Of a stretch of DNA of 64,000 bases, positions 1 to 64,000 are shown piece by piece; position 1 is the stretch's first letter, and each line of letters starts with the position of its first letter. The translations under genes and the position numbers were made by a program. Below the pieces are notes generated by a model. The model searched no databases. It was not told the origin of the DNA and saw only the letters and a program-made list of their open reading frames with translations. The stretch is from Acinetobacter sp. XS-4. GTDB taxonomy: Bacteria > Pseudomonadota > Gammaproteobacteria > Pseudomonadales > Moraxellaceae. The stretch lies in NCBI RefSeq assembly GCF_023920705.1, contig NZ_CP094657.1:2046001-2110000 (forward strand), in the 5' to 3' direction.

Positions 1-22
1 TCAGGGAGTTTATATCACTCAT
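1..22 (-). CDS. exbB: ExbB-like proton channel, first 7 codons only
   Basis: The ATG at 22-20 is preceded by AAGGA and reads M-S-D-I-N-S-L before the window ends. These seven residues are identical to the start of the complete ExbB at 12439-13173. The gene lies directly downstream of tonB (59-907) on the same strand, the same order as in the second set (tonB then exbB). ExbB is the inner-membrane proton channel subunit that energises TonB. I infer that a second tonB-exbB(-exbD) set begins here; only the N-terminus is visible. Confidence 0.7.
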
Positions 23-58
23 GTTAAAATTCCTTATAGATCAATATTAAGTTAAAAA

Positions 59-907
59 TTATTTCGGGAGTTGATAGTGAATAGGAACATCGACCCATCC
101 TTCGACTGGTGTTTTTCCTTTTAAGGCTGGTGAGAATTTCCATTGTTTTACGGTTCTCACCGCTGCACTATCGAGTATTTTTTTGCCGCTGCTTTGTTTG
201 ACTGTCACGCTATCAGGGCTGCCATTTGGCAAGACTTTTACCCTCAAGATGACTGAACCTTCCCAACCTCGATCGAGAGCCTGTTCAGGATATTCAGGCG
301 CTGGATTACTCAAATAACCCGCATAGCCTTTTGCTTCTGTAACTGGCAAGTTGTCATCAGCAGCTTTCGCAGGTGCTTCAGCGGGTTTTGAAACGGGTTG
401 CTGAACAGGAGCCGCCACCACGTTTTTACTTAAGGGTTCCGCTACAGGCCGTGGTTGCTCTACTGCCTTATGCTGTTCAACAGGTTTAGGCTGCTCAACG
501 TGTTTCTGTACTGGTTTTGGTGTCTCTATTTGCTTTTGTACAGGCTGAGGCTTTGGGCTAACAGGCGGTATTTTTGGCTTTTGCACCACTGGAGGGATTT
601 TAGGTTCAATCACCTTAAGTGGTTCAGGCGGTTTGACAATCTCTATCACCACAGGGTCAGGTGTTTTGACATCAAGCTGAGGTGTAGGAAGCTGTTTGGC
701 GATATACCAGATTCCCAAATGTGCTGCAGCAACGGCGACAATCGCAATTGCCAAAGCATTCTTTTTTGGCCCAGCAGGATCATTTTCAGCATCTACGTTT
801 ACGTTATGGCTAAAAGGATCATTAACCGTCGTTGTATGGGTGACCTGATTGGATAATTGCTCAAATAAAAATGCTTTTCTAATCGAGCCTTGACTAAATT
901 CACTCAT
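59..907 (-). CDS. tonB: TonB energy transducer, first paralogue
   Basis: TonB links the ExbB-ExbD proton channel to TonB-dependent outer-membrane receptors. The 282-residue protein has a cytoplasmic N-terminus of about 50 residues, one membrane helix (about 50-70), a Pro/Lys/Glu-rich spacer (about 78-165) and a C-terminal TonB domain (about 190-282) with the YPEQAL and RTVKQWKFSPA motifs. ATG at 907 was preferred over an in-frame TTG at 910 because AGGAG lies six bases before the ATG. The last 95 residues are nearly identical to the TonB at 13198-14025, while the N-terminal part and spacer differ. Apart from the initiator it contains no Met and no Cys. It sits 12 bp after an ABC ATPase gene and just before the partial exbB, so the three are probably cotranscribed. 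Confidence 0.93.
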   Translation of the reverse strand: MSEFSQGSIRKAFLFEQLSNQVTHTTTVNDPFSHNVNVDAENDPAGPKKNALAIAIVAVAAAHLGIWYIAKQLPTPQLDVKTPDPVVIEIVKPPEPLKVIEPKIPPVVQKPKIPPVSPKPQPVQKQIETPKPVQKHVEQPKPVEQHKAVEQPRPVAEPLSKNVVAAPVQQPVSKPAEAPAKAADDNLPVTEAKGYAGYLSNPAPEYPEQALDRGWEGSVILRVKVLPNGSPDSVTVKQSSGKKILDSAAVRTVKQWKFSPALKGKTPVEGWVDVPIHYQLPK

Positions 908-919
908 CAATAACTCCTA

Positions 920-1735
920 TTAACCAATTTTGTCTTCGGTCAAAATCCGAAAAATCTGTTCTTTTAATTGATGCAATTCAAAACTTGAACGATTTCGAGG
1001 ACGCGGCAAGTTGACGGGAATAATCTGTTCAACACGACCAGGTTTGGGTTTTAAAATCACCACACGATCTGCCAGAGTTACAGCCTCTTCCACATCATGC
1101 GTAATAAAAACAGTGGTCATTTTTTGTTGAGATTGAATGCGTAGTAATTCATTTTGCATTTGATGCCGTGTTAATGCGTCCAAGGCACCAAACGGTTCGT
1201 CTAACAGGAAAATGCGTGGTTGCACAACAAGACTGCGTGCAATGGCTACACGTTGAGACATCCCACCAGATAGTTGGTGTGGGTACGCCTTTTCAAAGCC
1301 ATTTAAGCCAATTAACTCAATTGCTTTCTGGACCAGAATATCTTTATCACGTGAAGTTAACGCCTCATTTAATAAACCCAGCTCAATGTTTTGCTCAACG
1401 GTAAGCCAAGGAAATAAGCGGTGTTCTTGAAAAACTACTGCTCGATCGCCGCCAATCCCGCTTACATCGGCACCATCAATTAAAATTCGACCATCAAAAT
1501 CTTGATCTAGTCCTGCCAAAAGACGTAAAAGCGTAGATTTACCGCAACCACTGCTACCTACAATCGCAATAAACTCCCCTTCTTTAATTTCTAGATTAAA
1601 GTCGTGAATGACTTTGACAGGTTGTTGATTAACGACAAAAGACTTATGAACATGGTGAAATGCCACACGTGTTTGAGTATTAGCTTGAAAAGATTGGTGA
1701 TGTTTTTCAGTATTTGTATTAAGGGTAATTGTCAT
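920..1735 (-). CDS. SsuB/TauB-type ABC transporter ATPase
   Basis: ATP-binding subunit of a sulfonate/taurine/nitrate-type importer, acting on the cytoplasmic face of the membrane. The 271-residue protein has Walker A (GSSGCGKST, 60-68), the signature LSGGMSQR (155-162), Walker B with the catalytic Glu (LLDEP, about 177-181) and the H-loop in FITHDVEEA. The family assignment rests on these motifs and on the neighbouring permease. It starts 9 bp after the fused permease gene (1745-3370), which it presumably serves. It is a paralogue of the ATPase at 18408-19163. No binding protein is encoded in this operon, so the substrate is inferred (organosulfur compound), not shown. Confidence 0.9.
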   Translation of the reverse strand: MTITLNTNTEKHHQSFQANTQTRVAFHHVHKSFVVNQQPVKVIHDFNLEIKEGEFIAIVGSSGCGKSTLLRLLAGLDQDFDGRILIDGADVSGIGGDRAVVFQEHRLFPWLTVEQNIELGLLNEALTSRDKDILVQKAIELIGLNGFEKAYPHQLSGGMSQRVAIARSLVVQPRIFLLDEPFGALDALTRHQMQNELLRIQSQQKMTTVFITHDVEEAVTLADRVVILKPKPGRVEQIIPVNLPRPRNRSSFELHQLKEQIFRILTEDKIG

Positions 1736-1744
1736 GGTCTGACC

Positions 1745-3370
1745 TCAATTTTTTCGCCAAGATGTTGCGTAGTTTTCAGTTATTTTGCCCAGCCATGCCA
1801 GAATCGCCCCTAAACCAGCCACCAAAACGGTTGCTGCTATCACACGTTCCATTTCAAAGTTTTGCTGTGCTGCCATCATGTAGCTACCTATGCCAATTCC
1901 AGAGCCCATCAAGTATTCAGCTCCAAAAGATGCCATCCACGAATAGAGCAAGGCCAAGCGAAACCCAGCAAACATTGAAGGTGCAATGCTCGGTAAAATC
2001 AAAAGCGTTAAGCGTTGAAGCAATGTCATTCTTAAAGTGCTTGAGACTTCAACAAGCTGCATTGGAATGCTCGACATGCCTTTCCAAGTCGCAATAAACA
2101 TCGGAAAAAATGTCGCTATTGAAATGAAAACAATTTTTGATAAATCTTCGAGCCCAAACCAAGCTGTCAGTAGCGGAATCCAGGCGAAAATGGCAATGAG
2201 ACGTAATGTGTTGAGTGTAGGTGCCAACAGATTTTCAATAGGTTTAAATAGCCCTACCACAATTCCTACAGACGCCCCAATTAGTCCGCCAATAATCAAA
2301 CCCAAAATTGCACGATAAAGGCTGTAATACATGGCGGTAGTGAGTGAGAAATCTTGAATGCCTGACCACAGTGCTTCTAATACTTTCCACGGCGCGGGCA
2401 AAATTTGACTCGAGATCAAGTTAAACCAACTACTCATTGCCCAAAGCATCACTAAACTCAAAGGTAAAACCCATGATTTGAAAACATCGGATCTGTTTTT
2501 TTTGTGAAAAGTATGAGCACTCAAAGCAGCATGTGGCCAGAACACAAACTTACGTTCAATTCGATGCAGGATAAAATCGAAAATAATTCCTACAGATGCA
2601 ATAACAAAAATCGTGACAAAAACAATATCAAGCTGAAATAGCTGACGACCTGTCACCATCAAATATCCAATGCCTTCCGATGAAGCCAACAACTCAACAG
2701 CAATTAAGCTTGTCCAGCCTGCTGCAACAGCTAGTCTTAAACCCGTAAAGAAATATGGAAGCGTGGCTGGCAGTACAAGTTTTGTGAGCAAGGTTAGCCG
2801 ATTAAACTGTAAAATTGCTGCCATTTCTTTGAGTTTGGGTTGAATGTCACGTACCCCTGCCTGAGTATGTAATGCAATCGGCACCATCGTGGCCTTAAAA
2901 ATTATGAAGATTTTTAAACTATTTTCGATGCCGAGCCAAATCATGAGCAAAGGTAACCAAGCCAATGTTGGGATAATGACCAACGCATAAAACGTTGCAG
3001 AAAGGTATTGTTCTGCAATGCGGCTATAACCAAGTAAAACACCTAAAAATACGCCGCCTAATACACCTGACAATAAGCCAAGACCAAAGCGCTCAAGACT
3101 GATCGCAAGCTGTGACCATAGATCTTGATATGCGATTTCAACGAAAGAATGCCATGTGTCTTTTGGGGTAGGTAAAATTTGGGCAGGCATCCATTGCTCG
3201 TTTGACGCTACCCACCACAGTAAGAATAAACAAAGAGGTACAATCCAATAGATCGCAAGCGAGTTAAAATACCCAACAGAAATGAACCCTGGTTTCTTGG
3301 TACTTTTCCAGACAATGCCGGATGAATTTTTTTGCGAAATTATTTCTTTCATATCTCGATATATATCCAT
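1745..3370 (-). CDS. Fused double permease of an SsuC/TauC-type ABC transporter
   Basis: This 541-residue membrane protein contains two complete binding-protein-dependent permease domains in one chain (about 30-270 and 295-540). Each has its own ATPase-contact (EAA) loop: one around EMAAILQFNRL, the other around EVSSTLRMTLLQRL. SsuC/TauC permeases are normally about 250-280 residues and work as dimers, so this is a covalent heterodimer. The second transporter of the window keeps two separate genes (16742-17581 and 17585-18373). The start at 3370 has a weak ribosome site; Met-7 is an alternative. No sigma-54 promoter or TGTTG-N6-CAACA repeat was found upstream, unlike the other operons of the island. 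Confidence 0.9.
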   Translation of the reverse strand: MDIYRDMKEIISQKNSSGIVWKSTKKPGFISVGYFNSLAIYWIVPLCLFLLWWVASNEQWMPAQILPTPKDTWHSFVEIAYQDLWSQLAISLERFGLGLLSGVLGGVFLGVLLGYSRIAEQYLSATFYALVIIPTLAWLPLLMIWLGIENSLKIFIIFKATMVPIALHTQAGVRDIQPKLKEMAAILQFNRLTLLTKLVLPATLPYFFTGLRLAVAAGWTSLIAVELLASSEGIGYLMVTGRQLFQLDIVFVTIFVIASVGIIFDFILHRIERKFVFWPHAALSAHTFHKKNRSDVFKSWVLPLSLVMLWAMSSWFNLISSQILPAPWKVLEALWSGIQDFSLTTAMYYSLYRAILGLIIGGLIGASVGIVVGLFKPIENLLAPTLNTLRLIAIFAWIPLLTAWFGLEDLSKIVFISIATFFPMFIATWKGMSSIPMQLVEVSSTLRMTLLQRLTLLILPSIAPSMFAGFRLALLYSWMASFGAEYLMGSGIGIGSYMMAAQQNFEMERVIAATVLVAGLGAILAWLGKITENYATSWRKN

Positions 3371-3688
3371 ACATTCTGTTGTTATAGATCTCTCAGAATG
3401 ATTAACTAAACGTATAACTGATGATCATTTATCCACGTTATTCAGATTTAATGTGAGATGTGTTGTGATCATCTTTGGTGTTATGCTCTGGATGAGTGTA
3501 AAGAGAGATGTTTTGTTTAACTGTCTACACAGGTACAAAGATCAGAAAATATTTATATTTATAAATAAGAGATAAAGATAAGAATTCTTGTATAGACCTT
3601 TCATAAAAGATCAAACGCATATTAGGAACAAAAATTAAAAAAGCCCAACTAGCTTACTAATCAGGCTTATTCAAAGAACATTTAAACT
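3371..3688. other. Non-coding spacer, 318 bp
   Basis: A/T-rich stretch between the LLM monooxygenase gene (3689-4885) and the fused permease gene. Apart from the terminator at 3637-3668 I see no gene, no GG-N10-GC promoter and no clear regulatory repeat. A promoter for the permease-ATPase-TonB operon should lie here but could not be recognised. Confidence 0.5.
3637..3668 (-). terminator. Intrinsic terminator after the LLM monooxygenase gene
   Basis: On the minus strand AAGCC and GGCTT pair across a loop of about 18 bases, and the hairpin runs into TTTTTT AATTTTT. It follows the stop codon of 3689-4885 by about 20 bp. The stem is short. Confidence 0.55.
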
Positions 3689-4885
3689 TTAAAGCGCAAT
3701 ATCAAACTCTGGGCTAGCTACCGTAGGTTGCAATCGAGCACGCTGCTTTTTAAAGTGCGGAAGAACGTGTTCACCAAGACGATATGACTCTTCAAGATGT
3801 GGATAGCCTGCAAGAAAGAATAATTCTATGCCAATGCTATTGTATTCTTGAATACGCTCAATAATCTGTTGGTAGCTCCCTACCAAAGCAACACCGGGTG
3901 GCACACCAATATATCCAAACCCTGACCAAACATTTGGATGGATAAAAAAGTCGCTGACATTTTTACTGCCATCTTTTTCGGCGTACTCTTTTTCGAAGCT
4001 TAATACTCGCGCTGAACGTAACCCCGCATGGGCTGCTGCTGCGTGTAAACGTTGTTTTTCAGCAGCTTCATTGAGAAAGCGCTGTGCCTCTGCCAACGCT
4101 TCTTGTTCAGTACGGCGAGCAATGGTATCGATTGATAGACCAAATTTTATATTTTCACGACCATACTTTTTTGCACGAGCACGTACATCGGCAATCAATG
4201 CTGCAATTTCTTCTGGTTTTTCAGCTCGCATTAAATAATAGTCGGCATGTTTTGCTCCAAACTCACGAGCAGCTTCCGAAGAACCTGCTGTGCAAATAAT
4301 GGGAAGGCTTGCTTTATTCAGTGGATATTTTAGACCACCGCCTTCTGCCGAATAGTACTTTCCTTTATAGTAAAATGAAGGATTATTCCAATATCCTTTT
4401 ACAACATCTAGAAACTCTGTAGCACGTGCATAACGTTCATCGTGAGGTAAGTCATCGCCTACCTGACGTTGGATCACTTCCGAGCCGCCATTAATAATAT
4501 TCCAAACCAGTCGATTACCCGTTGCACGTTGATACGTTGCCGCAGTTTGTACAGCATTATATGGACTAAAATGATAAGCCTGAAATGCAGTCACAAAGTT
4601 AAGTTTTTTGGTTTCTCTTGCCAGCAATGAACATACTGTCCAAGGCTCTTCACCGGTTGGTGCGTTTACCATGAGTGCACCAGCAAAACCATTAATTTCT
4701 GCTGCCCGTGCTACCTGACTTAAGTAATCAATATAGGTAAAGTCATCACCTACTTCATAGTTCGAAACCGCTCCGGTATTTTCGACATTTTCAATATTGG
4801 CCCAATCACCACGATTACGTGGGTCACCAGGTAGAAATTCAGTTTCGCCATGAAGCGGTAAACGTGTAAAAAATTCAATTCCCAT
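3689..4885 (-). CDS. LLM-class flavin-dependent monooxygenase (SsuD/DszA-like)
   Basis: Member of the bacterial luciferase-like family that uses FMNH2 and oxygen to cleave C-S or C-N bonds (SsuD, SnaA/NtaA and DszA are examples). The 398-residue product starts MGIEFFTRLP. It shows the family patterns GNRLVWNIINGG, DLPHDERYARATEFLDVVKGYW, GLKYPL and the C-terminal YPHLEESYRLGE. ATG at 4885 was chosen because AAGGAG lies just upstream; an in-frame extension to 4954 would run into the preceding receptor gene. It lies 22 bp downstream of that receptor and is probably cotranscribed with it, so receptor and enzyme likely share a substrate. That substrate is unknown. Confidence 0.88.
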   Translation of the reverse strand: MGIEFFTRLPLHGETEFLPGDPRNRGDWANIENVENTGAVSNYEVGDDFTYIDYLSQVARAAEINGFAGALMVNAPTGEEPWTVCSLLARETKKLNFVTAFQAYHFSPYNAVQTAATYQRATGNRLVWNIINGGSEVIQRQVGDDLPHDERYARATEFLDVVKGYWNNPSFYYKGKYYSAEGGGLKYPLNKASLPIICTAGSSEAAREFGAKHADYYLMRAEKPEEIAALIADVRARAKKYGRENIKFGLSIDTIARRTEQEALAEAQRFLNEAAEKQRLHAAAAHAGLRSARVLSFEKEYAEKDGSKNVSDFFIHPNVWSGFGYIGVPPGVALVGSYQQIIERIQEYNSIGIELFFLAGYPHLEESYRLGEHVLPHFKKQRARLQPTVASPEFDIAL

Positions 4886-4907
4886 TATTTTCTCCTTAAA
4901 GCAAAGC

Positions 4908-7238
4908 TTAGAATTTTGCAGTGAGAGAAACACCAACTTGACGTGGGTTTCCATAGGTTAAGACATATTGTCCAGCAGGACCATTTGGTCGCCCATGAAC
5001 TTGATATTCTTCGTCTAGCAAGTTTTTAACGTAAGCATTAACTTGGTATTTATTATTTGCGCTGATATACCCAACGTTCGCGTTCCATAAGGTATATGCT
5101 TTTTGACTCAAAATCGGGTCAACAGAATAATCTTGACGATTTACTAAGAAAAACTCACGGTCACGATATTTTGCATCTGTGCCCACAATAACTCGTGCTC
5201 CACTATCAAGATTAAAGGTATATTCACCCCCTAAACCGATGGTGTACTTTGGAGAACGAACCAAGCTGTTACCTGTATTGTCAGCATTTACGACATTCGT
5301 TACTGGGTTTTTATCAACAAAGTCGGTGTATTCACTGTCTAAATAAGCGCCTGCAAAACGTAGGCGTAAGTTATCGGTCGCTAAATAATCTAATTCTAAT
5401 TCGGCACCTTTTACTTCTGCTTTAGGACCATTTGCCAGAACTGAGGTTACCCCACCACCTTGTCCTTCTGTCGCAACCAATAAATTTGTTTGAATATCTT
5501 TGTAGTCATAATAGAAAATATTGGCATTGGCGGTTAAATTGCCTTGTAACAAGCTAGACTTCAAACCTAGCTCGTAGCTGTTTAAATATTCAGGGTTAAC
5601 ATCTGCAAGTTGCGTCAGGCTACTTGAAAGTCCGGTGTTAAAACCGCCTGAACGGAAACCTCTAGCAAAACGGAAGTATGTATTGATATCAGGAGTGATC
5701 TCATATTCTGGCGTAATATCGTAAGTCAGTTCATTCCATCTCTTTTTACGACTTGTTGAACCATTTGCATTAGGTGCTGGGTTATAAACGGCATTATTGT
5801 ACCCATCCTTTTGCCACCAACTGCCTTTGGTGTAATCGCCCGTGGTAATTTGAACAAGGTCTAAATCAATGTCTTTTTCTTCACTTGTCCAACGTAGACC
5901 ACCTGTCACTTTAAATTTGTCGGTAAATTTATAGGTGCTATTCCCAAACAGGGCAAAACTTTGTGTAGTCTGATTATAGGTAATATCTCTGAAAGCTGGA
6001 GTTCCCGCGGTCTGAGCTGGAGCGCCATTCGGTAGTGTTTTATTCACTCGTGCGCTTACCCCTGTAGAGTCCAAATCTTCATTAAAGTAGTGAAAACCTG
6101 CAATCCAACTGAGCTTTTTTTCAGCATCAGAAGAAATTCGAAACTCTTGGCTGTATTGACGCCACTCATTATCACTATAGCTTCTTGCTACATCATATGG
6201 CGTATAGTCACCATCAGAAATGGATTTTTGAGTGGTTTTATCAAATGCTGTAATGGATGTAAAAGTATGACCACCGCCTAAATCTCCTGTTAAGGTGAGC
6301 GATGTACCATCATGTTGAATTTTATTGCTTTCAGGTAAATCTAAATTTGTATCTCTGCCTTCTGGTCTCTCGTAAACACCCCAGTATTTTCCAATACTTA
6401 AAGAGCCATTATTGCCCAGACCATTATAAGTTTGGCTATGTAGATTGACTAAAGCATTCCAATCATCATTAATTTTTCCTAATATTTGGAAGCGGAATGA
6501 TTTTTTATCTACATCCCCGTAGTTTTCACCATTGGCTAAATTTTTTGCATAGCCATCGCGGTCTTCTGAATAGAATGCTCCTCGTACGGCAACGTTATCT
6601 GATATAGCCCCGTTCACGGCGCCTTCAAAAGTACGAAGATTATGGTCACCTATTCCTATTGTTCCATAACCAGTCGGTTTATCTGTAAAAACAGGTTTTC
6701 GTGAAATGTAATTTACCGCACCAGCCGTGGTGTTTTTACCGTAAAGCGTGCCTTGTGGACCACGTAGAACCTCAATACGTTCTAAATCAAATAAATCTCC
6801 AGCACCAGCAACAGGAGCATTTAAATAAACCCCATCTGCATAAATACCGACTGGAAAAACTGTAGAGGCTGCAACATCGCCAGTTCCTAAACCACGAATA
6901 TACCAACGTGGACGGCTATCACCATCTGGGTTTTCAGCTGCTGCATTGGGCGTATAAGTTAAAACATCGCCAATAAATGTTGAGCCTTTCGCGGCCAAAT
7001 CTTTGCCTGAAACCGCTGTAATTGCAGTCGGAACTTTTTGAATGTTTTGTGCACGATATTGTGCAGTAACGATGACATCGCCTAGTTTTTTTACATCTTT
7101 AGCATTTACCACTTGAGCTTGTTGCTCAGCAGGAATTGCATCAGCATCATCGTTCGCTAAAGCTAATGTCGAAACACTCGCCGTTACTCCCCACATAGCA
7201 GTTAAAATACTCTGCCTAATTTTTGTAACCTTAAACAT
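4908..7238 (-). CDS. TonB-dependent outer-membrane receptor with sulfur-free mature chain
   Basis: Outer-membrane beta-barrel with a plug domain, importing a substrate with energy from TonB. The 776-residue protein has a signal peptide (about 1-28), a TonB-box region (about LGDVIVTAQ), a plug (about 60-175, with RIEVLRGPQGTLYG) and a barrel ending in phenylalanine (LTAKF). GGAGTCACC before the ATG supports the start. Only two Met occur, at positions 1 and 15, and no Cys, so the mature receptor contains no sulfur amino acid. Expression is predicted from the sigma-54 promoter at 7273-7288. The substrate is unknown; an organosulfur compound is inferred from the neighbours. Confidence 0.93.
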   Translation of the reverse strand: MFKVTKIRQSILTAMWGVTASVSTLALANDDADAIPAEQQAQVVNAKDVKKLGDVIVTAQYRAQNIQKVPTAITAVSGKDLAAKGSTFIGDVLTYTPNAAAENPDGDSRPRWYIRGLGTGDVAASTVFPVGIYADGVYLNAPVAGAGDLFDLERIEVLRGPQGTLYGKNTTAGAVNYISRKPVFTDKPTGYGTIGIGDHNLRTFEGAVNGAISDNVAVRGAFYSEDRDGYAKNLANGENYGDVDKKSFRFQILGKINDDWNALVNLHSQTYNGLGNNGSLSIGKYWGVYERPEGRDTNLDLPESNKIQHDGTSLTLTGDLGGGHTFTSITAFDKTTQKSISDGDYTPYDVARSYSDNEWRQYSQEFRISSDAEKKLSWIAGFHYFNEDLDSTGVSARVNKTLPNGAPAQTAGTPAFRDITYNQTTQSFALFGNSTYKFTDKFKVTGGLRWTSEEKDIDLDLVQITTGDYTKGSWWQKDGYNNAVYNPAPNANGSTSRKKRWNELTYDITPEYEITPDINTYFRFARGFRSGGFNTGLSSSLTQLADVNPEYLNSYELGLKSSLLQGNLTANANIFYYDYKDIQTNLLVATEGQGGGVTSVLANGPKAEVKGAELELDYLATDNLRLRFAGAYLDSEYTDFVDKNPVTNVVNADNTGNSLVRSPKYTIGLGGEYTFNLDSGARVIVGTDAKYRDREFFLVNRQDYSVDPILSQKAYTLWNANVGYISANNKYQVNAYVKNLLDEEYQVHGRPNGPAGQYVLTYGNPRQVGVSLTAKF

Positions 7239-7272
7239 GGTGACTCCATTTAAATAAATCTATTCTTATATT

Positions 7273-7288
7273 GGCAACTTCTATGCCA
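7273..7288 (-). promoter_or_regulatory. Sigma-54 promoter of receptor 4908-7238
   Basis: Minus-strand sequence TGGCATAGAAGTTGCC matches the -24/-12 consensus with exactly ten bases between GG and GC. It lies about 35 bp upstream of the receptor start. Confidence 0.85.
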
Positions 7289-7383
7289 TTTAATTTATTT
7301 AAATAATTTCAAATACTTAATAAAAATTTAAAAATAAAAATGATTCAATGCTGCTGATAGATAGACAGTCTGAAAGGTATTAT

Positions 7384-7399
7384 TGTTGTTATTTCAACA
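7384..7399. promoter_or_regulatory. Putative activator site for the promoter at 7273
   Basis: TGTTGTTATTTCAACA is a perfect 5-6-5 inverted repeat (TGTTG/CAACA), centred about 105 bp upstream of the -24 element. The same repeat occurs at the other sigma-54 promoters of the island, so it is a candidate binding site for the SfnR-like regulator. Confidence 0.6.
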
Positions 7400-7437
7400 T
7401 TCACGATTTAACGTGTTTCATATCCCGTATTAATAAT

Positions 7438-7461
7438 AAAGCCATACAGACGTATGGCTTT
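7438..7461 (-). terminator. Intrinsic terminator after receptor 7491-10103
   Basis: A perfect 10-bp stem (AAAGCCATAC/GTATGGCTTT) with a four-base loop lies 30 bp beyond the stop codon of the upstream receptor gene. Confidence 0.75.
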
Positions 7462-7490
7462 TTAAGATTGTTGGAAATGATTGATTGGTT

Positions 7491-10103
7491 TTAAAATTTA
7501 TAACTAAATTGGCCTTGTACAGTCAGAGGACGCATTGGTTGTAAAAACTCACTATTCGCTCCTGCCAAACCATTCACAAAATTTCGTTCATTGGTTAAGT
7601 TAAGAATGTTAAGGCCCACAGTCCACTGTGGCTGGCGATAATAAAGACCTAAGTCCAGATTATAGTTATTCGGTACTTTCACGGTTTGACTTAAGTTTGT
7701 GTACCAGTAGCTTGTCCACCATCCCGAAAGGTTGACCCCAAAACCAGACTGATGTTGATAATCTACATAAGCACTTGCAGAGTATTTGGGAATTCCTGCT
7801 GCATCATAACGTCCAGCTTTACGTTGGTTTAAAGCATTATTGTCTCCCCAAACTGTAGCATTGTCCGCATGAAAGCCAAATGGTGAAAAACCAGCAGGTA
7901 CAATAGAGCTGTATTCGGCATCCAAATAAGTGAAATTGCCCCCAATCGCTATATTTTTTTGAAGTTGCCATCTTAATGATGACTCAATACCTTTTACTTC
8001 AAAGCGAGCCATATTGCCGTTCGTATCTGGCGATAAATCTCGTTTTTGTTCAAATCCACTTATGGTTAAAAATAACTGGTCAGTAATAGGTTCATATTTA
8101 AATCCTACTTCTTTTAGCTCACTTTGACTGTCAAAAGCTAAAGGATTAAGTTGATTTCCTGCACCCCAAATCAAGAAAGGGCCAAATACTCCCGTATTTA
8201 ATGCAGTGCTTTTGTCATAGGTAAAATAGAGTGTGCTTTTCGCAGTAGGCTTAATAAACGTACTCAGTTGATAGCTCAATAGACTATATTTATCACTCGA
8301 CGAACGGACATCTGTTGGGGTTAAAACAAGTGGGTTTTCAAGTTTTGCTCTTACAGAACTGTGGTTAATGCCTAAATTAATACCGAATACATCGTTAAAG
8401 GTAAAGTTTTGTTGAGTGAACACACTCAACGTATCCCAGAAACCAGAGCCCGTATAGACAGCGCCTCCTCCATTCGGTGGAAAGCCACCTTTTTCAGCAT
8501 ATAAACCATTTCCAATTGGGTACATGCGCGGCAAATTTAAATAGCCAAAATATTGAGAATATTGAGGCACTCCGGCTTGTCCAATCCAACCTCCTGTTGA
8601 ACCGCTATTGTTAATTAACCCCAGTAAATCACCAGGATTCTTCTGCGATGGATCATTGGTTAAATCATAAGGATTAATATTAAAACTATTATTTGCAGCT
8701 AAAGACGTAAACTTCTCATGACGATATGTTCCTCCGGTACTGCTTTTATTATTAATTTTTACGCCACCTATTTCAAAATCATAGTCCCCTAAAAATTCTA
8801 GTCGGTTATCAATTAACTCATGATCTAAATCTGTAAAGAAGCTCCCAACAGAGTCGCCTAAATCTTTGTTATTTTGATAGAGCGTACTGTTTGCAATAGA
8901 CCAATGGTCATTTAAATCTTTAATTACTTTTAATTGGGTACTAAATCGCTTGGCACTATTTTTATCTTCACTACGTCCTGAAACATTATCATCTAGCTTG
9001 ACCAATTCATTACCGGGGATTGATGGATCATACACCCAACCTTTAATCGTTCCTGCTTGATCAGCAGTTGAGTTCGGTAACGGTGTGGTCTGAACTCCAC
9101 CAACAGCAACATATTGGTTTTTATCGTTCTTCTGACGAGTTTGCCAACCAATGACTTTAGAATTTGCCGCACCCGATTCAAATACAGGAGACCAAAAAGT
9201 CGAACCGTTTTGAATAATAGGCGTAGCTCTACCTTTGTAATAAAGGCCATTATCAACAGATTGCTGCGACGCTCTATTCCAGCCATGCGTCACGTTAAAA
9301 TCATAATAGTCATCGTAACTGATATTCCAATCTACCCTTAAACGATCATTTGGACGCCAAGCAAGTGCCCCATAAAATGCATTAAAGTTATTTTTCACAT
9401 TGTCATAATAGTCATCTGTTTTTTGTGCTGTTGCACTCACGCGAAATGCTAATTCTTTTGAAATGGGTGCTGTATGATCAATACTGACAGAGAAATTAGG
9501 CTCTGCACCTTTACCTGAGTAAATGGAACCTACAGTGCCAGAGATATTGGTTTCAGCTTTATTAAAATTAGGCTTTTTGGTCAGGTAGTTAATATATCCG
9601 CCAGAACCTGAAGTCGGCGCAAAAATTACACCTGTTGGTCCTGCCACAATATCGGCTCCTTCATAAGCATTGAGATTGGTGGGATGGCGAGTACTGTAAA
9701 TGCGTTGACTATCTTGAAAAACTTCCGAGTTCTGTCCACGAATTTGTGGAGCAAAATTAGCATTTTGTCCCCCGCCTCGCGTAATGCTAGGTGCATATTT
9801 GACGAGATCATCCGCACTGCGAATAACATCTTCTCTAAATTGTTGTTCTGACACTTGGGATACTACACGCGGGGTATCCAATACAGAGCTATCAGTTCCA
9901 TAAATTGAGGTAACTTTGCGTTTGGGAACAATGGTAGTTTTCTTGGTTGCTCCAGTAACGACGACATCGGACAAAGTAATTACATCACTTTCAGAATCGC
10001 CTAGTTGTTGAGGTGTTTCTTCGGCGAAAACATATAACGGTAAAGTCGCCCCTAATACGCTAAGCGCAATAACTAAAGGTTTTAATTGAAAAGGCTGTCT
10101 CAT
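7491..10103 (-). CDS. TonB-dependent receptor (siderophore-receptor type)
   Basis: An 870-residue outer-membrane receptor with a signal peptide (about 1-27), TonB box (TLSDVVVTG), plug (about 75-190, including SQVSEQQFREDVIRSADDLV and IRGQNSE) and a beta-barrel ending SYKF. The plug resembles ferric-siderophore receptors. Its placement in a sulfur island, its own sigma-54 promoter (10138-10153) and the divergent orphan peptide-type binding protein make an organosulfur ligand more likely; this is inference. There is no Cys, and only three Met occur after the initiator in 870 residues. It has its own terminator and is apparently monocistronic. Confidence 0.92.
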   Translation of the reverse strand: MRQPFQLKPLVIALSVLGATLPLYVFAEETPQQLGDSESDVITLSDVVVTGATKKTTIVPKRKVTSIYGTDSSVLDTPRVVSQVSEQQFREDVIRSADDLVKYAPSITRGGGQNANFAPQIRGQNSEVFQDSQRIYSTRHPTNLNAYEGADIVAGPTGVIFAPTSGSGGYINYLTKKPNFNKAETNISGTVGSIYSGKGAEPNFSVSIDHTAPISKELAFRVSATAQKTDDYYDNVKNNFNAFYGALAWRPNDRLRVDWNISYDDYYDFNVTHGWNRASQQSVDNGLYYKGRATPIIQNGSTFWSPVFESGAANSKVIGWQTRQKNDKNQYVAVGGVQTTPLPNSTADQAGTIKGWVYDPSIPGNELVKLDDNVSGRSEDKNSAKRFSTQLKVIKDLNDHWSIANSTLYQNNKDLGDSVGSFFTDLDHELIDNRLEFLGDYDFEIGGVKINNKSSTGGTYRHEKFTSLAANNSFNINPYDLTNDPSQKNPGDLLGLINNSGSTGGWIGQAGVPQYSQYFGYLNLPRMYPIGNGLYAEKGGFPPNGGGAVYTGSGFWDTLSVFTQQNFTFNDVFGINLGINHSSVRAKLENPLVLTPTDVRSSSDKYSLLSYQLSTFIKPTAKSTLYFTYDKSTALNTGVFGPFLIWGAGNQLNPLAFDSQSELKEVGFKYEPITDQLFLTISGFEQKRDLSPDTNGNMARFEVKGIESSLRWQLQKNIAIGGNFTYLDAEYSSIVPAGFSPFGFHADNATVWGDNNALNQRKAGRYDAAGIPKYSASAYVDYQHQSGFGVNLSGWWTSYWYTNLSQTVKVPNNYNLDLGLYYRQPQWTVGLNILNLTNERNFVNGLAGANSEFLQPMRPLTVQGQFSYKF

Positions 10104-10137
10104 ATCACACTCAGTAAAGTAAATTTACAATGCGTTA

Positions 10138-10153
10138 CGCAAAGCCTATGCCA
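10138..10153 (-). promoter_or_regulatory. Sigma-54 promoter of receptor 7491-10103
   Basis: Minus-strand TGGCATAGGCTTTGCG has the GG-N10-GC spacing and lies 35 bp upstream of the receptor ATG. Confidence 0.85.
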
Positions 10154-10214
10154 ACCAAGAAACGACCAAACAATTTGCCCTAACCATTTGATTTAGTTGT
10201 TTTTAATTTCTCAT

Positions 10215-10254
10215 TGTTTACTTATCAATTCTATTCATGTTTATTTTTTCAACA
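10215..10254. promoter_or_regulatory. Putative activator sites shared by two divergent promoters
   Basis: TGTTTACTTATCAATT (10215-10230) is a partial match to TGTTG-N6-CAACA. TGTTT-N7-CAACA (10238-10254) has one extra spacer base. They sit between the sigma-54 promoters at 10138 and 10336 and could serve both. The matches are weaker than at other sites of the island. Confidence 0.4.
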
Positions 10255-10335
10255 AAGCTGCTGGAATAGAGACACCCACTAAAAACAATAATTATTTAAG
10301 TAATTGATAAATATATTAAAACTATATAAAAATAT

Positions 10336-10351
10336 TGGCATTTATTCTGCA
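10336..10351 (+). promoter_or_regulatory. Sigma-54 promoter of binding protein 10389-11972
   Basis: TGGCATTTATTCTGCA has GG-N10-GC spacing. The predicted transcript start is about 25 bp upstream of the ATG at 10389. Confidence 0.85.
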
Positions 10352-10388
10352 ATACCTTAGAAGATGAAGATCTAATCAGGTATTTATA

Positions 10389-11972
10389 ATGACAAATCAA
10401 ACATTTCAGTTATCACGTCGAAAATTTTTAACACAAAGTCTCACGGCGCTAGGTGGCGTCTCTTTATTGGGTAGTTTATCAGGCTGTGGCCCCTCTCCAG
10501 ATAATAGTAACGAATCAAAAACTACCTCCTCAGCAACGCCAAAGCATGGAGGTGTTATACGCTTGGGTCTAATTGGAGGACAACAATCAGGCAGTCTAGA
10601 TCCTCATCTTTCAGCATCGGGAAGTGGTATTACAAGAGGTTTCGCTATTTATAATAAGTTATGGGAATGGGATGAAAATATGCTGCCCCGACTTGCTTTA
10701 GCGGAGTTTGCAGAACCTAATCACAATGCAAGTGAATGGACCATTCGGTTACGTAAAGGCTTAGAATTTCATCACGGTAAAACCATTACTGCTGATGATG
10801 TGATCTTTTCAGTTAAACGTCTAACAGATCCTAAACTCGCCTCACCATTTCGTAATCTGGTGCAGTGGATTGACCGAGATCGTATTCAAAAACTAGATGA
10901 ATATACGGTTCGTATTCCTTTTATTAGTACGATTCCCGGCTTTGTTGCACTGCCCGAAACTTGGGTAAATTTTGGAGGAATTGTACCAACCGACTTCGAC
11001 CCTATTCATAATCCAGTCGGAGCTGGTCCATATAAAGTCAAAGAGTTTATTCCGGGGCAGCGTTCTGTTTTTACTCGTTTTAATAATTACTTTAAAGCAG
11101 ACAAACCTTATGCAGATAGTTTTGAAGTGATTGATTTTAAAGATCAGGTCTCTCGATTAAATGCTTTATTGGCTGGACAAATTGATGTCGCAAATGCGAT
11201 TTCACCCGAATATATTAAAATTTTGGAGCAAGCAAAACACATTCAAACCATACGCTCTGCGACCAATACGCATAATAGTTTTGACTTTAATACTCAACAA
11301 GCGCCGTTTAATGACCCTAGAGTGCGTCAGGCATTTCGTTTGATTGCAAACCGAGAGGAGTTGGTACAACGAGGCTTAAATGGACAAGGTCGAATCGCCA
11401 ACGATCTTTATTCACCGCAAGACCCTGCCTTTCTCAATTTGCCGCAGCGCCAACAAAATATTACCGAGGCAAAAAATCTATTAGCGCAAGCAGGTTTTAA
11501 AGATGGTTTGAGTGTAGAGCTTGTTACCCCAGTGAGTAGCGCTCAACCTGCATTAATTTTTGCCGAGCAAGCAAAACAAGCCAATGTGAATATTCGAGTT
11601 AAACAAGTGGATTTTGCAACGTTCAATGGCCCTGACCGCAGTAAGTGGCAGTTATCGAGTAATGCGACCAATGTCGGTACGCCCTATTTATCGACTGCCG
11701 TTGTTAACGATGCTCCAATTTCTACAACGAATCGTGTGAATTTTAAAGACCCTGAATATAGTGAGTTATTTTTTAAAGCACTGGCAGAACCTGATTTAGC
11801 CAAACGCAAAATCCATTTAGCGCAAGCACAAAAAATTCAACATGAACGTGGTGGAATGCTCATTTGGGGATTTAGCCATACGATTGACGCAGCAGCTAAA
11901 AATATTGGTGGTTTAACTCCTGAACATACGATTTTTCCAACATGGCGTTTTGAAAAACTCTGGAAAGCTTAA
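10389..11972 (+). CDS. Tat-exported lipoprotein, peptide/nickel-type ABC substrate-binding protein (orphan)
   Basis: Periplasmic binding protein of the DppA/OppA family (SBP_bac_5), 527 residues. The N-terminus carries a twin-arginine motif (SRRKFL, about 9-14), a hydrophobic stretch and a lipobox (SLSGC, Cys about 33), so it should be exported folded by Tat and then lipidated. Family motifs include WTIRLRKGLEFHHGKTITADDVIFS and NDPRVRQAFRLI. It is a close paralogue of 37613-39187. No permease or ATPase adjoins it, so it probably feeds the transporter at 33791-37607 (inference). It is transcribed divergently from receptor 7491-10103 under its own sigma-54 promoter. Confidence 0.9.
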   Translation: MTNQTFQLSRRKFLTQSLTALGGVSLLGSLSGCGPSPDNSNESKTTSSATPKHGGVIRLGLIGGQQSGSLDPHLSASGSGITRGFAIYNKLWEWDENMLPRLALAEFAEPNHNASEWTIRLRKGLEFHHGKTITADDVIFSVKRLTDPKLASPFRNLVQWIDRDRIQKLDEYTVRIPFISTIPGFVALPETWVNFGGIVPTDFDPIHNPVGAGPYKVKEFIPGQRSVFTRFNNYFKADKPYADSFEVIDFKDQVSRLNALLAGQIDVANAISPEYIKILEQAKHIQTIRSATNTHNSFDFNTQQAPFNDPRVRQAFRLIANREELVQRGLNGQGRIANDLYSPQDPAFLNLPQRQQNITEAKNLLAQAGFKDGLSVELVTPVSSAQPALIFAEQAKQANVNIRVKQVDFATFNGPDRSKWQLSSNATNVGTPYLSTAVVNDAPISTTNRVNFKDPEYSELFFKALAEPDLAKRKIHLAQAQKIQHERGGMLIWGFSHTIDAAAKNIGGLTPEHTIFPTWRFEKLWKA

Positions 11973-11994
11973 TATTCATCTGTACTCACAATAT

Positions 11995-12024
11995 AAAAAA
12001 AGCTGCCGAAGCAGCTTTTTTTAT
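11995..12024. terminator. Bidirectional terminator between 10389-11972 and exbD
   Basis: AAAAAGCTGC and GCAGCTTTTT pair around a CGAA loop with A and T runs on either side. It lies between convergent genes and can serve both. Confidence 0.85.
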
Positions 12025-12034
12025 GGAGGCCTAA

Positions 12035-12439
12035 TTATTTAGGCACTGTAATCACAGAAAGTTTATCTACACCTACACGTTCAATACTTGCCAATAATTT
12101 TGCGACTGTTCCATAAGGTACAGTTTCATCAGCATTTAAATTTAATGCTAATTTCGGGTTACTGCTTTTGCGTGACTTTATTTCTTGTTCAAAGTTCGCA
12201 AGTGTCACTTTATCCTTATCAAGGAATATTTCACCTTGTGGATTTACACTAATCACCACAGCTTTGTTTTGATCTGTAGATTGAGTTGGAGCCGCTTTTG
12301 GTAAGTTCACTTTCACCGTATTTGTTAACAAAGGAGCTGTCACAATGAATACGATGAGTAAAACCAACATGACATCGACTAGCGGCGTAATATTAATTTC
12401 ACTGACGACATCGTCTTCTTGAGAGGTAGAAATTGCCAT
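12035..12439 (-). CDS. exbD: ExbD biopolymer transport protein
   Basis: Inner-membrane partner of ExbB that carries the proton-translocating Asp. The 134-residue protein has one membrane helix (about 18-38) with the Asp in NITPLVDVMLVLL (about residue 22), and a periplasmic domain ending in SVITVPK. Length and layout are normal for ExbD. It overlaps exbB (12439-13173) by one base, and tonB (13198-14025) is first in the operon. The operon promoter is the sigma-54 site at 14064-14079, so this set is predicted to be made only when the sulfur island is active. Confidence 0.93.
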   Translation of the reverse strand: MAISTSQEDDVVSEINITPLVDVMLVLLIVFIVTAPLLTNTVKVNLPKAAPTQSTDQNKAVVISVNPQGEIFLDKDKVTLANFEQEIKSRKSSNPKLALNLNADETVPYGTVAKLLASIERVGVDKLSVITVPK

Positions 12440-13173
12440 TATGCAAACACTCCTTTCTCTTTCACTTCTTTAGCAGAATTATCTTTAAGCGCCGTATTAC
12501 CAGTCGTACCTTTTTTAGCAGTTGGTAGCTGGAATCCTGCTTTTTGATTTAGACTCACGAAGTCCGTTGCAAAATCATCAAGATCTGCGCCAATTGTTTT
12601 TACTTTACGCACAAAGTAGTTGTAGGCAAGCACCGCAGGTACAGCAACTGCAATACCAATACCTGTTGCCACCAGCGCCTCTCCAATTGGTCCAGCCACG
12701 ACATCCATACTTGCATTACCTGAATGAGCAATCGCTTGTAATGCATGAATAATCCCAAATACTGTACCGAATAGACCAATAAATGGGGCGTTATTTCCAA
12801 TAGAAGCCAGTAAAGCTGAACCTTTTTCTAATTGGCGGCGCTCAGTTAGAACTTGTTTACTTAAATGGCGCTCTAATAAGTCCTGACGGCTCCAACTGTT
12901 TTGTAAGTCTTGATGTGTCTTTTCATCTGCTTCAATTAAAGTCTGAAAACCGGTGTTAGCCACTCGTGCTGCTGGGCCTTCACCAAGTTCAGACTTAGTT
13001 ACTGCATCTGATAAGTTTTTTGCTTTCCAAAACTCTTCTACAAAAAGCTTACTTTGTTTTGTCGCTCGTTGTGTCTGGACCACTTTAACCACAATCAACA
13101 CCCAAGTCACAATTGAGAAAGCAACTAATAACCAGATCGTGCCGTCATGGATCAATGAATTAATATCTGACAT
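12439..13173 (-). CDS. exbB: ExbB proton channel (MotA/TolQ/ExbB family)
   Basis: Inner-membrane channel subunit that works with ExbD to energise TonB. The 244-residue protein has an N-terminal membrane helix (about 10-30) and two further helices in the conserved C-terminal half, around LASIGNNAPFIGLFGTVFGI and PIGEALVATGIGIAVAVPAV, the typical family signatures. It lies 24 bp after tonB and runs into exbD. The N-terminus (MSDINSL) is identical to the truncated gene at 1-22, which shows that a second copy exists beyond the left edge. Confidence 0.94.
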   Translation of the reverse strand: MSDINSLIHDGTIWLLVAFSIVTWVLIVVKVVQTQRATKQSKLFVEEFWKAKNLSDAVTKSELGEGPAARVANTGFQTLIEADEKTHQDLQNSWSRQDLLERHLSKQVLTERRQLEKGSALLASIGNNAPFIGLFGTVFGIIHALQAIAHSGNASMDVVAGPIGEALVATGIGIAVAVPAVLAYNYFVRKVKTIGADLDDFATDFVSLNQKAGFQLPTAKKGTTGNTALKDNSAKEVKEKGVFA

Positions 13174-13197
13174 GAAAATATCCTCTTAATTTAAATT

Positions 13198-14025
13198 TTA
13201 TTTCGGTAATTGATAATGAATTGGAACATCGACCCAGCCTTCTACAGGGGTTTTCCCTTTTAGCGCAGGTGAAAATTTCCATTGCTTTACTGTTCTTACG
13301 GCAGCACTGTCTAGAAGTTTTTTGCCACTACTTTGCTTGACACTGACTGTATCCGGGCTGCCATTTGCTAATACTTTGACCCGTAAAATGACTGAGCCTT
13401 CCCAACCACGTTCTAAAGCTTGTTCAGGGTATTCAGGTGCAGGGTTACTGAGATATCCGGCATAACCTTTGGCTTCAGTCACAGGTAAATTGTCATCTGA
13501 CGCTTTTACAGGCTCAGCCACTTTTTTAACCGGTTCCGCGACTACTTCTTTTGTGACCACAGGTTCTGCAACTTTTTGTGGAGTTGGTGCAGCTACCGCT
13601 TTTGCAACTGGCTTAGGTTGCTCCACGCTTTTTTGGATAGGTTTGGGCTGTTCAGCCTGTTTAGGAATTGGCTTGGGTTTTTCCACCACAGGTGGAACTT
13701 TTGGTTTTTCAGTAATCGGTGGAATTTTGGGTTCAATCACTTTAGGTGGTTCAACCAGTTTTACGATTTCAATCACCACAGGTTCAGGTTTATGAATATC
13801 TAAAGCTGGTGTTGGCAATTGTTTTGCGACATACCAAATTCCAAGATGTGCTGAAGCAACAGCTATAATTGCGATTAAGACTTTATTCAACTTCACTGGA
13901 GCAGGTTGAATAACATCTTGATCATGCCGTGCAAACGGATCTGCAAGTTCAGTTGTGGCTGCAACTGTCGCAAATTGCTCAAAGAGCAAAGCCCGCTTAT
14001 GGGGATTAAAGATTTGATCACGCAT
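13198..14025 (-). CDS. tonB: TonB energy transducer, second paralogue
   Basis: A 275-residue TonB with an N-terminal cytoplasmic segment, a membrane helix (about 48-68), a Pro/Lys-rich spacer (about 75-165) and the C-terminal TonB domain. It is first in the tonB-exbB-exbD operon. The last 95 residues differ from the TonB at 59-907 at only about six positions, yet the DNA of that part shows many silent changes. This suggests selection on the receptor-binding domain rather than recent gene conversion. There is no Met beyond the initiator and no Cys. The ribosome site before 14025 is weak; no better start is visible. Confidence 0.93.
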   Translation of the reverse strand: MRDQIFNPHKRALLFEQFATVAATTELADPFARHDQDVIQPAPVKLNKVLIAIIAVASAHLGIWYVAKQLPTPALDIHKPEPVVIEIVKLVEPPKVIEPKIPPITEKPKVPPVVEKPKPIPKQAEQPKPIQKSVEQPKPVAKAVAAPTPQKVAEPVVTKEVVAEPVKKVAEPVKASDDNLPVTEAKGYAGYLSNPAPEYPEQALERGWEGSVILRVKVLANGSPDTVSVKQSSGKKLLDSAAVRTVKQWKFSPALKGKTPVEGWVDVPIHYQLPK

Positions 14026-14063
14026 AAAAATTTAAACTAAAAATAAAAGATTAAGTCGTAAAT

Positions 14064-14079
14064 TGCACAAGCTATGCCA
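14064..14079 (-). promoter_or_regulatory. Sigma-54 promoter of tonB-exbB-exbD
   Basis: Minus-strand TGGCATAGCTTGTGCA has GG-N10-GC spacing and lies about 40 bp upstream of the tonB start. Confidence 0.85.
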
Positions 14080-14142
14080 AAACTATAAGTTATTATTTTT
14101 TATTAATTTAATTTGTATTTTTTAAATGGTTGATACAAAAGA

Positions 14143-14158
14143 TGTTGGTTTTCAGACA
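14143..14158. promoter_or_regulatory. Putative activator site for the tonB-exbB-exbD promoter
   Basis: TGTTGGTTTTCAGACA has one perfect half (TGTTG) and a 3/5 match in the other, with the usual six-base spacing. It is centred about 73 bp upstream of the -24 element. Confidence 0.4.
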
Positions 14159-14180
14159 GTGTTATGCTGTTCAAACAACA

Positions 14181-14208
14181 AGATCCCTTTGATATCGCAA
14201 AGGGATCT
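14181..14208 (-). terminator. Terminator after the SsuD-like gene 14216-15349
   Basis: A perfect 11-bp stem (AGATCCCTTTG with its complement) and six-base loop lie 8 bp beyond the stop codon on the minus strand. The tail is only moderately T-rich. Confidence 0.7.
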
Positions 14209-14215
14209 AAGTTTA

Positions 14216-15349
14216 TTATTTTAATTTATATCCTACTAAGGGTAAGACTTCTTCAGCCACTCGATATGCTTCTTCTAAATGCGGGTTACTGGCTAAAATA
14301 AAATGTCCCACCCCAATATCAATATATTCTTGCAAACGTTCTGCGACTTGCTTATAGCTCCCGACTAAAATACAGTTTGGGCCGCCTCGTACATTTGACA
14401 TTCCCGCCCACACATTCGGACTCACAAATAGGTCTTCAAAACGGTTGCCTTGTGCTAAGGCTTGCTGGCGCTTTGCTCCTACAGATTCAGTGTCTTTACG
14501 TTCAAAAGCATTACTATCGACAGCAATGGTTTCATACATTTGTTTAAGCTCTTGGAAGGCTTGTTCTTGGGTTGGTCGTGCTAAAATATCAATACGCATG
14601 CCAAATTTAACTTTGCGTTCCGGCGAATTCTGCTCAAAGAAGTTTTGAGCCTGTTCGATCACTTTCTTCTGTTGGTCTACAGGTTCGCCCCAAGTTAAGT
14701 GGATATCTGCGTGACGTCCTGCGACTTGTAAAGCTGCATCGCTTGCACCTGCTAACCATAAACGTGGAACGTCATATTGATTCATTGGGTATTTCAGGCC
14801 ACCTTGTTCAACATGGAAAAACTTTCCATCGTAATTGAAAGGTGCATGGTGTGAATAACCTTTCACAAATTCTAAAAACTCATTGGTCCGTGCATAGCGT
14901 TGATCATGTTCAATAAAGTCCCCATATGCGCGTTGCTGCGCACCGCCTCCACCTGAAATTACATTCCACTCTACTCGTCCCTGACTTAAACGCTGCAAAC
15001 TTGCAGCCATTTGACTTGCATAAGTAGGATGAATAAACCAAGGCTGAATTGCGATGAGCAAACGAAGTCTTTTAGTTTCTCTTGCCAGTGCAGACGCTAA
15101 CACCCATGGTTCTTCAGTATGTGGAAAAGCAGGAATGAGTGCACCATGAAAACCAACAATATCGGCTGCTTTCGCCACTTGCTCGACATAGTCATAGTAA
15201 GCAAATAACTGATCCTCATGTTGCGGCGCAACACGTTGTGGAGATTGAACTGCTGGAGTTAATTGATTCCATTCACCGCGTGTGTGTAATTGATGTGCTC
15301 GACGACCATCCCCATGAACAGGGATTCTCCATAAAAACTCAACTGACAT
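14216..15349 (-). CDS. SsuD-like FMNH2-dependent sulfonate monooxygenase
   Basis: LLM flavin monooxygenase of 377 residues, the closest of the four in this window to alkanesulfonate monooxygenase SsuD. It shares MSVEFLWRIPVHGDGR at the N-terminus, then HLTWGEP, SPNVWAGMSNVRGGPN and NPHLEEAYRVAEEVLP. Such enzymes oxidise an alkanesulfonate to an aldehyde and sulfite with FMNH2 from a separate reductase. It stands alone on the minus strand, divergent from the SsuA-like operon (15665-19163), each side with its own sigma-54 promoter and shared activator sites. Importer and oxygenase are therefore probably co-induced. The exact substrate is not known. Confidence 0.88.
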   Translation of the reverse strand: MSVEFLWRIPVHGDGRRAHQLHTRGEWNQLTPAVQSPQRVAPQHEDQLFAYYDYVEQVAKAADIVGFHGALIPAFPHTEEPWVLASALARETKRLRLLIAIQPWFIHPTYASQMAASLQRLSQGRVEWNVISGGGGAQQRAYGDFIEHDQRYARTNEFLEFVKGYSHHAPFNYDGKFFHVEQGGLKYPMNQYDVPRLWLAGASDAALQVAGRHADIHLTWGEPVDQQKKVIEQAQNFFEQNSPERKVKFGMRIDILARPTQEQAFQELKQMYETIAVDSNAFERKDTESVGAKRQQALAQGNRFEDLFVSPNVWAGMSNVRGGPNCILVGSYKQVAERLQEYIDIGVGHFILASNPHLEEAYRVAEEVLPLVGYKLK

Positions 15350-15405
15350 AATGAATCTCGATAATTTAAAGATTTGACGATATTTAATTCGTTAAAAGTC
15401 TTATG

Positions 15406-15421
15406 AGCAGGAATCATGCCG
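15406..15421 (-). promoter_or_regulatory. Sigma-54 promoter of SsuD-like gene 14216-15349
   Basis: Minus-strand CGGCATGATTCCTGCT keeps GG-N10-GC spacing; the first base differs from the TGGC consensus. It lies about 57 bp upstream of the ATG. Confidence 0.75.
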
Positions 15422-15493
15422 ATATTTTTTTAAATTAATTTCCATCTATGCATCTGTTTTATATAACTATTATAAAATCGGGTTTAAATGCTG

Positions 15494-15541
15494 TGTTGAT
15501 ATTTCAACACTTAAACACTAACGAGTGTCTCAATCACAACA
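15494..15541. promoter_or_regulatory. Two putative activator sites in a divergent control region
   Basis: TGTTGATATTTCAACA (15494-15509) is a perfect 5-6-5 inverted repeat, extendable to 18 bp with outer G/C. TGTCTCAATCACAACA (15526-15541) is a partial second copy. They lie midway between the divergent sigma-54 promoters at 15406 and 15614, about 80-120 bp from each. The rest of the 315-bp spacer 15350-15664 holds only these sites and promoters. Confidence 0.65.
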
Positions 15542-15613
15542 CAACTATGGTATTTAACTTCAATAATAATTCTAAAAATTTATAATTAATTGATTTATTT
15601 GTAATTATTTTAT

Positions 15614-15629
15614 TGGCTTAGTTCTTGCT
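15614..15629 (+). promoter_or_regulatory. Sigma-54 promoter of the SsuA-like transporter operon
   Basis: TGGCTTAGTTCTTGCT has GG-N10-GC spacing and lies 36 bp upstream of the ATG at 15665. Confidence 0.85.
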
Positions 15630-15664
15630 CTATACCAGTATATTTTTTTAATTCTTATGATGAT

Positions 15665-16738
15665 ATGCGTATTTTTCCACGTCTACTTTTAGGTTTCAGT
15701 TTTTTGGGTCTCGTTGCTTGTGGCGCACAAAAAACCGAAGAGTCCACCCAAAAACAGTCTGAACAGCAACAACTCCGAATTGCAGTCGTTGCCAATGGTA
15801 CTTCGGGTAGTTTGGACTTTATTGGTGTGCCACAACTGATTTCACAAGATCAAATTTTTCTAAAAGCCTTAAAGCAAAATCACATTGAATTAAAGTGGGA
15901 ACCTGTGACGACTGCTGCCGTGGCAACTCTGGTCAATGAAAGTTTTATAAATAATAAAATCGATTTTGCTTTTTACGGAAACCTTCCTGCTGTAGTGCTC
16001 AATGCAACAGGCGTTAAAACGCAAATTGTTGTACCCGGAGGTATAGGTAATAACGTCTACCTTATTGTTCCAGCGAATTCACCTATTAAATCCATTGAGG
16101 AATTAAAAGGTAAAAAAATTGCATTACATCGTGGCCGTCCGTGGGAAATTAACTTTGGGCAACTCATACAAAGTAAAGGACTAAGCTTAAAAGACTTTCA
16201 AATTGTGAATTTAAACCCGCAAGCTGGGGCTGCTGCTTTATCTGCCAAAAGTGTAGATGCCTTTTTTACCTTAAGTGATGCGCTTACTTTGCAAGATCGC
16301 CATCTGGGTAAAATCATTTGGTCGTCACAATCTTTGCCACAAGACTGGAAAATGCGTGCTGAACTCTGGGGCAGTAAAAGTTATATCGAGCAACACCCAG
16401 ACACCACACAATTACTCGCTGATGCGACAGTACGTGCAATGGATTGGATTGCACACCATCAAGATGAGTTTCAGCAAAGTCAAACCAAGTTTGGCCAACC
16501 TCTTAGTGTGATTCAACGTGAAAGCCAGAACACGGCAAGCACATGGCAACAAGACTGGTCTCCAGACTATCAAGTCGACTTTCTGAAACAGCATTATTCA
16601 AAAGTCATTAATCACGCAGTGAAAAATCAGCTTATTCAAACCCCAATCAAAGCAGATGAACTGTTGAATCCGAAGTTTACCCGTCAAGCGATTCAAAATT
16701 TACAGGCCAATCATGCCTCAAATAAGCAGGGAAACTAG
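15665..16738 (+). CDS. SsuA-like sulfonate ABC transporter binding lipoprotein
   Basis: Periplasmic binding protein of the SsuA/TauA/NrtA group, 357 residues. A signal peptide ends in the lipobox LVAC (Cys about 19), so it is membrane-anchored. Family features include LRIAVVANG, ATLVNESFINNKIDFAFYGNLPAV and SIEELKGKKIALHRG. It is first in an operon with two permeases (16742, 17585) and an ATPase (18408), giving a complete importer. The start at 15665 follows two closely spaced out-of-frame ATGs and has a poor ribosome site. The ligand, presumably an aliphatic or aryl sulfonate, is inferred from the family and the neighbouring SsuD-like enzyme. Confidence 0.9.
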   Translation: MRIFPRLLLGFSFLGLVACGAQKTEESTQKQSEQQQLRIAVVANGTSGSLDFIGVPQLISQDQIFLKALKQNHIELKWEPVTTAAVATLVNESFINNKIDFAFYGNLPAVVLNATGVKTQIVVPGGIGNNVYLIVPANSPIKSIEELKGKKIALHRGRPWEINFGQLIQSKGLSLKDFQIVNLNPQAGAAALSAKSVDAFFTLSDALTLQDRHLGKIIWSSQSLPQDWKMRAELWGSKSYIEQHPDTTQLLADATVRAMDWIAHHQDEFQQSQTKFGQPLSVIQRESQNTASTWQQDWSPDYQVDFLKQHYSKVINHAVKNQLIQTPIKADELLNPKFTRQAIQNLQANHASNKQGN

Positions 16739-16741
16739 ACA

Positions 16742-17581
16742 ATGAAAATACTAGTAAAGCCACTTATTGAGCAAAATAACGTTTTATTTAAAACCCCACT
16801 CCGTAAGAAATTTTCTTCTAAAAAGGTATATGGGCTGCTCTCTGTGATTTCACCCTTATTAGTATTACTCATTTGGCATTTGATTAGTTCTTTACAGATT
16901 TTCCCAACCCAAATTTTGGTGCCACCTAAAACTGTCTGGAATACTTTCATCGCGTTGTTACAAAGCGGTGAGCTTCAAATGCATCTCAAAGATAGTCTTT
17001 CACGTTTGTTTTTGGGATTTTCTATTGCAGCAATCAGTGCAATTGCTTTTGGTATTGCTTACGGGGCAAATACTCTATTTCGCAATTATACCTATATTTT
17101 ATTTAACGTTTTTTATCAAATTCCAATCTTTGTCCTTATTCCTATTTTTATTTTAGTTTTTGGGATTGGTGAATTATTTAAAATTTTACTGATTATCAAA
17201 GCCTGCTTTTTTCCAATTGCATTAGCAACGGCCGATGCAGTCAAGAATATTCCTAAAAAATATATTGAACTAGGACAAATCTACCAGCTTAAAACACGTG
17301 CTTGGCTCAGGCTTATTATTCTTCCATCCATACTCCCGCCGTTAATTGGTGGATTACGCATTGCACTTGGTCGCGCATGGTTGATTTTAGTTGCTGTTGA
17401 ACTACTGGCAGCTGGAACGGGTATTGGGCAAATGATGGAACTGGGACGTCAAATGTTACGCTTAGATGTTGTAATGGTTGGTGTGTTTATCACAGGCCTA
17501 GTGGGCTTTGGTTTAGATAAAGTTTTACGTTTAGTGGAACAACGCTTTATCTCACCTGCGCTTAGTTCGGGGGAGAAATAA
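16742..17581 (+). CDS. SsuC-type ABC permease, first subunit
   Basis: A 279-residue inner-membrane permease with about six helices and the ATPase-contact loop around PKKYIELGQIYQL followed by LPSILPPLIGGLRIALGRAW. It is second in the SsuA-like operon, starting 3 bp after the lipoprotein gene, and is followed 3 bp later by another permease. The pair probably forms a heterodimer. It corresponds to one half of the fused permease at 1745-3370. Confidence 0.9.
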   Translation: MKILVKPLIEQNNVLFKTPLRKKFSSKKVYGLLSVISPLLVLLIWHLISSLQIFPTQILVPPKTVWNTFIALLQSGELQMHLKDSLSRLFLGFSIAAISAIAFGIAYGANTLFRNYTYILFNVFYQIPIFVLIPIFILVFGIGELFKILLIIKACFFPIALATADAVKNIPKKYIELGQIYQLKTRAWLRLIILPSILPPLIGGLRIALGRAWLILVAVELLAAGTGIGQMMELGRQMLRLDVVMVGVFITGLVGFGLDKVLRLVEQRFISPALSSGEK

Positions 17582-17584
17582 ATA

Positions 17585-18373
17585 ATGTCTCAGCGTTCAT
17601 TTACTTTAAAACAATCATGGCAACGGCCAATTATTTTAGTACAAGGCTTAGTACTGCCATTATTGTTATTAGGCTTATGGCAATACAACTCAAGCTTAGG
17701 TGCTAGTCATGCCTATGCATTTGTTCCTTTGCAAAACATTTATTTCGCATTTATCAAATTGCTTGAAACAGGTGAATTGTGGCTAAACACATGGGGAAGT
17801 CTTAAAAAAGCCGGAATAGGATTTATCTTAGGTTCGATAAGCGGATTAATTTTAGGTACTTTGCTTGCCTATTCAAAAGTTTTAAATGCTTTAGTTTCTC
17901 CACTATTTAACAGTATTCGACAAGTTCCGTTACTGGGTTTAACACCTTTAATTGCCTTATGGTTTGGTAATGGAGAAGAAGCAAAAATCTTTATTATCGC
18001 GCTTGCCTCGTTTTTTCCATTAGTGATTAATACATTTCAGGGCCTTAGCCACAATGATGCAAAATACGATGAAATCGCACGTATTTATCAATTTTCATTC
18101 TGGCGAAAATTTAAAAAAATACGCCTTCCCCAAGCCCTACCCCATATTTTAACTGGTCTAAATTTAGCGGTGCCCTTTACTTGGATCACCACTACAGCAA
18201 GTGAATTGCTATTCAATGCAGGTGCTGGACTTGGCAACTTAATGATGAAAGCCGAGATTAATGCCGAAATGGATATTCTGTTGGTTTGCGCCATAACGGT
18301 TACCCTTTGTGGGGCCTTTATGACAGCAGGTATTCATCTTATTTCAAAACGCCTGCTGCAATGGCGTACCTAA
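17585..18373 (+). CDS. SsuC-type ABC permease, second subunit
   Basis: A 262-residue inner-membrane permease with the conserved loop DEIARIYQFSFWRKFKKIRLP and the following LPHILTGLNLAVP. It directly follows the first permease gene and precedes the ATPase. Two different permeases for one binding protein is unusual for SsuABC, where a homodimer is normal, but it matches the two-domain permease of the other transporter in this window. Confidence 0.9.
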   Translation: MSQRSFTLKQSWQRPIILVQGLVLPLLLLGLWQYNSSLGASHAYAFVPLQNIYFAFIKLLETGELWLNTWGSLKKAGIGFILGSISGLILGTLLAYSKVLNALVSPLFNSIRQVPLLGLTPLIALWFGNGEEAKIFIIALASFFPLVINTFQGLSHNDAKYDEIARIYQFSFWRKFKKIRLPQALPHILTGLNLAVPFTWITTTASELLFNAGAGLGNLMMKAEINAEMDILLVCAITVTLCGAFMTAGIHLISKRLLQWRT

Positions 18374-18407
18374 TTTGTCTTTTTAAAAAATATTGTTAGG
18401 AATTTAT

Positions 18408-19163
18408 ATGTCGTTCTCACTACTTTCTATTAAAAAACTCAATAAATCTTTTCAACGTGATCAAAATACTTTGACCGTTTTAGATGGTATTAATCTCAAC
18501 ATTGAGCAAGGTGAATTTATCTCGATTGTTGGTAGTAGTGGCTGTGGAAAATCAACACTATTACGTCTTATTGCTGGATTGGATCAAGACTATGACGGTG
18601 AAATTTTACTGAATCAAACCCAGATAAAAGGCACAGATTTAAAACGTGGTCTTATCTTTCAAGAACACCGATTACTTCCATGGCTTACTGTTTTTGAAAA
18701 TATCCATTTAGCACTTGAGGAGACTCCACTCACCCGTGAAGAGAGAAATTTACGGGTAAATGAACATATAGAAATTGTCGGGCTGAAGGGTTTTGAAAAG
18801 GCGTATCCACATGAGCTTTCTGGTGGCATGGCACAACGTGTTGCAATTGCCCGTGGACTCGTCAATAAACCCGATATTTTACTTTTGGATGAGCCTTTTG
18901 GCGCTTTAGATGCCATCACACGGGGTCACTTACAAGCTGAACTTCAGCGTATCTGGCAACACGAAAAAATCACTATGATTTTAGTCACTCATGATATTGA
19001 AGAAGCTGTCTATCTTGGAGACCGTGTCATTGTGATGTCAGCCCGACCAGGAAAAATTAAAGAAATTATTCAAGTTCCGTTGACACATCCTCGACATAAA
19101 GAAAGTGAACTTTTATTTGGTTTTCGCAATCAGGCACTTAATATGCTAGATCACACAGCATAA
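18408..19163 (+). CDS. SsuB-type ABC transporter ATPase
   Basis: A 251-residue ATPase with Walker A (GSSGCGKST, 42-50), signature LSGGMAQR (136-143), Walker B (LLLDEP, about 157-162) and H-loop (VTHDIEEA). ATG at 18408 was preferred over an upstream TTG at 18393 because AGGA lies six bases before the ATG. It is the last gene of the SsuA-like import operon. It is similar throughout to 920-1735, consistent with duplication of a whole transporter. Confidence 0.9.
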   Translation: MSFSLLSIKKLNKSFQRDQNTLTVLDGINLNIEQGEFISIVGSSGCGKSTLLRLIAGLDQDYDGEILLNQTQIKGTDLKRGLIFQEHRLLPWLTVFENIHLALEETPLTREERNLRVNEHIEIVGLKGFEKAYPHELSGGMAQRVAIARGLVNKPDILLLDEPFGALDAITRGHLQAELQRIWQHEKITMILVTHDIEEAVYLGDRVIVMSARPGKIKEIIQVPLTHPRHKESELLFGFRNQALNMLDHTA

Positions 19164-19171
19164 TTAATTTG

Positions 19172-19223
19172 AATATTGATCGATATTAATATGATTTAGA
19201 AAACAGATAATATCGTGATATTA
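19172..19223. promoter_or_regulatory. Two inverted repeats upstream of tatA
   Basis: An imperfect repeat (19172-19187, AATAT/ATATT arms) and TAATATCGTGATATTA (19208-19223, 7-bp arms) lie in the 96-bp gap before tatA. They could be an operator for a regulator other than the SfnR-like protein. No sigma-54 promoter is present here, so tat may also be transcribed by readthrough from the ssu operon. Confidence 0.3.
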
Positions 19224-19259
19224 ATGTTGTTTACATTTAATTAATATAGGATAGAGAAA

Positions 19260-19475
19260 ATGGGTTTATCTATTTGGCATATTTTACTGTTTGCAGTGAT
19301 TGTTATTTTATTATTTGGAACTTCAAAATTAAAAAATCTAGGTAAGGACCTAGGTGGTGCAATTAAAGATTTTAAAGATTCCGTTAATTCTGAAGATCAA
19401 AAATTATTGCAAAACCAACAATACAAAGATATTAGTCCAGTTGAATCACATAATGAAAAACAAAATAAAATATGA
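19260..19475 (+). CDS. tatA: TatA twin-arginine translocase subunit
   Basis: A 71-residue protein with one N-terminal membrane helix, the hinge [16 protein letters not shown] and an amphipathic helix ([11 protein letters not shown]), the standard TatA layout. TatA oligomers form the translocation path for folded proteins. It heads a compact tatA-tatB-tatC set. Both peptide-type binding proteins of the island (10389 and 37613) have twin-arginine lipoprotein leaders, which suggests a functional link. Whether this is the only Tat system of the cell cannot be told from the window. Confidence 0.92.
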
Positions 19476-19488
19476 GTGATTTATTATT

Positions 19489-19905
19489 ATGTTTAATATC
19501 AGCTTTGGAGAGTTATTAGCTTTTGCAATTATTGCGCTTATTATTTTAGGACCTGAAAAACTTCCTCACACGTTAAGATCAGTCCTCCTCAAATACAGAG
19601 CAGTTAAAAACCAAATTAGTAAAATTCAAAATGATATCGAAAACGAACTTGACCTGATCGAACTTAAGAGAGTTATGCAAGAAGAGCTGCAAAAAATAAA
19701 ACAAAATGAAGAGCAGCTCAAACAACAACTCGCTCTTATGCAACAAGAAATTGAAAATGTACAAACATCTGTTTTTACGGAACAAAAAACCAAAGCACGG
19801 CGCATCAACGACTATATCTATACCCGTTCACAAGATGAGTTAAAGACACCATTTTTAGCTTATTTTAAAACAGCCAATAAATTCAGTGAGGATCAAGCTG
19901 CATGA
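19489..19905 (+). CDS. tatB: TatB twin-arginine translocase subunit
   Basis: A 138-residue protein starting with an N-terminal helix (FGELLAFAIIALIILGPEKLP) typical of TatB, including the Glu near the N-terminus and the G-P-E-K-L-P hinge. A long charged coiled-coil-like region follows, rich in Gln, Glu and Lys (about 50-105). TatB forms the signal-peptide-binding complex with TatC. It lies 13 bp after tatA and overlaps tatC by 4 bp. Confidence 0.9.
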   Translation: MFNISFGELLAFAIIALIILGPEKLPHTLRSVLLKYRAVKNQISKIQNDIENELDLIELKRVMQEELQKIKQNEEQLKQQLALMQQEIENVQTSVFTEQKTKARRINDYIYTRSQDELKTPFLAYFKTANKFSEDQAA

Positions 19906-20648
19906 CGGAACATATTGTCAGTGAAAGCCTCACTGAAATGAAATATAGCGAACATTTAAAAGAATTAAGAAAACGGCTGATCTATAGCATTAGTATTGTT
20001 TTAGCGATTTTTTTATTATTACTTCCGCTTGCTCAGAAGAACTACTATTTTCTTGCTCATCCTTTAATTTCATTACTTCCTAGCAATTCCACCATGATTG
20101 CGACAGATGTAATGAGTACATTTTTAGCACCATTTAAGCTCAATATTTATTTTGCGATTTTATTAAGCATTCCCTTTATTCTTTATCAATTTTGGCAATT
20201 TGTTGCTCCAGCTCTTTATCAAAAAGAAAAAAGATTCGGTATAGCACTTGTGCTTTCGAGTAACCTTCTATTTTATTTAGGAATTGTGTTTGCCTACACT
20301 TTAATTTTGCCTCTCGCTTTAAAGTTTTTCGTCTTGGCATCGCCTGATAATGTGTTACCGATGACGGATATCAATAGCTATCTAGATTTTTGTTTAAAGC
20401 TTTTTCTTGCTTTTGGTCTAGCATTTCAAATTCCAGTTTTAACTTATATTCTTATTTTTATTGGTCTTATTTCTATTCAACAGCTAGAAGCACATCGTAA
20501 GCACATCATTGTATTCTTCTTTTTTATTGCAATGTTTATTACCCCTCCTGATGTTTTTAGCATGCTTGCTCTTGCAGTCCCAATGTGGTTGTTATTTGAA
20601 TTGGGTTTATGGGTCACAAAATTCACAACGCAAAAAAACATCCATTAA
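19902..20648 (+). CDS. tatC: TatC twin-arginine translocase core
   Basis: A 248-residue polytopic membrane protein with six predicted helices. The conserved cytoplasmic N-terminus KYSEHLKELRKRLIYSI and the first periplasmic loop, including APFKLNIYFAI, are recognisable. TatC binds the twin-arginine motif. It overlaps tatB in an ATGA junction, indicating translational coupling. It is convergent with the SfnR-like regulator gene across a strong terminator. Confidence 0.94.
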   Translation: MTEHIVSESLTEMKYSEHLKELRKRLIYSISIVLAIFLLLLPLAQKNYYFLAHPLISLLPSNSTMIATDVMSTFLAPFKLNIYFAILLSIPFILYQFWQFVAPALYQKEKRFGIALVLSSNLLFYLGIVFAYTLILPLALKFFVLASPDNVLPMTDINSYLDFCLKLFLAFGLAFQIPVLTYILIFIGLISIQQLEAHRKHIIVFFFFIAMFITPPDVFSMLALAVPMWLLFELGLWVTKFTTQKNIH

Positions 20649-20664
20649 AAAATGGATGTTTTTT
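20633..20664. terminator. Bidirectional terminator between tatC and the SfnR-like gene
   Basis: A perfect 14-bp stem (AAAAAACATCCATT with its complement) and four-base loop overlap the tatC stop codon. T-runs occur in both directions. Confidence 0.9.
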
Positions 20665-20677
20665 CTATGTAAAACCC

Positions 20678-21754
20678 TTAAGCAATTTCATTTTCATTCT
20701 TATTAGGTAGTAAGTTATATCTTGATAAAAGATTACGTAAAACATTACGCGATAGGCCTAACATTTTTGCTGTCTTGACCTGATTGTTCCAGCAACTTGA
20801 AAATGCAGTATTTACTATTTTATCTTCAATAATATGCCATGCTTCCCCATCATATTCTTGAAACAAACGCTTCAAGATACTTTCAAACTCTTGAATAAGA
20901 TCATTGTCTGGTAACACGGCAGAACCCGGTTCCTCAGAAAATCTTAAATGCTCAAGATCAATTGTTTTACCGCCACTCACCAGCAAAGCATAGTGAATAT
21001 TGTTTTCTAGCTCACGAATGTTGCCTGGCCAGCTATAGTTCAGCAGCGCATTTCTTGCTCTATCACTAATATTTGGCTTAGTGGTAATGAGCTTCTGAGA
21101 ATATGAACTTAAGAAGAAATCAACCAGAGGTAAAATATCTCCTTTACGTTCACGCAGTGGCAAAATATTAAGCACAACCACGTTCAAGCGATAATATAAA
21201 TCTAGACGAAACTTATTTTCTGCTACAGCTTTACGTAGATCGACGTGCGTCCCCGACAAAATACGGACATTAATGGGAATTGGTTTTCGACCACCCACAC
21301 GTACGACTTCTTTTTCTTGCAACACCCTTAATAGCTTAACTTGTAACGATAGAGGCAACTCACCTACTTCATCTAAAAATAAAGTACCACCATCGGCTGT
21401 TTCAAAAATACCAGCTCGAGTTTTGTTTGCACCCGTAAAAGCGCCAGCTTCATAGCCAAACAATTCAGACTCAGCAAGAGTCTCGACCAAAGCACCACAA
21501 TTGACTGCAAGAAAAGGCTTATTTTTACGATCACTTTTCAAATGAATTTCGCGTGCAATTAACTCTTTACCTGTCCCAGACTCTCCTTGAATGATGACAC
21601 TAGCAGAGCTTGGAGCAATCGTTTCAACTTGATTTAATAATTTACGGGAGTTTTGATCTGAAAAGATAATTGCTTTTGCTCTTATTGGTTTTACAGGAAC
21701 ACCATTATCAGGCAAAGTAATTACTTTATAATCATTATCTAAAAAGGTCTTCAT
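20678..21754 (-). CDS. SfnR-like sigma-54-dependent transcription activator
   Basis: Enhancer-binding protein of 358 residues that remodels sigma-54 RNA polymerase. It has almost no N-terminal sensor domain (about 30 residues), as in SfnR of Pseudomonas. An AAA+ domain follows with Walker A GESGTGKE (57-64), GAFTGA (104-109) and Walker B TLFLDEVGELP, and a C-terminal Fis-type helix-turn-helix (NQVKTAKMLGLSRNVLRNLL). Lacking a sensor, its activity is probably set by its expression level. It is the only such regulator in a window with eleven sigma-54 promoters, so I infer it controls them by binding the TGTTG-N6-CAACA repeats. GGGG before the ATG supports the start. Confidence 0.88.
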   Translation of the reverse strand: MKTFLDNDYKVITLPDNGVPVKPIRAKAIIFSDQNSRKLLNQVETIAPSSASVIIQGESGTGKELIAREIHLKSDRKNKPFLAVNCGALVETLAESELFGYEAGAFTGANKTRAGIFETADGGTLFLDEVGELPLSLQVKLLRVLQEKEVVRVGGRKPIPINVRILSGTHVDLRKAVAENKFRLDLYYRLNVVVLNILPLRERKGDILPLVDFFLSSYSQKLITTKPNISDRARNALLNYSWPGNIRELENNIHYALLVSGGKTIDLEHLRFSEEPGSAVLPDNDLIQEFESILKRLFQEYDGEAWHIIEDKIVNTAFSSCWNNQVKTAKMLGLSRNVLRNLLSRYNLLPNKNENEIA

Positions 21755-21923
21755 AATTACCCCATAAAACTTATGATATAAGCATTCTAAAAGGCTATAT
21801 TACATTTCAGTGCGTTTTTTAATAAATAACAAATAAATATATTTAATCCAAAATTCACCTATTTTATTCTGAAAATATTTTCTCTTATAAATTAAAAATA
21901 AACACAATTCTTTTTTTATGATA

Positions 21924-21939
21924 TGTTGCTTCTCAAACA
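21924..21939. promoter_or_regulatory. Putative activator site for the promoter at 22022
   Basis: TGTTGCTTCTCAAACA matches TGTTG-N6-CAACA with one mismatch and is centred about 92 bp upstream of the -24 element. The rest of the 316-bp spacer 21755-22070 is A/T-rich without other recognisable signals. It may also contain the regulator's own promoter. Confidence 0.55.
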
Positions 21940-22021
21940 CAATGTTGTCTTTTTGATTAAATACAAACACTCTAAAAAATTATAATCCATTCCTATATTT
22001 GATTTATATAGGTATAAAGCT

Positions 22022-22037
22022 TGGCATTTATTTTGCT
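22022..22037 (+). promoter_or_regulatory. Sigma-54 promoter of LLM monooxygenase 22071-23159
   Basis: TGGCATTTATTTTGCT has GG-N10-GC spacing. It lies inside an upstream in-frame extension of the gene, which rules that extension out. Confidence 0.88.
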
Positions 22038-22070
22038 CATTCATTTAAAATCCATAAAATAGGTTTAATA

Positions 22071-23159
22071 ATGAGCATCGAATTTGTAGGTATGGTTTTC
22101 CCTAACCAATGGTCTGAAACAAAAGGAACGCGAATTGGCCATAAAATTGACCTCGAATATCTACGTTACCACGCACGGGCACATGAATATGCGGGTTTTG
22201 ATAAAGTCTTAATTGCTAGCGGACCAACTAGTCCAGACAGTACACAAATCGCGGCATACCTTGCCCAACATACAGAACGTCTTGGATTTATGATTGCCCA
22301 TCGTCCTGCACTCCTCACTCCAAATCTAGCTGCGCGTTCTTTTGCTACGCTTGACCAAACTACAGGTGGTGGAAGAATTCGTTTACATGCAATTACGGGA
22401 ATTACAGCGGAGCCTCAAGAAGGTGATTATATTGTTGATAAAGTTCAGCGCTATGAACGGGCGGGTGAATATCTAGATATCATCCAGAAACTTTGGAAAA
22501 GCGATCAACCGATTAGCTATGAAGGTAAATACTTTAAGTTAGATAATGCTTTTTGCCCGTTAAAGCCAGTCAACGGTACAATCCCGATTTCATTCGGTGG
22601 CTCATCAGACATCGCTTATGATATTGCAGTTCGCCATGCAGATCTCTATTCACTATGGGGTGAACCACTGGCTGGAGTAAAAGAGCAAATTACTAAATTG
22701 AAGCTCGCCGCAGAAAAAGCCAATAAACCGCAGCCTCCTGTTAGCTTATCTGTACGTCTTATTATTGGTGCAACTGAAGAACTTGCTTGGCAACGAGCAG
22801 AACAGATTCTTGCAGATATTCAAAATAATCCGACTTTTCAAAATAACGGCACATTATCAGGACATAAAATCAAAGGCATCGGTTCACAGCGCTTATTGGC
22901 AGCAGCCCAGCAAGGTGATCGACATGACCGCGCATTATGGATGCCAACCGCAACTGCTGTAGGGGCTTATGGCGATACGACTGCCCTGGTTGGTACGCCA
23001 GACACCATTATTGCCTCATTACTTGATTATGTAGATTTAGGGGTGACGACTTTCTTAAATCGGGGCTACGATCCGATCTATGATACGGTCGATTATGGTC
23101 GTTATATTATCCCCGCTGTACGAAAAGAAGCAGCCAAAAAATTAAAACAAATCGCTTAA
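22071..23159 (+). CDS. LLM-class flavin-dependent monooxygenase (SsuD-like)
   Basis: A 362-residue luciferase-like monooxygenase starting MSIEFVGMVFPNQWSETKG. Features shared with SsuD include QRYERAGEYLDIIQKLW, ISFGGSSDIAYDIAVRHADLYSLWGEP and VRLIIGATEELAWQRAEQIL. The start at 22071 is fixed by the sigma-54 promoter just upstream; an in-frame start at 21999 would lie before the promoter. It is monocistronic, with its own promoter and terminator, and divergent from the regulator gene. It probably releases sulfite from a sulfonate, but the substrate is unknown. Confidence 0.88.
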   Translation: MSIEFVGMVFPNQWSETKGTRIGHKIDLEYLRYHARAHEYAGFDKVLIASGPTSPDSTQIAAYLAQHTERLGFMIAHRPALLTPNLAARSFATLDQTTGGGRIRLHAITGITAEPQEGDYIVDKVQRYERAGEYLDIIQKLWKSDQPISYEGKYFKLDNAFCPLKPVNGTIPISFGGSSDIAYDIAVRHADLYSLWGEPLAGVKEQITKLKLAAEKANKPQPPVSLSVRLIIGATEELAWQRAEQILADIQNNPTFQNNGTLSGHKIKGIGSQRLLAAAQQGDRHDRALWMPTATAVGAYGDTTALVGTPDTIIASLLDYVDLGVTTFLNRGYDPIYDTVDYGRYIIPAVRKEAAKKLKQIA

Positions 23160-23170
23160 ACATTTAAAGA

Positions 23171-23212
23171 AAAAAGCCGCTTATTCAATATCTTTGAAGA
23201 GCGGCTTTTTTT
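23171..23212. terminator. Terminator between 22071-23159 and the esterase gene
   Basis: An 11-bp perfect stem (AAAAAGCCGCT with its complement) around an 18-base loop, with A and T runs, lies between convergent genes. Confidence 0.8.
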
Positions 23213-23253
23213 AATAAAGATTTTCTTCAGTGAGAAAATCTTTAGTTCATCTT

Positions 23254-24516
23254 TTATTGCAAGTCAGGTTTACAAATAGCCTGAATTTTCTCTCCCGCAA
23301 TCACCTTTTTAGCAAACGGAATTGAATCTTTTAAGGAGGCATTCACAGTTTCGCTATGTCCTAAGCCATGATACAAATGACCTTCGACCACTGTACCTGC
23401 TTTACAAGCATCTGCCACTAGTTTCATTTGAGAACGAGCATCTGGAGTTCGGTCATTTGCCCCTGTTCCAATAAATAATGGATGACTGATTTTTAATGTA
23501 GGGTAATAACCATAATCATTTGACTGTTTCTCTTGCAGCTTTTTATAGCTTGCAGGCGGATTAGGTTTATATGCTTGTGCTGGCGAAAGCCCGGCGGTTT
23601 GAATATCTCCCATAAAACTTGTTAAGCAGGCATTTCTTGCTTGTTCAACTAAAGGAGCAGCTTCAAGAGTGAAAATATCCTCTGTTTTAATTTCTGGATA
23701 TAAACTTTGTGTCACTAAAAAACTATAGATGCCATAAGCCAGTGATGGGCTGACTTCGTAAGGATTTAACTTTAACTGATTTTTTTCAGGCGTCGCTTCA
23801 GGATCTTGATAAATCACGCCTGTACCAATTGAACCTTTAATATTTAAGTCAGGTGCGTACGTTGCCGAGTAGGAAGAAGCCGCAACAGCCCCTGCGCCTC
23901 CTTGTGATTGACCAACAATCACAAACTTATTAGCAAGTGGCAACTTGGTTTTTAAAGCAGCTCTACCACTATCTAAAATACTATAAGCCAGCATTGGGTT
24001 ATTAATTAACAAGTGCGGTCCTGCAACACCTAATCCTTCGTAATCTGTGGCAACGACCGCAAATCCTTCTTTAAGCCAACGATTTAAATATTGTACATCT
24101 CGGTATGACCTTCCACTCCAAGACGGCGCACAAGCATCGGCCAAACCGACCGTACCATGTGCCCATAGCACCACTGGCCAACCTTCTTTTGGTGGAGTTC
24201 CTTTCGGTAAGTGAATACTTCCTGAAACCACAATAGGTGTTTTGCTATCTTTACCACTCGTAGAACTGTAGAGAATCCGAATAGCCTGACTGTCATTTGC
24301 CAAACGAATATAAGGATTATGAATCGCTTCTGTTTTTAATAATTTTCCTGCCTGTTCAGGAATAGCCGATTTCCATGTATAAAACTCGGAAACTCGGCCA
24401 TCTCCATATTTATCTTCTGGCGCTGGAGCTTGTTGAGCGGTCGCCAAACAACTTGAAGTTAGCATCGTTGTGATTAAAGAAAACTTGCATAAAGTTGATA
24501 AAAAAGTATGTTGCAT
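23254..24516 (-). CDS. Secreted alpha/beta-hydrolase (secretory lipase/esterase family)
   Basis: A 420-residue hydrolase with an N-terminal signal peptide (about 1-27), the oxyanion region WPVVLWAHGT and the nucleophile elbow GQSQGG (Ser about 200). An Asp and a His of the triad are probably in GTGANDRTPDA and GLGHSE. The layout fits the secretory lipase group. The gene lies 38 bp downstream of receptor 24555-27047 and is probably cotranscribed from its sigma-54 promoter. It may cleave an ester-containing organosulfur compound in the periplasm before or after uptake; that role is inferred. Confidence 0.85.
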   Translation of the reverse strand: MQHTFLSTLCKFSLITTMLTSSCLATAQQAPAPEDKYGDGRVSEFYTWKSAIPEQAGKLLKTEAIHNPYIRLANDSQAIRILYSSTSGKDSKTPIVVSGSIHLPKGTPPKEGWPVVLWAHGTVGLADACAPSWSGRSYRDVQYLNRWLKEGFAVVATDYEGLGVAGPHLLINNPMLAYSILDSGRAALKTKLPLANKFVIVGQSQGGAGAVAASSYSATYAPDLNIKGSIGTGVIYQDPEATPEKNQLKLNPYEVSPSLAYGIYSFLVTQSLYPEIKTEDIFTLEAAPLVEQARNACLTSFMGDIQTAGLSPAQAYKPNPPASYKKLQEKQSNDYGYYPTLKISHPLFIGTGANDRTPDARSQMKLVADACKAGTVVEGHLYHGLGHSETVNASLKDSIPFAKKVIAGEKIQAICKPDLQ

Positions 24517-24554
24517 TGTTATTTACCTTAAAAAACTGTCTCATCATTTTTGAT

Positions 24555-27047
24555 TTAAAATTCGTAACTTACGCGGCCATATAAATACGTTCCAAATGCT
24601 CCTTCAGGCGCATTAAAACTATATTTGACAATGTTGCCGACCGAAGAATCTTTGGCTTGATCAGGATGGCTATTAAATAAATTGATCGCCCCTAAATTGA
24701 ATTTCAGGCCTTTCACAAATGCATCCGCTTTGTAGCCAATATCCAAATCTGCAATCCACTGAGGGTCAAAGGTTTGGTCTAGTGCAGTATTGGTGTTATT
24801 TAAAGTGGTCCACTTATCGTAGCGACGGACTGCCGTATTCACGCTCCATGCTTGATTTGACCAAAGTGCGCCAAGCGTTAGCTTTGTTTTCGGTGCAGCA
24901 GACTCAATCAGGCTTTGTGTATTTCGTCCTGCAATGCTTGAAACAGGAATTCGCTCACCTTTTGCGGTAATAGAATCTCGAGTTTCGGTAATTTCATTTT
25001 TGTTATATGCCAGACCTAGGTTTAGATTTAACTTGCCATATTGTTCAAGGTTTAAATCATGCTTAAGCGCGAGCTCTAAGCCTTGAGTACGTGTATCTAA
25101 TAAATTATTAAAGAACGCCACATTGGCAATATTTGAATACGGTGTATTGGCAAAAGCATTGGTAATTACACTTCCAGTAATATTGTCTGAAAGCAAAATA
25201 CGATTTTTAATATCGATTTGATAAAGGTCTAAAGTTGCCGATGTATTAACAAGTGGCTTCCAAACAAAACCTAAAGAATAATTCGTCGATTTCTCTGGTT
25301 TAAGAGAAGTTCCACCAATGAGTAAAGCCGCCTCACTTCCTGCAACTAAAGTTCTTTGTTGAACATCTTGCCAACCTGAAGGGGTCTGCACAGTTTGTAC
25401 GCTATAAGCCGAATAGCCCTGCTGTGCCAATGACGGCGCTCTATAGCCTGTATTTACTGAACCACGTACCGTAAATTTAGGTGATACATCATATTTAGCA
25501 AATAATTTTCCGTTTGTGGTCGAACCAAAGTCTGAATATTTTTCACTCCGGACTGCTGCTCCGACATTCAAGTCTTTAATAATATCTGCTTCTAAATCTA
25601 GATAGATACCGTAAACATCGCGACTAATTTTTCGTTCATCTTGGTCTGTAATTCCGGCATATATTCCCGGAACACCAACGCCCAAAGTTGTGCTTGGATT
25701 AAAATATGGGCCGCGGGTATAGGCAATTGGATCACCTGCATTTTGCTTATATTGCTCCCAACGATATAAAACCCCTGTAGACAACGTGAGTGGGCTTGCG
25801 AACCAGTCAATAGCAATATCACGGCTGTAATCTAGCCCTGTATTTAATTGCGAAAAAATATTTTCACCCAAGTCATAGTTTGAAGGAGAATCTGGCCCGT
25901 AGCTTGGGTTAATGCCGTTGCCTTGCTCTGTGCTGACTTTATTTTGTCCATAGGTCGCATAAAGATCATATTTACCTGACTTCTGCTCTCCTTTTTTAAC
26001 TCCAACTGTCGTTGCAAAATCATCTACAGTGACTAAGCTTAATGGTGAGCGTCCATCTGGATAACGTTCTTTAAAATAGCTTGATTGATTCAGTACTGTT
26101 TTGGTTGTTGGTGGCTCATAAAAATTTTCCCCTATTGTTTTACGGTGTCCATAGCTACTAAAACCATAAAGTGCAACGTCATCTGTCAAAGGTAAATCTA
26201 GATTGGCAGTCACATTGATTTGATCTTTTTGTTCGGGGGAGCCAAATTTCCAAGTTCTATAGGGTGTATTTTGTTCTGTATATTGAGCCTTGGTTGAACC
26301 ATCATAAAAAGTTCGCGTATCTGGTGCTGTGTTACTTGCCGCTTCACGTTTGCCTAAATCCAGTGCAACCGTCAATGCACCATCATTAGGGAGCGCAAAA
26401 CCTTTCCAAAGATTAACTTTATGTTGTTCACCATCTCCTTGAGTATAGCCACCCGTTTGATAGCTTACGCCACCTCCATGATCTCGTGATTTCAAAATAA
26501 TATTAACGACACCGGCAATTGCATCTGACCCATATTGTGCGGCAGCACCATCCCGCAAGATCTCTATACGCTCAATCGCACTCACTGGAATTAAACTTAG
26601 GTCAGTTACCGCTGCGCCTCTTCCACCTGCATAGGCTTGGCGGGTGAAATAAGCGGATGTATGACGACGTTTTCCATTAATTAAAATTAGAGTTTGATCA
26701 GCAGATAATCCTCTAAGTGCAATACTTGGCGGAACCGATGCCCCAAACCCACCTGCGGGAGAACTCGGTAAAGTTACCGAAGGAGACAACCTTGTTAACG
26801 CTGCTGCAAGATCAGTCGCACCAGTCTCTTGTAACTCTTTGGCAGTTAAAATATCAACGGGTGCAGGTGCATCAAGTGAGCTACTAATTGCCCGTCTAGA
26901 GCCTGTGACAACCACAGATTGTAATGTGATGGCATCCTCTTTCTCTGGCAAATTCTTTTGATCATTTGCCAAAGTAATTGAGGCAGTGAGTGTGCTCAGT
27001 GCAAAAATTGAGGAGTGAAGAATGAATTGAGAAAAATATGTACGCAT
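24555..27047 (-). CDS. TonB-dependent receptor lacking Met and Cys beyond the initiator
   Basis: An 830-residue outer-membrane receptor. It has a signal peptide (about 1-27), TonB box (TLQSVVVTGSRR), plug (about 55-185, with IALRGLSADQTLILINGKRR and RIEILRDGAAAQYGSDAIAGVVNI) and a barrel ending SYEF. Only the initiator Met is present, and no Cys. Expression is predicted from the sigma-54 promoter at 27078-27093, and the secreted esterase follows in the same operon. A GGAAG ribosome site precedes the ATG. The ligand is unknown. Confidence 0.93.
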   Translation of the reverse strand: MRTYFSQFILHSSIFALSTLTASITLANDQKNLPEKEDAITLQSVVVTGSRRAISSSLDAPAPVDILTAKELQETGATDLAAALTRLSPSVTLPSSPAGGFGASVPPSIALRGLSADQTLILINGKRRHTSAYFTRQAYAGGRGAAVTDLSLIPVSAIERIEILRDGAAAQYGSDAIAGVVNIILKSRDHGGGVSYQTGGYTQGDGEQHKVNLWKGFALPNDGALTVALDLGKREAASNTAPDTRTFYDGSTKAQYTEQNTPYRTWKFGSPEQKDQINVTANLDLPLTDDVALYGFSSYGHRKTIGENFYEPPTTKTVLNQSSYFKERYPDGRSPLSLVTVDDFATTVGVKKGEQKSGKYDLYATYGQNKVSTEQGNGINPSYGPDSPSNYDLGENIFSQLNTGLDYSRDIAIDWFASPLTLSTGVLYRWEQYKQNAGDPIAYTRGPYFNPSTTLGVGVPGIYAGITDQDERKISRDVYGIYLDLEADIIKDLNVGAAVRSEKYSDFGSTTNGKLFAKYDVSPKFTVRGSVNTGYRAPSLAQQGYSAYSVQTVQTPSGWQDVQQRTLVAGSEAALLIGGTSLKPEKSTNYSLGFVWKPLVNTSATLDLYQIDIKNRILLSDNITGSVITNAFANTPYSNIANVAFFNNLLDTRTQGLELALKHDLNLEQYGKLNLNLGLAYNKNEITETRDSITAKGERIPVSSIAGRNTQSLIESAAPKTKLTLGALWSNQAWSVNTAVRRYDKWTTLNNTNTALDQTFDPQWIADLDIGYKADAFVKGLKFNLGAINLFNSHPDQAKDSSVGNIVKYSFNAPEGAFGTYLYGRVSYEF

Positions 27048-27077
27048 ATTGGCTTCCTTAACGATCTAGACCGATAT

Positions 27078-27093
27078 AGCAAAGCCGATGCCA
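27078..27093 (-). promoter_or_regulatory. Sigma-54 promoter of receptor-esterase operon
   Basis: Minus-strand TGGCATCGGCTTTGCT has GG-N10-GC spacing and lies 31 bp upstream of the receptor ATG. Confidence 0.88.
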
Positions 27094-27139
27094 AATATTT
27101 TATTATTTGTTATCAATGTATTAAGAAGATTAAATAAAA

Positions 27140-27169
27140 GAATCATTGTTTAAATTTAAACAATGATTC
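27140..27169. repeat. 30-bp perfect palindrome, possible activator site and terminator
   Basis: A perfect 30-bp palindrome whose core TGTTTAAATTTAAACA (27147-27162) fits the TGTTG-N6-CAACA layout. It is centred about 63 bp upstream of the -24 element at 27092. On the minus strand it is followed by TTTTATTTAATC, so it could equally terminate the exporter operon ending at 27214. Both roles are possible. Confidence 0.6.
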
Positions 27170-27213
27170 AAAAAAATGTTTATAAAACTACAGTTGTTAA
27201 ATTTGCAGAACGT

Positions 27214-29046
27214 TTAAACAAGTTGGTTTTGTAAATATGACTGATATAACTGAAAGTAAGCTGACTGCTGCTGTATTAACTGCTCATGCGAACCCTCTTC
27301 TACGACATGGCCATTTTCAATCACAACAATTTTGTCGGCCTCACGAATAGTACTCAGCCGATGTGCAATGACAATACATGTTCTATTTTGGCATAAGCGT
27401 CTGAGCGCATATTGTATTTTTTGCTCGGTATAAATATCGATTGCAGAGGTGGCTTCATCTAGAATTAATATTTTGGGGTTTGCCAAATAAGCACGAACTA
27501 AACAAACAAGTTGCCTTTGTCCATGACTAAGATTTTTACCAAGCGCTCCCACTTCGGTGAAATAGCCTTGCGGCAGTTGTTGCAATATCTCGTCTGCCCC
27601 TAAGTCTTCAATAACCTGGATAAGTTTCTGGTCTGTAGCATTAGGTTGAACTAGACGTAAGTTATCTAAAATAGATCCACTAAATAAAACATTATCTTGT
27701 AAAACGATACTCACATGCTGTCTTAAACTTGCAAGATGAATACTTTGTATTGGATAACGGTCTAGAAAAACTCCACCTTGCTGGGGTTCATAAAATCGCG
27801 TTAGCAACTGAACCATGGTACTTTTGCCATGTCCCGTTGGCCCTACAATTGCAATTATTTTTCCAGCTTCAATGTCCAAATTAAAGTTTTGTAAAACAGG
27901 TTTGTGAGTATAGGCAAAATCTACCGACTGAAATCGAATATAACCGTTCAAGTGTTCAAGCTTCACCGCATTCGGTTGTTCCCGAATCGTAGATTGAGTG
28001 TCTAAAAGTAGAAATATACGTTGTGCACATGCCACTCCATTGGCATAACGTTCAAATAAATCGGTCAGTTCCTGTAAGGGTGCTAAGAATAAAAACACAT
28101 AGAAAATACTTTCTGCAAACTGCCCTATACTAATCATGCCATCACTATAAGCATAACTACCAATCACAATGAATCCGGCAGTAGCTAGAGTTGAAAGTAA
28201 ACCTGTAAAGGGAGCAAACCAACTGGTCCGCTTGCTGCCATAAATAATAGAGTTATTAAAGTCTTTTAATAATTTTTGATAACGAGATTGATTGGTTTCA
28301 GTGTAATTTAACTGCTGAATGATTTTTGCTCCATTTACTGTTTCAACCAAATGAGCAGTAAATCGACTGCGTTCCTCCGCAACTCGTCCCCAATGTTTTT
28401 GTGATGACTTTTTAAAAATAGCGGTCATTCCAAATAAAATGGGTAGCGTCGCAAATAAGCACCAAAAGAAAGGTGGATAGATATGCCAAAGCAGTACTGA
28501 AGCTAATCCACAACGCAAAATTGCCGAAAGTAACTCTGGTGGCCCTTGTATTAAAACAGGCTCTAGTATTTCGACATCACGATCAGCCCGCGAAATAATT
28601 CTGCCAGCCTTGGTACGATCAAAATAGCCAATATTTAAACTTTGGATATGCTGAAATAACGAACGTCTTAAACCATTAATTACTTTCAAAGCTGCTCGGC
28701 CTGAAAGATATTTTGATACGCCCGCTAAAGCAAAACGACAAATCCAACTTAGGGTTAAAATGCTAATCGCAATGAATAAAACAGGCTGATTCAATACCAT
28801 TTTTCCAGCAATTTGTTGAAAGCCCGAATCTAAAATATATTTCACCACCCAAGGCCGAACAAAAACGCTCATCACTTGTAAAATTTCTACTGCAATTAAA
28901 GCAAGCAGCAAGTAACGGATGGGATAAATTAAAGGAATAAGTTTTTTTAGCATTCCTCTATGAATTGAGGTATTTGCCAAATTTTCTTCGATTTGTAGAT
29001 CAGCTGATTTTGCTAATGGGCGGAAATTTTTAACACTGGTAGTCAT
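27214..29046 (-). CDS. ABC exporter half, catalytically complete subunit
   Basis: A 610-residue exporter half with six membrane helices (about 40-330) and one nucleotide-binding domain. The domain has Walker A GPTGHGKS, signature LSHGQRQL (a variant of LSGGQ), Walker B ILILDEATSAID with the catalytic Glu, and H-loop His in IAHRLST. It overlaps the preceding exporter gene (29043-30854) by 4 bp, so the two are coupled and probably form a heterodimer. Its cargo is unknown. Control by the same type of promoter as the sulfur genes suggests it expels a desulfurised product or a toxic intermediate; this is inference. Confidence 0.87.
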   Translation of the reverse strand: MTTSVKNFRPLAKSADLQIEENLANTSIHRGMLKKLIPLIYPIRYLLLALIAVEILQVMSVFVRPWVVKYILDSGFQQIAGKMVLNQPVLFIAISILTLSWICRFALAGVSKYLSGRAALKVINGLRRSLFQHIQSLNIGYFDRTKAGRIISRADRDVEILEPVLIQGPPELLSAILRCGLASVLLWHIYPPFFWCLFATLPILFGMTAIFKKSSQKHWGRVAEERSRFTAHLVETVNGAKIIQQLNYTETNQSRYQKLLKDFNNSIIYGSKRTSWFAPFTGLLSTLATAGFIVIGSYAYSDGMISIGQFAESIFYVFLFLAPLQELTDLFERYANGVACAQRIFLLLDTQSTIREQPNAVKLEHLNGYIRFQSVDFAYTHKPVLQNFNLDIEAGKIIAIVGPTGHGKSTMVQLLTRFYEPQQGGVFLDRYPIQSIHLASLRQHVSIVLQDNVLFSGSILDNLRLVQPNATDQKLIQVIEDLGADEILQQLPQGYFTEVGALGKNLSHGQRQLVCLVRAYLANPKILILDEATSAIDIYTEQKIQYALRRLCQNRTCIVIAHRLSTIREADKIVVIENGHVVEEGSHEQLIQQQSAYFQLYQSYLQNQLV

Positions 29047-30854
29047 GCATCAATCTCCTGCTGCTCTAACTGAAAACCCATCAACTCTCGATAAAAAAAA
29101 CAATCTTGAACCAATTCAGCATGTGTGCCTTGGGCAATAATGTGACCCTGATCAAGCACAATCACTCGATCAGATAAAGCAATCGTGGTTTGCTTATTAG
29201 AGTTAATAATGATTGTTTTCTTAAAATGGTTTCCATCATCAGAAAGTGCTGATAGACGCTGTAAAACTTGTTTTTCTGTAGTCGCATCTAAAGCACTGGT
29301 AGAATCATCTAACGCTAAAATTGGCGAATTTTTTAAAATAGAACGGGCCAAAGCAAGTCGTTGTTTTTGTCCTCCAGACAAGGTAACGCCCTTGTCCCCA
29401 ATCAATGTGTCTAAGCCATGATCAAGTCGTTGTAATAGTTCAGATGCAGAAGCTAAATGTAAAGTCTCTTTCATCTCTTGCTCAGTTGCATCTTGCTTAG
29501 CAACTCTTAAATTATCTGCCAGTGTGCCACTGAAAAAGAAATTTTCTTGAGGAATGATCTGAACCAAATGACGTAATTCAAATAGGCTTAAATCTTTAAT
29601 ATTCATCCATCCCATTTGCTCAGAGCCAATCAAAACTTGCCCTTCTGTCGGGTCAATAAACCGATTGAGTAAATTCATCAAAGTCGTTTTACCTGAGCCA
29701 GTCTTACCGACAACAGTAACGATTTCACCTGCTCGAAATTCAACACTGCATTGCTTTAAAATATAATTTTTTGTTGTTTTATCCTGAAAGCTGACATTTT
29801 CTAATTTAATGCTTAACTCATCACGCCATTGCAACGTTAGAGGATATTGTTGATCTTGAATTGTGGACTTCTCATCTAGCATTTGCCAGATTCTTGTTGC
29901 AGACGAACGCGCATCAGCAAAAATATGTAAGACCTGACCAATGCTTTCAATACGAAACACCAATAAGTTTGCCATGAGAATGGCAGCAACAAATTGCCCT
30001 ACTTGCAACTGATTTTGACCAATTAAATAAGCACCAAAAGCAATGACCCATAAGTAAGAACCCGCAATAATCACTTGCGGAATAGGAAGTCGTTTCGCAC
30101 TTGTCTTGATGGTCTGAATAGAATGATGAATAAATAGATCTACAGCATGGTTAAAACGTTGTAAAAGTTTCTCTTCGAGTTGAAACGCTTTGACTACCCG
30201 AATTCCATTCACGCTCTCTGCCAAGGTATCGCTGACTTTTTCATAAGCAGATGCAACTTGATGGTCCAGAACCACCAATTGATTGGTCAGTTTAAATAGA
30301 ACCCAAAGCCCTAAAAAAATAAATAATAAAGGAACTAGACCGAGCCAAGGATGATACCAATACAAGAGCCCAACGGTTACGGTAACAACCAAGCTTGACT
30401 CAAACACTTGTCGCCAAAAATTGATGAGCGCTTCTTTTAATTTATCTGAATCACGTGTTGTACGAGATAATACTTCTCCCAGCCCATGTTTCCAGTGCCA
30501 TGAAACATCTAAATGCTGTACTTGGCTAAAGATTCTTTCTCTTAAAATACTCAATAGTTGCTGGCCAATGGTTAATGCACTTAACCCTGCCAAATACTGA
30601 ATAACAGCTCTAATACTGGCAATACTCGCGAGTAGAATGAACCAAAACCAAGGATTTAAAGGATCAGTGATAGCATGCTGAAATAAGGTTTCTCGTTCAC
30701 CATGTTTTAAGGTATCAATCGCATGTCCGATTGAATACTGTTGAAGTGCTAACCCGATATTTGCAATAACAAATAAGGTCGCCGTCAATACGAAACGAAA
30801 TGGTATAAAGCGGTATAAAGCCAAACTTCGTAGTAATGGATAATTTTTAAACAT
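29043..30854 (-). CDS. ABC exporter half with degenerate catalytic site
   Basis: A 603-residue exporter half with six helices and a nucleotide-binding domain. Walker A (GKTGSGKT) and signature (LSGGQKQR) are normal. The Walker B catalytic Glu is Asp (LALDDSTSALD), and the H-loop His is absent (IIINSNKQTT instead of the usual AHRLST). This asymmetry is known in heterodimeric exporters such as TM287/288. I chose ATG at 30854: the upstream in-frame ATG at 30899 lies inside the sigma-54 promoter, so it cannot be on the transcript. The ribosome site at 30854 is weak. Confidence 0.83.
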   Translation of the reverse strand: MFKNYPLLRSLALYRFIPFRFVLTATLFVIANIGLALQQYSIGHAIDTLKHGERETLFQHAITDPLNPWFWFILLASIASIRAVIQYLAGLSALTIGQQLLSILRERIFSQVQHLDVSWHWKHGLGEVLSRTTRDSDKLKEALINFWRQVFESSLVVTVTVGLLYWYHPWLGLVPLLFIFLGLWVLFKLTNQLVVLDHQVASAYEKVSDTLAESVNGIRVVKAFQLEEKLLQRFNHAVDLFIHHSIQTIKTSAKRLPIPQVIIAGSYLWVIAFGAYLIGQNQLQVGQFVAAILMANLLVFRIESIGQVLHIFADARSSATRIWQMLDEKSTIQDQQYPLTLQWRDELSIKLENVSFQDKTTKNYILKQCSVEFRAGEIVTVVGKTGSGKTTLMNLLNRFIDPTEGQVLIGSEQMGWMNIKDLSLFELRHLVQIIPQENFFFSGTLADNLRVAKQDATEQEMKETLHLASASELLQRLDHGLDTLIGDKGVTLSGGQKQRLALARSILKNSPILALDDSTSALDATTEKQVLQRLSALSDDGNHFKKTIIINSNKQTTIALSDRVIVLDQGHIIAQGTHAELVQDCFFYRELMGFQLEQQEIDA

Positions 30855-30887
30855 AAAAGATAGTAAAAATTTAAGATTCCGTTTTAT

Positions 30888-30903
30888 TGCGAGATTCATG
30901 CCA
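30888..30903 (-). promoter_or_regulatory. Sigma-54 promoter of the ABC exporter operon
   Basis: Minus-strand TGGCATGAATCTCGCA has GG-N10-GC spacing; the -12 part is CGC rather than TGC. It covers the first ATG of the longest reading frame and so sets the true start at 30854. Confidence 0.7.
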
Positions 30904-30973
30904 AATTAATGACCTTAATAAACATTTTAAATTGTTGTTTTATATTGTTTTTATACAGAGCTATTTATGGGAG

Positions 30974-31038
30974 TGTTGTTTTTAAAACACCAGCGCAATT
31001 CTTGTGTTGTAATCGCAACAAAATTTGATATATCAACA
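30974..31038. promoter_or_regulatory. Three putative activator sites between divergent promoters
   Basis: TGTTGTTTTTAAAACA (30974-30989), TGTTGTAATCGCAACA (31005-31020, perfect arms) and ATTTGATATATCAACA (31023-31038, weaker) lie between the sigma-54 promoters at 30888 and 31090. Spacing is six bases in all three. Confidence 0.65.
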
Positions 31039-31089
31039 TCACAAAAAAATATATTAAAAATAATTAATAAATATCAATAAATTAATGAA

Positions 31090-31105
31090 TGGCATCAATT
31101 TTGCT
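31090..31105 (+). promoter_or_regulatory. Sigma-54 promoter of DszB-like gene 31138-32190
   Basis: TGGCATCAATTTTGCT has GG-N10-GC spacing and lies 33 bp upstream of the ATG. Confidence 0.88.
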
Positions 31106-31137
31106 TTAAAGCATGAAAACCACAAGAGGATGTCACG

Positions 31138-32190
31138 ATGACAACACTTCAAACTCAACCATTAAACACACTTTGGTATACACGCTGCCCTGTACCAACT
31201 GGTCTAGGCATTTCAATTCAAAAAGGTTGGCTCAAAGAAAAGTTTAATAAGCAGCAAATTGAAATAAAATCAATTCGAGAGTCAAACTCCAAAGATATTC
31301 GTAACTCCCATTTTAACCATACCCTTGCCAACTCCGTTCGACACGGTGGTAGTATCCCAGCAATCTGGGCATATGCATCTGGTCAAAAAACTAAAGTGAT
31401 AGGCTTATCTTGGGCTGATGAAGTTCAATTGTTGTTAACACGCTACGATTCAAACATCAAAACTGTTGCAGACTTAAAACGCAAACGTTTTGGTATTCCA
31501 CTGAATCAAGATGCAATTATTGATTTCTCACGTGCACAGGCGATTCGTGGTTTAGAAAATGCCTTAAAAACAGTAAATTTGAAGGTAAGCGATCTTGAGT
31601 TAGTTGATTGTTTACGAGCAGACATTTTAGCCGCCCAACAACAACAGCCTGAAGAAAATGATTCTAGTTTTTATGGTAATCGAAACAAAATTAATGCAAG
31701 TGCAGAGATCGTGGCATTAATTAAAGGTGATGTTGATGCTATTTTCCTAAAAGGTGCACACGCTGCGCAAATTGCTCATGATTTCGCCCTGCATACCATT
31801 ATTGATATTGGCTCACATCCAGACCCTATTCTACGCTCTAATAATGGAACACCAAGAACACTCACTGTTGATGAAGATTTTCTAACGCAATATCCAGAGC
31901 AAGCTCAATCGATTGTCGATGCTGTTTTACAAGCAGAACAATGGGCACATGCACACGCCGATGAAACCCATCGTTATCTAGCAAAAGAATGTAATAGTAG
32001 TGAGCAATGGGTTCATGCAGCTTATGGTGCAGATGCGCATCTGAAACTGAACACTAACTTTGATGAGACTTCTATTGTTGCTTTACAAGACTTGAGTGAC
32101 TTTCTCTATCGCTGGAACTTTATTCCTGCACAAATTAATGTTCGTGAATGGCTTGCACAAGATATTTCTATTCAAACTCAAGTGGCTTAA
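31138..32190 (+). CDS. DszB-like putative sulfinate desulfinase
   Basis: A 350-residue protein with the periplasmic-binding-protein fold of the NMT1/SsuA superfamily but no signal peptide, so it should be cytoplasmic. From memory of DszB (2-hydroxybiphenyl-2-sulfinate desulfinase; catalytic Cys27, with His60, Arg70 and Gly73), the same pattern is visible here: Cys17 in TRCPVPT, His58, Arg68 exactly ten residues later, and Gly-Gly at 70-71 in RHGGSIP. GTPRTLTV and ALQDLSDFLYRWNFIP also parallel that family. It would release sulfite from an aryl or alkyl sulfinate. It is a paralogue of 41149-42207. Automatic annotation would probably call it a sulfonate-binding protein. AGAGGA before the ATG supports the start. 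Confidence 0.72.
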   Translation: MTTLQTQPLNTLWYTRCPVPTGLGISIQKGWLKEKFNKQQIEIKSIRESNSKDIRNSHFNHTLANSVRHGGSIPAIWAYASGQKTKVIGLSWADEVQLLLTRYDSNIKTVADLKRKRFGIPLNQDAIIDFSRAQAIRGLENALKTVNLKVSDLELVDCLRADILAAQQQQPEENDSSFYGNRNKINASAEIVALIKGDVDAIFLKGAHAAQIAHDFALHTIIDIGSHPDPILRSNNGTPRTLTVDEDFLTQYPEQAQSIVDAVLQAEQWAHAHADETHRYLAKECNSSEQWVHAAYGADAHLKLNTNFDETSIVALQDLSDFLYRWNFIPAQINVREWLAQDISIQTQVA

Positions 32191-32202
32191 TACTTTAAAA
32201 TT

Positions 32203-32232
32203 AAAAAGGTTGTCATGATGACAACCTTTTTT
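32203..32232 (+). terminator. Terminator after DszB-like gene 31138-32190
   Basis: A perfect 13-bp stem (AAAAAGGTTGTCA with its complement), three-base loop and T tail, 13 bp after the stop codon. Confidence 0.9.
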
Positions 32233-32246
32233 ACAACTCGATTTTA

Positions 32247-32505
32247 TTAATTAAGCTGAGTCCGACAAGAAATATGATACTCGGAAACGTCATCAGCAAC
32301 CTGCGTAATTTACGCAAGATAATGTTTCTACGATACATTTGAAATAAATCCAAAAAATGAACAGGTTTTGCCTACTTTTGTCGAAACAAAAGTAGGTCGA
32401 GCCGATGGCTTATCCTGAAATTGGATGAGAACTTGGCAAGATTCCACCAAGATATTTTCTTCAATTAAGTTATAGAAATATTTAAGTCGGACTCAGTTTA
32501 ATTAA
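32247..32505. mobile_element. MITE-like element of about 259 bp with 20-bp inverted ends
   Basis: The left end TTAATTAAGCTGAGTCCGAC (32247-32266) and the complement of 32486-32505 match at 19 of 20 positions. The interior has no reading frame. It contains a perfect hairpin at 32371-32396 (CCTACTTTTGT, CGAA loop) and a TGCGTAA/TTACGCA repeat. The right end supplies the stop codon and last two codons of the DszC-like gene (32498-33763). Features fit a non-autonomous miniature transposon or a structured Acinetobacter repeat. No certain target duplication was identified. With the terminator at 32203 it fills the 307-bp spacer 32191-32497. Confidence 0.55.
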
Positions 32506-33763
32506 ATTTAGTCACATTTTCCGCCTGCTTCTTCAGAAGCACTGAGTTATATTCTCCTGGTGGAATATTATTTAAATAATAATTTCCAACATGATAGAGC
32601 CTCCAGCGAATTGGATCATGCGTGGTGTGGGTTCGTGCATTACACCAGAAGCGATCTAGATTCCATTTCGACAAGGTTGAACTTGCCCCGAGTAATCCAA
32701 AAATTTCACTCGAAATTTTTAAAGATGCATGATCAGACTGACTACGGGTAGCAGCAACAGATAAAATCAGTTCCGTTTGTAAGTCTTCATCTTCTACATT
32801 TGCCAAATGCTGTTCAAAAATCTGTGCTGAACGATCTAACAATGCCTCAGCAGAACGAACTAAAACAGCAAACTCACCAATTTGTTTAATAATATGAGAT
32901 TCATGTGTAGGTGAATCGACCCCACTTTCCACCCAAGGACGAGCATGATGTTGTAAATAATCAATCCCGCCTTGTAGTGCTCCTTTGGCAATTCCTGTAT
33001 CCATTGCAGCATGTAAAATTTGGGGCCAAGTCAGTCCCGTACGTAAAACCGTGCCTAAACCACCAGTATTTCGCTTGGCAACATAACGTTCATCAACAAC
33101 CACATCTTTAAAATTAACAGTGCCACTGACGCTATTATTTTGTCCCATCGCATCCCAGTCATCGAGCAACTCTACTCCCTGTGTATCTCGATGAATTAAA
33201 ATTGAGACTGGTCCATCATCACTACCAGCAAATAAAGAAATCCATTCTGCGAGTAACGAACCCGTAGAATAAAACTTACTGCCGTTTAGAATTAATTGTC
33301 CTTCCGCATTTCGTTCTACGCGTGTTTTATGCTGAAACTTATCTTTGCCTCCCACTTCTGCAAGTGCATTGCCTAAACGCTTTCCACTTAATACATCGGC
33401 AAGTAATTGATCGCGAATTTCATCGTCATAGCCAGTTAAAATTCCTCGGAACATAGTGAAGTGAATTTGTAATAACTGCCCTACACCACCATCGGCAGAT
33501 GAAATAATTTTCACTACATTGACCAAGGTTGAAATACTGGCACCTAAGCCTCCAAACTGCTTAGGCACAATAATCGCGGTTAAACCAGCTTCTGAAATTA
33601 AACGCGCCTGATCATAAGGTACTGTCTTGTTATAACTTGGATCTCGAGCAAATTGATTCAGTTGATTTGCCACCTCTTTTGCAATATCAAGTGCTTCTTG
33701 CTCATTTTGAATATGTCTTACGCTACCTAATTCTAAAAAACTGCGTTGGTTAATATCGTTCAT
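32498..33763 (-). CDS. DszC/SfnB-like flavin-dependent monooxygenase (acyl-CoA dehydrogenase fold)
   Basis: A 421-residue protein of the acyl-CoA-dehydrogenase fold, in the branch of DszC (dibenzothiophene monooxygenase) and SfnB. Conserved landmarks recalled from DszC are the His in SSADGGVGQLLQIHFT, the Ser region NGSKFYSTGS and the His pair in FWCNARTHTTHDP. DszC-type enzymes use reduced flavin and oxygen to oxidise a thioether or sulfoxide. It is the last gene of an eight-gene operon that also holds a DszB-like and a DszA/SsuD-like protein, so the three enzyme types of the 4S desulfurisation route are together. The stop codon lies in the terminal repeat of the adjacent mobile element. Confidence 0.85.
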   Translation of the reverse strand: MNDINQRSFLELGSVRHIQNEQEALDIAKEVANQLNQFARDPSYNKTVPYDQARLISEAGLTAIIVPKQFGGLGASISTLVNVVKIISSADGGVGQLLQIHFTMFRGILTGYDDEIRDQLLADVLSGKRLGNALAEVGGKDKFQHKTRVERNAEGQLILNGSKFYSTGSLLAEWISLFAGSDDGPVSILIHRDTQGVELLDDWDAMGQNNSVSGTVNFKDVVVDERYVAKRNTGGLGTVLRTGLTWPQILHAAMDTGIAKGALQGGIDYLQHHARPWVESGVDSPTHESHIIKQIGEFAVLVRSAEALLDRSAQIFEQHLANVEDEDLQTELILSVAATRSQSDHASLKISSEIFGLLGASSTLSKWNLDRFWCNARTHTTHDPIRWRLYHVGNYYLNNIPPGEYNSVLLKKQAENVTKFN

Positions 33764-33790
33764 TTTTAACTCCGGAAAATCTGTTCTTTT

Positions 33791-35608
33791 TTATGCGCTA
33801 ACTTTAAACACGTTGTTTTTAAACAAGCTTGGCGCATGTGTAAGCAAAGTTTTGGTATATATATGTTGAGGATTGCTAAGCACTTGATCTGTTTCACCGT
33901 ATTCAACAATATGTCCATTTTTTAATACGGCGACTCGATCTGCAATTGCACGAACAACCCCTAGGTTATGGGTCACAAATAGTAAGGTCACCCCTTGCTG
34001 CTGAAGGTCTTGTAGCAGTTTTAAAATAGATGCCTGAACTGAAACATCCAAGGCAGAGGTAATCTCATCACAAATCAAAACATCGGGTTGGCACAGCAAA
34101 GCTCGCGCGATCGCCACACGTTGTCGCTCTCCACCCGATAAATCTCTAGGATAGAGTTCTTGAACTTGTAGAGGCAGAGAGACTTGTTTAAGTACCTGTG
34201 TGACTTTTTCTATGGCTTCTTGTCGAGATGCTCCAAAGAAATGCTGCACGACCTTAATTAATGTCTGACCAATCGTATGTGCTGGATTCAAGGCTTTATA
34301 AGGGTTTTGAAAGATATATTGCAGTTTATGTCGCTGCCGTAAATGACGCTGCTGCCCACGCAATGACAAGACTTCATCTGCTAAGGTAATTTGTCCATCT
34401 GCATTTTCATTCAGGCCAGCAATCACACGCGATAAAGTCGTCTTACCCGAACCCGACTCACCAACCAATGCTAAACATTCGCCTTTTTTGAGTTGAAATG
34501 AGATATCAAAAAGAGCCTGTTGCTGCCCATACCATGCATTAATATGCTCAACTTTTAGCAGTGCTTCTCGATCAGTTTCTCGTTCAATAACCTGATGATC
34601 AATTTCTTTAAAATTAATCACACCAACATGATCCGAATGGTGACAAGCAACATAATGCGGGTCAAACTCATCTTTTAATTGAGTTAATTCAGGTTGTTTT
34701 TGACGGCATATGTCTGTGGCGAAAGTACAACGTACTGCAAAAGCACATCCCGCTGGACGTTCATTTGGTGACGGTGCGTGTCCTTCAATTGGAGATAAAT
34801 ATTTACGAATGGCCACATCGGGAATGGCGTTAAGTAAACCTTGCGTATAAGGATGTTTAGGGGTTTCAAATAGTTGGGTTAATATCGCATCTTCAGCAAT
34901 TCGCCCTGAATATAAAACAATCACCCGATCTGCAATATCTTTTACAACCGTTAAATCATGCGATACATAAATAGCAGCAACATTATATTCACGGCATAAT
35001 TTACGAATGATGTTCAATACCAAGGTCTGCGTCGTCACATCTAAGGCGGTGGTTGGCTCATCTAAAACAATCAAACGTGGCTGTAGCAAGAATGCCAAGG
35101 CCAATAAAATTCGTTGTTGCTGCCCACCCGAAAGTTGATGGGGATAACGCTTGAGAAATAGCTCATCATGAGGTAATCCCACTTCATCTAAAATTTTGGC
35201 TACTTTCTGGTGTTTTTCAGCGTTCGATAACTGTGCCTGATGGACTTCTAATAGTTCAAATAAATGTTGACCAATACTTAATGCTGGGTTAAGTGCCGTT
35301 CCAGGATCTTGAGCGACATGACTAATTTTATAGCCACGAACCTGACGTAAAGCATGATCATCTAAACTAAGAATATCTTCATCATCCAGTTCAATTGTGC
35401 CTTGAATAATCTTGGCACCATGTCGTGCATAGCCCAATAAGGCACTCGATAATGTCGTTTTACCAGAACCACTCTCTCCGACTAGCCCTAGAACTTCACC
35501 TTCTCTTAAGCTAAATGAAATATTAGAAACGATGTGATTGCCGGTGTTTACCAATGCCATGGTTAAGTCTGTTACGGTCAATACTGTATTTTTAAATGTA
35601 TTTGCCAT
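33791..35608 (-). CDS. Fused double ATPase of peptide/nickel-type ABC transporter
   Basis: A 605-residue ATPase containing two full nucleotide-binding domains, DppD-like (about 1-280) and DppF-like (about 335-600). Each has Walker A (GESGSGKTTLS), signature (LSGGQQQR and LSGGERQR), Walker B and H-loop (VSHDLTVVKD, VTHNLGVVRA). Between them lies the oligopeptide-type C-terminal segment with Cys residues (AGCAFAVRCTFATDICRQ). Fused ATPases are common in this family. It starts 2 bp after the second permease gene and completes the transporter with 35611-36459, 36456-37607 and 37613-39187. Confidence 0.92.
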   Translation of the reverse strand: MANTFKNTVLTVTDLTMALVNTGNHIVSNISFSLREGEVLGLVGESGSGKTTLSSALLGYARHGAKIIQGTIELDDEDILSLDDHALRQVRGYKISHVAQDPGTALNPALSIGQHLFELLEVHQAQLSNAEKHQKVAKILDEVGLPHDELFLKRYPHQLSGGQQQRILLALAFLLQPRLIVLDEPTTALDVTTQTLVLNIIRKLCREYNVAAIYVSHDLTVVKDIADRVIVLYSGRIAEDAILTQLFETPKHPYTQGLLNAIPDVAIRKYLSPIEGHAPSPNERPAGCAFAVRCTFATDICRQKQPELTQLKDEFDPHYVACHHSDHVGVINFKEIDHQVIERETDREALLKVEHINAWYGQQQALFDISFQLKKGECLALVGESGSGKTTLSRVIAGLNENADGQITLADEVLSLRGQQRHLRQRHKLQYIFQNPYKALNPAHTIGQTLIKVVQHFFGASRQEAIEKVTQVLKQVSLPLQVQELYPRDLSGGERQRVAIARALLCQPDVLICDEITSALDVSVQASILKLLQDLQQQGVTLLFVTHNLGVVRAIADRVAVLKNGHIVEYGETDQVLSNPQHIYTKTLLTHAPSLFKNNVFKVSA

Positions 35609-35610
35609 GT

Positions 35611-36459
35611 TTATTTTTCCTCAATCCGAGCTGCTGCACGCCCAACGCCCTCTGCCAATACATTCGTTCCGAGGGCAAACAAAGCAATTAAAATGACAGG
35701 AGCAAACACGGCCCATGGTTGAACTAATAAACCTGCACGATTTTCATTAATCATGAGTCCCCAATCTGCTGCTGGAGGTGCCACGCCATAACCAAGAAAA
35801 GCCAAACCAGATAACATACCCACTGCCCATGTCAGCATCACACCAAGATGAATGAGTAAAGGCGTCAACATATTGGGTAAAATTTCACGGAATAAAATAT
35901 AGGTTTTTGAATAACCAAGAATTCGGGCAGCTTCGATATATTCCTGTTCCACTAAATTAAGAGCGACACTTCGTGCAAGGCGTACGACTCCAGGAATAAA
36001 AGCAATTGAAACCGTTAAAACAATGAGCCAAGGCTGTCGACCTAACATAGAAACAATAAGTAAGACTAAAATAAGATCAGGAAAGGCCATAAAAACATCA
36101 GTCAGCCAAGTCACGAACTGATCAATCTTATTTCGTGCAAAAGCAGCTAATATGCCTAAACTAGAACCAATCACTAATGCGACCAAACTGGCAGCCAGCG
36201 TCATCCAGATAATTGAAGCACCGCCAGCAAGTACACGTGACCAAACATCATGACCAATATAGTCATAACCTAAAAATGATTTTCCCTCAGGTGGTCCATA
36301 AGTCATGCCGACCAATGCCGTGGGCTCAAATGCAACAAATAATGGTCCAACCAGTGCGAAAATCAAAACTAGAGCTGTGACTAGAAATCCAAAACGTACT
36401 TGTCTTTCACGAATTAATGTTTGAAAAAAGTTTCTTTGGTACCAATGAAGTGAGCTCAT
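35611..36459 (-). CDS. DppC-type ABC permease
   Basis: A 282-residue inner-membrane permease of the DppC/OppC type. It has an N-terminal helix, the periplasmic segment GPPEGKSFLGYDYIGHDVWSR typical of DppC, and the contact loop EYIEAARILGYSKTYILFREILPN. ATG at 36459 was chosen because AAGGAGG lies just upstream and the start overlaps the previous stop as ATGA; a start at 36540 would overlap the upstream gene by 85 bp. It forms a heterodimer with 36456-37607. Confidence 0.92.
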   Translation of the reverse strand: MSSLHWYQRNFFQTLIRERQVRFGFLVTALVLIFALVGPLFVAFEPTALVGMTYGPPEGKSFLGYDYIGHDVWSRVLAGGASIIWMTLAASLVALVIGSSLGILAAFARNKIDQFVTWLTDVFMAFPDLILVLLIVSMLGRQPWLIVLTVSIAFIPGVVRLARSVALNLVEQEYIEAARILGYSKTYILFREILPNMLTPLLIHLGVMLTWAVGMLSGLAFLGYGVAPPAADWGLMINENRAGLLVQPWAVFAPVILIALFALGTNVLAEGVGRAAARIEEK

Positions 36460-37607
36460 TTCCCACCTCCTTGCTGAATATTCTTTAAAGCATTGCGACG
36501 ATCGACAGGTTTTACCGTAATTGGTCGGCCAGACTTCCATAAACGTAATGCCTGACGTCGGCCTGGCGAACGTGCTTTATGTCTTTTTGCAGTTCGTATT
36601 TTTGGTGTGAGTAAAGTCGTGATTAAATCTGCAATTAAATTAACAACCACCACACAAATGGTGAGCAATAAAACGATTGCTTGAATGGTCGGAATATCCC
36701 TCATTTCAATTGCTGCATTAAGTGCATTACCAATACCGGGATAACTGAAAACCACCTCAATAATGAGAGCACCACTCAGCAAAACTCGTATGGTCAATGC
36801 TGTACCCTGCACCACAGGAACCAATGCATTTGGTAAAACATGTTTCCAAATAATCCGGCGCTCAGGAATACCTCGCAGTCGCGCAGAGGTCACATATTCC
36901 GACTCTAGCGCATCAATCATGGAACCACGTACTAAACGCATCAGATATGGAATGAGTGATAAAGCTAAAGTTAAAATTGGTAAAATTAAAAATTCTAGTT
37001 GGCTATAAGGCGACTCATTAGGAATCAGCAACGATGCGGCTGGCAATATGTGTAAAACCGATGTGGAAAAAAACATCATTAACCAAATCGCAATAACAAA
37101 CCCCGGCACTGCTTTAAACACAATAGAGCTAGAGACAATAATACGATCGAGTTTGCTATCGCGATGAAGCGAGAGCCACACACCTAACACGACTGAAATC
37201 GGTATAGTAACAACAATCACAAGGCTCGTGAGTGCAACTGTATTACCAAAATAATTCTGAATAATTTCTAAAACAGGCACATTGGAGTCAATCGAGCGTC
37301 CAAAATTACCTTGTAATAATTGACTCAACCAATGCCAGTATTGAAGCAATATCGGATCATTTAATCCCAATTGTTCACGAAGTATTTGTACCGTCGCTTC
37401 AGGTGCTTCTGGTCCTAAAATGACACGAGCAGGATCCGATGGAAGTGCTTGTGTAGCAATAAAGACAATGAGACTAATAACAAATACAACCAATACCCCT
37501 GACACTAAACGTGTCAAGAACCAAGGTAACCATGCAGGAAATTCAAATGACTTGGCAATTGTTGGTTGTTGAATAGATGCTTCTATTTTGCTGGATTGAA
37601 TTGTCAT
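36456..37607 (-). CDS. DppB-type ABC permease
   Basis: A 383-residue inner-membrane permease of the DppB/OppB type. About 30 residues precede the first helix, then come the conserved ATQALPSDPARVILGPEA and LREQLGLNDPILLQYWHWLSQLLQGNFGRS, and the contact loop EYVTSARLRGIPERRIIWKHVLPN. The C-terminus is about 50 residues longer than usual, basic and rich in Arg and Lys. It lies 5 bp after the binding-protein gene. Confidence 0.92.
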   Translation of the reverse strand: MTIQSSKIEASIQQPTIAKSFEFPAWLPWFLTRLVSGVLVVFVISLIVFIATQALPSDPARVILGPEAPEATVQILREQLGLNDPILLQYWHWLSQLLQGNFGRSIDSNVPVLEIIQNYFGNTVALTSLVIVVTIPISVVLGVWLSLHRDSKLDRIIVSSSIVFKAVPGFVIAIWLMMFFSTSVLHILPAASLLIPNESPYSQLEFLILPILTLALSLIPYLMRLVRGSMIDALESEYVTSARLRGIPERRIIWKHVLPNALVPVVQGTALTIRVLLSGALIIEVVFSYPGIGNALNAAIEMRDIPTIQAIVLLLTICVVVVNLIADLITTLLTPKIRTAKRHKARSPGRRQALRLWKSGRPITVKPVDRRNALKNIQQGGGK

Positions 37608-37612
37608 ATCGG

Positions 37613-39187
37613 TTACCCTCTACGCCAGAATTCATCTGTACGCCACGCAGCAAAGCCTGTTCGATCAGGCGTTACACCACCAATTTGGTTCGAATGTGCA
37701 TCAAGGACATTATTAAAGCCCCAAATGAGTAAACCACCTTGCTCATGTTGAATATGCTGTGCTTCATGAACAAGAACTTTTCGTTTTTCCAAATCGGGTT
37801 GTTGCAATGCTGCATGTACTAGTTCCGTAAAGCGCTCATTCTTAAAACGAGTTTTATTATTTGCCGCACCTGGCCCATCAATTTGCAGAACTGTTAATAA
37901 GAAAGGACGTGAAACGTTCGAGCCTGTACTAAATGCCCAATCTTGTTTTACAGCATCCGCAAAAGTAGCAGCTTCAACCTGTTTAACATTAACAATGACA
38001 CCTGCCTGAGCAGCATGTTGAGCAAAAACTAATGCAGCATTGCTATCTGGCCCTGTATATAAATCGACCGTTAAACTATTATTAAAACCAGCTTCTTTGA
38101 GTAGTGCTTTTGCTTTATTCAAATCTTGATTGCGTTGAGCAATACTGTGGTCATATACAGGATCACTAAACGAATAAAGGTCATTTGCAACTCGTCCTTG
38201 CCCAGCTAAAGCGCGTTTTACCAAGTCGTCTCTATTGGTAATCAATCTAAAAGCTTGTCGTACCCGAGGATCATTGAATGGCGCTTTAGACGTATTCATA
38301 TCAAATGATTGCCAAGCATCGGTTTCCGATGAAATTAGATTTAGCCGTTTATTAGATTGAATTAAAGAAATATGCTCAGCACTTACCCCTGAAGCAATGT
38401 CAATTTGACCTGATTGCAAAGCAGCAAGGCGCCCTGTCTGATCTTTAAAATCAATAATTTCTATTGCATCTGCATAAGGTTTATTTTCTTTCCAGTAATT
38501 TTCAAAACGTACAAAACGTGAACGCTGACCAGGTGTAAAACTTTCAAGCTTAAAGGGGCCAGCGCCTACTACATTTTTTACTGGGTCATAATCTGTAGGA
38601 ACAATGCCACCCCAGCTCATCCATGCTTCTGGTAAAGCAACCAATCCCTTTCCTTGAGAAAAAGGAATTTCAACGGTGTATTCATCGCGCTTTTTAATTA
38701 CATCTCTTTGTAAAGAATAAAGATAAGCTGCAAATGGTGAGGCAAGTTTGGGGTCGGTTAATCGCCGTAAAGAAAAAATGACATCATCGGCTGTAATGGT
38801 TTTACCGTGGTGAAATTCGAGTCCTTTTTTTAAGCGAATAGTCCATTTCGTTCCATCATTATTGGGTTCAGCAAATTCAGCAAGGGCAAGTTTTGGCTGA
38901 ATATCTCTGCCCCATTCCCATAACTTTGCATATAAAGGCCAGCCTCTAAACGCACTGGACATACCAATAGGTTTATGTGCATCTAAATTGCCTGCTTGGT
39001 TACCATTGATCACTCCAATTTTGATAACACCACCTTTTTTCGGCGTATCATTTTGGGGGGTAGCGGCAGTAGCGCTTTCAGACGATGAAGAGTCGGGTTT
39101 AGAACATCCTATAAGGCTCATTGCAGCAAAAGCGCCAACACCTAATCCCGTCTGTTTAATGAGTTCTCTACGTGTAATTTTATTCAT
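37613..39187 (-). CDS. Tat-exported lipoprotein, peptide/nickel-type substrate-binding protein
   Basis: A 524-residue SBP_bac_5 binding protein with a twin-arginine leader (TRRELI, about 5-10) and lipobox (SLIGC, Cys about 28), the cognate binding protein of the Dpp-like transporter downstream. It is a close paralogue of the orphan at 10389-11972 (shared WTIRLKKGLEFHHGKTITADDVIFS and FNDPRVRQAFRLITNRDDLV). Tat export of an ABC binding protein suggests a cofactor or a need to fold in the cytoplasm. GGAGAAGGC precedes the ATG. The ligand is unknown; a glutathione-like or peptide-like sulfur compound would fit the family. Confidence 0.92.
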   Translation of the reverse strand: MNKITRRELIKQTGLGVGAFAAMSLIGCSKPDSSSSESATAATPQNDTPKKGGVIKIGVINGNQAGNLDAHKPIGMSSAFRGWPLYAKLWEWGRDIQPKLALAEFAEPNNDGTKWTIRLKKGLEFHHGKTITADDVIFSLRRLTDPKLASPFAAYLYSLQRDVIKKRDEYTVEIPFSQGKGLVALPEAWMSWGGIVPTDYDPVKNVVGAGPFKLESFTPGQRSRFVRFENYWKENKPYADAIEIIDFKDQTGRLAALQSGQIDIASGVSAEHISLIQSNKRLNLISSETDAWQSFDMNTSKAPFNDPRVRQAFRLITNRDDLVKRALAGQGRVANDLYSFSDPVYDHSIAQRNQDLNKAKALLKEAGFNNSLTVDLYTGPDSNAALVFAQHAAQAGVIVNVKQVEAATFADAVKQDWAFSTGSNVSRPFLLTVLQIDGPGAANNKTRFKNERFTELVHAALQQPDLEKRKVLVHEAQHIQHEQGGLLIWGFNNVLDAHSNQIGGVTPDRTGFAAWRTDEFWRRG

Positions 39188-39197
39188 GCCTTCTCCC

Positions 39198-40391
39198 TTA
39201 AACCACGACTTCTTGATTCAAGAGGGAATCAATGGATGAATTTCTATTTAGCTTAGGTAACTCAAAACCATGATCAAGCTCTAATAATGGGAACAATAAA
39301 TCTGCTACCCGATAGGCTTCTCCAATTAAAGGGAAACCAGACAAGATAAAGGCTGATACACCATAGCTTTCGTATTCTTTAATCCGTTTGGCAATATTTT
39401 CAGCACTACCAACTAATGCAGTCCCCGCAGCTGGGTTTAAAATATCGAAACCAAATAAAGATGGGCCGGTCCAAACATTAGGATAAATTTCAAAATCTTT
39501 AGCTTGAGGCAAAACACCTCGTCGTAATTGTTCTAAGTTTTTTTGAATAGTTGGGTTGTTACTTTGATAACTCTCAAAACTTTCATTTGGAGGAAGCTGT
39601 CGTTTAACAGCTTCGATTGCATAATTTACATCAATCTTGTCAAGTAACGACTGAGCATATTGCCAAGCCTCTTCTTCTGTTTCCCGAACAATAATTTGTA
39701 ATCGAGTCCCGAATTCTAAAGTTCGGCCAATTTTTGCTGCCTCAGCCGCAACCTTGCTAAACTTTTCTCCAAGTAATGGCGGTGTATTCGCAAAACTTAA
39801 ATACACATCTAACAATTCAACAGAATGCTGAACGCCTTTGGCAGAAGTTCCTGCTCCCCACAAAGGAACACCTTGTTTTTGAGTTGGACCACGCCATTTG
39901 GACATTGGAGATCCGCCCTCTAATCGTGGAGCAATTTTAATAAACTCGCCATCAAATCCCGAGGTATCACCTAAGTAGTTTTGTTGAAATGCATTCCAGT
40001 ATTCTTTACTAAAGTCATAACGTTCATCATGAGTATAGTGAATGCCTAAAGCTGCCAAACCCTTATCATTTCCATTAACGACATTAAATAACAAACGCCC
40101 TTTAGAAAATGCATCAAAAGTTTGCGCATATTTTGCCAAAACTGCTGGCTGGACTTCTCCAGGATGTTGGGCAACCAGAAACTTTAAACGTTCAGTAAAT
40201 GGAATTAAACTTGCAGCAACAGCAAGTGTTTCATATTCACTTGTACCCATGAGTGAACCGTAAAAACCAAGTCGATCTGCGGTAATCGCAATCTGTTGCA
40301 AGTGTTCATAATCGGTATCCCATCGCCCAGATTCCAACCAAGGGTATGGTCCATCTGGAGAAGTGAGATACCATAAAAGTTTTACAGCCAT
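39198..40391 (-). CDS. SsuD-like LLM flavin-dependent monooxygenase
   Basis: A 397-residue luciferase-like monooxygenase starting MAVKLLWYLTSPDGPYPW. SsuD-like features are LKFLVAQHPGEVQPAVLAKYAQ, GRLLFNVVNGND, TRLQIIVRETEEEAWQYA and SGFPLIGEAYRVADLLFPLL. It is the third gene of the operon that starts with the DszB-like protein, ahead of the transporter genes. In a 4S-like scheme it would take the DszA/SsuD position, cleaving the C-S bond of a sulfone or sulfonate. Substrate unknown. It needs FMNH2 from a reductase not encoded in this window. Confidence 0.88.
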   Translation of the reverse strand: MAVKLLWYLTSPDGPYPWLESGRWDTDYEHLQQIAITADRLGFYGSLMGTSEYETLAVAASLIPFTERLKFLVAQHPGEVQPAVLAKYAQTFDAFSKGRLLFNVVNGNDKGLAALGIHYTHDERYDFSKEYWNAFQQNYLGDTSGFDGEFIKIAPRLEGGSPMSKWRGPTQKQGVPLWGAGTSAKGVQHSVELLDVYLSFANTPPLLGEKFSKVAAEAAKIGRTLEFGTRLQIIVRETEEEAWQYAQSLLDKIDVNYAIEAVKRQLPPNESFESYQSNNPTIQKNLEQLRRGVLPQAKDFEIYPNVWTGPSLFGFDILNPAAGTALVGSAENIAKRIKEYESYGVSAFILSGFPLIGEAYRVADLLFPLLELDHGFELPKLNRNSSIDSLLNQEVVV

Positions 40392-40424
40392 AGTATTCTC
40401 GATCTTTATTTTTTAAATCTTTAT

Positions 40425-41135
40425 CTAATTCAGGGGAAGTAAGCCCAGCGATTTTGCTTTTTCAGTCAATCCGCTCATTTTCCATTGCTGATGTAAAACC
40501 CCTTGCCCGTATTCTCGGCTGCCACCGACTAATTCAGCGAGCAGCTGAATTTGAGCACCTTCTTCAAGCAATAAAATAAATTCAGCAGTTTCCTGTAGTC
40601 CTTGGCGTCCCCATACAGTTGCTCCACCATTGGCCTCCAAGATGGCCCGATGTTCAATATCAACTTTGAGTTGATCTAAAATAAAATCCACTTCAGCTTG
40701 ACGGCGATCAATGTAAATCGGCAACTCTTTAAACAAATGAAAGCGCTGAACAGGCACATAACGGATCGGTAAAGTACGATGGGTTTGAGCCCAAGCGCCT
40801 AAATTCGGCGCGTGTACATGAGATATTGTGGTGACATCTGCATGTTCTTTAAAAAGCTTGTTATAGCGCCCACCTGCACTTTTTCTTCCCAGTAAAACTT
40901 CACCATCAATGGTCTCCACCAATACTTTGCTTTTTTTATCTTTAGACCACGGCCCTGCATAGTTAAGAGTGACTAAGGTATTTTCAGGTCCACGTTCAAC
41001 AAAATTAACAGTTCCATTTGCAGTAATTGTTCTTGTTTCACGAAATACTTCAAAAGCAAATTCAGCTTTTTCACGGTTCAGTTCGATAAAGTCATTGAGT
41101 TCCCGAGACAATGGCGTTTGAATAAGTGTTGTCAT
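40425..41135 (-). CDS. Class II aldolase/adducin-family protein
   Basis: A 236-residue protein with the class II aldolase/adducin fold. The metal-binding motif is partly visible in ISHVHAPNLGAWAQTHRTLP (HVH), and KSAGGRYNKLFKEHADV fits the early part. Family members cleave or epimerise sugar-like phosphates or decarboxylate small acids. ATG at 41135 was chosen (GAGGA eight bases upstream) over a TTG at 41141. It is the second gene of the DszB-like operon. It could process the carbon product left after desulfurisation, but the actual reaction is unknown. Confidence 0.75.
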   Translation of the reverse strand: MTTLIQTPLSRELNDFIELNREKAEFAFEVFRETRTITANGTVNFVERGPENTLVTLNYAGPWSKDKKSKVLVETIDGEVLLGRKSAGGRYNKLFKEHADVTTISHVHAPNLGAWAQTHRTLPIRYVPVQRFHLFKELPIYIDRRQAEVDFILDQLKVDIEHRAILEANGGATVWGRQGLQETAEFILLLEEGAQIQLLAELVGGSREYGQGVLHQQWKMSGLTEKAKSLGLLPLN

Positions 41136-41148
41136 GATCAAATCCTCT

Positions 41149-42207
41149 TTAAAATTTTTTATTTTGACGGCGTTTTAAAACTTCGAGTAAAGGACGATGA
41201 TCAACCCATGTTTCAATATCGACGTCGCGCTCTAAGAAGCCATGCAACCAAAGAAAATCTTTTTGTTGTTTTAAAAGCTCTAAACGCTCTTCACTTAATG
41301 ACGGATGTAAAGACTTATGAAAATTATTTCGATAGGCTGTCGCAACACTCTCTGCCCCGGCAATTGTTTCATCCTCTAGAATGACCAAGACCTCATCTAA
41401 GTGATCTTGTGCCCAATCTGCGGTATCAAACAATTCTTCAAGAAAATCGACGACCACATCAAAATGATCTTCTAATAGGTCTTCATGGACCGTAATGGGA
41501 CGAGGTGTACCGTTATTAACACGAGAAGTCACATCTTCAAATTTATCTAAATCAATTCCAACTTTAAGGCCGCGTTTAGTTGCAGCTTCAACAGCAGATG
41601 CTCCTTTTACATACACAGCATCAACTTCACCTGTAATTAATGCGTCTAGACCTGACCAATATGTGCTCGCATCACGATTCTCTTTAGATCCTGCACGCTC
41701 AGGTACTTCAATAAAATTCACATCTCTGAAAGTGAGATTGGCAAGTTGTAAAGCACCACGAATACCTTGCAATGACATGGCTCTAAAAATACTGCCAGCA
41801 CGTTTGTCAGCATATTCTGGTAAAGCAACTTTCGCATTTTTTAAATGCTCTGGCTGGCTAATATCTGAATCAGGTCGCACAATAATGACTTGCCACTCAT
41901 CAATCCAAGTCAATCCAATTAGTCGGCTGGGTGCTCCTTCAGAGCGTGCAGCTAATGCAGGTACATTTCCACCTTCTCGGAACAGAGCTGGTAATTGGTG
42001 ATCAAAATGATGAACCGATAAACCTTTACGCGCATCTTGCAAGACGGCAACATCAATGCCGTGCTTTTCAAACTTTTTAACTAAAGTACCGCGTTTTAAT
42101 GAAATACCGGTTGCTGTAGGTACTGGACATCGAGTGACCCAAATTTCAGACAGGATATTTTTTACAAATTCTTTAGAATTTTCTTTTTTATCTACTACAA
42201 GTGACAT
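41149..42207 (-). CDS. DszB-like putative sulfinate desulfinase, first gene of operon
   Basis: A 352-residue protein without a signal peptide, a paralogue of 31138-32190. The DszB active-site pattern is kept: Cys27 in TRCPVPT, His67, Arg77 exactly ten residues on, and Gly-Gly at 79-80 (REGGNVP). Cys27 is the only cysteine in the whole protein, which argues for a catalytic role. SRLIGLTWIDEWQV and NNGTPRPITVHEDLL also match the paralogue. It would release sulfite from a sulfinate. AAGGA precedes the ATG, and the operon runs from here through 32498 under the sigma-54 promoter at 42249. A role as a cytoplasmic or non-classically exported binding protein is the alternative. Confidence 0.73.
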   Translation of the reverse strand: MSLVVDKKENSKEFVKNILSEIWVTRCPVPTATGISLKRGTLVKKFEKHGIDVAVLQDARKGLSVHHFDHQLPALFREGGNVPALAARSEGAPSRLIGLTWIDEWQVIIVRPDSDISQPEHLKNAKVALPEYADKRAGSIFRAMSLQGIRGALQLANLTFRDVNFIEVPERAGSKENRDASTYWSGLDALITGEVDAVYVKGASAVEAATKRGLKVGIDLDKFEDVTSRVNNGTPRPITVHEDLLEDHFDVVVDFLEELFDTADWAQDHLDEVLVILEDETIAGAESVATAYRNNFHKSLHPSLSEERLELLKQQKDFLWLHGFLERDVDIETWVDHRPLLEVLKRRQNKKF

Positions 42208-42248
42208 ACGGATTCCTTAGGATAATTCCACTTTCATCACTTACATTG

Positions 42249-42264
42249 AGCAGCTTTTATGCCA
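42249..42264 (-). promoter_or_regulatory. Sigma-54 promoter of the eight-gene DszB-to-DszC-like operon
   Basis: Minus-strand TGGCATAAAAGCTGCT has GG-N10-GC spacing and lies 42 bp upstream of the ATG at 42207. Confidence 0.88.
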
Positions 42265-42318
42265 ATTTAATTTATTGTTTATTTTCAGTTGTTTATGCAA
42301 ATATAGCAGGATTGGAAA

Positions 42319-42364
42319 TGTTTATATTTCATCATTTTTCAATCCCACTGTTGTTTTATCAACA
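42319..42364. promoter_or_regulatory. Two putative activator sites for the promoter at 42249
   Basis: TGTTTATATTTCATCA (42319-42334) and TGTTGTTTTATCAACA (42349-42364, perfect arms) lie about 60-95 bp upstream of the -24 element. Both have the six-base spacer. Confidence 0.65.
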
Positions 42365-42365
42365 T

Positions 42366-42665
42366 TTACTTCAGGCAAGCATAACTTCCAAAATGCAAAA
42401 ATATACGATCAGCTATCTTAGTACTCGCTGGAATCCAGCTTGAAGCTTTACTACATGGCCGAAATAAGCTTAGTGACCACGTCGTTAAAGTGAATATTTC
42501 TTTATTCAGATAGTTATAGAACTTAACTAAATGTTGTCTGCCTGCAAATAAGTCTACGACCAAACTTCTTTAACTCTAAAGCTAGATGAATATTCATTGT
42601 GCCTTTGTCTCCAGCCCATGCATCTACTTTGAGTAATTTGCCTTTAAAATATTGTATTTGAATAC
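42366..42665 (-). pseudogene. Decayed reading frame, possibly an IS5-type transposase remnant
   Basis: Several short reading frames on the minus strand seem to be pieces of one gene broken by frameshifts. One stretch (about 42660-42550) reads KVDAWAGDKGTMNIHLALEL and recalls the ADKGYD...LRLELK region of IS5-family transposases. A later piece (ASTKIADRIF, near 42410) recalls their RYDK-like C-terminus. No terminal repeats were found. The assignment rests on weak resemblance read by eye. It marks the boundary between the sulfur island and the pilus region. Confidence 0.3.
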
Positions 42666-43266
42666 TACTTACTATGCTTTTTCTCTAGCTAATATTACTA
42701 ATTGATATTATTCGGTTTTCAAAATATCGTACATATTTAAACTTGTCTGAAGAATTAAAATTATCTTTTACACCACAATATATTAAAAAAGTGTGATGAG
42801 TTTCAATTTATTTGTGTTGTGGTAATAATGTTTAATAAATAAAGTAGCTTTAATTTAAAATTCATAAATAAAACGTAAGATTAATCACATTTTAAATAAA
42901 ATTTGCATCATTATTCTCTGTAATTATTTGGAAATATAAATACTTAAATTATGAAAATATATTACATATTTATTAAATGTTTAATTATATATTGTTTAGG
43001 GTTTTAACTTTTAATGCTACATTTAATTTAATTTTAATATATAAATATCAGTATGTTAAGTAATTTAAATGGTTTTTAAATTACTGTAATTATTATATTA
43101 ATTAATAATATTATAAAAAATTTTAACTATTACATTATTTAAAATGATTAATGTGATTTATGTCACATTGAAATTAATAATTTTCATTAGTTTAAACTTA
43201 ATGATTGTTTTTGAATTAAAAATATTGTATCAAATATATAAACTATTTTATAAATAGGCATATAAA
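42666..43266. other. A/T-rich spacer upstream of the pilus region
   Basis: About 600 bp of very A/T-rich DNA (clearly over 75% A+T by eye) with many short A and T runs and no reading frame of note. It is the kind of sequence bound by H-NS-like silencers and often found ahead of pilus genes. I see no clear promoter, terminator or repeat apart from the leader repeat noted at 43247. Confidence 0.5.
43247..43264 (+). repeat. Leader repeat, copy 1 of 2
   Basis: TTTATAAATAGGCATATA just before the ATG at 43267 recurs as TTTATAAACAGGCATATA at 43849-43866, differing at one base. The first copy provides the AGG ribosome site of the small secreted protein. The second precedes no reading frame, suggesting a duplication with later loss of a gene. 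Confidence 0.5.
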
Positions 43267-43557
43267 ATGAAAAATAATATTTTTAAACTTCTTATTTTGA
43301 TGGTAGTTTCCTCTTCCCCACTATTTTGTTATGCAAATAACACAATAATGCTAAGAGGAAATATTGTTGAAGATACATGTTCAACAGAACATAGCGAAAT
43401 AGAATGTGTTGAGGTAAACAATTTAAATATCAAACTTGATAGTGAATATTTAAACAACAATAGTTTTTTTAACTTAGCTCAACATACTGAAAAAATGGAC
43501 ACTAGCATTGAAAGCATAAGCTCTAATCGCAAAGTCTTGGTTATCAACTATCATTAA
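43267..43557 (+). CDS. Small secreted protein with pilin-like N-terminus
   Basis: A 96-residue protein with a clear signal peptide (about 1-23, ending CYA). The mature start IMLRGNIVEDTCS resembles the first strand and first Cys of fimbrial subunits (compare TITINGLVTDKTC of the major pilin 44050-44583). A second Cys follows eight residues on, and the rest is unlike a pilin, which would normally be about 150 residues. It could be a truncated pilin, a periplasmic regulator or an assembly factor. It has its own terminator and is A/T-rich like its surroundings. Function unknown. Confidence 0.6.
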   Translation: MKNNIFKLLILMVVSSSPLFCYANNTIMLRGNIVEDTCSTEHSEIECVEVNNLNIKLDSEYLNNNSFFNLAQHTEKMDTSIESISSNRKVLVINYH

Positions 43558-43603
43558 CTTATTAGGCATAGCATTTGAGGCTATTCTTACAATAAGTATG
43601 ATT

Positions 43604-43668
43604 AAAGAGTGATTTGTCGAACTCATCACACATTTGGGTGAGTTAAAGGATGAGTCACTCTTTTTTAT
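43604..43668 (+). terminator. Terminator after the small secreted protein gene
   Basis: Outer arms AAAGAGTGA and TCACTCTTTTTT with an inner AACTCA/TGAGTT pairing and a T tail, about 45 bp after the stop codon at 43557. Confidence 0.7.
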
Positions 43669-43943
43669 AAAAAATGACTATTTGTATGTTTTTTCTATAT
43701 ACATATACACAATTTATTCTATATAATTGTATTGTAAGAATTTAAGCTTCTTTTTCACATAATTTGTTCAATTCTTTCTTATTTACATAGTGTTCTTATG
43801 TAACTTGCTTATCTCTATATTTCTTCTTTTTTGAAAAAACAAAAATTATTTATAAACAGGCATATAGGTTGCCAAAGATCGCTTTCAATCAACTATTTAT
43901 ATTGTGATGCAATTATTTTTATTAAAAAATAATGTGATCTAGT
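43669..43943. other. A/T-rich spacer before the pilin promoter
   Basis: No gene seen. It contains the second copy of the leader repeat (43849-43866) and an A/T-rich inverted segment near 43915-43932. There are no obvious inverted repeats of the kind that flank invertible fimbrial switches. Confidence 0.45.
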
Positions 43944-43971
43944 TTGCATTTTGTTTAAGAAGTGTTAATAT
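43944..43971 (+). promoter_or_regulatory. Predicted sigma-70 promoter of the major pilin
   Basis: TTGCAT (43944-43949) and TAATAT (43966-43971) with a 16-base spacer predict transcription from about 43978. That start coincides with the base of the 5' stem-loop at 43979. Confidence 0.45.
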
Positions 43972-43978
43972 CGCCGCA

Positions 43979-44012
43979 TTACTTTTCAAGATGTCAAACA
44001 CTGGAAAAGTAA
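43979..44012 (+). promoter_or_regulatory. Stem-loop at the predicted 5' end of pilin mRNA
   Basis: TTACTTTTC and GAAAAGTAA form a perfect 9-bp stem around a 16-base loop, with no T tail, 38 bp before the pilin ATG. Hairpins at the very 5' end can protect abundant mRNAs from decay; that role is inferred. Confidence 0.45.
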
Positions 44013-44049
44013 GGAAATAAACTTTTATCCAGACTTTTGAGAAAACACT

Positions 44050-44583
44050 ATGAAAAAACTTGCTTTGATTGCTGCTCTTTCAGTTGTAGGAATTGCTAAT
44101 GCTCAAGCTGCTGATGGTACAATTACAATTAATGGTTTAGTTACAGACAAAACTTGTGACATCGTTACCCCTGCTGGTAAAGACTTCACAGTTACTCTTC
44201 CAACTGTTTCTAAACAAACTTTAGCTGTTGCTGGGGATGTTGCTGGTCGTACTCCTTTCCAAATTAAATTAGCTAACTGTTCTGAAGGTAAAGTAGCTAC
44301 TTACTTCGAACCAGGTGCTAACGTTGACTTTAATACTGGTCGTTTACTTAACAAAGACGCTACTGGTGCTAAAAACGTTAACGTTCAACTTTTAGGTAGC
44401 AACAACAATTTCATCCCAGTTCTTGCTGCTGGTGCAAATGGTGCTCAAGCTAACTCTCAATGGGTTGACGTAGCTGCAGCTGGTAGCGCGGACCTTAACT
44501 ACTATGCTGAATACTATGCAACTGGCGCTTCTACTGCTGGTAAAGTAAATACTTCTGTTCAATACACAATTATCTATCAATAA
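44050..44583 (+). CDS. Major pilin subunit of a chaperone-usher (type 1-like) pilus
   Basis: A 177-residue fimbrial protein with a signal peptide (about 1-20, ending AQA). It has the conserved Cys pair (TDKTCDI and KLANCSEG), an alternating hydrophobic N-terminal strand for donor-strand exchange (GTITINGLV) and a C-terminal chaperone-binding beta strand with penultimate Tyr (VQYTIIYQ). Codon use is strikingly uniform (GCT, GGT, AAC, GTT), typical of a highly expressed gene. It is followed by an attenuating terminator and then the chaperone, usher and tip genes. It is probably the shaft subunit. Confidence 0.92.
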   Translation: MKKLALIAALSVVGIANAQAADGTITINGLVTDKTCDIVTPAGKDFTVTLPTVSKQTLAVAGDVAGRTPFQIKLANCSEGKVATYFEPGANVDFNTGRLLNKDATGAKNVNVQLLGSNNNFIPVLAAGANGAQANSQWVDVAAAGSADLNYYAEYYATGASTAGKVNTSVQYTIIYQ

Positions 44584-44593
44584 TTGATGGATG

Positions 44594-44629
44594 AGAGGGT
44601 TTCTATGTTTACATAGGGACCCTCTTTTT
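44594..44629 (+). terminator. Attenuating terminator between pilin and chaperone genes
   Basis: Arms at 44594-44607 and 44612-44625 pair over 14 positions (two G-U pairs) around TTTA and run into TTTTTG. Part of the transcripts would end after the pilin gene, giving excess shaft subunit over chaperone and usher. Confidence 0.8.
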
Positions 44630-44669
44630 GTGGCGCTTTCCCGAATCTTTCTTGGTTGAGAATTCTGAA

Positions 44670-45404
44670 ATGAAATTGAACAGTTATAATTTTTTGTTAG
44701 GTTTGGCATTTGCTTCAGCAGTTGTTGCACCTGCTACTCACGCAGAAATTGTAATTCATGGCACTCGTGTGATTTATCCTTCGGATGCTCGAGAAGTTAC
44801 ACTACAGGTTAGTAATAACGGTTCAAAACCAGCACTTGTTCAAGCATGGCTTGATGAAGGCGACACAAAAAGCACTCCAGATCAGTCTAAAGTACCTTTT
44901 ATGATTGCTCCTCCTATTTCTCGTGTTGAAGCTACAAAAAGTCAGACTCTTCGTATTACTGCTTTGCCAACAGCTTCTCAGTTAAATCAGAAGCAAGAAA
45001 CAGTTTTATGGTTAAACGTTTTGGATATTCCTCCAAGACCAACTTCAAAAACTGAAAATACGACGCCTGATAATTTTCTGCAATTAGCAATTCGCTCACG
45101 TATTAAATTCTTTTATCGTCCAGCTTCGATTAAAGACGACGTGAATTTAGCAGCTGATAAGCTTCAATGGGTTAAATCTGGTCAAAATTTAACGGTGAAA
45201 AATCCAACTCCTTTTCATATCACGATGACCTCTGTTTACCAAAAGGCAGGTGATAAAAAAGTTGATTTATTACCTCAAGGGTTAATGATTAAACCTTTTT
45301 CTGAAGAGTCTGTTCAGCTTAAGAATGGCAACCTTCAAGATATGAGTTTTATGAATGTCAATGACTATGGTGGTCGAGTCGAACACCAAATAAAACTTCA
45401 GTAA
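44670..45404 (+). CDS. Periplasmic pilus chaperone (PapD/FimC type)
   Basis: A 244-residue chaperone with a signal peptide (about 1-25) and two Ig-like domains. Typical signatures are GTRVIYPSDAREVTLQVSN, FMIAPPISRVEATKSQTLRI, ETVLWLNVLDIPP and LQLAIRSRIKFFYRP. It binds pilin subunits in the periplasm and hands them to the usher. ATG at 44670 was chosen because the predicted signal peptide begins there; an in-frame start at 44628 would fall inside the terminator. Confidence 0.93.
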   Translation: MKLNSYNFLLGLAFASAVVAPATHAEIVIHGTRVIYPSDAREVTLQVSNNGSKPALVQAWLDEGDTKSTPDQSKVPFMIAPPISRVEATKSQTLRITALPTASQLNQKQETVLWLNVLDIPPRPTSKTENTTPDNFLQLAIRSRIKFFYRPASIKDDVNLAADKLQWVKSGQNLTVKNPTPFHITMTSVYQKAGDKKVDLLPQGLMIKPFSEESVQLKNGNLQDMSFMNVNDYGGRVEHQIKLQ

Positions 45405-45462
45405 TCAGATTTATCTTTTTAATAAATTTAAGCACCTATTATGTGAGTAGGCGGACTTAGCT

Positions 45463-48021
45463 ATGCCAAAAAAAAGGCAAGAATCTTATAAATTATTAAA
45501 ACGCCATATTTGTTATTACTTGGCTTCTGGTGTTGTCACAATGACAATGCCTGTATTCGTGCACGCTGAAGAAACCGTCGCGAGTGCTCCTGTAGAAGCT
45601 GAATTTGATTCTGCTTTTTTAATTGGTGATGCTCAAAAAGTTGATATTTCTCGTTTTAAATACGGTAATCCTGTTTTACCAGGTGAATATAATGTTGACG
45701 TTTATGTAAATGGCCAATGGTTTGGCAAACGTCGTATGTTTTTTAAAGCATTAGAATCAAATAAAAATGCTGTAACCTGCTTTACTGGAAATACTCTTGC
45801 TGAATATGGTGTAAAACAAGAGATTTTAGCTCAGCATGCTCCCCTTCAAAAAGACAATAGCAGTTGTTATAAAATTGAAGAGTGGGTCGAAAATGCATTT
45901 TATGAGTTTGATAACTCTCGTTTGCGTGTAGATATCTCGATTCCACAAGTTGCTTTGCAAAAAAATGCGCAAGGCTATGTCGACCCAAGTTTATGGGATC
46001 GTGGGATTAATGCTGCTTTTCTATCGTATAACGGTAGTGCCTACAAAACTTTTACCCAGTCTAATGATCAAAGCGAAACAACAAACGCATTTATGGGCGT
46101 GACTGCTGGACTAAATTTAGGTGGCTGGCAATTACGTCATAATGGTCAATGGCAATGGCAAGATACCCCTGCTGAAAATCAATCTAAATCAAGTTACGAA
46201 GAAACAAGTACATATTTACAAAGAGCTTTTCCGAAATATCGTGGTGTTTTAACACTTGGGGATAGCTTTACAAACGGCGAAGTATTTGACTCATATGGTT
46301 ATCGTGGTATCGATTTCTCAAGTGATGATCGAATGCTACCAAATAGTATGCTTGGTTATGCTCCACGTATTCGCGGTAATGCTAAAACCAATGCAAAAAT
46401 TGAAGTTCGTCAACAAGGCCAACTTATCTATCAAACTACGGTAGCGCCAGGTAACTTTGAAATTAATGACCTTTACCCTACTGGTTTTGGTGGTGAAATT
46501 GAAGTTACTGTTATTGAAGCTAACGGTGAAATACAGAAATTTGCTGTGCCTTACGCATCTGTTGTGCAAATGCTACGCCCTGGTATGAACCGTTACTCTT
46601 TAACTGTAGGCCAATTCCGCGATCCAGACATTGATCTCGATCCTTGGGTTGTTCAAGGTAAATACCAACAAGGTATTAATAACTACCTAACAGGCTATAC
46701 AGGCATACAAGCAACTGAAAATTATGCTGCTGTATTGTTGGGTGCTGCTTTTGCTACACCAATTGGTGCGATCGCATTTGACGTTACACATTCTGAAGCT
46801 GAGTTTGAAAAACAGTCATCGCAGTCAGGACAAAGTTTCCGTTTAAGTTATAGTAAGTTAATTACTCCAACCAACACAAACTTAACACTAGCAGCTTATC
46901 GTTATTCAACAGAAAACTTCTACAAATTACGAGATGCTCTACTAATCCGTGATTTTGAAGAAAAGGGTATTAATACCTACTCTGCTGGTCGTCAACGTAG
47001 TGAATTCCAAATTACCTTGAACCAAGGGTTACCTGAAGGTTGGGGTAACTTCTATGTAGTGGGTTCGTGGGTTGACTATTGGAACCGTAGCGAAAGTACT
47101 AAACAATATCAGCTTGGTTATAGTAATAATTTCCATGGCTTAACTTATGGTTTATCTGCAATTAACCGTAAAGTTGAGTATGGCTCAACGAATCAAACAC
47201 ACGATACTGAATATTTAATGACATTATCGTTCCCGATTGATTTCAAAAAGAATTCAGTTAACGTCAACGTTACTGCTTCTGAAGACAGCCGTACTGTTGG
47301 TGCAAGTGGAATGGTTGGAGATCGCTTTAGTTACGGCGCTTCAATGTCGCATCAGGATTATGCGAATCCATCATTTAACGTAAATGGTCGCTATCGTACT
47401 AACTATACAACTGTTGGTGGTTCTTATAGTGTGGCTGATTCTTACCAACAAGCAATGGTTAGCTTAACTGGTAGTGTGGTTGCACACTCAGAAGGTATTT
47501 TATTTGGACCTGAACAAGGCCAAACGATGGTACTTGTGCATGCGCCAGAAGCTGCCGGAGCAAAAGTTAATAATGCCGTTGGTTTAAGCGTGAATAAGGC
47601 TGGTTATGCAGTAGTTCCTTATGTAACTCCTTACCGTCTTAATGACATTACGCTTGACCCACAAGAAATGTCGAGCCAAGTAGAACTTGAAGAAACAAGT
47701 CAACGAATTGCACCTTTTGCTGGTGCAATTGCTAAAGTAGATTTTGCGACTAAAACGGGTTATGCGGTTTATATTAATAGTAAAACTGTAGATGGCAATA
47801 GTTTACCGTTTGCAGCACAAGTCTTTAATCAGAAAGATGAAGCTGTAGGTATTGTTGCACAAGGTAGTATGATTTACTTACGTACTCCACTTGCTCAAGA
47901 TCGTCTCTATGTGAAATGGGGTGACGAAAGCAATGAGCGTTGTTCGGTTGAGTACAACATCAGTAATCAGTTGCAAAATAAGCAACAAAGCATGGTAATG
48001 ACTGAGGCTGTCTGCAAATGA
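45463..48021 (+). CDS. Outer-membrane usher (FimD/PapC type)
   Basis: An 852-residue usher. After a long basic signal peptide (about 1-37) come the N-terminal periplasmic domain (FDSAFLIGDAQKVDISRFKYGNPVLPGEYNVDVYVNG), the 24-strand pore, the plug/middle domain (YAPRIRGNAKTNAKIEVRQQGQLIYQTTVAPG) and C-terminal domains with GQTMVLVHAPEAAGAKV and GAIAKVDFATKTGYAVYI. It forms the secretion channel for pilus assembly. The last Cys pair (ERCSVEYN, EAVCK) is typical. It overlaps the tip gene by 4 bp. Confidence 0.95.
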   Translation: MPKKRQESYKLLKRHICYYLASGVVTMTMPVFVHAEETVASAPVEAEFDSAFLIGDAQKVDISRFKYGNPVLPGEYNVDVYVNGQWFGKRRMFFKALESNKNAVTCFTGNTLAEYGVKQEILAQHAPLQKDNSSCYKIEEWVENAFYEFDNSRLRVDISIPQVALQKNAQGYVDPSLWDRGINAAFLSYNGSAYKTFTQSNDQSETTNAFMGVTAGLNLGGWQLRHNGQWQWQDTPAENQSKSSYEETSTYLQRAFPKYRGVLTLGDSFTNGEVFDSYGYRGIDFSSDDRMLPNSMLGYAPRIRGNAKTNAKIEVRQQGQLIYQTTVAPGNFEINDLYPTGFGGEIEVTVIEANGEIQKFAVPYASVVQMLRPGMNRYSLTVGQFRDPDIDLDPWVVQGKYQQGINNYLTGYTGIQATENYAAVLLGAAFATPIGAIAFDVTHSEAEFEKQSSQSGQSFRLSYSKLITPTNTNLTLAAYRYSTENFYKLRDALLIRDFEEKGINTYSAGRQRSEFQITLNQGLPEGWGNFYVVGSWVDYWNRSESTKQYQLGYSNNFHGLTYGLSAINRKVEYGSTNQTHDTEYLMTLSFPIDFKKNSVNVNVTASEDSRTVGASGMVGDRFSYGASMSHQDYANPSFNVNGRYRTNYTTVGGSYSVADSYQQAMVSLTGSVVAHSEGILFGPEQGQTMVLVHAPEAAGAKVNNAVGLSVNKAGYAVVPYVTPYRLNDITLDPQEMSSQVELEETSQRIAPFAGAIAKVDFATKTGYAVYINSKTVDGNSLPFAAQVFNQKDEAVGIVAQGSMIYLRTPLAQDRLYVKWGDESNERCSVEYNISNQLQNKQQSMVMTEAVCK

Positions 48022-49046
48022 AAAGAATATTATTAACAGGTTTCTTATTTACCGCCGGCCTTGGTGTGTATGGTGAGGCTAATGCTTACTGTACTTTAGC
48101 CAATAATAAAGGAGGGTCATTTAGCACGGTTGACATTTCCATGGCCGTAGGTCGCGTTGTGGTCCGACCAAGTGATCCTGTTGGAATGATTTTAAGAAAA
48201 GCAACCTTTCCAATTACCGACAATGGTTCAACAGCAAAATGTACGTCTTATAGCGATACTATTACTGCTGCACTTACCCAAGGCTATGCATTAAGTCCAC
48301 TAGGGAATAATATCTATTCAACGAATATTCCTGGAATTGGTATTCGTTTGTACCGTGAAGCAGAAAATGCAACTAACTTTTCAGGGTATTATCCATATAC
48401 CCGTAATTTAACACCAGGAACGACTTATAATCTTGCTACAGGATATTTTGTTGTCGAAATTGTGAAAACTGAGGCGCAGACTGGTTCGGGTACATTAGTG
48501 CCTGGTTTATATAGTCGATACTATGTAAGTGGTTATGTAAACCGCCCTTTTTTAACCAGTACAGTTAACGGTAATGCAATTACCATTGCGTCATCTTCAT
48601 GTGAAATCCAAGGTAATATTAATAAAGTTGTACAGCTTCCTACTGTTACAAAGGCTGGGTTCAAAGGTGTTGGCTCAACTCAAGGCGAACAAACCTTTGA
48701 TATGAACATCTTATGTAATGGCGGTACAAGTCCAACGGGTTATGAAGAGAAAAATGTTATTAGTTTAACTTACGACTTTACACAAGATGGCACAAATAGT
48801 CAGGTACTGGCAAATACGGCTGCCACATCTGAAAAAGCCAATGGTGTGGGCGTACAATTATTGTGGAATTACCAAAATAAAAATCAAGTCATCAAAAAAG
48901 GTGACAAATTAGCCTTAGGTACAGTGTCTTCTAACCAGACACTTCAATATAACATACCAATGACCGCTCGCTATTATCAAACCGCAGCAAATGTGACTGC
49001 TGGTAAAGTACGTGCGATGGCTACAGTAACTATTGAATATGATTAA
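48018..49046 (+). CDS. Pilus tip adhesin-type subunit
   Basis: A 342-residue, two-part fimbrial protein. It has a signal peptide (about 1-23), an N-terminal putative receptor-binding domain (about 24-190) and a C-terminal pilin domain starting around ITIASSSCEIQGNINKVVQLPTV and ending with the chaperone-binding strand RAMATVTIEYD. Two-domain architecture and last position in the operon are typical of FimH-type adhesins. It is coupled to the usher through an ATGA overlap. The receptor is unknown. Its last codons lie within a 34-bp palindrome. Confidence 0.85.
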   Translation: MKRILLTGFLFTAGLGVYGEANAYCTLANNKGGSFSTVDISMAVGRVVVRPSDPVGMILRKATFPITDNGSTAKCTSYSDTITAALTQGYALSPLGNNIYSTNIPGIGIRLYREAENATNFSGYYPYTRNLTPGTTYNLATGYFVVEIVKTEAQTGSGTLVPGLYSRYYVSGYVNRPFLTSTVNGNAITIASSSCEIQGNINKVVQLPTVTKAGFKGVGSTQGEQTFDMNILCNGGTSPTGYEEKNVISLTYDFTQDGTNSQVLANTAATSEKANGVGVQLLWNYQNKNQVIKKGDKLALGTVSSNQTLQYNIPMTARYYQTAANVTAGKVRAMATVTIEYD

Positions 49047-49061
49047 TCATATTCAATAGTT
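49028..49061. repeat. 34-bp perfect palindrome across the adhesin stop codon
   Basis: Both arms of 17 bases are exact complements, and the stop codon TAA is at the centre. There is no T tail. As RNA it would form a long hairpin, which could block 3' decay or end transcription of the pilus operon. Confidence 0.7.
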
Positions 49062-49159
49062 TATAAAGCTAATAATTTCAAATATTTAAAAATTAATAAT
49101 AAGTTTTACTTTATCACTACTTTCTAAAAATTTAATACTTAACTCGATAGGAATATTTT

Positions 49160-50113
49160 ATGAAAAAAATAGGTATAGTTGCTGTTAGTGCAATTACATT
49201 ATGTTGGGCAATGTATGAGGTATCTTCTGACAATACCAATACAGTAACGCATAGTGAGTCTAGCCAAAAAGCCGCATCTAAAAGCATTTCATCAACTGCA
49301 AAGAATGAAAAATTAGCGCCTCAAATGCTCTTGGCCCAAATAAATTCCCTTAATTCTTCTACCCCAGTTTGCCAATATAATTTTGATGCGACTCAAGAAG
49401 ATTTTGATCTTTGGAATAATCAACACTCTGACTATTTGCCTATGAAAATATTTCCGTTGATAAATGGTCAAAAATTTGGTTTTAAAGTGGAGCCTGTCAC
49501 AGAAGATAATTATGGTTATCTTGATTATAATGCAAAAAGCAAAACAAAAATGAATTCAACAGATTATGAAGGTGATTTTTTATTGCCTAATAAAGGTATT
49601 GTTGCTTTTGAGATGGAGCTTAAAGTACCCCTACTTTCTTCGAGCAGCTCCTCTTATTCAACTGACATTAGTTTTACTGGTGTAACAGATAATAACTATA
49701 CAATTAGATCAAATTATCATTTTGATATTGGTGCTCAGGATTTTGAGTTTGGTGAGAATCCACCTCGTTTATATCATAGCTTATCATCGGAGGTGGGAGA
49801 TTATGAACTTATTGATAGTTACTTTAAAAACAAAAAAATGACAGATAATACAAATGAATATCAACGCTTAGGTATTTACATTAATCAGGATACTAAGCAA
49901 GTCGGATTTATTTCTAATGGTGTTGATGAAGGATACCAATTTAAATTACCTGGTGCGCTACAGAAAGTAGCTTTCTCAATGAATGGAAATATAAATATTC
50001 TTTCTACGAATTTATTTGGACAAGAGTTGTCTAATGAACTCATTACTGACCGTAATGCATTACAATTTAGCTATCCTCAGGGTACAACTGACATGTGCGG
50101 TAATGCCATTTAA
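49160..50113 (+). CDS. Secreted protein of unknown function downstream of the pilus operon
   Basis: A 317-residue protein with a signal-like N-terminus (about 1-22) and a low-complexity Ser/Thr/Lys linker (about 25-50). The globular part holds one Cys near the start (TPVCQYNF) and one near the end (DMCGNAI) that could join as a disulfide. Its aromatic, Asn- and Asp-rich beta-type sequence resembles a carbohydrate-binding or jelly-roll domain. I recall similar Acinetobacter proteins listed as a DUF (possibly DUF4882) beside pilus loci, but cannot verify this. It may be a surface accessory of the pilus. Function unknown. Confidence 0.6.
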   Translation: MKKIGIVAVSAITLCWAMYEVSSDNTNTVTHSESSQKAASKSISSTAKNEKLAPQMLLAQINSLNSSTPVCQYNFDATQEDFDLWNNQHSDYLPMKIFPLINGQKFGFKVEPVTEDNYGYLDYNAKSKTKMNSTDYEGDFLLPNKGIVAFEMELKVPLLSSSSSSYSTDISFTGVTDNNYTIRSNYHFDIGAQDFEFGENPPRLYHSLSSEVGDYELIDSYFKNKKMTDNTNEYQRLGIYINQDTKQVGFISNGVDEGYQFKLPGALQKVAFSMNGNINILSTNLFGQELSNELITDRNALQFSYPQGTTDMCGNAI

Positions 50114-50133
50114 GATATAAAATGATAAGTTGT

Positions 50134-50164
50134 AAAAAAGGGCTGAATCACAGCCCTTTTTTCT
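50134..50164. terminator. Bidirectional terminator between 49160-50113 and frmA
   Basis: AAAAAAGGGCTG and CAGCCCTTTTTT form a 12-bp stem around AATCA between convergent genes. Confidence 0.92.
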
Positions 50165-50169
50165 TTTAT

Positions 50170-51297
<1,128 letters not shown>

Positions 51298-51446
51298 TCA
51301 TTCGGTATTTATAGTCGAGCAAAATAGATTATGTAACACTAATACAAGAGCTTAATTTTGCTTAAATTAAAATTGGCTTTCATGACAATCCATCACAGCA
51401 TAGCCAGTCAGGTACGTCTAAGCAAGCTTCAGTTTCAAAAAGAAGA

Positions 51447-51469
51447 AAACCTCTTACTTAAAGAGGTTT
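51447..51469 (-). terminator. Terminator after 51509-53380
   Basis: AAACCTCTT and AAGAGGTTT pair around ACTTA. On the minus strand the hairpin is followed by TCTTCTTTTTG. Confidence 0.75.
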
Positions 51470-51508
51470 CTTATCAAATCACTTATCTTATAAACAGCTT
51501 ATATTTAC

Positions 51509-53380
51509 TTATAGGTAAATATCTGGTGGGTATGGTGTGTTATCGCTAATTGGCGAATACAGCGTATTTTCAACAAAGAAGCCATTTGGAGCTTGAGTTG
51601 TATCGATGGTAATTGAATCAAACATAACTTGTGGGTAGGCCCAGATAAATTGCTTCATTAAACCTAAAGAAACATTATTTTTCATGTCACCAAAAATTCG
51701 TTGCCAAATAGGTGTTCGATAAGGTTTGGTTTTATCAAATCCATAAATATAGGCAATGGATGCATCAGGAACAAATCCGGATAGATAGATGACTTTATTT
51801 GCAGGATAGCCTAGTCCTTGTATAGGTATTTGCGAAACTGCCTGATGTGCCAAGTCTAAGCGAGCTTCTAATAGCCAGTCATAAGCTTCTGTCATCATGT
51901 AGTCAAAATTAGGATATGAGTAGTGTTGGCTTGGATAGTTAATATAAGTAGCTAACGTCTGAATTGGAGATTGAATAGAAGGAAAGAAAATGAGTGGACT
52001 AACTTTGGCACTAGAATATTTTGCTTTGATAACAGTACGAATGTCTTGGCAGGTTTGACCTAATTTATTTCTCAGCCATGTTTTAAACTCATCGTAAGGC
52101 GTTCCTGTTTTATTCATTGCCTCATAAATTGTGCCTAGATCTGGCGCATATAATCCTGTATCTGCATTAAAGGCTAGTTTTGTTGGATAGTCATACACAC
52201 AAGGTAAATTTGTGCCAGTATTATACCACCACCACGGTTCACCAATCTGCATGTTTACATCACATCCCCCTACTACCATTGCATCTGCAAACTCAATAAA
52301 GACTTTATGTAGATATGCCAAAGCATTTTGGTCGCTTAAACTAAAGAAATAACTTGGTGGCTCATACCCTGTACGGCCTAAGTTACTATTCCAGTCACGT
52401 TGTGCCCAAAACTCATTGGCTCCCAAGGAATACATTTCAAAGCTTACCCCAAAGATGGGTTGCATACTGGCGCTATGTAAGGCTTGGGCATATTTCTCAT
52501 GCCATTTACGCGTACATGAGTTCACGACCGCTTCACCTGTTACCAACGTATCTGGTATTTGCCATTTATTAATATCACTTTTCCATGTCATTTCTGGATA
52601 ATGCGACATCCCACAATAATGGTTAACCAAACCTTGATATCCCAAAGTCACCATATTGTTGACTAAGCGCTGCGGGTTTAAATCATAGTGATCGTCATAG
52701 CTTGTGCAGATGCCATAATTGTGCTGAGGAACAATAACACGGCTCAAATTTAACTTTGCATTTGCGCCAGTTACAACTGAACTGGTCAGACGAATGTAGC
52801 CATCTTCAGGTTGGCTTAAAGGTGTGGCTGATTGGCTATTATAATGGCTAGTGAAACCGGAAAATGAAATCCGCTGGATGTTAGTTACCGGAAAGCTATC
52901 TGTAGCAGAAAAGCCAGCTTTTACTGTATCCCAGTTAATATGAATATGTGCCGTTCGTGATGAAGGATTATTTGCGTAATTAAATAAGACAACATAGGCA
53001 ACTTTATCTGCACCATTTTCATTATAGTACACTGTTAAAGTGGGCGTTAAACTTGGATTGTTCAGCACTGGCATCGTGGCAGATAACTCAATATCGAAGT
53101 CCCAAACCACCCCTGCATAGCTATATTGGGTTTGATACGCTAAAAATTTATGATCTTTAGTGTCGGAAGAATCCCAACTAATTCCTACCAGATCATTTGC
53201 CATTCGTGCTCTAAAAGATGCTTCAAAACCATTTCCATAATTCGTAATAGCAAAAGACATCGTTTGTGGGCCGTCTATGCTCCAATAGATAGGACTAAAC
53301 CGATCAATAATGGTATTTTGAGTGATTGGATGTGGTGATGAATTAGAATTATTTTGTACATTTTGTGAGTTAGTTATCAT
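51509..53380 (-). CDS. Unrecognised 623-residue protein, possible TIM-barrel hydrolase
   Basis: I do not recognise this protein. There is no signal peptide. The N-terminal part (about 25-210) is beta-rich with repeated Tyr, Asn and Ser. The C-terminal part (about 215-600) has helix-strand alternation. Two Glu-containing motifs, NMQIGEPWWWY and YMMTEAYDW, are spaced like the acid/base and nucleophile of clan-A glycoside hydrolases, where the first Glu is followed by Pro. A TIM barrel of this sort also occurs in some phage and gene-transfer-agent tail proteins. No phage genes adjoin it. It is transcribed alone, with its own terminator. Confidence 0.5.
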   Translation of the reverse strand: MITNSQNVQNNSNSSPHPITQNTIIDRFSPIYWSIDGPQTMSFAITNYGNGFEASFRARMANDLVGISWDSSDTKDHKFLAYQTQYSYAGVVWDFDIELSATMPVLNNPSLTPTLTVYYNENGADKVAYVVLFNYANNPSSRTAHIHINWDTVKAGFSATDSFPVTNIQRISFSGFTSHYNSQSATPLSQPEDGYIRLTSSVVTGANAKLNLSRVIVPQHNYGICTSYDDHYDLNPQRLVNNMVTLGYQGLVNHYCGMSHYPEMTWKSDINKWQIPDTLVTGEAVVNSCTRKWHEKYAQALHSASMQPIFGVSFEMYSLGANEFWAQRDWNSNLGRTGYEPPSYFFSLSDQNALAYLHKVFIEFADAMVVGGCDVNMQIGEPWWWYNTGTNLPCVYDYPTKLAFNADTGLYAPDLGTIYEAMNKTGTPYDEFKTWLRNKLGQTCQDIRTVIKAKYSSAKVSPLIFFPSIQSPIQTLATYINYPSQHYSYPNFDYMMTEAYDWLLEARLDLAHQAVSQIPIQGLGYPANKVIYLSGFVPDASIAYIYGFDKTKPYRTPIWQRIFGDMKNNVSLGLMKQFIWAYPQVMFDSITIDTTQAPNGFFVENTLYSPISDNTPYPPDIYL

Positions 53381-53563
53381 GTCGTCATTCTCTTAATGTA
53401 TTAAGAGGTTTTATATTAAATAATAATTTTTATTTTATTGTTCAGATAAGTAACAATGACGTTTAAATTATTTACAGTTAATGTTTTTTATAAAGCTCAA
53501 AATAAAGTTAAACAATTAAACTTAATATTATCCTAAAATATTTTTGTACTGAGGAGATAATAA

Positions 53564-54721
53564 ATGTCAAATTTTATGAAGCCTACACATTTTAGGATAT
53601 TTTTTGTATTTACTCCTCTTGTTTTTGCAGTAACAGGTTGTAGTGAAACTTTATATTCCCAAAGAACTATACCAATAAAAATATCTTCAGAAAGTATTGC
53701 CTATCCAGAAGCTGATCCAGTTTTAGGGGAAAAGTTACAGCCTAATGAGGAAGTGCTAGCTCAGAACATAGCTCAAGTCATTAAAAAGTCAATTCGTGAA
53801 CAATATACGGCGGGAAATGCTTTGCGTGATGCACATCCTAAAGCGCATGGTTGTGTTCGAGCCGAGTTTCATGTCTCACAAAATATACCTGCTCAGTTTG
53901 CTAAAGGCGTTTTTATACCAGACCAAAGTTATCAAGCATGGATTCGTTTTTCGAATGCTTCTAATGACGCCACGAGTGCCGACATTGACAAAGATGCACG
54001 TGGTATAGCCATAAAACTTTTAGGTGTATCTGGAGACAAAATTTTAGAAAGTGAAAAGCAAGCAACCACACAAGATTTTATTATGATTAATCACCCTGTC
54101 TTTTTTGCCAATGATGCAAAAAGATATCTTTCTTTTATGAACGATGTGAATAGCCACAATATGATCAGAAAACTTCATATTCCTTTTGCCTTAGGTTTTA
54201 AAGGAACCATGAATGCACTGGGAGCACGTAACTCACAAATTGCAAACCCACTCTATGCACGTTACTGGTCTATGGTTCCCTATCAGTTAGGCCTTGGCAA
54301 AGATCGGCAAGCAGTTAAATATTCAGTACGTGCTTGTAAGGTAACACCAAATAATCTACCTAAAAATCCTAGTCATGATTTTTTAAGAGAAGCTTTAAAG
54401 AATACTTTGCAAAATAATGACGCCTGTATGGAGTTTCTTATTCAGCCGAGAACTTCAAGTACAATGCTAGTTGAAGACGCAATGACAGAATGGGATGAGA
54501 AAGCAGCTCCTTTCTATCAAGTAGCAACTATTCATATTCCAAAGCAGGACTTTGACACACCAGAACAAAACAAGTTCTGTGAAAATCTGTCTTTTACGCC
54601 GTGGCATGCTTTACCTGAACATAAGCCATTAGGTGCAGTAAACAGAATGCGTAAAGTCATTTATGAAAACATAAGTAGAGTTCGACATGATATGAATTCA
54701 GCACCTAGACAAGAACCTTAA
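53564..54721 (+). CDS. Catalase-family lipoprotein
   Basis: A 385-residue protein with a lipoprotein signal (VTGC, Cys about 26) and the heme-catalase core in shortened form, as in SrpA-type catalase-like proteins. The distal His lies in RDAHPKAHGCVRAEF; other landmarks are YQAWIRFSNAS, DARGIAIKLLGV, DFIMINHPVFF, and NRMRKVIYENISRVRH near the end, where the heme-ligand Tyr would be. It probably degrades peroxides or acts as a heme peroxygenase at the membrane. GAGGAG before the ATG supports the start. It stands alone and is not linked by position to the sulfur or PQQ genes. Confidence 0.85.
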   Translation: MSNFMKPTHFRIFFVFTPLVFAVTGCSETLYSQRTIPIKISSESIAYPEADPVLGEKLQPNEEVLAQNIAQVIKKSIREQYTAGNALRDAHPKAHGCVRAEFHVSQNIPAQFAKGVFIPDQSYQAWIRFSNASNDATSADIDKDARGIAIKLLGVSGDKILESEKQATTQDFIMINHPVFFANDAKRYLSFMNDVNSHNMIRKLHIPFALGFKGTMNALGARNSQIANPLYARYWSMVPYQLGLGKDRQAVKYSVRACKVTPNNLPKNPSHDFLREALKNTLQNNDACMEFLIQPRTSSTMLVEDAMTEWDEKAAPFYQVATIHIPKQDFDTPEQNKFCENLSFTPWHALPEHKPLGAVNRMRKVIYENISRVRHDMNSAPRQEP

Positions 54722-55401
54722 ATATGTTATCCCTCTCGGCTTAGCATTTAAGTGCTCTTGTCTTACTAGGAGCAAATAATTTTCTCAGCTAATAATAAGT
54801 ATTTTGGCATTTTTATCTCCTTATTAGTTGTAAGTAATAATATAAGTATAAGATTGAAGTTGTAAAAATAAATTTATCATTTTTATTAAATTATTGCTGT
54901 TTTTAAATTTTAATTGATAAGTTGTGTGTTTGGTTAATCAGTTACTTTTTTAATATTATCTGGTTCGAATTATATTATGATTAAATTGGTAGGTATTATA
55001 ATGATAGCTGAAATTTATATTTAAGAATTTTGATATTTTAAAAATATTAAAAACTTTAAAATCGCCCTTAAAAAGCCGCCCCAGAAGGCGGTTGCTGAAT
55101 TTACAGCGATATAGGCATTTTATTTTCTCCCTTTTATGGTCAGACTACTCATTCAGCCCTTTAAGGAAGTATGATAGATATCATGTTGCCTAATATAATT
55201 GTTGTTCTGCCAATTGTAATTAGTGTGTTTTTGTGAAAGCTGCAAGCACAACCATCTGTTGGTTAAATTTTTAAATAGATAGTCTTTTGTTGACTAAAGT
55301 CTATAAAAATAAGGAATTGCTAGAGCTGAGGCTTGGCAGAATGCATTTATACCGTTTAATATGAATTTTGACATATAAATTGAATATAAAAATGCTGTGA
55401 T
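54722..55401. other. Non-coding spacer, 680 bp
   Basis: A/T-rich, without a convincing gene. It contains the minus-strand hairpin at 55067-55093. Upstream of that, a five-codon frame (ATG at 55112-55110, reading M-P-I-S-L and stop) has a good GGGAG site in front of it. This could be a leader or the end of a small RNA, or chance. Confidence 0.45.
55067..55093 (-). terminator. Orphan minus-strand terminator
   Basis: AACCGCC and GGCGGCT pair around TTCTGG and are followed by TTTTTAAGG on the minus strand. No annotated gene ends here, hinting at a small untranslated or very short coding transcript. Confidence 0.55.
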
Positions 55402-57000
55402 GTGCTTATCTTGGATGCGACTTTAAAAGCTTACATGATTAATCAACTCTATCAGCAATACAGTAATATGGCATTAAATGCTTGGGGCTTTACAAATACA
55501 CCTTCGTATAACGATACATACGACCCTGATGAGAATGATATAGTGACAAATAGCTTTAATTGGTTGAATGATGAGCAAGCTACTGAAAAAACAAAACAAG
55601 GATTAACTGCTTTTGTGGCATTGGATGATGCCTTTATCAGTATTGCTTCTCGTATGTATCTGATTAGAAATGCAAAAGAAAAAATTGATTTACAATATTA
55701 TATTTGGACAAATGATTTTGTTGGAAACCTAATGCTGCACGAGTTGTTAACGGCGGCAGATCGTGGGGTAAAAGTTCGGTTACTCATTGACGATCAAAAT
55801 GGAGTAAAACTTGATGGTGTTCTAAGAAGCCTTCTACACCACCCTAATTTTGAAATTCGTTTATTTAATCCATACAAATTCAGATATATAAGAATCTTAG
55901 ACTATATTTTCCGGTTCAAGAAAGTAAACCATCGCATGCATAATAAATTAATCATTGCAGATGGGATGATTGCAGTAACGGGCGGTCGTAATATCAGTAG
56001 TGAGTACTTTGATGCAAGTAGTAAGTTTCAGTTTACAGATCTCGATATCTTATTTTATGGGCATACAGTACAACATGCTCAAGCAGTTTTTAATGATTTC
56101 TGGCAAAGTGAGCTAAGCCAAGACGCGACCAAGCTAGTCGGAACTTGCGCTGTTCACCACTTGCAATCATTACGACAGCATTATCATGATTTGCTTCATG
56201 AAAGTGAAAATCATAGTCAAACTGAAGATAAACTTTACGATGCTCAAACTTATTTAAAAGAACTTCTAGAGCACTATCCAATTCAATGGTCAAAAGCGTA
56301 TTTTGTTGCAGATTCACCCAAAAAAATCTTAGGAATAGCATCTAAAGAAGAGATGCTTTATGGGCAAGTCATGGCCATTATGGGTGAACCAAAGCAGCAC
56401 ATCGAATTGGCTTCAGCTTATTTTGTTCCTACCCAGCAAGGCACTTACTATTTAAAACAGTTAAAAGTTCAAGGCGTTAAAGTTAGGGTTTTAACTAATT
56501 CTTTTGCTGCAAATGATGTGGCAATTGTGCATGCTTTTTATAGTCAATATCGAGTCGAAATGCTGAAAAGTGGTGTAGAACTATTTGAGTTTAAGCCATT
56601 TTTAGAGCGCAGACGTAGAACATGGTATGAAGTGGTAACAGGAAGCGTAATCCCTGCCAAAGGTAAAAATAAATCAAGCTTACATGCCAAATTTTTTGAT
56701 GTAGATGGGAAAGTATTTATTGGTTCATTTAACTTTGATCCACGTTCGACTTACTTAAATACTGAGGTTGGTCTTGTTATTGAATCGAGTCAATTACAGG
56801 CTCAAATTTCAGTGATGCTCGATCAGCATTTACCCCAAGTTGCCTATCAGCTTAAGTTAAACAGTGAAGGTAAAATTATTTGGTTAGATTATCAGTCGAA
56901 TGGACAAGTTGTTGAATATGAAAAAGACCCAGATACGAGCCTTTTCCAACGTACAATGATTAAAGCCGTTTCATATTTGCCAGTTGAATGGATGATGTAA
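55402..57000 (+). CDS. Phospholipase D-family protein (ClsC-type cardiolipin synthase)
   Basis: A 532-residue protein with two HKD motifs: MHNKLIIADGMIAVTGGRN (about residue 179) and LHAKFFDVDGKVFIGSFNFD (about 428). This is the PLD-type cardiolipin synthase layout; the GGRNISSEYFDA segment favours the ClsC branch. Such enzymes join phospholipid headgroups at the membrane. The start is uncertain: GTG at 55402 begins the open frame and ATG at 55435 is an alternative; neither has a good ribosome site. It is convergent with the glycosylase gene, 17 bp apart, with no obvious terminator between. Confidence 0.87.
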   Translation: MLILDATLKAYMINQLYQQYSNMALNAWGFTNTPSYNDTYDPDENDIVTNSFNWLNDEQATEKTKQGLTAFVALDDAFISIASRMYLIRNAKEKIDLQYYIWTNDFVGNLMLHELLTAADRGVKVRLLIDDQNGVKLDGVLRSLLHHPNFEIRLFNPYKFRYIRILDYIFRFKKVNHRMHNKLIIADGMIAVTGGRNISSEYFDASSKFQFTDLDILFYGHTVQHAQAVFNDFWQSELSQDATKLVGTCAVHHLQSLRQHYHDLLHESENHSQTEDKLYDAQTYLKELLEHYPIQWSKAYFVADSPKKILGIASKEEMLYGQVMAIMGEPKQHIELASAYFVPTQQGTYYLKQLKVQGVKVRVLTNSFAANDVAIVHAFYSQYRVEMLKSGVELFEFKPFLERRRRTWYEVVTGSVIPAKGKNKSSLHAKFFDVDGKVFIGSFNFDPRSTYLNTEVGLVIESSQLQAQISVMLDQHLPQVAYQLKLNSEGKIIWLDYQSNGQVVEYEKDPDTSLFQRTMIKAVSYLPVEWMM

Positions 57001-57017
57001 AGATCATTCAGTTTTAC

Positions 57018-57605
57018 TTATAAAATCCCAATCTGTTTAAAGAATTTTTGATAAGCCTCAGCTTTTTTCTCTAGTGCCAATGGATAAGCTCGAGAAGAAG
57101 ATGGTAAGCGATATAAATTAATATCTCGATCTGCAAAGTAAGTCGAAGTAGATGTTCCTATAAGTGGTTTTTCAGTGTTCTCTGGTAAAACTGAAATTAA
57201 AGTGTCAGTCGCCTTATCGCCTGTGGTCATAATGGTCTGACATAGAGGAATCTGCTGAAGTAAAACAGTAAGATCTGTTGGCGTTACGATTTCAAGAAAT
57301 TTATCTGCGGCATTTCCCTTCAACCGCTTAACTTGGTAAGCCGTATCAAAGATCGCAATGCCTGTTTCAATCAAGAAATTTCGAATACGTTTTTCATTAA
57401 AGTTTTTTTGGTTTTCACTTAAAAAGTAAGTTTTGTCTTGGAAAAAGATTAAACCAAAAATTCGCCACATGTCATTTTGGAAATTTGGATAGTAAAAATC
57501 CATCTTCCATTTATTACGCGGTGGTGGAAAGCTACCTAACATGAGTAAACGCGCATTTTCAGGTAAAAAGGGTTCTAGTGGATGTGTTTCTATCTCAATT
57601 ATCAT
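57018..57605 (-). CDS. Uracil-DNA-glycosylase-family protein
   Basis: A 195-residue protein of the UDG superfamily, likely acting on deoxyinosine or mismatched uracil in DNA. Motif 1 is LLMLGSFPPPRNKWKMDFYYPNFQNDMW and motif 2 is RLPSSSRAYP. The layout matches short single-domain enzymes annotated as DNA-deoxyinosine glycosylase. The substrate is inferred from family resemblance. It has no operon partners. Confidence 0.8.
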   Translation of the reverse strand: MIIEIETHPLEPFLPENARLLMLGSFPPPRNKWKMDFYYPNFQNDMWRIFGLIFFQDKTYFLSENQKNFNEKRIRNFLIETGIAIFDTAYQVKRLKGNAADKFLEIVTPTDLTVLLQQIPLCQTIMTTGDKATDTLISVLPENTEKPLIGTSTSTYFADRDINLYRLPSSSRAYPLALEKKAEAYQKFFKQIGIL

Positions 57606-57771
57606 AAAAAATCAGTGTTTACTTAAAAACTTTATAAATAAATTAACCTATTTTTTAGTTAATCACGAGTCATGAAATGAAATTTCTCTTAATTCAAGCG
57701 TAAATGGAAGAAAATCAACGATCAGAAAAAGACATTGCAGTGACACCTTTGTAGGAATCACCTCAAACTTA

Positions 57772-58008
57772 TTAAAAGTTAAGGACTTTAAAGACCTTGC
57801 CTGTTCTTGGGTGAGCAAAGGTATTATCTTGATCTAAATTAATGACTTTATCCGAAATCACAATTTTAGAAAGTGGTAACCAGCTTTGTTCTTGTTCAGC
57901 TTGGACAAAGTTTTTTTCATAAATATTTTCATAAATTTGTTCAACTACAATTTCCATACCACACATACTTTTGGCATTTACTTCTTTTAAAATATGGCGC
58001 TTTGACAT
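57772..58008 (-). CDS. Small hypothetical protein, 78 residues
   Basis: A cytoplasmic protein with no signal or membrane helix. It begins MSKRHILKEVNAKSMCGMEI and ends with an Asp-, Val- and Lys-rich half. ATG at 58008 was chosen because AAGGAG lies seven bases upstream; the in-frame extension to 58056 has no ribosome site. It is not recognised and stands alone between A/T-rich spacers. Confidence 0.7.
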   Translation of the reverse strand: MSKRHILKEVNAKSMCGMEIVVEQIYENIYEKNFVQAEQEQSWLPLSKIVISDKVINLDQDNTFAHPRTGKVFKVLNF

Positions 58009-58206
58009 TCTAGTCTCCTTTTTTATTATCCGCATCGCTAATAATAAAGACTCCATTGATACAATATGTAAATTTTAATAATGAAAGTGTTTTTTTTGTT
58101 TTAATCATACTTTTGTAATAATTAAATGAATAGTTGAGTAATTATTAATTTAATTATTATCTTTAAATTAATCTATTTAAAATAATTATGAGTTTTAATA
58201 AAATTA

Positions 58207-58232
58207 AAGGGTTCATTATTTGAACCCCTTTT
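58207..58232 (-). terminator. Terminator after the 58-residue protein gene
   Basis: GGGGTTCA/TGAACCC stem with a short A/T loop; on the minus strand it ends in TTTAATTTTA. It lies 10 bp beyond the stop at 58242. Confidence 0.75.
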
Positions 58233-58241
58233 TATTTAATT

Positions 58242-58418
58242 TTAAACTTGTACAGCGTTATCAATTGAGCCGTCATCTTGATTTTGGACCCTGTCTTTAC
58301 TAGTCACTGGGTCGCTATCGTGATCTGTGTTAAAACTCTTACTGTTCTTTTGCTTCTTCTTGTAGACACACATCCCAATCGCAATACCTGTTCCGATCAC
58401 TAAAATTGACTTTAACAT
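58242..58418 (-). CDS. Small single-helix membrane protein, 58 residues
   Basis: The frame starts at ATG 58418-58416, preceded by GAGGT at a good distance, and stops at 58242. The first 19 residues (MLKSILVIGTGIAIGMCVY) form one membrane helix or uncleaved anchor. A Lys-rich stretch (KKKQKNSK) and an acidic polar tail follow. With its own terminator it looks like a real small gene. Function unknown; similar short envelope-stress proteins exist in many bacteria. Confidence 0.6.
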   Translation of the reverse strand: MLKSILVIGTGIAIGMCVYKKKQKNSKSFNTDHDSDPVTSKDRVQNQDDGSIDNAVQV

Positions 58419-58582
58419 TTTGCACCTCTTCGATTGACGGAGTAACTTTTGAAAAATCAGCTTTAATTAATAGCACATAATTTGTTATTTAACGGCTTTC
58501 ATTTGCTCCGCTTTTGTAAGGTATTTAATTTTTATGTTAATTGAATAGTGTAATAGTTAAAAAATAAATTTTGATACAAAGC

Positions 58583-58679
58583 AAAAAGCCTATTCTATAT
58601 TTTGAATAGGCTTTTTACTGTATTTCAGGATTAAGCAGTATTATGAATTGCTTTAAGCAATCTTATTATCTTTGAATAC
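58583..58679 (-). ncRNA. Candidate small RNA, about 97 nt
   Basis: On the minus strand TTGACT (58714-58709), a 17-base spacer and TACATT (58691-58686) form a good sigma-70 promoter with a start near 58679. A perfect 13-bp terminator stem at 58583-58616 (AAAAAGCCTATTC arms, T5 tail) ends the transcript. No open frame of note lies between. Confidence 0.4.
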
Positions 58680-58785
58680 ACTACAAATGTATTTAATGCT
58701 GAACTTTTAGTCAAGATACAGTTGAGGGGGTATACCAATAATTAGTGATTATTGTGATGACTGTCACGTTTATTTGTTTGAGATA

Positions 58786-58884
58786 AGAAAAAACCCATTT
58801 CTACTTCTCATGAAGAAATGGGTAATGTGAAAACCACAAAAGACCTGAAATACCAAATGTTCTTACATTCAGTAAGGTTGAGTG
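58786..58884 (-). ncRNA. Second candidate small RNA, about 99 nt
   Basis: A minus-strand terminator (58786-58823; ACCCATTTCT/AGAAATGGGT stem with TTTTTT tail) follows a stretch without an open frame. A -10-like TATATT at 58896-58891 is present but the -35 is poor. It may instead be the terminator of an unrecognised short gene. Confidence 0.25.
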
Positions 58885-58994
58885 TAGTGAATATACCGAA
58901 TGGTTGACAATTAAACTATTTGTGTTTTTTTTAGTCATTTCGGCCAGTAAAAAAACTGTTATGATTCTGTAGATTAACTCTTTTTAGTCATTCA

Positions 58995-60053
58995 TTATTC
59001 AGCCAAAATTCTATCAAGTACCCTCACCCAATTATTAAGACATATATTTTCAATCAGTGTTTTAGAATAACCACGCTGTTGCATAAGCTCAATTAAGTGA
59101 TGTAGCCCCGTTACATCTTCAAGCTCAGTAGCAATGAGTGCACCATCAAAGTCTGAACCAAAACCTACATGTTCTTCGCCCAAATGATCCATTAAATATT
59201 CTAAATGTTCTAAAATTACATCGATGGATGTATCAGCATTGCGTTGTCCATCCGATCGTAAAAAAGCAACATCGAAATTTACCCCCACCACGCCTTTACT
59301 TTCTCGGATTGCTTTGAGCTGTAGGTCAGTTAAGTTACGTGCTTGAGGACATAAAACATGCGCATTAGAGTGCGTTGCTACGATTGGCTGCTGCAATATA
59401 TCTACCGTATTCCAAAAAGCTTGTTCATTCATATGAGAAACATCAATCACCATCTTTTTATCGGCACAGCGTTTTATAAAGTCTTTGCCATCGCTCGTAA
59501 GACCTGCTCCAGTGTCGGGTGAATGAGGAAACTTAGCATTTAAACCATGTCCAAAGCGGCTCGGTCTATTCCAGAGTGGACCAATACTACGCAGACCTCT
59601 TTCATAAAATACATCGAGTAAATCAGGGTTGTGCTGTAAAGCTTCAGCACCTTCCATATGCAACATAATTGCTAGTTTTTGCTCTGCTCGGCAATCCTGA
59701 ATATTTTGAACCGATGTGCAAATTTTAATATTTTTAGAATGCTGAGCGAGTTGATGAGCTAAATCGAGTTGTTCCAAGCAAATTTGTTCAATTTGCTGTT
59801 GTGTAAAATCAGAAGCATTTTGATCAAATAGCTTATTGGGATGGTTCTGTTGAACATAGCCATATGGAGGCAAAAAAATCGCAAACATTCCTCCAATAAA
59901 ACCAGCTTCTTGACAGCGTTTTAGATCGAGATGACCTGCTAAACGTTCATGAATAAAAGCATTTACTGGATCTGGATGATCACTTAGCCATAACCGTGTT
60001 AAAGCATCATTATGCCCATCAAAAACTGGAATATGGCTAGGCTTCATGGGCAT
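58995..60053 (-). CDS. Membrane dipeptidase-type (peptidase M19) protein of the PQQ operon
   Basis: A 352-residue zinc dipeptidase of the renal dipeptidase family. The metal ligands are visible in FDGHNDALTR (His and Asp), the bridging Glu in MLHMEGAEAL, and further His residues in VIDVSHMNE and VATHSNAHVL. It follows pqqE by 12 bp on the same strand and is probably last in the pqq operon. It may trim the peptide left after the Glu-Tyr crosslink is excised from PqqA, a role filled by other peptidases in other species. That role is inferred from position only. Confidence 0.85.
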   Translation of the reverse strand: MPMKPSHIPVFDGHNDALTRLWLSDHPDPVNAFIHERLAGHLDLKRCQEAGFIGGMFAIFLPPYGYVQQNHPNKLFDQNASDFTQQQIEQICLEQLDLAHQLAQHSKNIKICTSVQNIQDCRAEQKLAIMLHMEGAEALQHNPDLLDVFYERGLRSIGPLWNRPSRFGHGLNAKFPHSPDTGAGLTSDGKDFIKRCADKKMVIDVSHMNEQAFWNTVDILQQPIVATHSNAHVLCPQARNLTDLQLKAIRESKGVVGVNFDVAFLRSDGQRNADTSIDVILEHLEYLMDHLGEEHVGFGSDFDGALIATELEDVTGLHHLIELMQQRGYSKTLIENICLNNWVRVLDRILAE

Positions 60054-60065
60054 TCCTATTACTTG

Positions 60066-61497
<1,432 letters not shown>

Positions 61498-61501
<4 letters not shown>

Positions 61502-62256
61502 TTAAATAGTCCTTTGTGCCAAACCCGTTTGCTTGTCACAGTGTGATATGGTGCTTCATTGTGAACATGTGCAAGTGTTAAAGCATCTAAAATGGTCCAT
61601 AAAATATCCAGTTTAAACTGCAATATTTCAAGCATTCGCTCTTGTTGCTCAAAAGTTGTAAATGAATCAAGCGTAATCGTTAAACCATGTTCAACGTCAC
61701 GACGTGCCTGACTTAAACGAGAACGGAAATACTCATAGCCTTTATCATCAATCCATGAATAGTGCTGCGGCCATGAATCAAGTCGCGACTGATGAATTTG
61801 TGGGGCAAAAAGTTCAGTTAAAGAGCTACTTGCTGCTTCACGCCATGAAGCACGGCGTGCAAAGTTCACATATGCATCTACGGCAAAGCGCACACCTGGT
61901 AATACCAGTTCTTCAGAAATAACTTGTTCACGACTCAAGCCCACAGATTCAGCTAACTGCAACCATGCTTCTCGACCACCACCATCAGGATATTCACCAT
62001 CTTGGTCGATCATGCGTTGAATCCATTCTTGACGGACTCGCTGGTCGGGGCAATTTGCCATAATGGCTGCATCTTTAAGCGGAATATTAATTTGATAGTA
62101 ATATCGGTTTGCCACCCAAGCCTGAATTTGCTGTTGAGTTGCTCGCCCTTCATACATCATCACGTGAAATGGATGATAGATATGATAGTACTGGCCTTTA
62201 TCAATAATGGCTTGTTGGAATTGTTCTGTTGTTAAAGCTTCAGGTGTTTGAGTCAT
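61498..62256 (-). CDS. pqqC: PqqC, PQQ synthase
   Basis: A 252-residue cofactor-free oxidase that performs the last ring closure and eight-electron oxidation to PQQ. Family features are [40 protein letters not shown] and [16 protein letters not shown], with active-site His and Arg residues in them. Length is standard. It lies 8 bp after pqqB. Confidence 0.96.
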
Positions 62257-62264
62257 GTTTCACC

Positions 62265-63176
62265 TTAGAGTTCAATCTGCATGCCATCATAGGCAACCTC
62301 TACGCCATTTGCTTTAAGCTCAGCAAACTGGCTAGAGTTTTCATTTAAAATTGGATTAGTATTGTTAATATGAATCAGCACTTTTTTAGGTGTACTCAGC
62401 TGATTTAAATAAGACAGAGAACCACCTTCTCCACTAATATATAAATGCCCCATTTCACGGCCAGTTTTAGTTCCAACCCCTGTTTGCTGCATTTCATCGT
62501 CTGTCCAAAGCGTACCATCAATCATGACGCAGTCTGAACTCTGCATAATCTGCATGATTTGGTCATCAATTTTTCCAAGACCCGGTGCATAGAACAACTG
62601 CTTTTGTGTTTTATGATCTTTGATAATTAAAGCAATATTGTCGCCGTCATGTGGATCATGTCGATGCGGTGAATATGGTGGCGCTGCACTTTTAATAATT
62701 AAAGGCAAAAATTCTAAATTTTCAAAACCATCAATTTTAAAGGCTTGTTTAGGATTAATTTCATTGTATTGAAGACCACCATTCCAGTGTTTAAGCATAT
62801 TAAATACTGGAAAGCCGCTCGTTAAATCTTGGTAGACCATTTCTGTACACCACACATTCATTGGGCAACCTTCACGTAAGGTTAAAAGCCCAGTGGTATG
62901 GTCTAACTGACTATCCATTAAAATAACGCTTGTTATTCCCGTATCACGCAATTTACGCGCTGGTTGAGCTGCTTTAAATTCGAAAAGTTGCTGACGGATA
63001 TCAGGTGATGCGTTTAATAAAACCCAGTCTATTCCATTTTCAGAAATAGCAATTGATGATTGAGTACGGGCTTTGGCTTGGATTGAACCTGTGCGCACAC
63101 CATGACAATTCGGGCAATTACAATTCCACTGCGGGAACCCGCCTCCGGCAGCTGAACCTAAAACATAAATATACAT
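62265..63176 (-). CDS. pqqB: PqqB, PQQ pathway metallo-beta-lactamase-fold oxygenase
   Basis: A 303-residue protein with the metallo-beta-lactamase fold. The N-terminal [22 protein letters not shown] with its Cys cluster, [17 protein letters not shown] and [14 protein letters not shown] are PqqB hallmarks. It is thought to hydroxylate the Tyr-derived part of the intermediate. It is first of the pqqBCDE genes, separated from pqqA by a hairpin. Confidence 0.95.
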
Positions 63177-63201
63177 AAAATTAATATCTTATTAGAAAGA
63201 G

Positions 63202-63230
63202 ATAAGCCCTAGAACAAGACTAGGGCTTAT
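63202..63230 (-). promoter_or_regulatory. Hairpin between pqqA and pqqB
   Basis: A perfect 11-bp stem (ATAAGCCCTAG with its complement) around a 7-base loop lies 22 bp beyond the pqqA stop. There is no long T tail, so it may act as a partial terminator or an mRNA stabiliser that raises pqqA over pqqBCDE. Confidence 0.6.
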
Positions 63231-63252
63231 GACATATTTGGATGAAACTGAA

Positions 63253-63327
63253 TTAACGTGCTTCGAAGTACATAGTAACTTCAAAACCAATACGTAAATC
63301 AGTAAAAGCTGGTTTAGTCCATTGCAT
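63253..63327 (-). CDS. pqqA: PqqA, PQQ precursor peptide, 24 residues
   Basis: The frame from ATG 63327-63325 (GGAG upstream) to stop 63253 encodes 24 residues, MQWTKPAFTDLRIGFEVTMY followed by FEAR. It has the conserved Glu16 and Tyr20 (E-x-x-x-Y) that are crosslinked by PqqE and become PQQ. PQQ is the cofactor of periplasmic dehydrogenases such as glucose dehydrogenase. It is the first gene of the operon. Confidence 0.96.
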   Translation of the reverse strand: MQWTKPAFTDLRIGFEVTMYFEAR

Positions 63328-63510
63328 AAATTATCTCCGGTTCATATTAATCTTGTGAAATGAATCACTTGATTAAATCTTATAAGGTCATTAAAAATTT
63401 ATTCTAAATAAAAAAAATGGGTTTGTAGACAAGCGTTGGCTAAGATATTGTTCGATAATTGTGTTTTTTGTCCAAATTTTATTATTTCACACATATTCAA
63501 ATAAACTTCT

Positions 63511-63551
63511 AAGAAGACACAACAGTTTAAAATACCATTGTGTCTTCTTTT
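63511..63551. terminator. Terminator after ppk
   Basis: AAGAAGACACAA and TTGTGTCTTCTT form a 12-bp perfect stem around a 15-base loop with T run, just beyond the ppk stop codon. Confidence 0.85.
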
Positions 63552-64000
63552 TTACCCAAGTAAGTTCATTAAATGTTGTTGTGCAATATGAAGGTGCTGC
63601 CCACGTTTAGGTTGGTCTTGTACCCATGTTCCATCTGCTTGTAATTCCCAAGCTTGACGATTGTCTTTTAGATAATTATTTAAACCATCTTCTATGATTT
63701 GTTTCTTTAATTTTTTATCTTCAATAGGGAAACAAGTTTCTATACGAGAGAACAAGTTACGACCCATCCAGTCAGCACTAGCACAGTAAACCTTTGTATC
63801 ACCATCATTGTAAAAATAGTAAACGCGAGTATGTTCTAAATAACGACCAACAATTGAGCGTACACGAATATTTTCGGATAAACCCGCAACTTGTGGTCTT
63901 AAGCAACAAATTGAACGAATAATTAAATCAATTTGTACGCCTGCTTGTGATGCCTTATAAAGTGCACTGATTAGCTGAGGCTCAGTGAGTGCATTCACTT
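63552..64000 (-). CDS. ppk: Polyphosphate kinase 1, C-terminal part only
   Basis: The last 149 or so residues of Ppk1, cut by the window edge. The C2 domain signatures [36 protein letters not shown] and [14 protein letters not shown] are present. Ppk1 makes polyphosphate from ATP and is normally about 690 residues. The gene enters from the right on the minus strand, so its start is outside. It is unrelated by position to the PQQ operon beyond orientation. Confidence 0.93.

Follow-up and report, generated by a model that had tools for sequence, protein, structure and literature searches.

The window analysed here is the whole 64,000-nucleotide stretch of DNA from Acinetobacter sp. XS-4, and it holds a 35-kb cluster of predicted sulfur-scavenging genes (profile scan of the window's open reading frames), referred to below as the island. 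A domain scan found luciferase-like monooxygenases, SsuA-like binding proteins, ABC permeases, TonB receptors and an SfnB-like oxidoreductase in it. The SsuA-, SsuD- and SfnB-like genes stand behind -24/-12 promoters, and their NCBIfam model scores are below the curated cut-offs. The same domain scan found TonB_C in the tonB gene behind the 14065 promoter; the exbB/exbD labels of the two genes downstream of tonB were given by position alone. A regulatory gene lies at the centre of the island:

20678..21754, minus strand: SfnR-family sigma-54 activator, 358 aa (PF00158, PF25601; GESGTGKE, GAFTGA and Fis-type HTH)

An SfnR-like activator without a sensor domain had been placed here in a preliminary description of the locus, and this was borne out: the sigma-54 domain (PF00158, residues 29–195 of 358, 232.5 bits) has no N-terminal sensor domain ahead of it, and the Walker A motif GESGTGKE and the GAFTGA motif were both located. 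The HTH_8 match scored 19.8 bits, below the 22-bit cut-off, and the helix-turn-helix aligns across the SfnR family. A tree of 42 rows, with two other activators of the same genome as the outgroup, set 40 SfnR-like rows, including eight from Pseudomonas, apart from that outgroup with support of 98/97. The island regulator formed a separate subclade, 51–52% identical to the eight Pseudomonas SfnR-like proteins, the island clade sitting on a long stem in a tree for which the tool warned of long branches. The recognition helix SRN-x-x-R was common to the island regulator and most SfnR-like rows, the exceptions being SRH in two Methylococcaceae rows and TRN in a few rows. RpoN is also encoded in the genome.

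Relatives were sampled from 149 genomes of the genus, this one included. SfnR-like activators were found at E ≤ 1e-80 in 44 of these, and the island regulator, at 82–100% identity, in 13 (again including this one); the island was compared in the 12 other regulator-bearing genomes within the contigs and stretches retrieved. Two further genomes, G024 and G120, kept the island and its putative operators with the regulator deleted, giving at least 15 island genomes; both were spotted through their sites, the only route by which regulator-less islands were found, and others may have escaped. In G120 (L125–L127) the central deletion runs from tatB to the middle of a TonB receptor gene, which is incomplete, and ssuA2 and sfnB are also split; G024 (L128–L129) carries a separate central deletion from tatB to oppC. 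No counterpart of 7000–31500 was found among 72,556 plasmid records, and plasmid-borne relatives of the island regulator (363 records) were all less than 60% identical to it.

The predicted sigma-54 promoters of the island and the genes behind them are as follows.

7274..7288, minus strand: promoter TGGCATAGAAGTTGC, conserved, of TonB receptor 4908–7238 and luciferase-like monooxygenase 3689–4954
10139..10153, minus strand: promoter of TonB-dependent receptor-like gene 7491–10103
10336..10350, plus strand: promoter of solute-binding protein 10389–11972
14065..14079, minus strand: promoter of the tonB gene and two downstream genes (14025–12035)
15407..15421, minus strand: promoter CGGCATGATTCCTGC of SsuD-like monooxygenase 14216–15349
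15614..15628, plus strand: promoter of SsuA-like/ABC operon 15665–19163
22022..22036, plus strand: promoter of a luciferase-like monooxygenase
27079..27093, minus strand: promoter of TonB receptor 24555–27047 and lipase-like gene 23254–24516
30889..30903, minus strand: promoter of two ABC-transporter genes; 8/10 relatives have the site at the start
31090..31104, plus strand: promoter of SsuA-like protein 31138–32190
42250..42264, minus strand: promoter of the ssuA3-aldolase-monooxygenase-oppABCDF-sfnB gene run (42207–32498)

All eleven had been listed previously as GG-N10-GC promoters, and a motif scan of the window recovered each of them in its place. They had been said to serve every transcription unit except the left-edge ABC-TonB operon and tatABC; those two units do lack such a promoter, but the same scan also found none ahead of the regulator gene. 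The strict form TGGCA-N7-TGC occurred 13 times in the window compared with 3.0 ± 1.9 times in Markov simulations, and 8 of these 13 were listed promoters; those at 15406, 15614 and 30888 match the relaxed form only. When the orthologous starts were compared in the other 12 genomes with the island, 108 of 111 gene-genome combinations had a YGGC-N8-YGC site there (a count that leaves out one paralogous row, SBP5_a of G104). The site was missing from the start of LLM_c in G014, in which an inverted LLM_c relative carries a promoter at 22616, and from that of ABCexp2 in G104 and G122. The -24 element lies 46–72 bp before the start in ten window genes, and the listed start of ABCexp2 overlaps its promoter. 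For two genes (22022 and 30888) the start in the open reading frame list falls upstream of or within the promoter; the luciferase-like monooxygenase behind the 22022 promoter likely starts at ATG 22071 rather than TTG 21999, and the ABC gene behind the 30889 promoter likely starts near 30854 rather than at 30899. Upstream of the regulator start, some 30 AT-rich bases (GGATTAAATAT..TTATTTAT on the gene strand, window about 21818–21850) are largely conserved in 11 aligned genomes, including this one, and less so in G104 and G014; they form a candidate site for whatever controls the regulator.

Inverted repeats of the 5-6-5 form TGTTG-N6-CAACA, with their matches out of ten, lie in the intergenic regions that hold these promoters.

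7352..7367: repeat, 7/10, promoter-proximal to the 7274 promoter; 32 bp from its partner in 10/10 genomes having the promoter
7384..7399: repeat TGTTGTTATTTCAACA, 10/10
10238..10254: half-pair TGTTTATTTTTTCAACA, a 5-7-5 variant; place conserved in island genomes
10259..10274: half-pair TGCTGGAATAGAGACA, 7/10 in the window and 8–9/10 in relatives; replaces 10215
14143..14158: repeat, 8/10
14165..14180: repeat TGCTGTTCAAACAACA, 9/10; 22 bp from its partner
15494..15509: repeat TGTTGATATTTCAACA, 10/10, common to two divergent promoters; 80 and 112 bp from the -24 elements
15526..15541: repeat, 8/10, common to two divergent promoters; 32 bp from its partner
21924..21939: repeat TGTTGCTTCTCAAACA, 9/10
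21954..21969: repeat partner, 7/10, 30 bp from its partner; pair in 7/10 genomes having the promoter
27147..27162: repeat TGTTTAAATTTAAACA, 8/10
27177..27192: repeat partner, 8/10; 30 bp from its partner
30974..30989: repeat, 9/10, common to two divergent promoters
31005..31020: repeat TGTTGTAATCGCAACA, 10/10, common to two divergent promoters; 31 bp from its partner
31023..31038: weak third repeat, 8/10, 18 bp from its neighbour; kept in relatives
42319..42334: repeat, 8/10
42349..42364: repeat TGTTGTTTTATCAACA, 10/10; 30 bp from its partner

According to the preliminary description, each of the eight intergenic regions contains such a repeat. These positions are indeed favoured, but the 10138/10336 region has no repeat at ≤2 mismatches. 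The repeat proposed there, at 10215, matches 7/10 and is present only in the window and in G100, and is thus not the conserved site; the conserved pair for this region is 10238–10254 plus 10259–10274, both weak in the window. The partners at 7352, 14165, 21954 and 27177 had been overlooked.

Over the whole window the repeat was found 71 times at ≤2 mismatches compared with 50 ± 7 expected, a modest excess, and since the count alone is weak, position and conservation were taken as evidence instead. An unbiased count of 5-base gapped palindromes upstream of the window promoters ranked TGTTG-N6-CAACA first (6 of 12 regions), and it was likewise the top word in G014 (6/10) and in four diverged islands pooled (11/28); in G104 alone it fell outside the top eight, and in G048 plus G019 it came second, behind a TATAT word. 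In alignments of the eight intergenic regions (up to eight genomes), identity to the window was 87% for half-site bases, 72% for the spacer, 91% for the promoter and 58% for other intergenic DNA (half-sites vs the rest, Mann-Whitney 2e-30, the columns not being independent). Genome-wide, we searched for the exact core TGTT-N8-AACA 45–106 bp ahead of TGGC-N8-TGC. All seven matches in the 4.17-Mb genome (six promoters) lay inside the island, and controls gave 0. The same search across the genus gave 112 matches vs 5 controls in the 15 island genomes, in line with the proposed role of the repeat, and 189 vs 48 in the 134 non-island genomes (row sums, island controls included, were partly read off tables by eye). 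Part of these 189 are sites of SfnR paralogues, and many others look like coding sequence. Elsewhere in the genome (C1:3400022–3402224), ten copies of TGTTG-N6-CAACA recur with a 243-bp period; this array, which inflates simple motif counts, is probably a repetitive coding gene and not a set of operators.

The island repeats come in pairs 20–22 or 30–32 bp apart, that is, two or three helical turns. A second repeat was present in 8/8 window regions, at distances of 32, 20, 22, 32, 30, 30, 31 and 30 bp, although four window repeats match only 7/10 and two of them form the 10138/10336 pair. A partner at 20–22 or 30–32 bp with ≤3 mismatches was found in 97 of 109 gene-genome rows, in which divergent regions enter twice; of the remaining rows, 5 had one repeat without a partner and 7 were spaced differently (36, 28, 25 or 24/44). 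Because weak partners could be chance picks, pairing was tested against shuffled flanks in six genomes, with the best repeat as anchor and the mean second-repeat match as the score. Relative to the shuffles the score peaked at offsets 30–32 (z 2.4, 2.9 and 5.2) and 19–22 (z 2.1, 1.5, 3.0 and 2.3), with z 2.0 at offset 28; within the window alone, among the pair offsets, only 30 stood out (z 3.7). In G014 (22616 and 41133) and G104 (34874), genes that are new, duplicated or moved have promoters with repeat pairs at 30, 31 and 30 bp, respectively. From the G014/G104 set of new or moved genes, a monooxygenase (L137, 10365) has a pair 32 bp apart; the pair at G014 45378 is 20 bp apart, and two promoters (L137, 13378/13567) have one single repeat in common. 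At the sigma-54-type promoter 11123 of L124 (G055), which neighbours a non-island activator placed with the island clade in the tree, repeats lie 42 bp apart (four turns).

Distances from repeat to -24 element group near 60, 70, 80, 91, 102 and 112 bp, and in the 15407/15614 region the pair lies at 80 and 112 bp from both promoters. A 10.5-bp phase to the promoter was significant in four diverged genomes (p 1e-6, from related and not independent sequences) and did not reach significance in the window by itself (p 0.08). Matches to the IHF consensus averaged 7.54/9 in 41 enhancer-promoter linkers of six genomes compared with 6.95 and 7.01 (two strands) in Markov resamples.

SfnR reportedly regulates the sfnFG operon in P. 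putida, as the title of a 2005 study by Endoh has it, and work by Endoh in 2003, Habe in 2007 and Kouzuma in 2008 is said, going by titles, to concern P. putida SfnR and the sfnFG and sfnA promoters. Using a Pseudomonas-type query on named genomes, we took the best 80 of 596 candidate sfnG loci, of which 79 had enough upstream DNA (69 from Pseudomonas and 10 from other genera). Within this best-80 set, the repeat (≤1 mismatch, ≤400 bp) lay ahead of sfnG in 55/69 Pseudomonas loci, compared with 0.5% of shuffles; at the same threshold it was lacking in 14/69 Pseudomonas loci, including P. aeruginosa PA7, and in all 10 loci of other genera. A TGGC-N8-YGC site was found within 150 bp of sfnG in 57 of the 79 loci, 54 of which also had the repeat; part of the sfnG loci have the repeat 160–209 bp from the promoter instead of 81–108. 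Neither a repeat nor a sigma-54 site passed the upstream scan at the sfnG gene of the Acinetobacter genome itself. Like the island, then, most of these Pseudomonas sfnG loci have TGTTG-N6-CAACA ahead of a sigma-54 promoter. P. aeruginosa PA7 lacks the repeat although an increase of more than 2,800-fold in SfnG protein is reported for sulfur-starved P. aeruginosa PAO1 (PMC12581299).

The arrangement at sfnG nonetheless differs from that of the island. In 50 of the 55 repeat-bearing loci (best 80 of 596), a third half-site (≥4/5 letters of CAACA) lies six bases past the repeat, on the promoter side only (0/55 on the other side), whereas it was absent from all 69 distinct island sites (≤1 mismatch, 13 genomes, eight orthologous regions). 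The usual Pseudomonas sfnG site thus combines a single repeat with a CRRCA half-site that follows after six bases, and the island has paired full repeats without it; none of the 69 island sites shows the classical layout TGTTG-N6-CAACA-N6-CRRCA (deduced here from sfnG). The half-sites are common to both but the third half-site differs, which suggests that the island is an SfnR-type regulon with its own operator geometry. Another difference from the P. putida SfnR system is that eleven promoters stand in one block. The passages available from PMC13352529, PMC8234197, PMC10256816, PMC8657755, PMC12581299, PMC2848651 and PMC10949508 contain no SfnR operator motif, and the string TGTTG is absent from the available text of PMC13352529 and of some other SfnR-naming papers, which is no claim of its absence from print.

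The SfnR-like paralogues of the genus, which have the same half-site as the island, mostly showed the sfnG-like layout. We gathered 27 paralogue-linked sites, that is, repeat-plus-promoter matches ≤15 kb from a non-island SfnR-like gene; among the matches listed, the third half-site was present at 20 of the 27 (15 of 21 distinct), and these sites, many of them from closely related genomes, were tallied by eye along with the nearness counts. The exact three-half-site word occurred 25 times in the 149 genus genomes vs 6 controls, and 19 of the 25 lay ≤15 kb from a non-island SfnR-like gene; none lay in an island.

Taken together, the SfnR-family activator at 20678–21754 very probably binds the paired TGTTG-N6-CAACA repeats and would drive all eleven sigma-54 promoters. 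Four lines of evidence favour the repeat as its operator, as had been proposed: core and promoter co-occur only in the island of this genome; the half-site bases are conserved; the regulator groups with Pseudomonas SfnR and has the SRN-x-x-R found in most of that family; and the repeat precedes sfnG, reportedly SfnR-regulated in P. putida, in most of the Pseudomonas loci among the best 80 of 596. Weighing against this reading are the two further SfnR-like activators of the genome, the window repeats that match only 7/10, the lower rank of the palindrome in G104 and in G048 plus G019, the phase that falls short of significance in the window, the persistence of island and sites in G024 and G120 after loss of the regulator, and the sfnG loci that lack the repeat. 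Judged from its sequence, the island is a real, conserved SfnR-type regulon, and the preliminary description was right in substance; new here are the pairing of the repeats at set distances, the different layout of classical SfnR sites and the connection with sfnG.

The repeat could also be an SfnR-family operator in an island that is run mainly or jointly by another SfnR-like paralogue, with the island regulator redundant. Seven proteins of the genome match sigma-54 activators strongly. Three of these are SfnR-like, and the two outside the island (1753667–1754728 and 1756507–1757544) are 53% and 49% identical to the island regulator with a nearly identical recognition helix, so that they might bind the island repeats too. 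These two genes (L119, C1:1745000–1764000) flank a DszC/SfnB-like monooxygenase gene and adjoin ABC ATPase genes of branched-chain amino-acid type; no block of sigma-54 promoters was seen near them in the stretches retrieved. Control by a paralogue would also fit the half-site common to paralogue-linked sites and the case of G024, which lacks the island regulator and keeps one paralogue and the sites. Against it, the island regulator is the sole SfnR-like activator at E ≤ 1e-80 in five island genomes (G019, G048, G071, G079 and G100), which makes it the best candidate there; the third half-site that marks most paralogue-linked sites among the matches listed is absent from island sites; and of the 15 island genomes identified, 13 encode the regulator within the island. 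We therefore consider control by a paralogue unlikely.

Less likely still, and very improbable, is a reading in which some other sulfur regulator, of the CysB/Cbl type or another dimeric kind, occupies the repeat and works together with the sigma-54 activator. Short-spacer palindromes are common in many regulator families and the repeat sits at ordinary upstream distances, but such a factor would not be expected from the confinement of this genome's exact-core matches to the island, the recurrence of the repeat ahead of Pseudomonas sfnG, or the nearness of most three-half-site matches to SfnR-like genes elsewhere in the genus. That the palindromes reflect chance in AT-rich sequence, with the sigma-54 promoters alone being genuine, is scarcely credible, since the modest excess at two mismatches and the weakness of some partner repeats, which would suit it, are already outweighed by unbiased discovery in diverged islands, half-site conservation, genome-wide co-location and recurrence at Pseudomonas sfnG.

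If the island activator does act through the paired repeats, one protein would activate almost all of the cluster once sulfate is exhausted. Lacking a sensor domain, the activator probably needs no further signal after its synthesis to be active, and as its gene has no sigma-54 promoter, sulfate starvation would most likely act by switching on the regulator gene. The activator would then be controlled through its amount, by analogy with Pseudomonas, in which the SfnR gene is reportedly under CysB; P. putida SfnR is a sensor-less sigma-54 activator of sulfate-starvation genes in the same clade as the island regulator, for which such a role is predicted. A pair of dimers aligned along the same side of the helix may seed the active ring, which would loop onto closed sigma-54 polymerase about 60–113 bp away with DNA bending and perhaps help from IHF. 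At the three divergent regions, one repeat pair would serve both promoters. A sulfur-starvation response fits the genus: in Acinetobacter baylyi ADP1, the available part of one study reports six organosulfur genes as strongly induced on DMS vs sulfate (delta-delta-Ct -8.66 to -11.91; PMC13352529). These are genes other than those of the island, on which that part of the study is silent; it has SfnR in reference titles only, and 'promoter' and 'binding motif' are absent from its text.

More tentatively, and with rather less than even confidence, coexisting SfnR-family activators may use the same half-site and be insulated from one another by operator geometry, the island being a 35-kb regulon with its own spacing code. 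Under such a code, paired full palindromes two or three turns apart would recruit the island activator, and three half-sites one turn apart the classical ones. If it is true that spacing, not sequence, separates paralogous sigma-54 activators, this would be an unusual route to regulon specificity. The comparison yields a testable cis-code for SfnR-type regulation in Pseudomonas and Acinetobacter, one from which the target genes of each of several near-identical activators can be predicted. It also groups a whole set of uncharacterised transporters, TonB receptors and flavin monooxygenases into what is likely a single unit for sulfur starvation.
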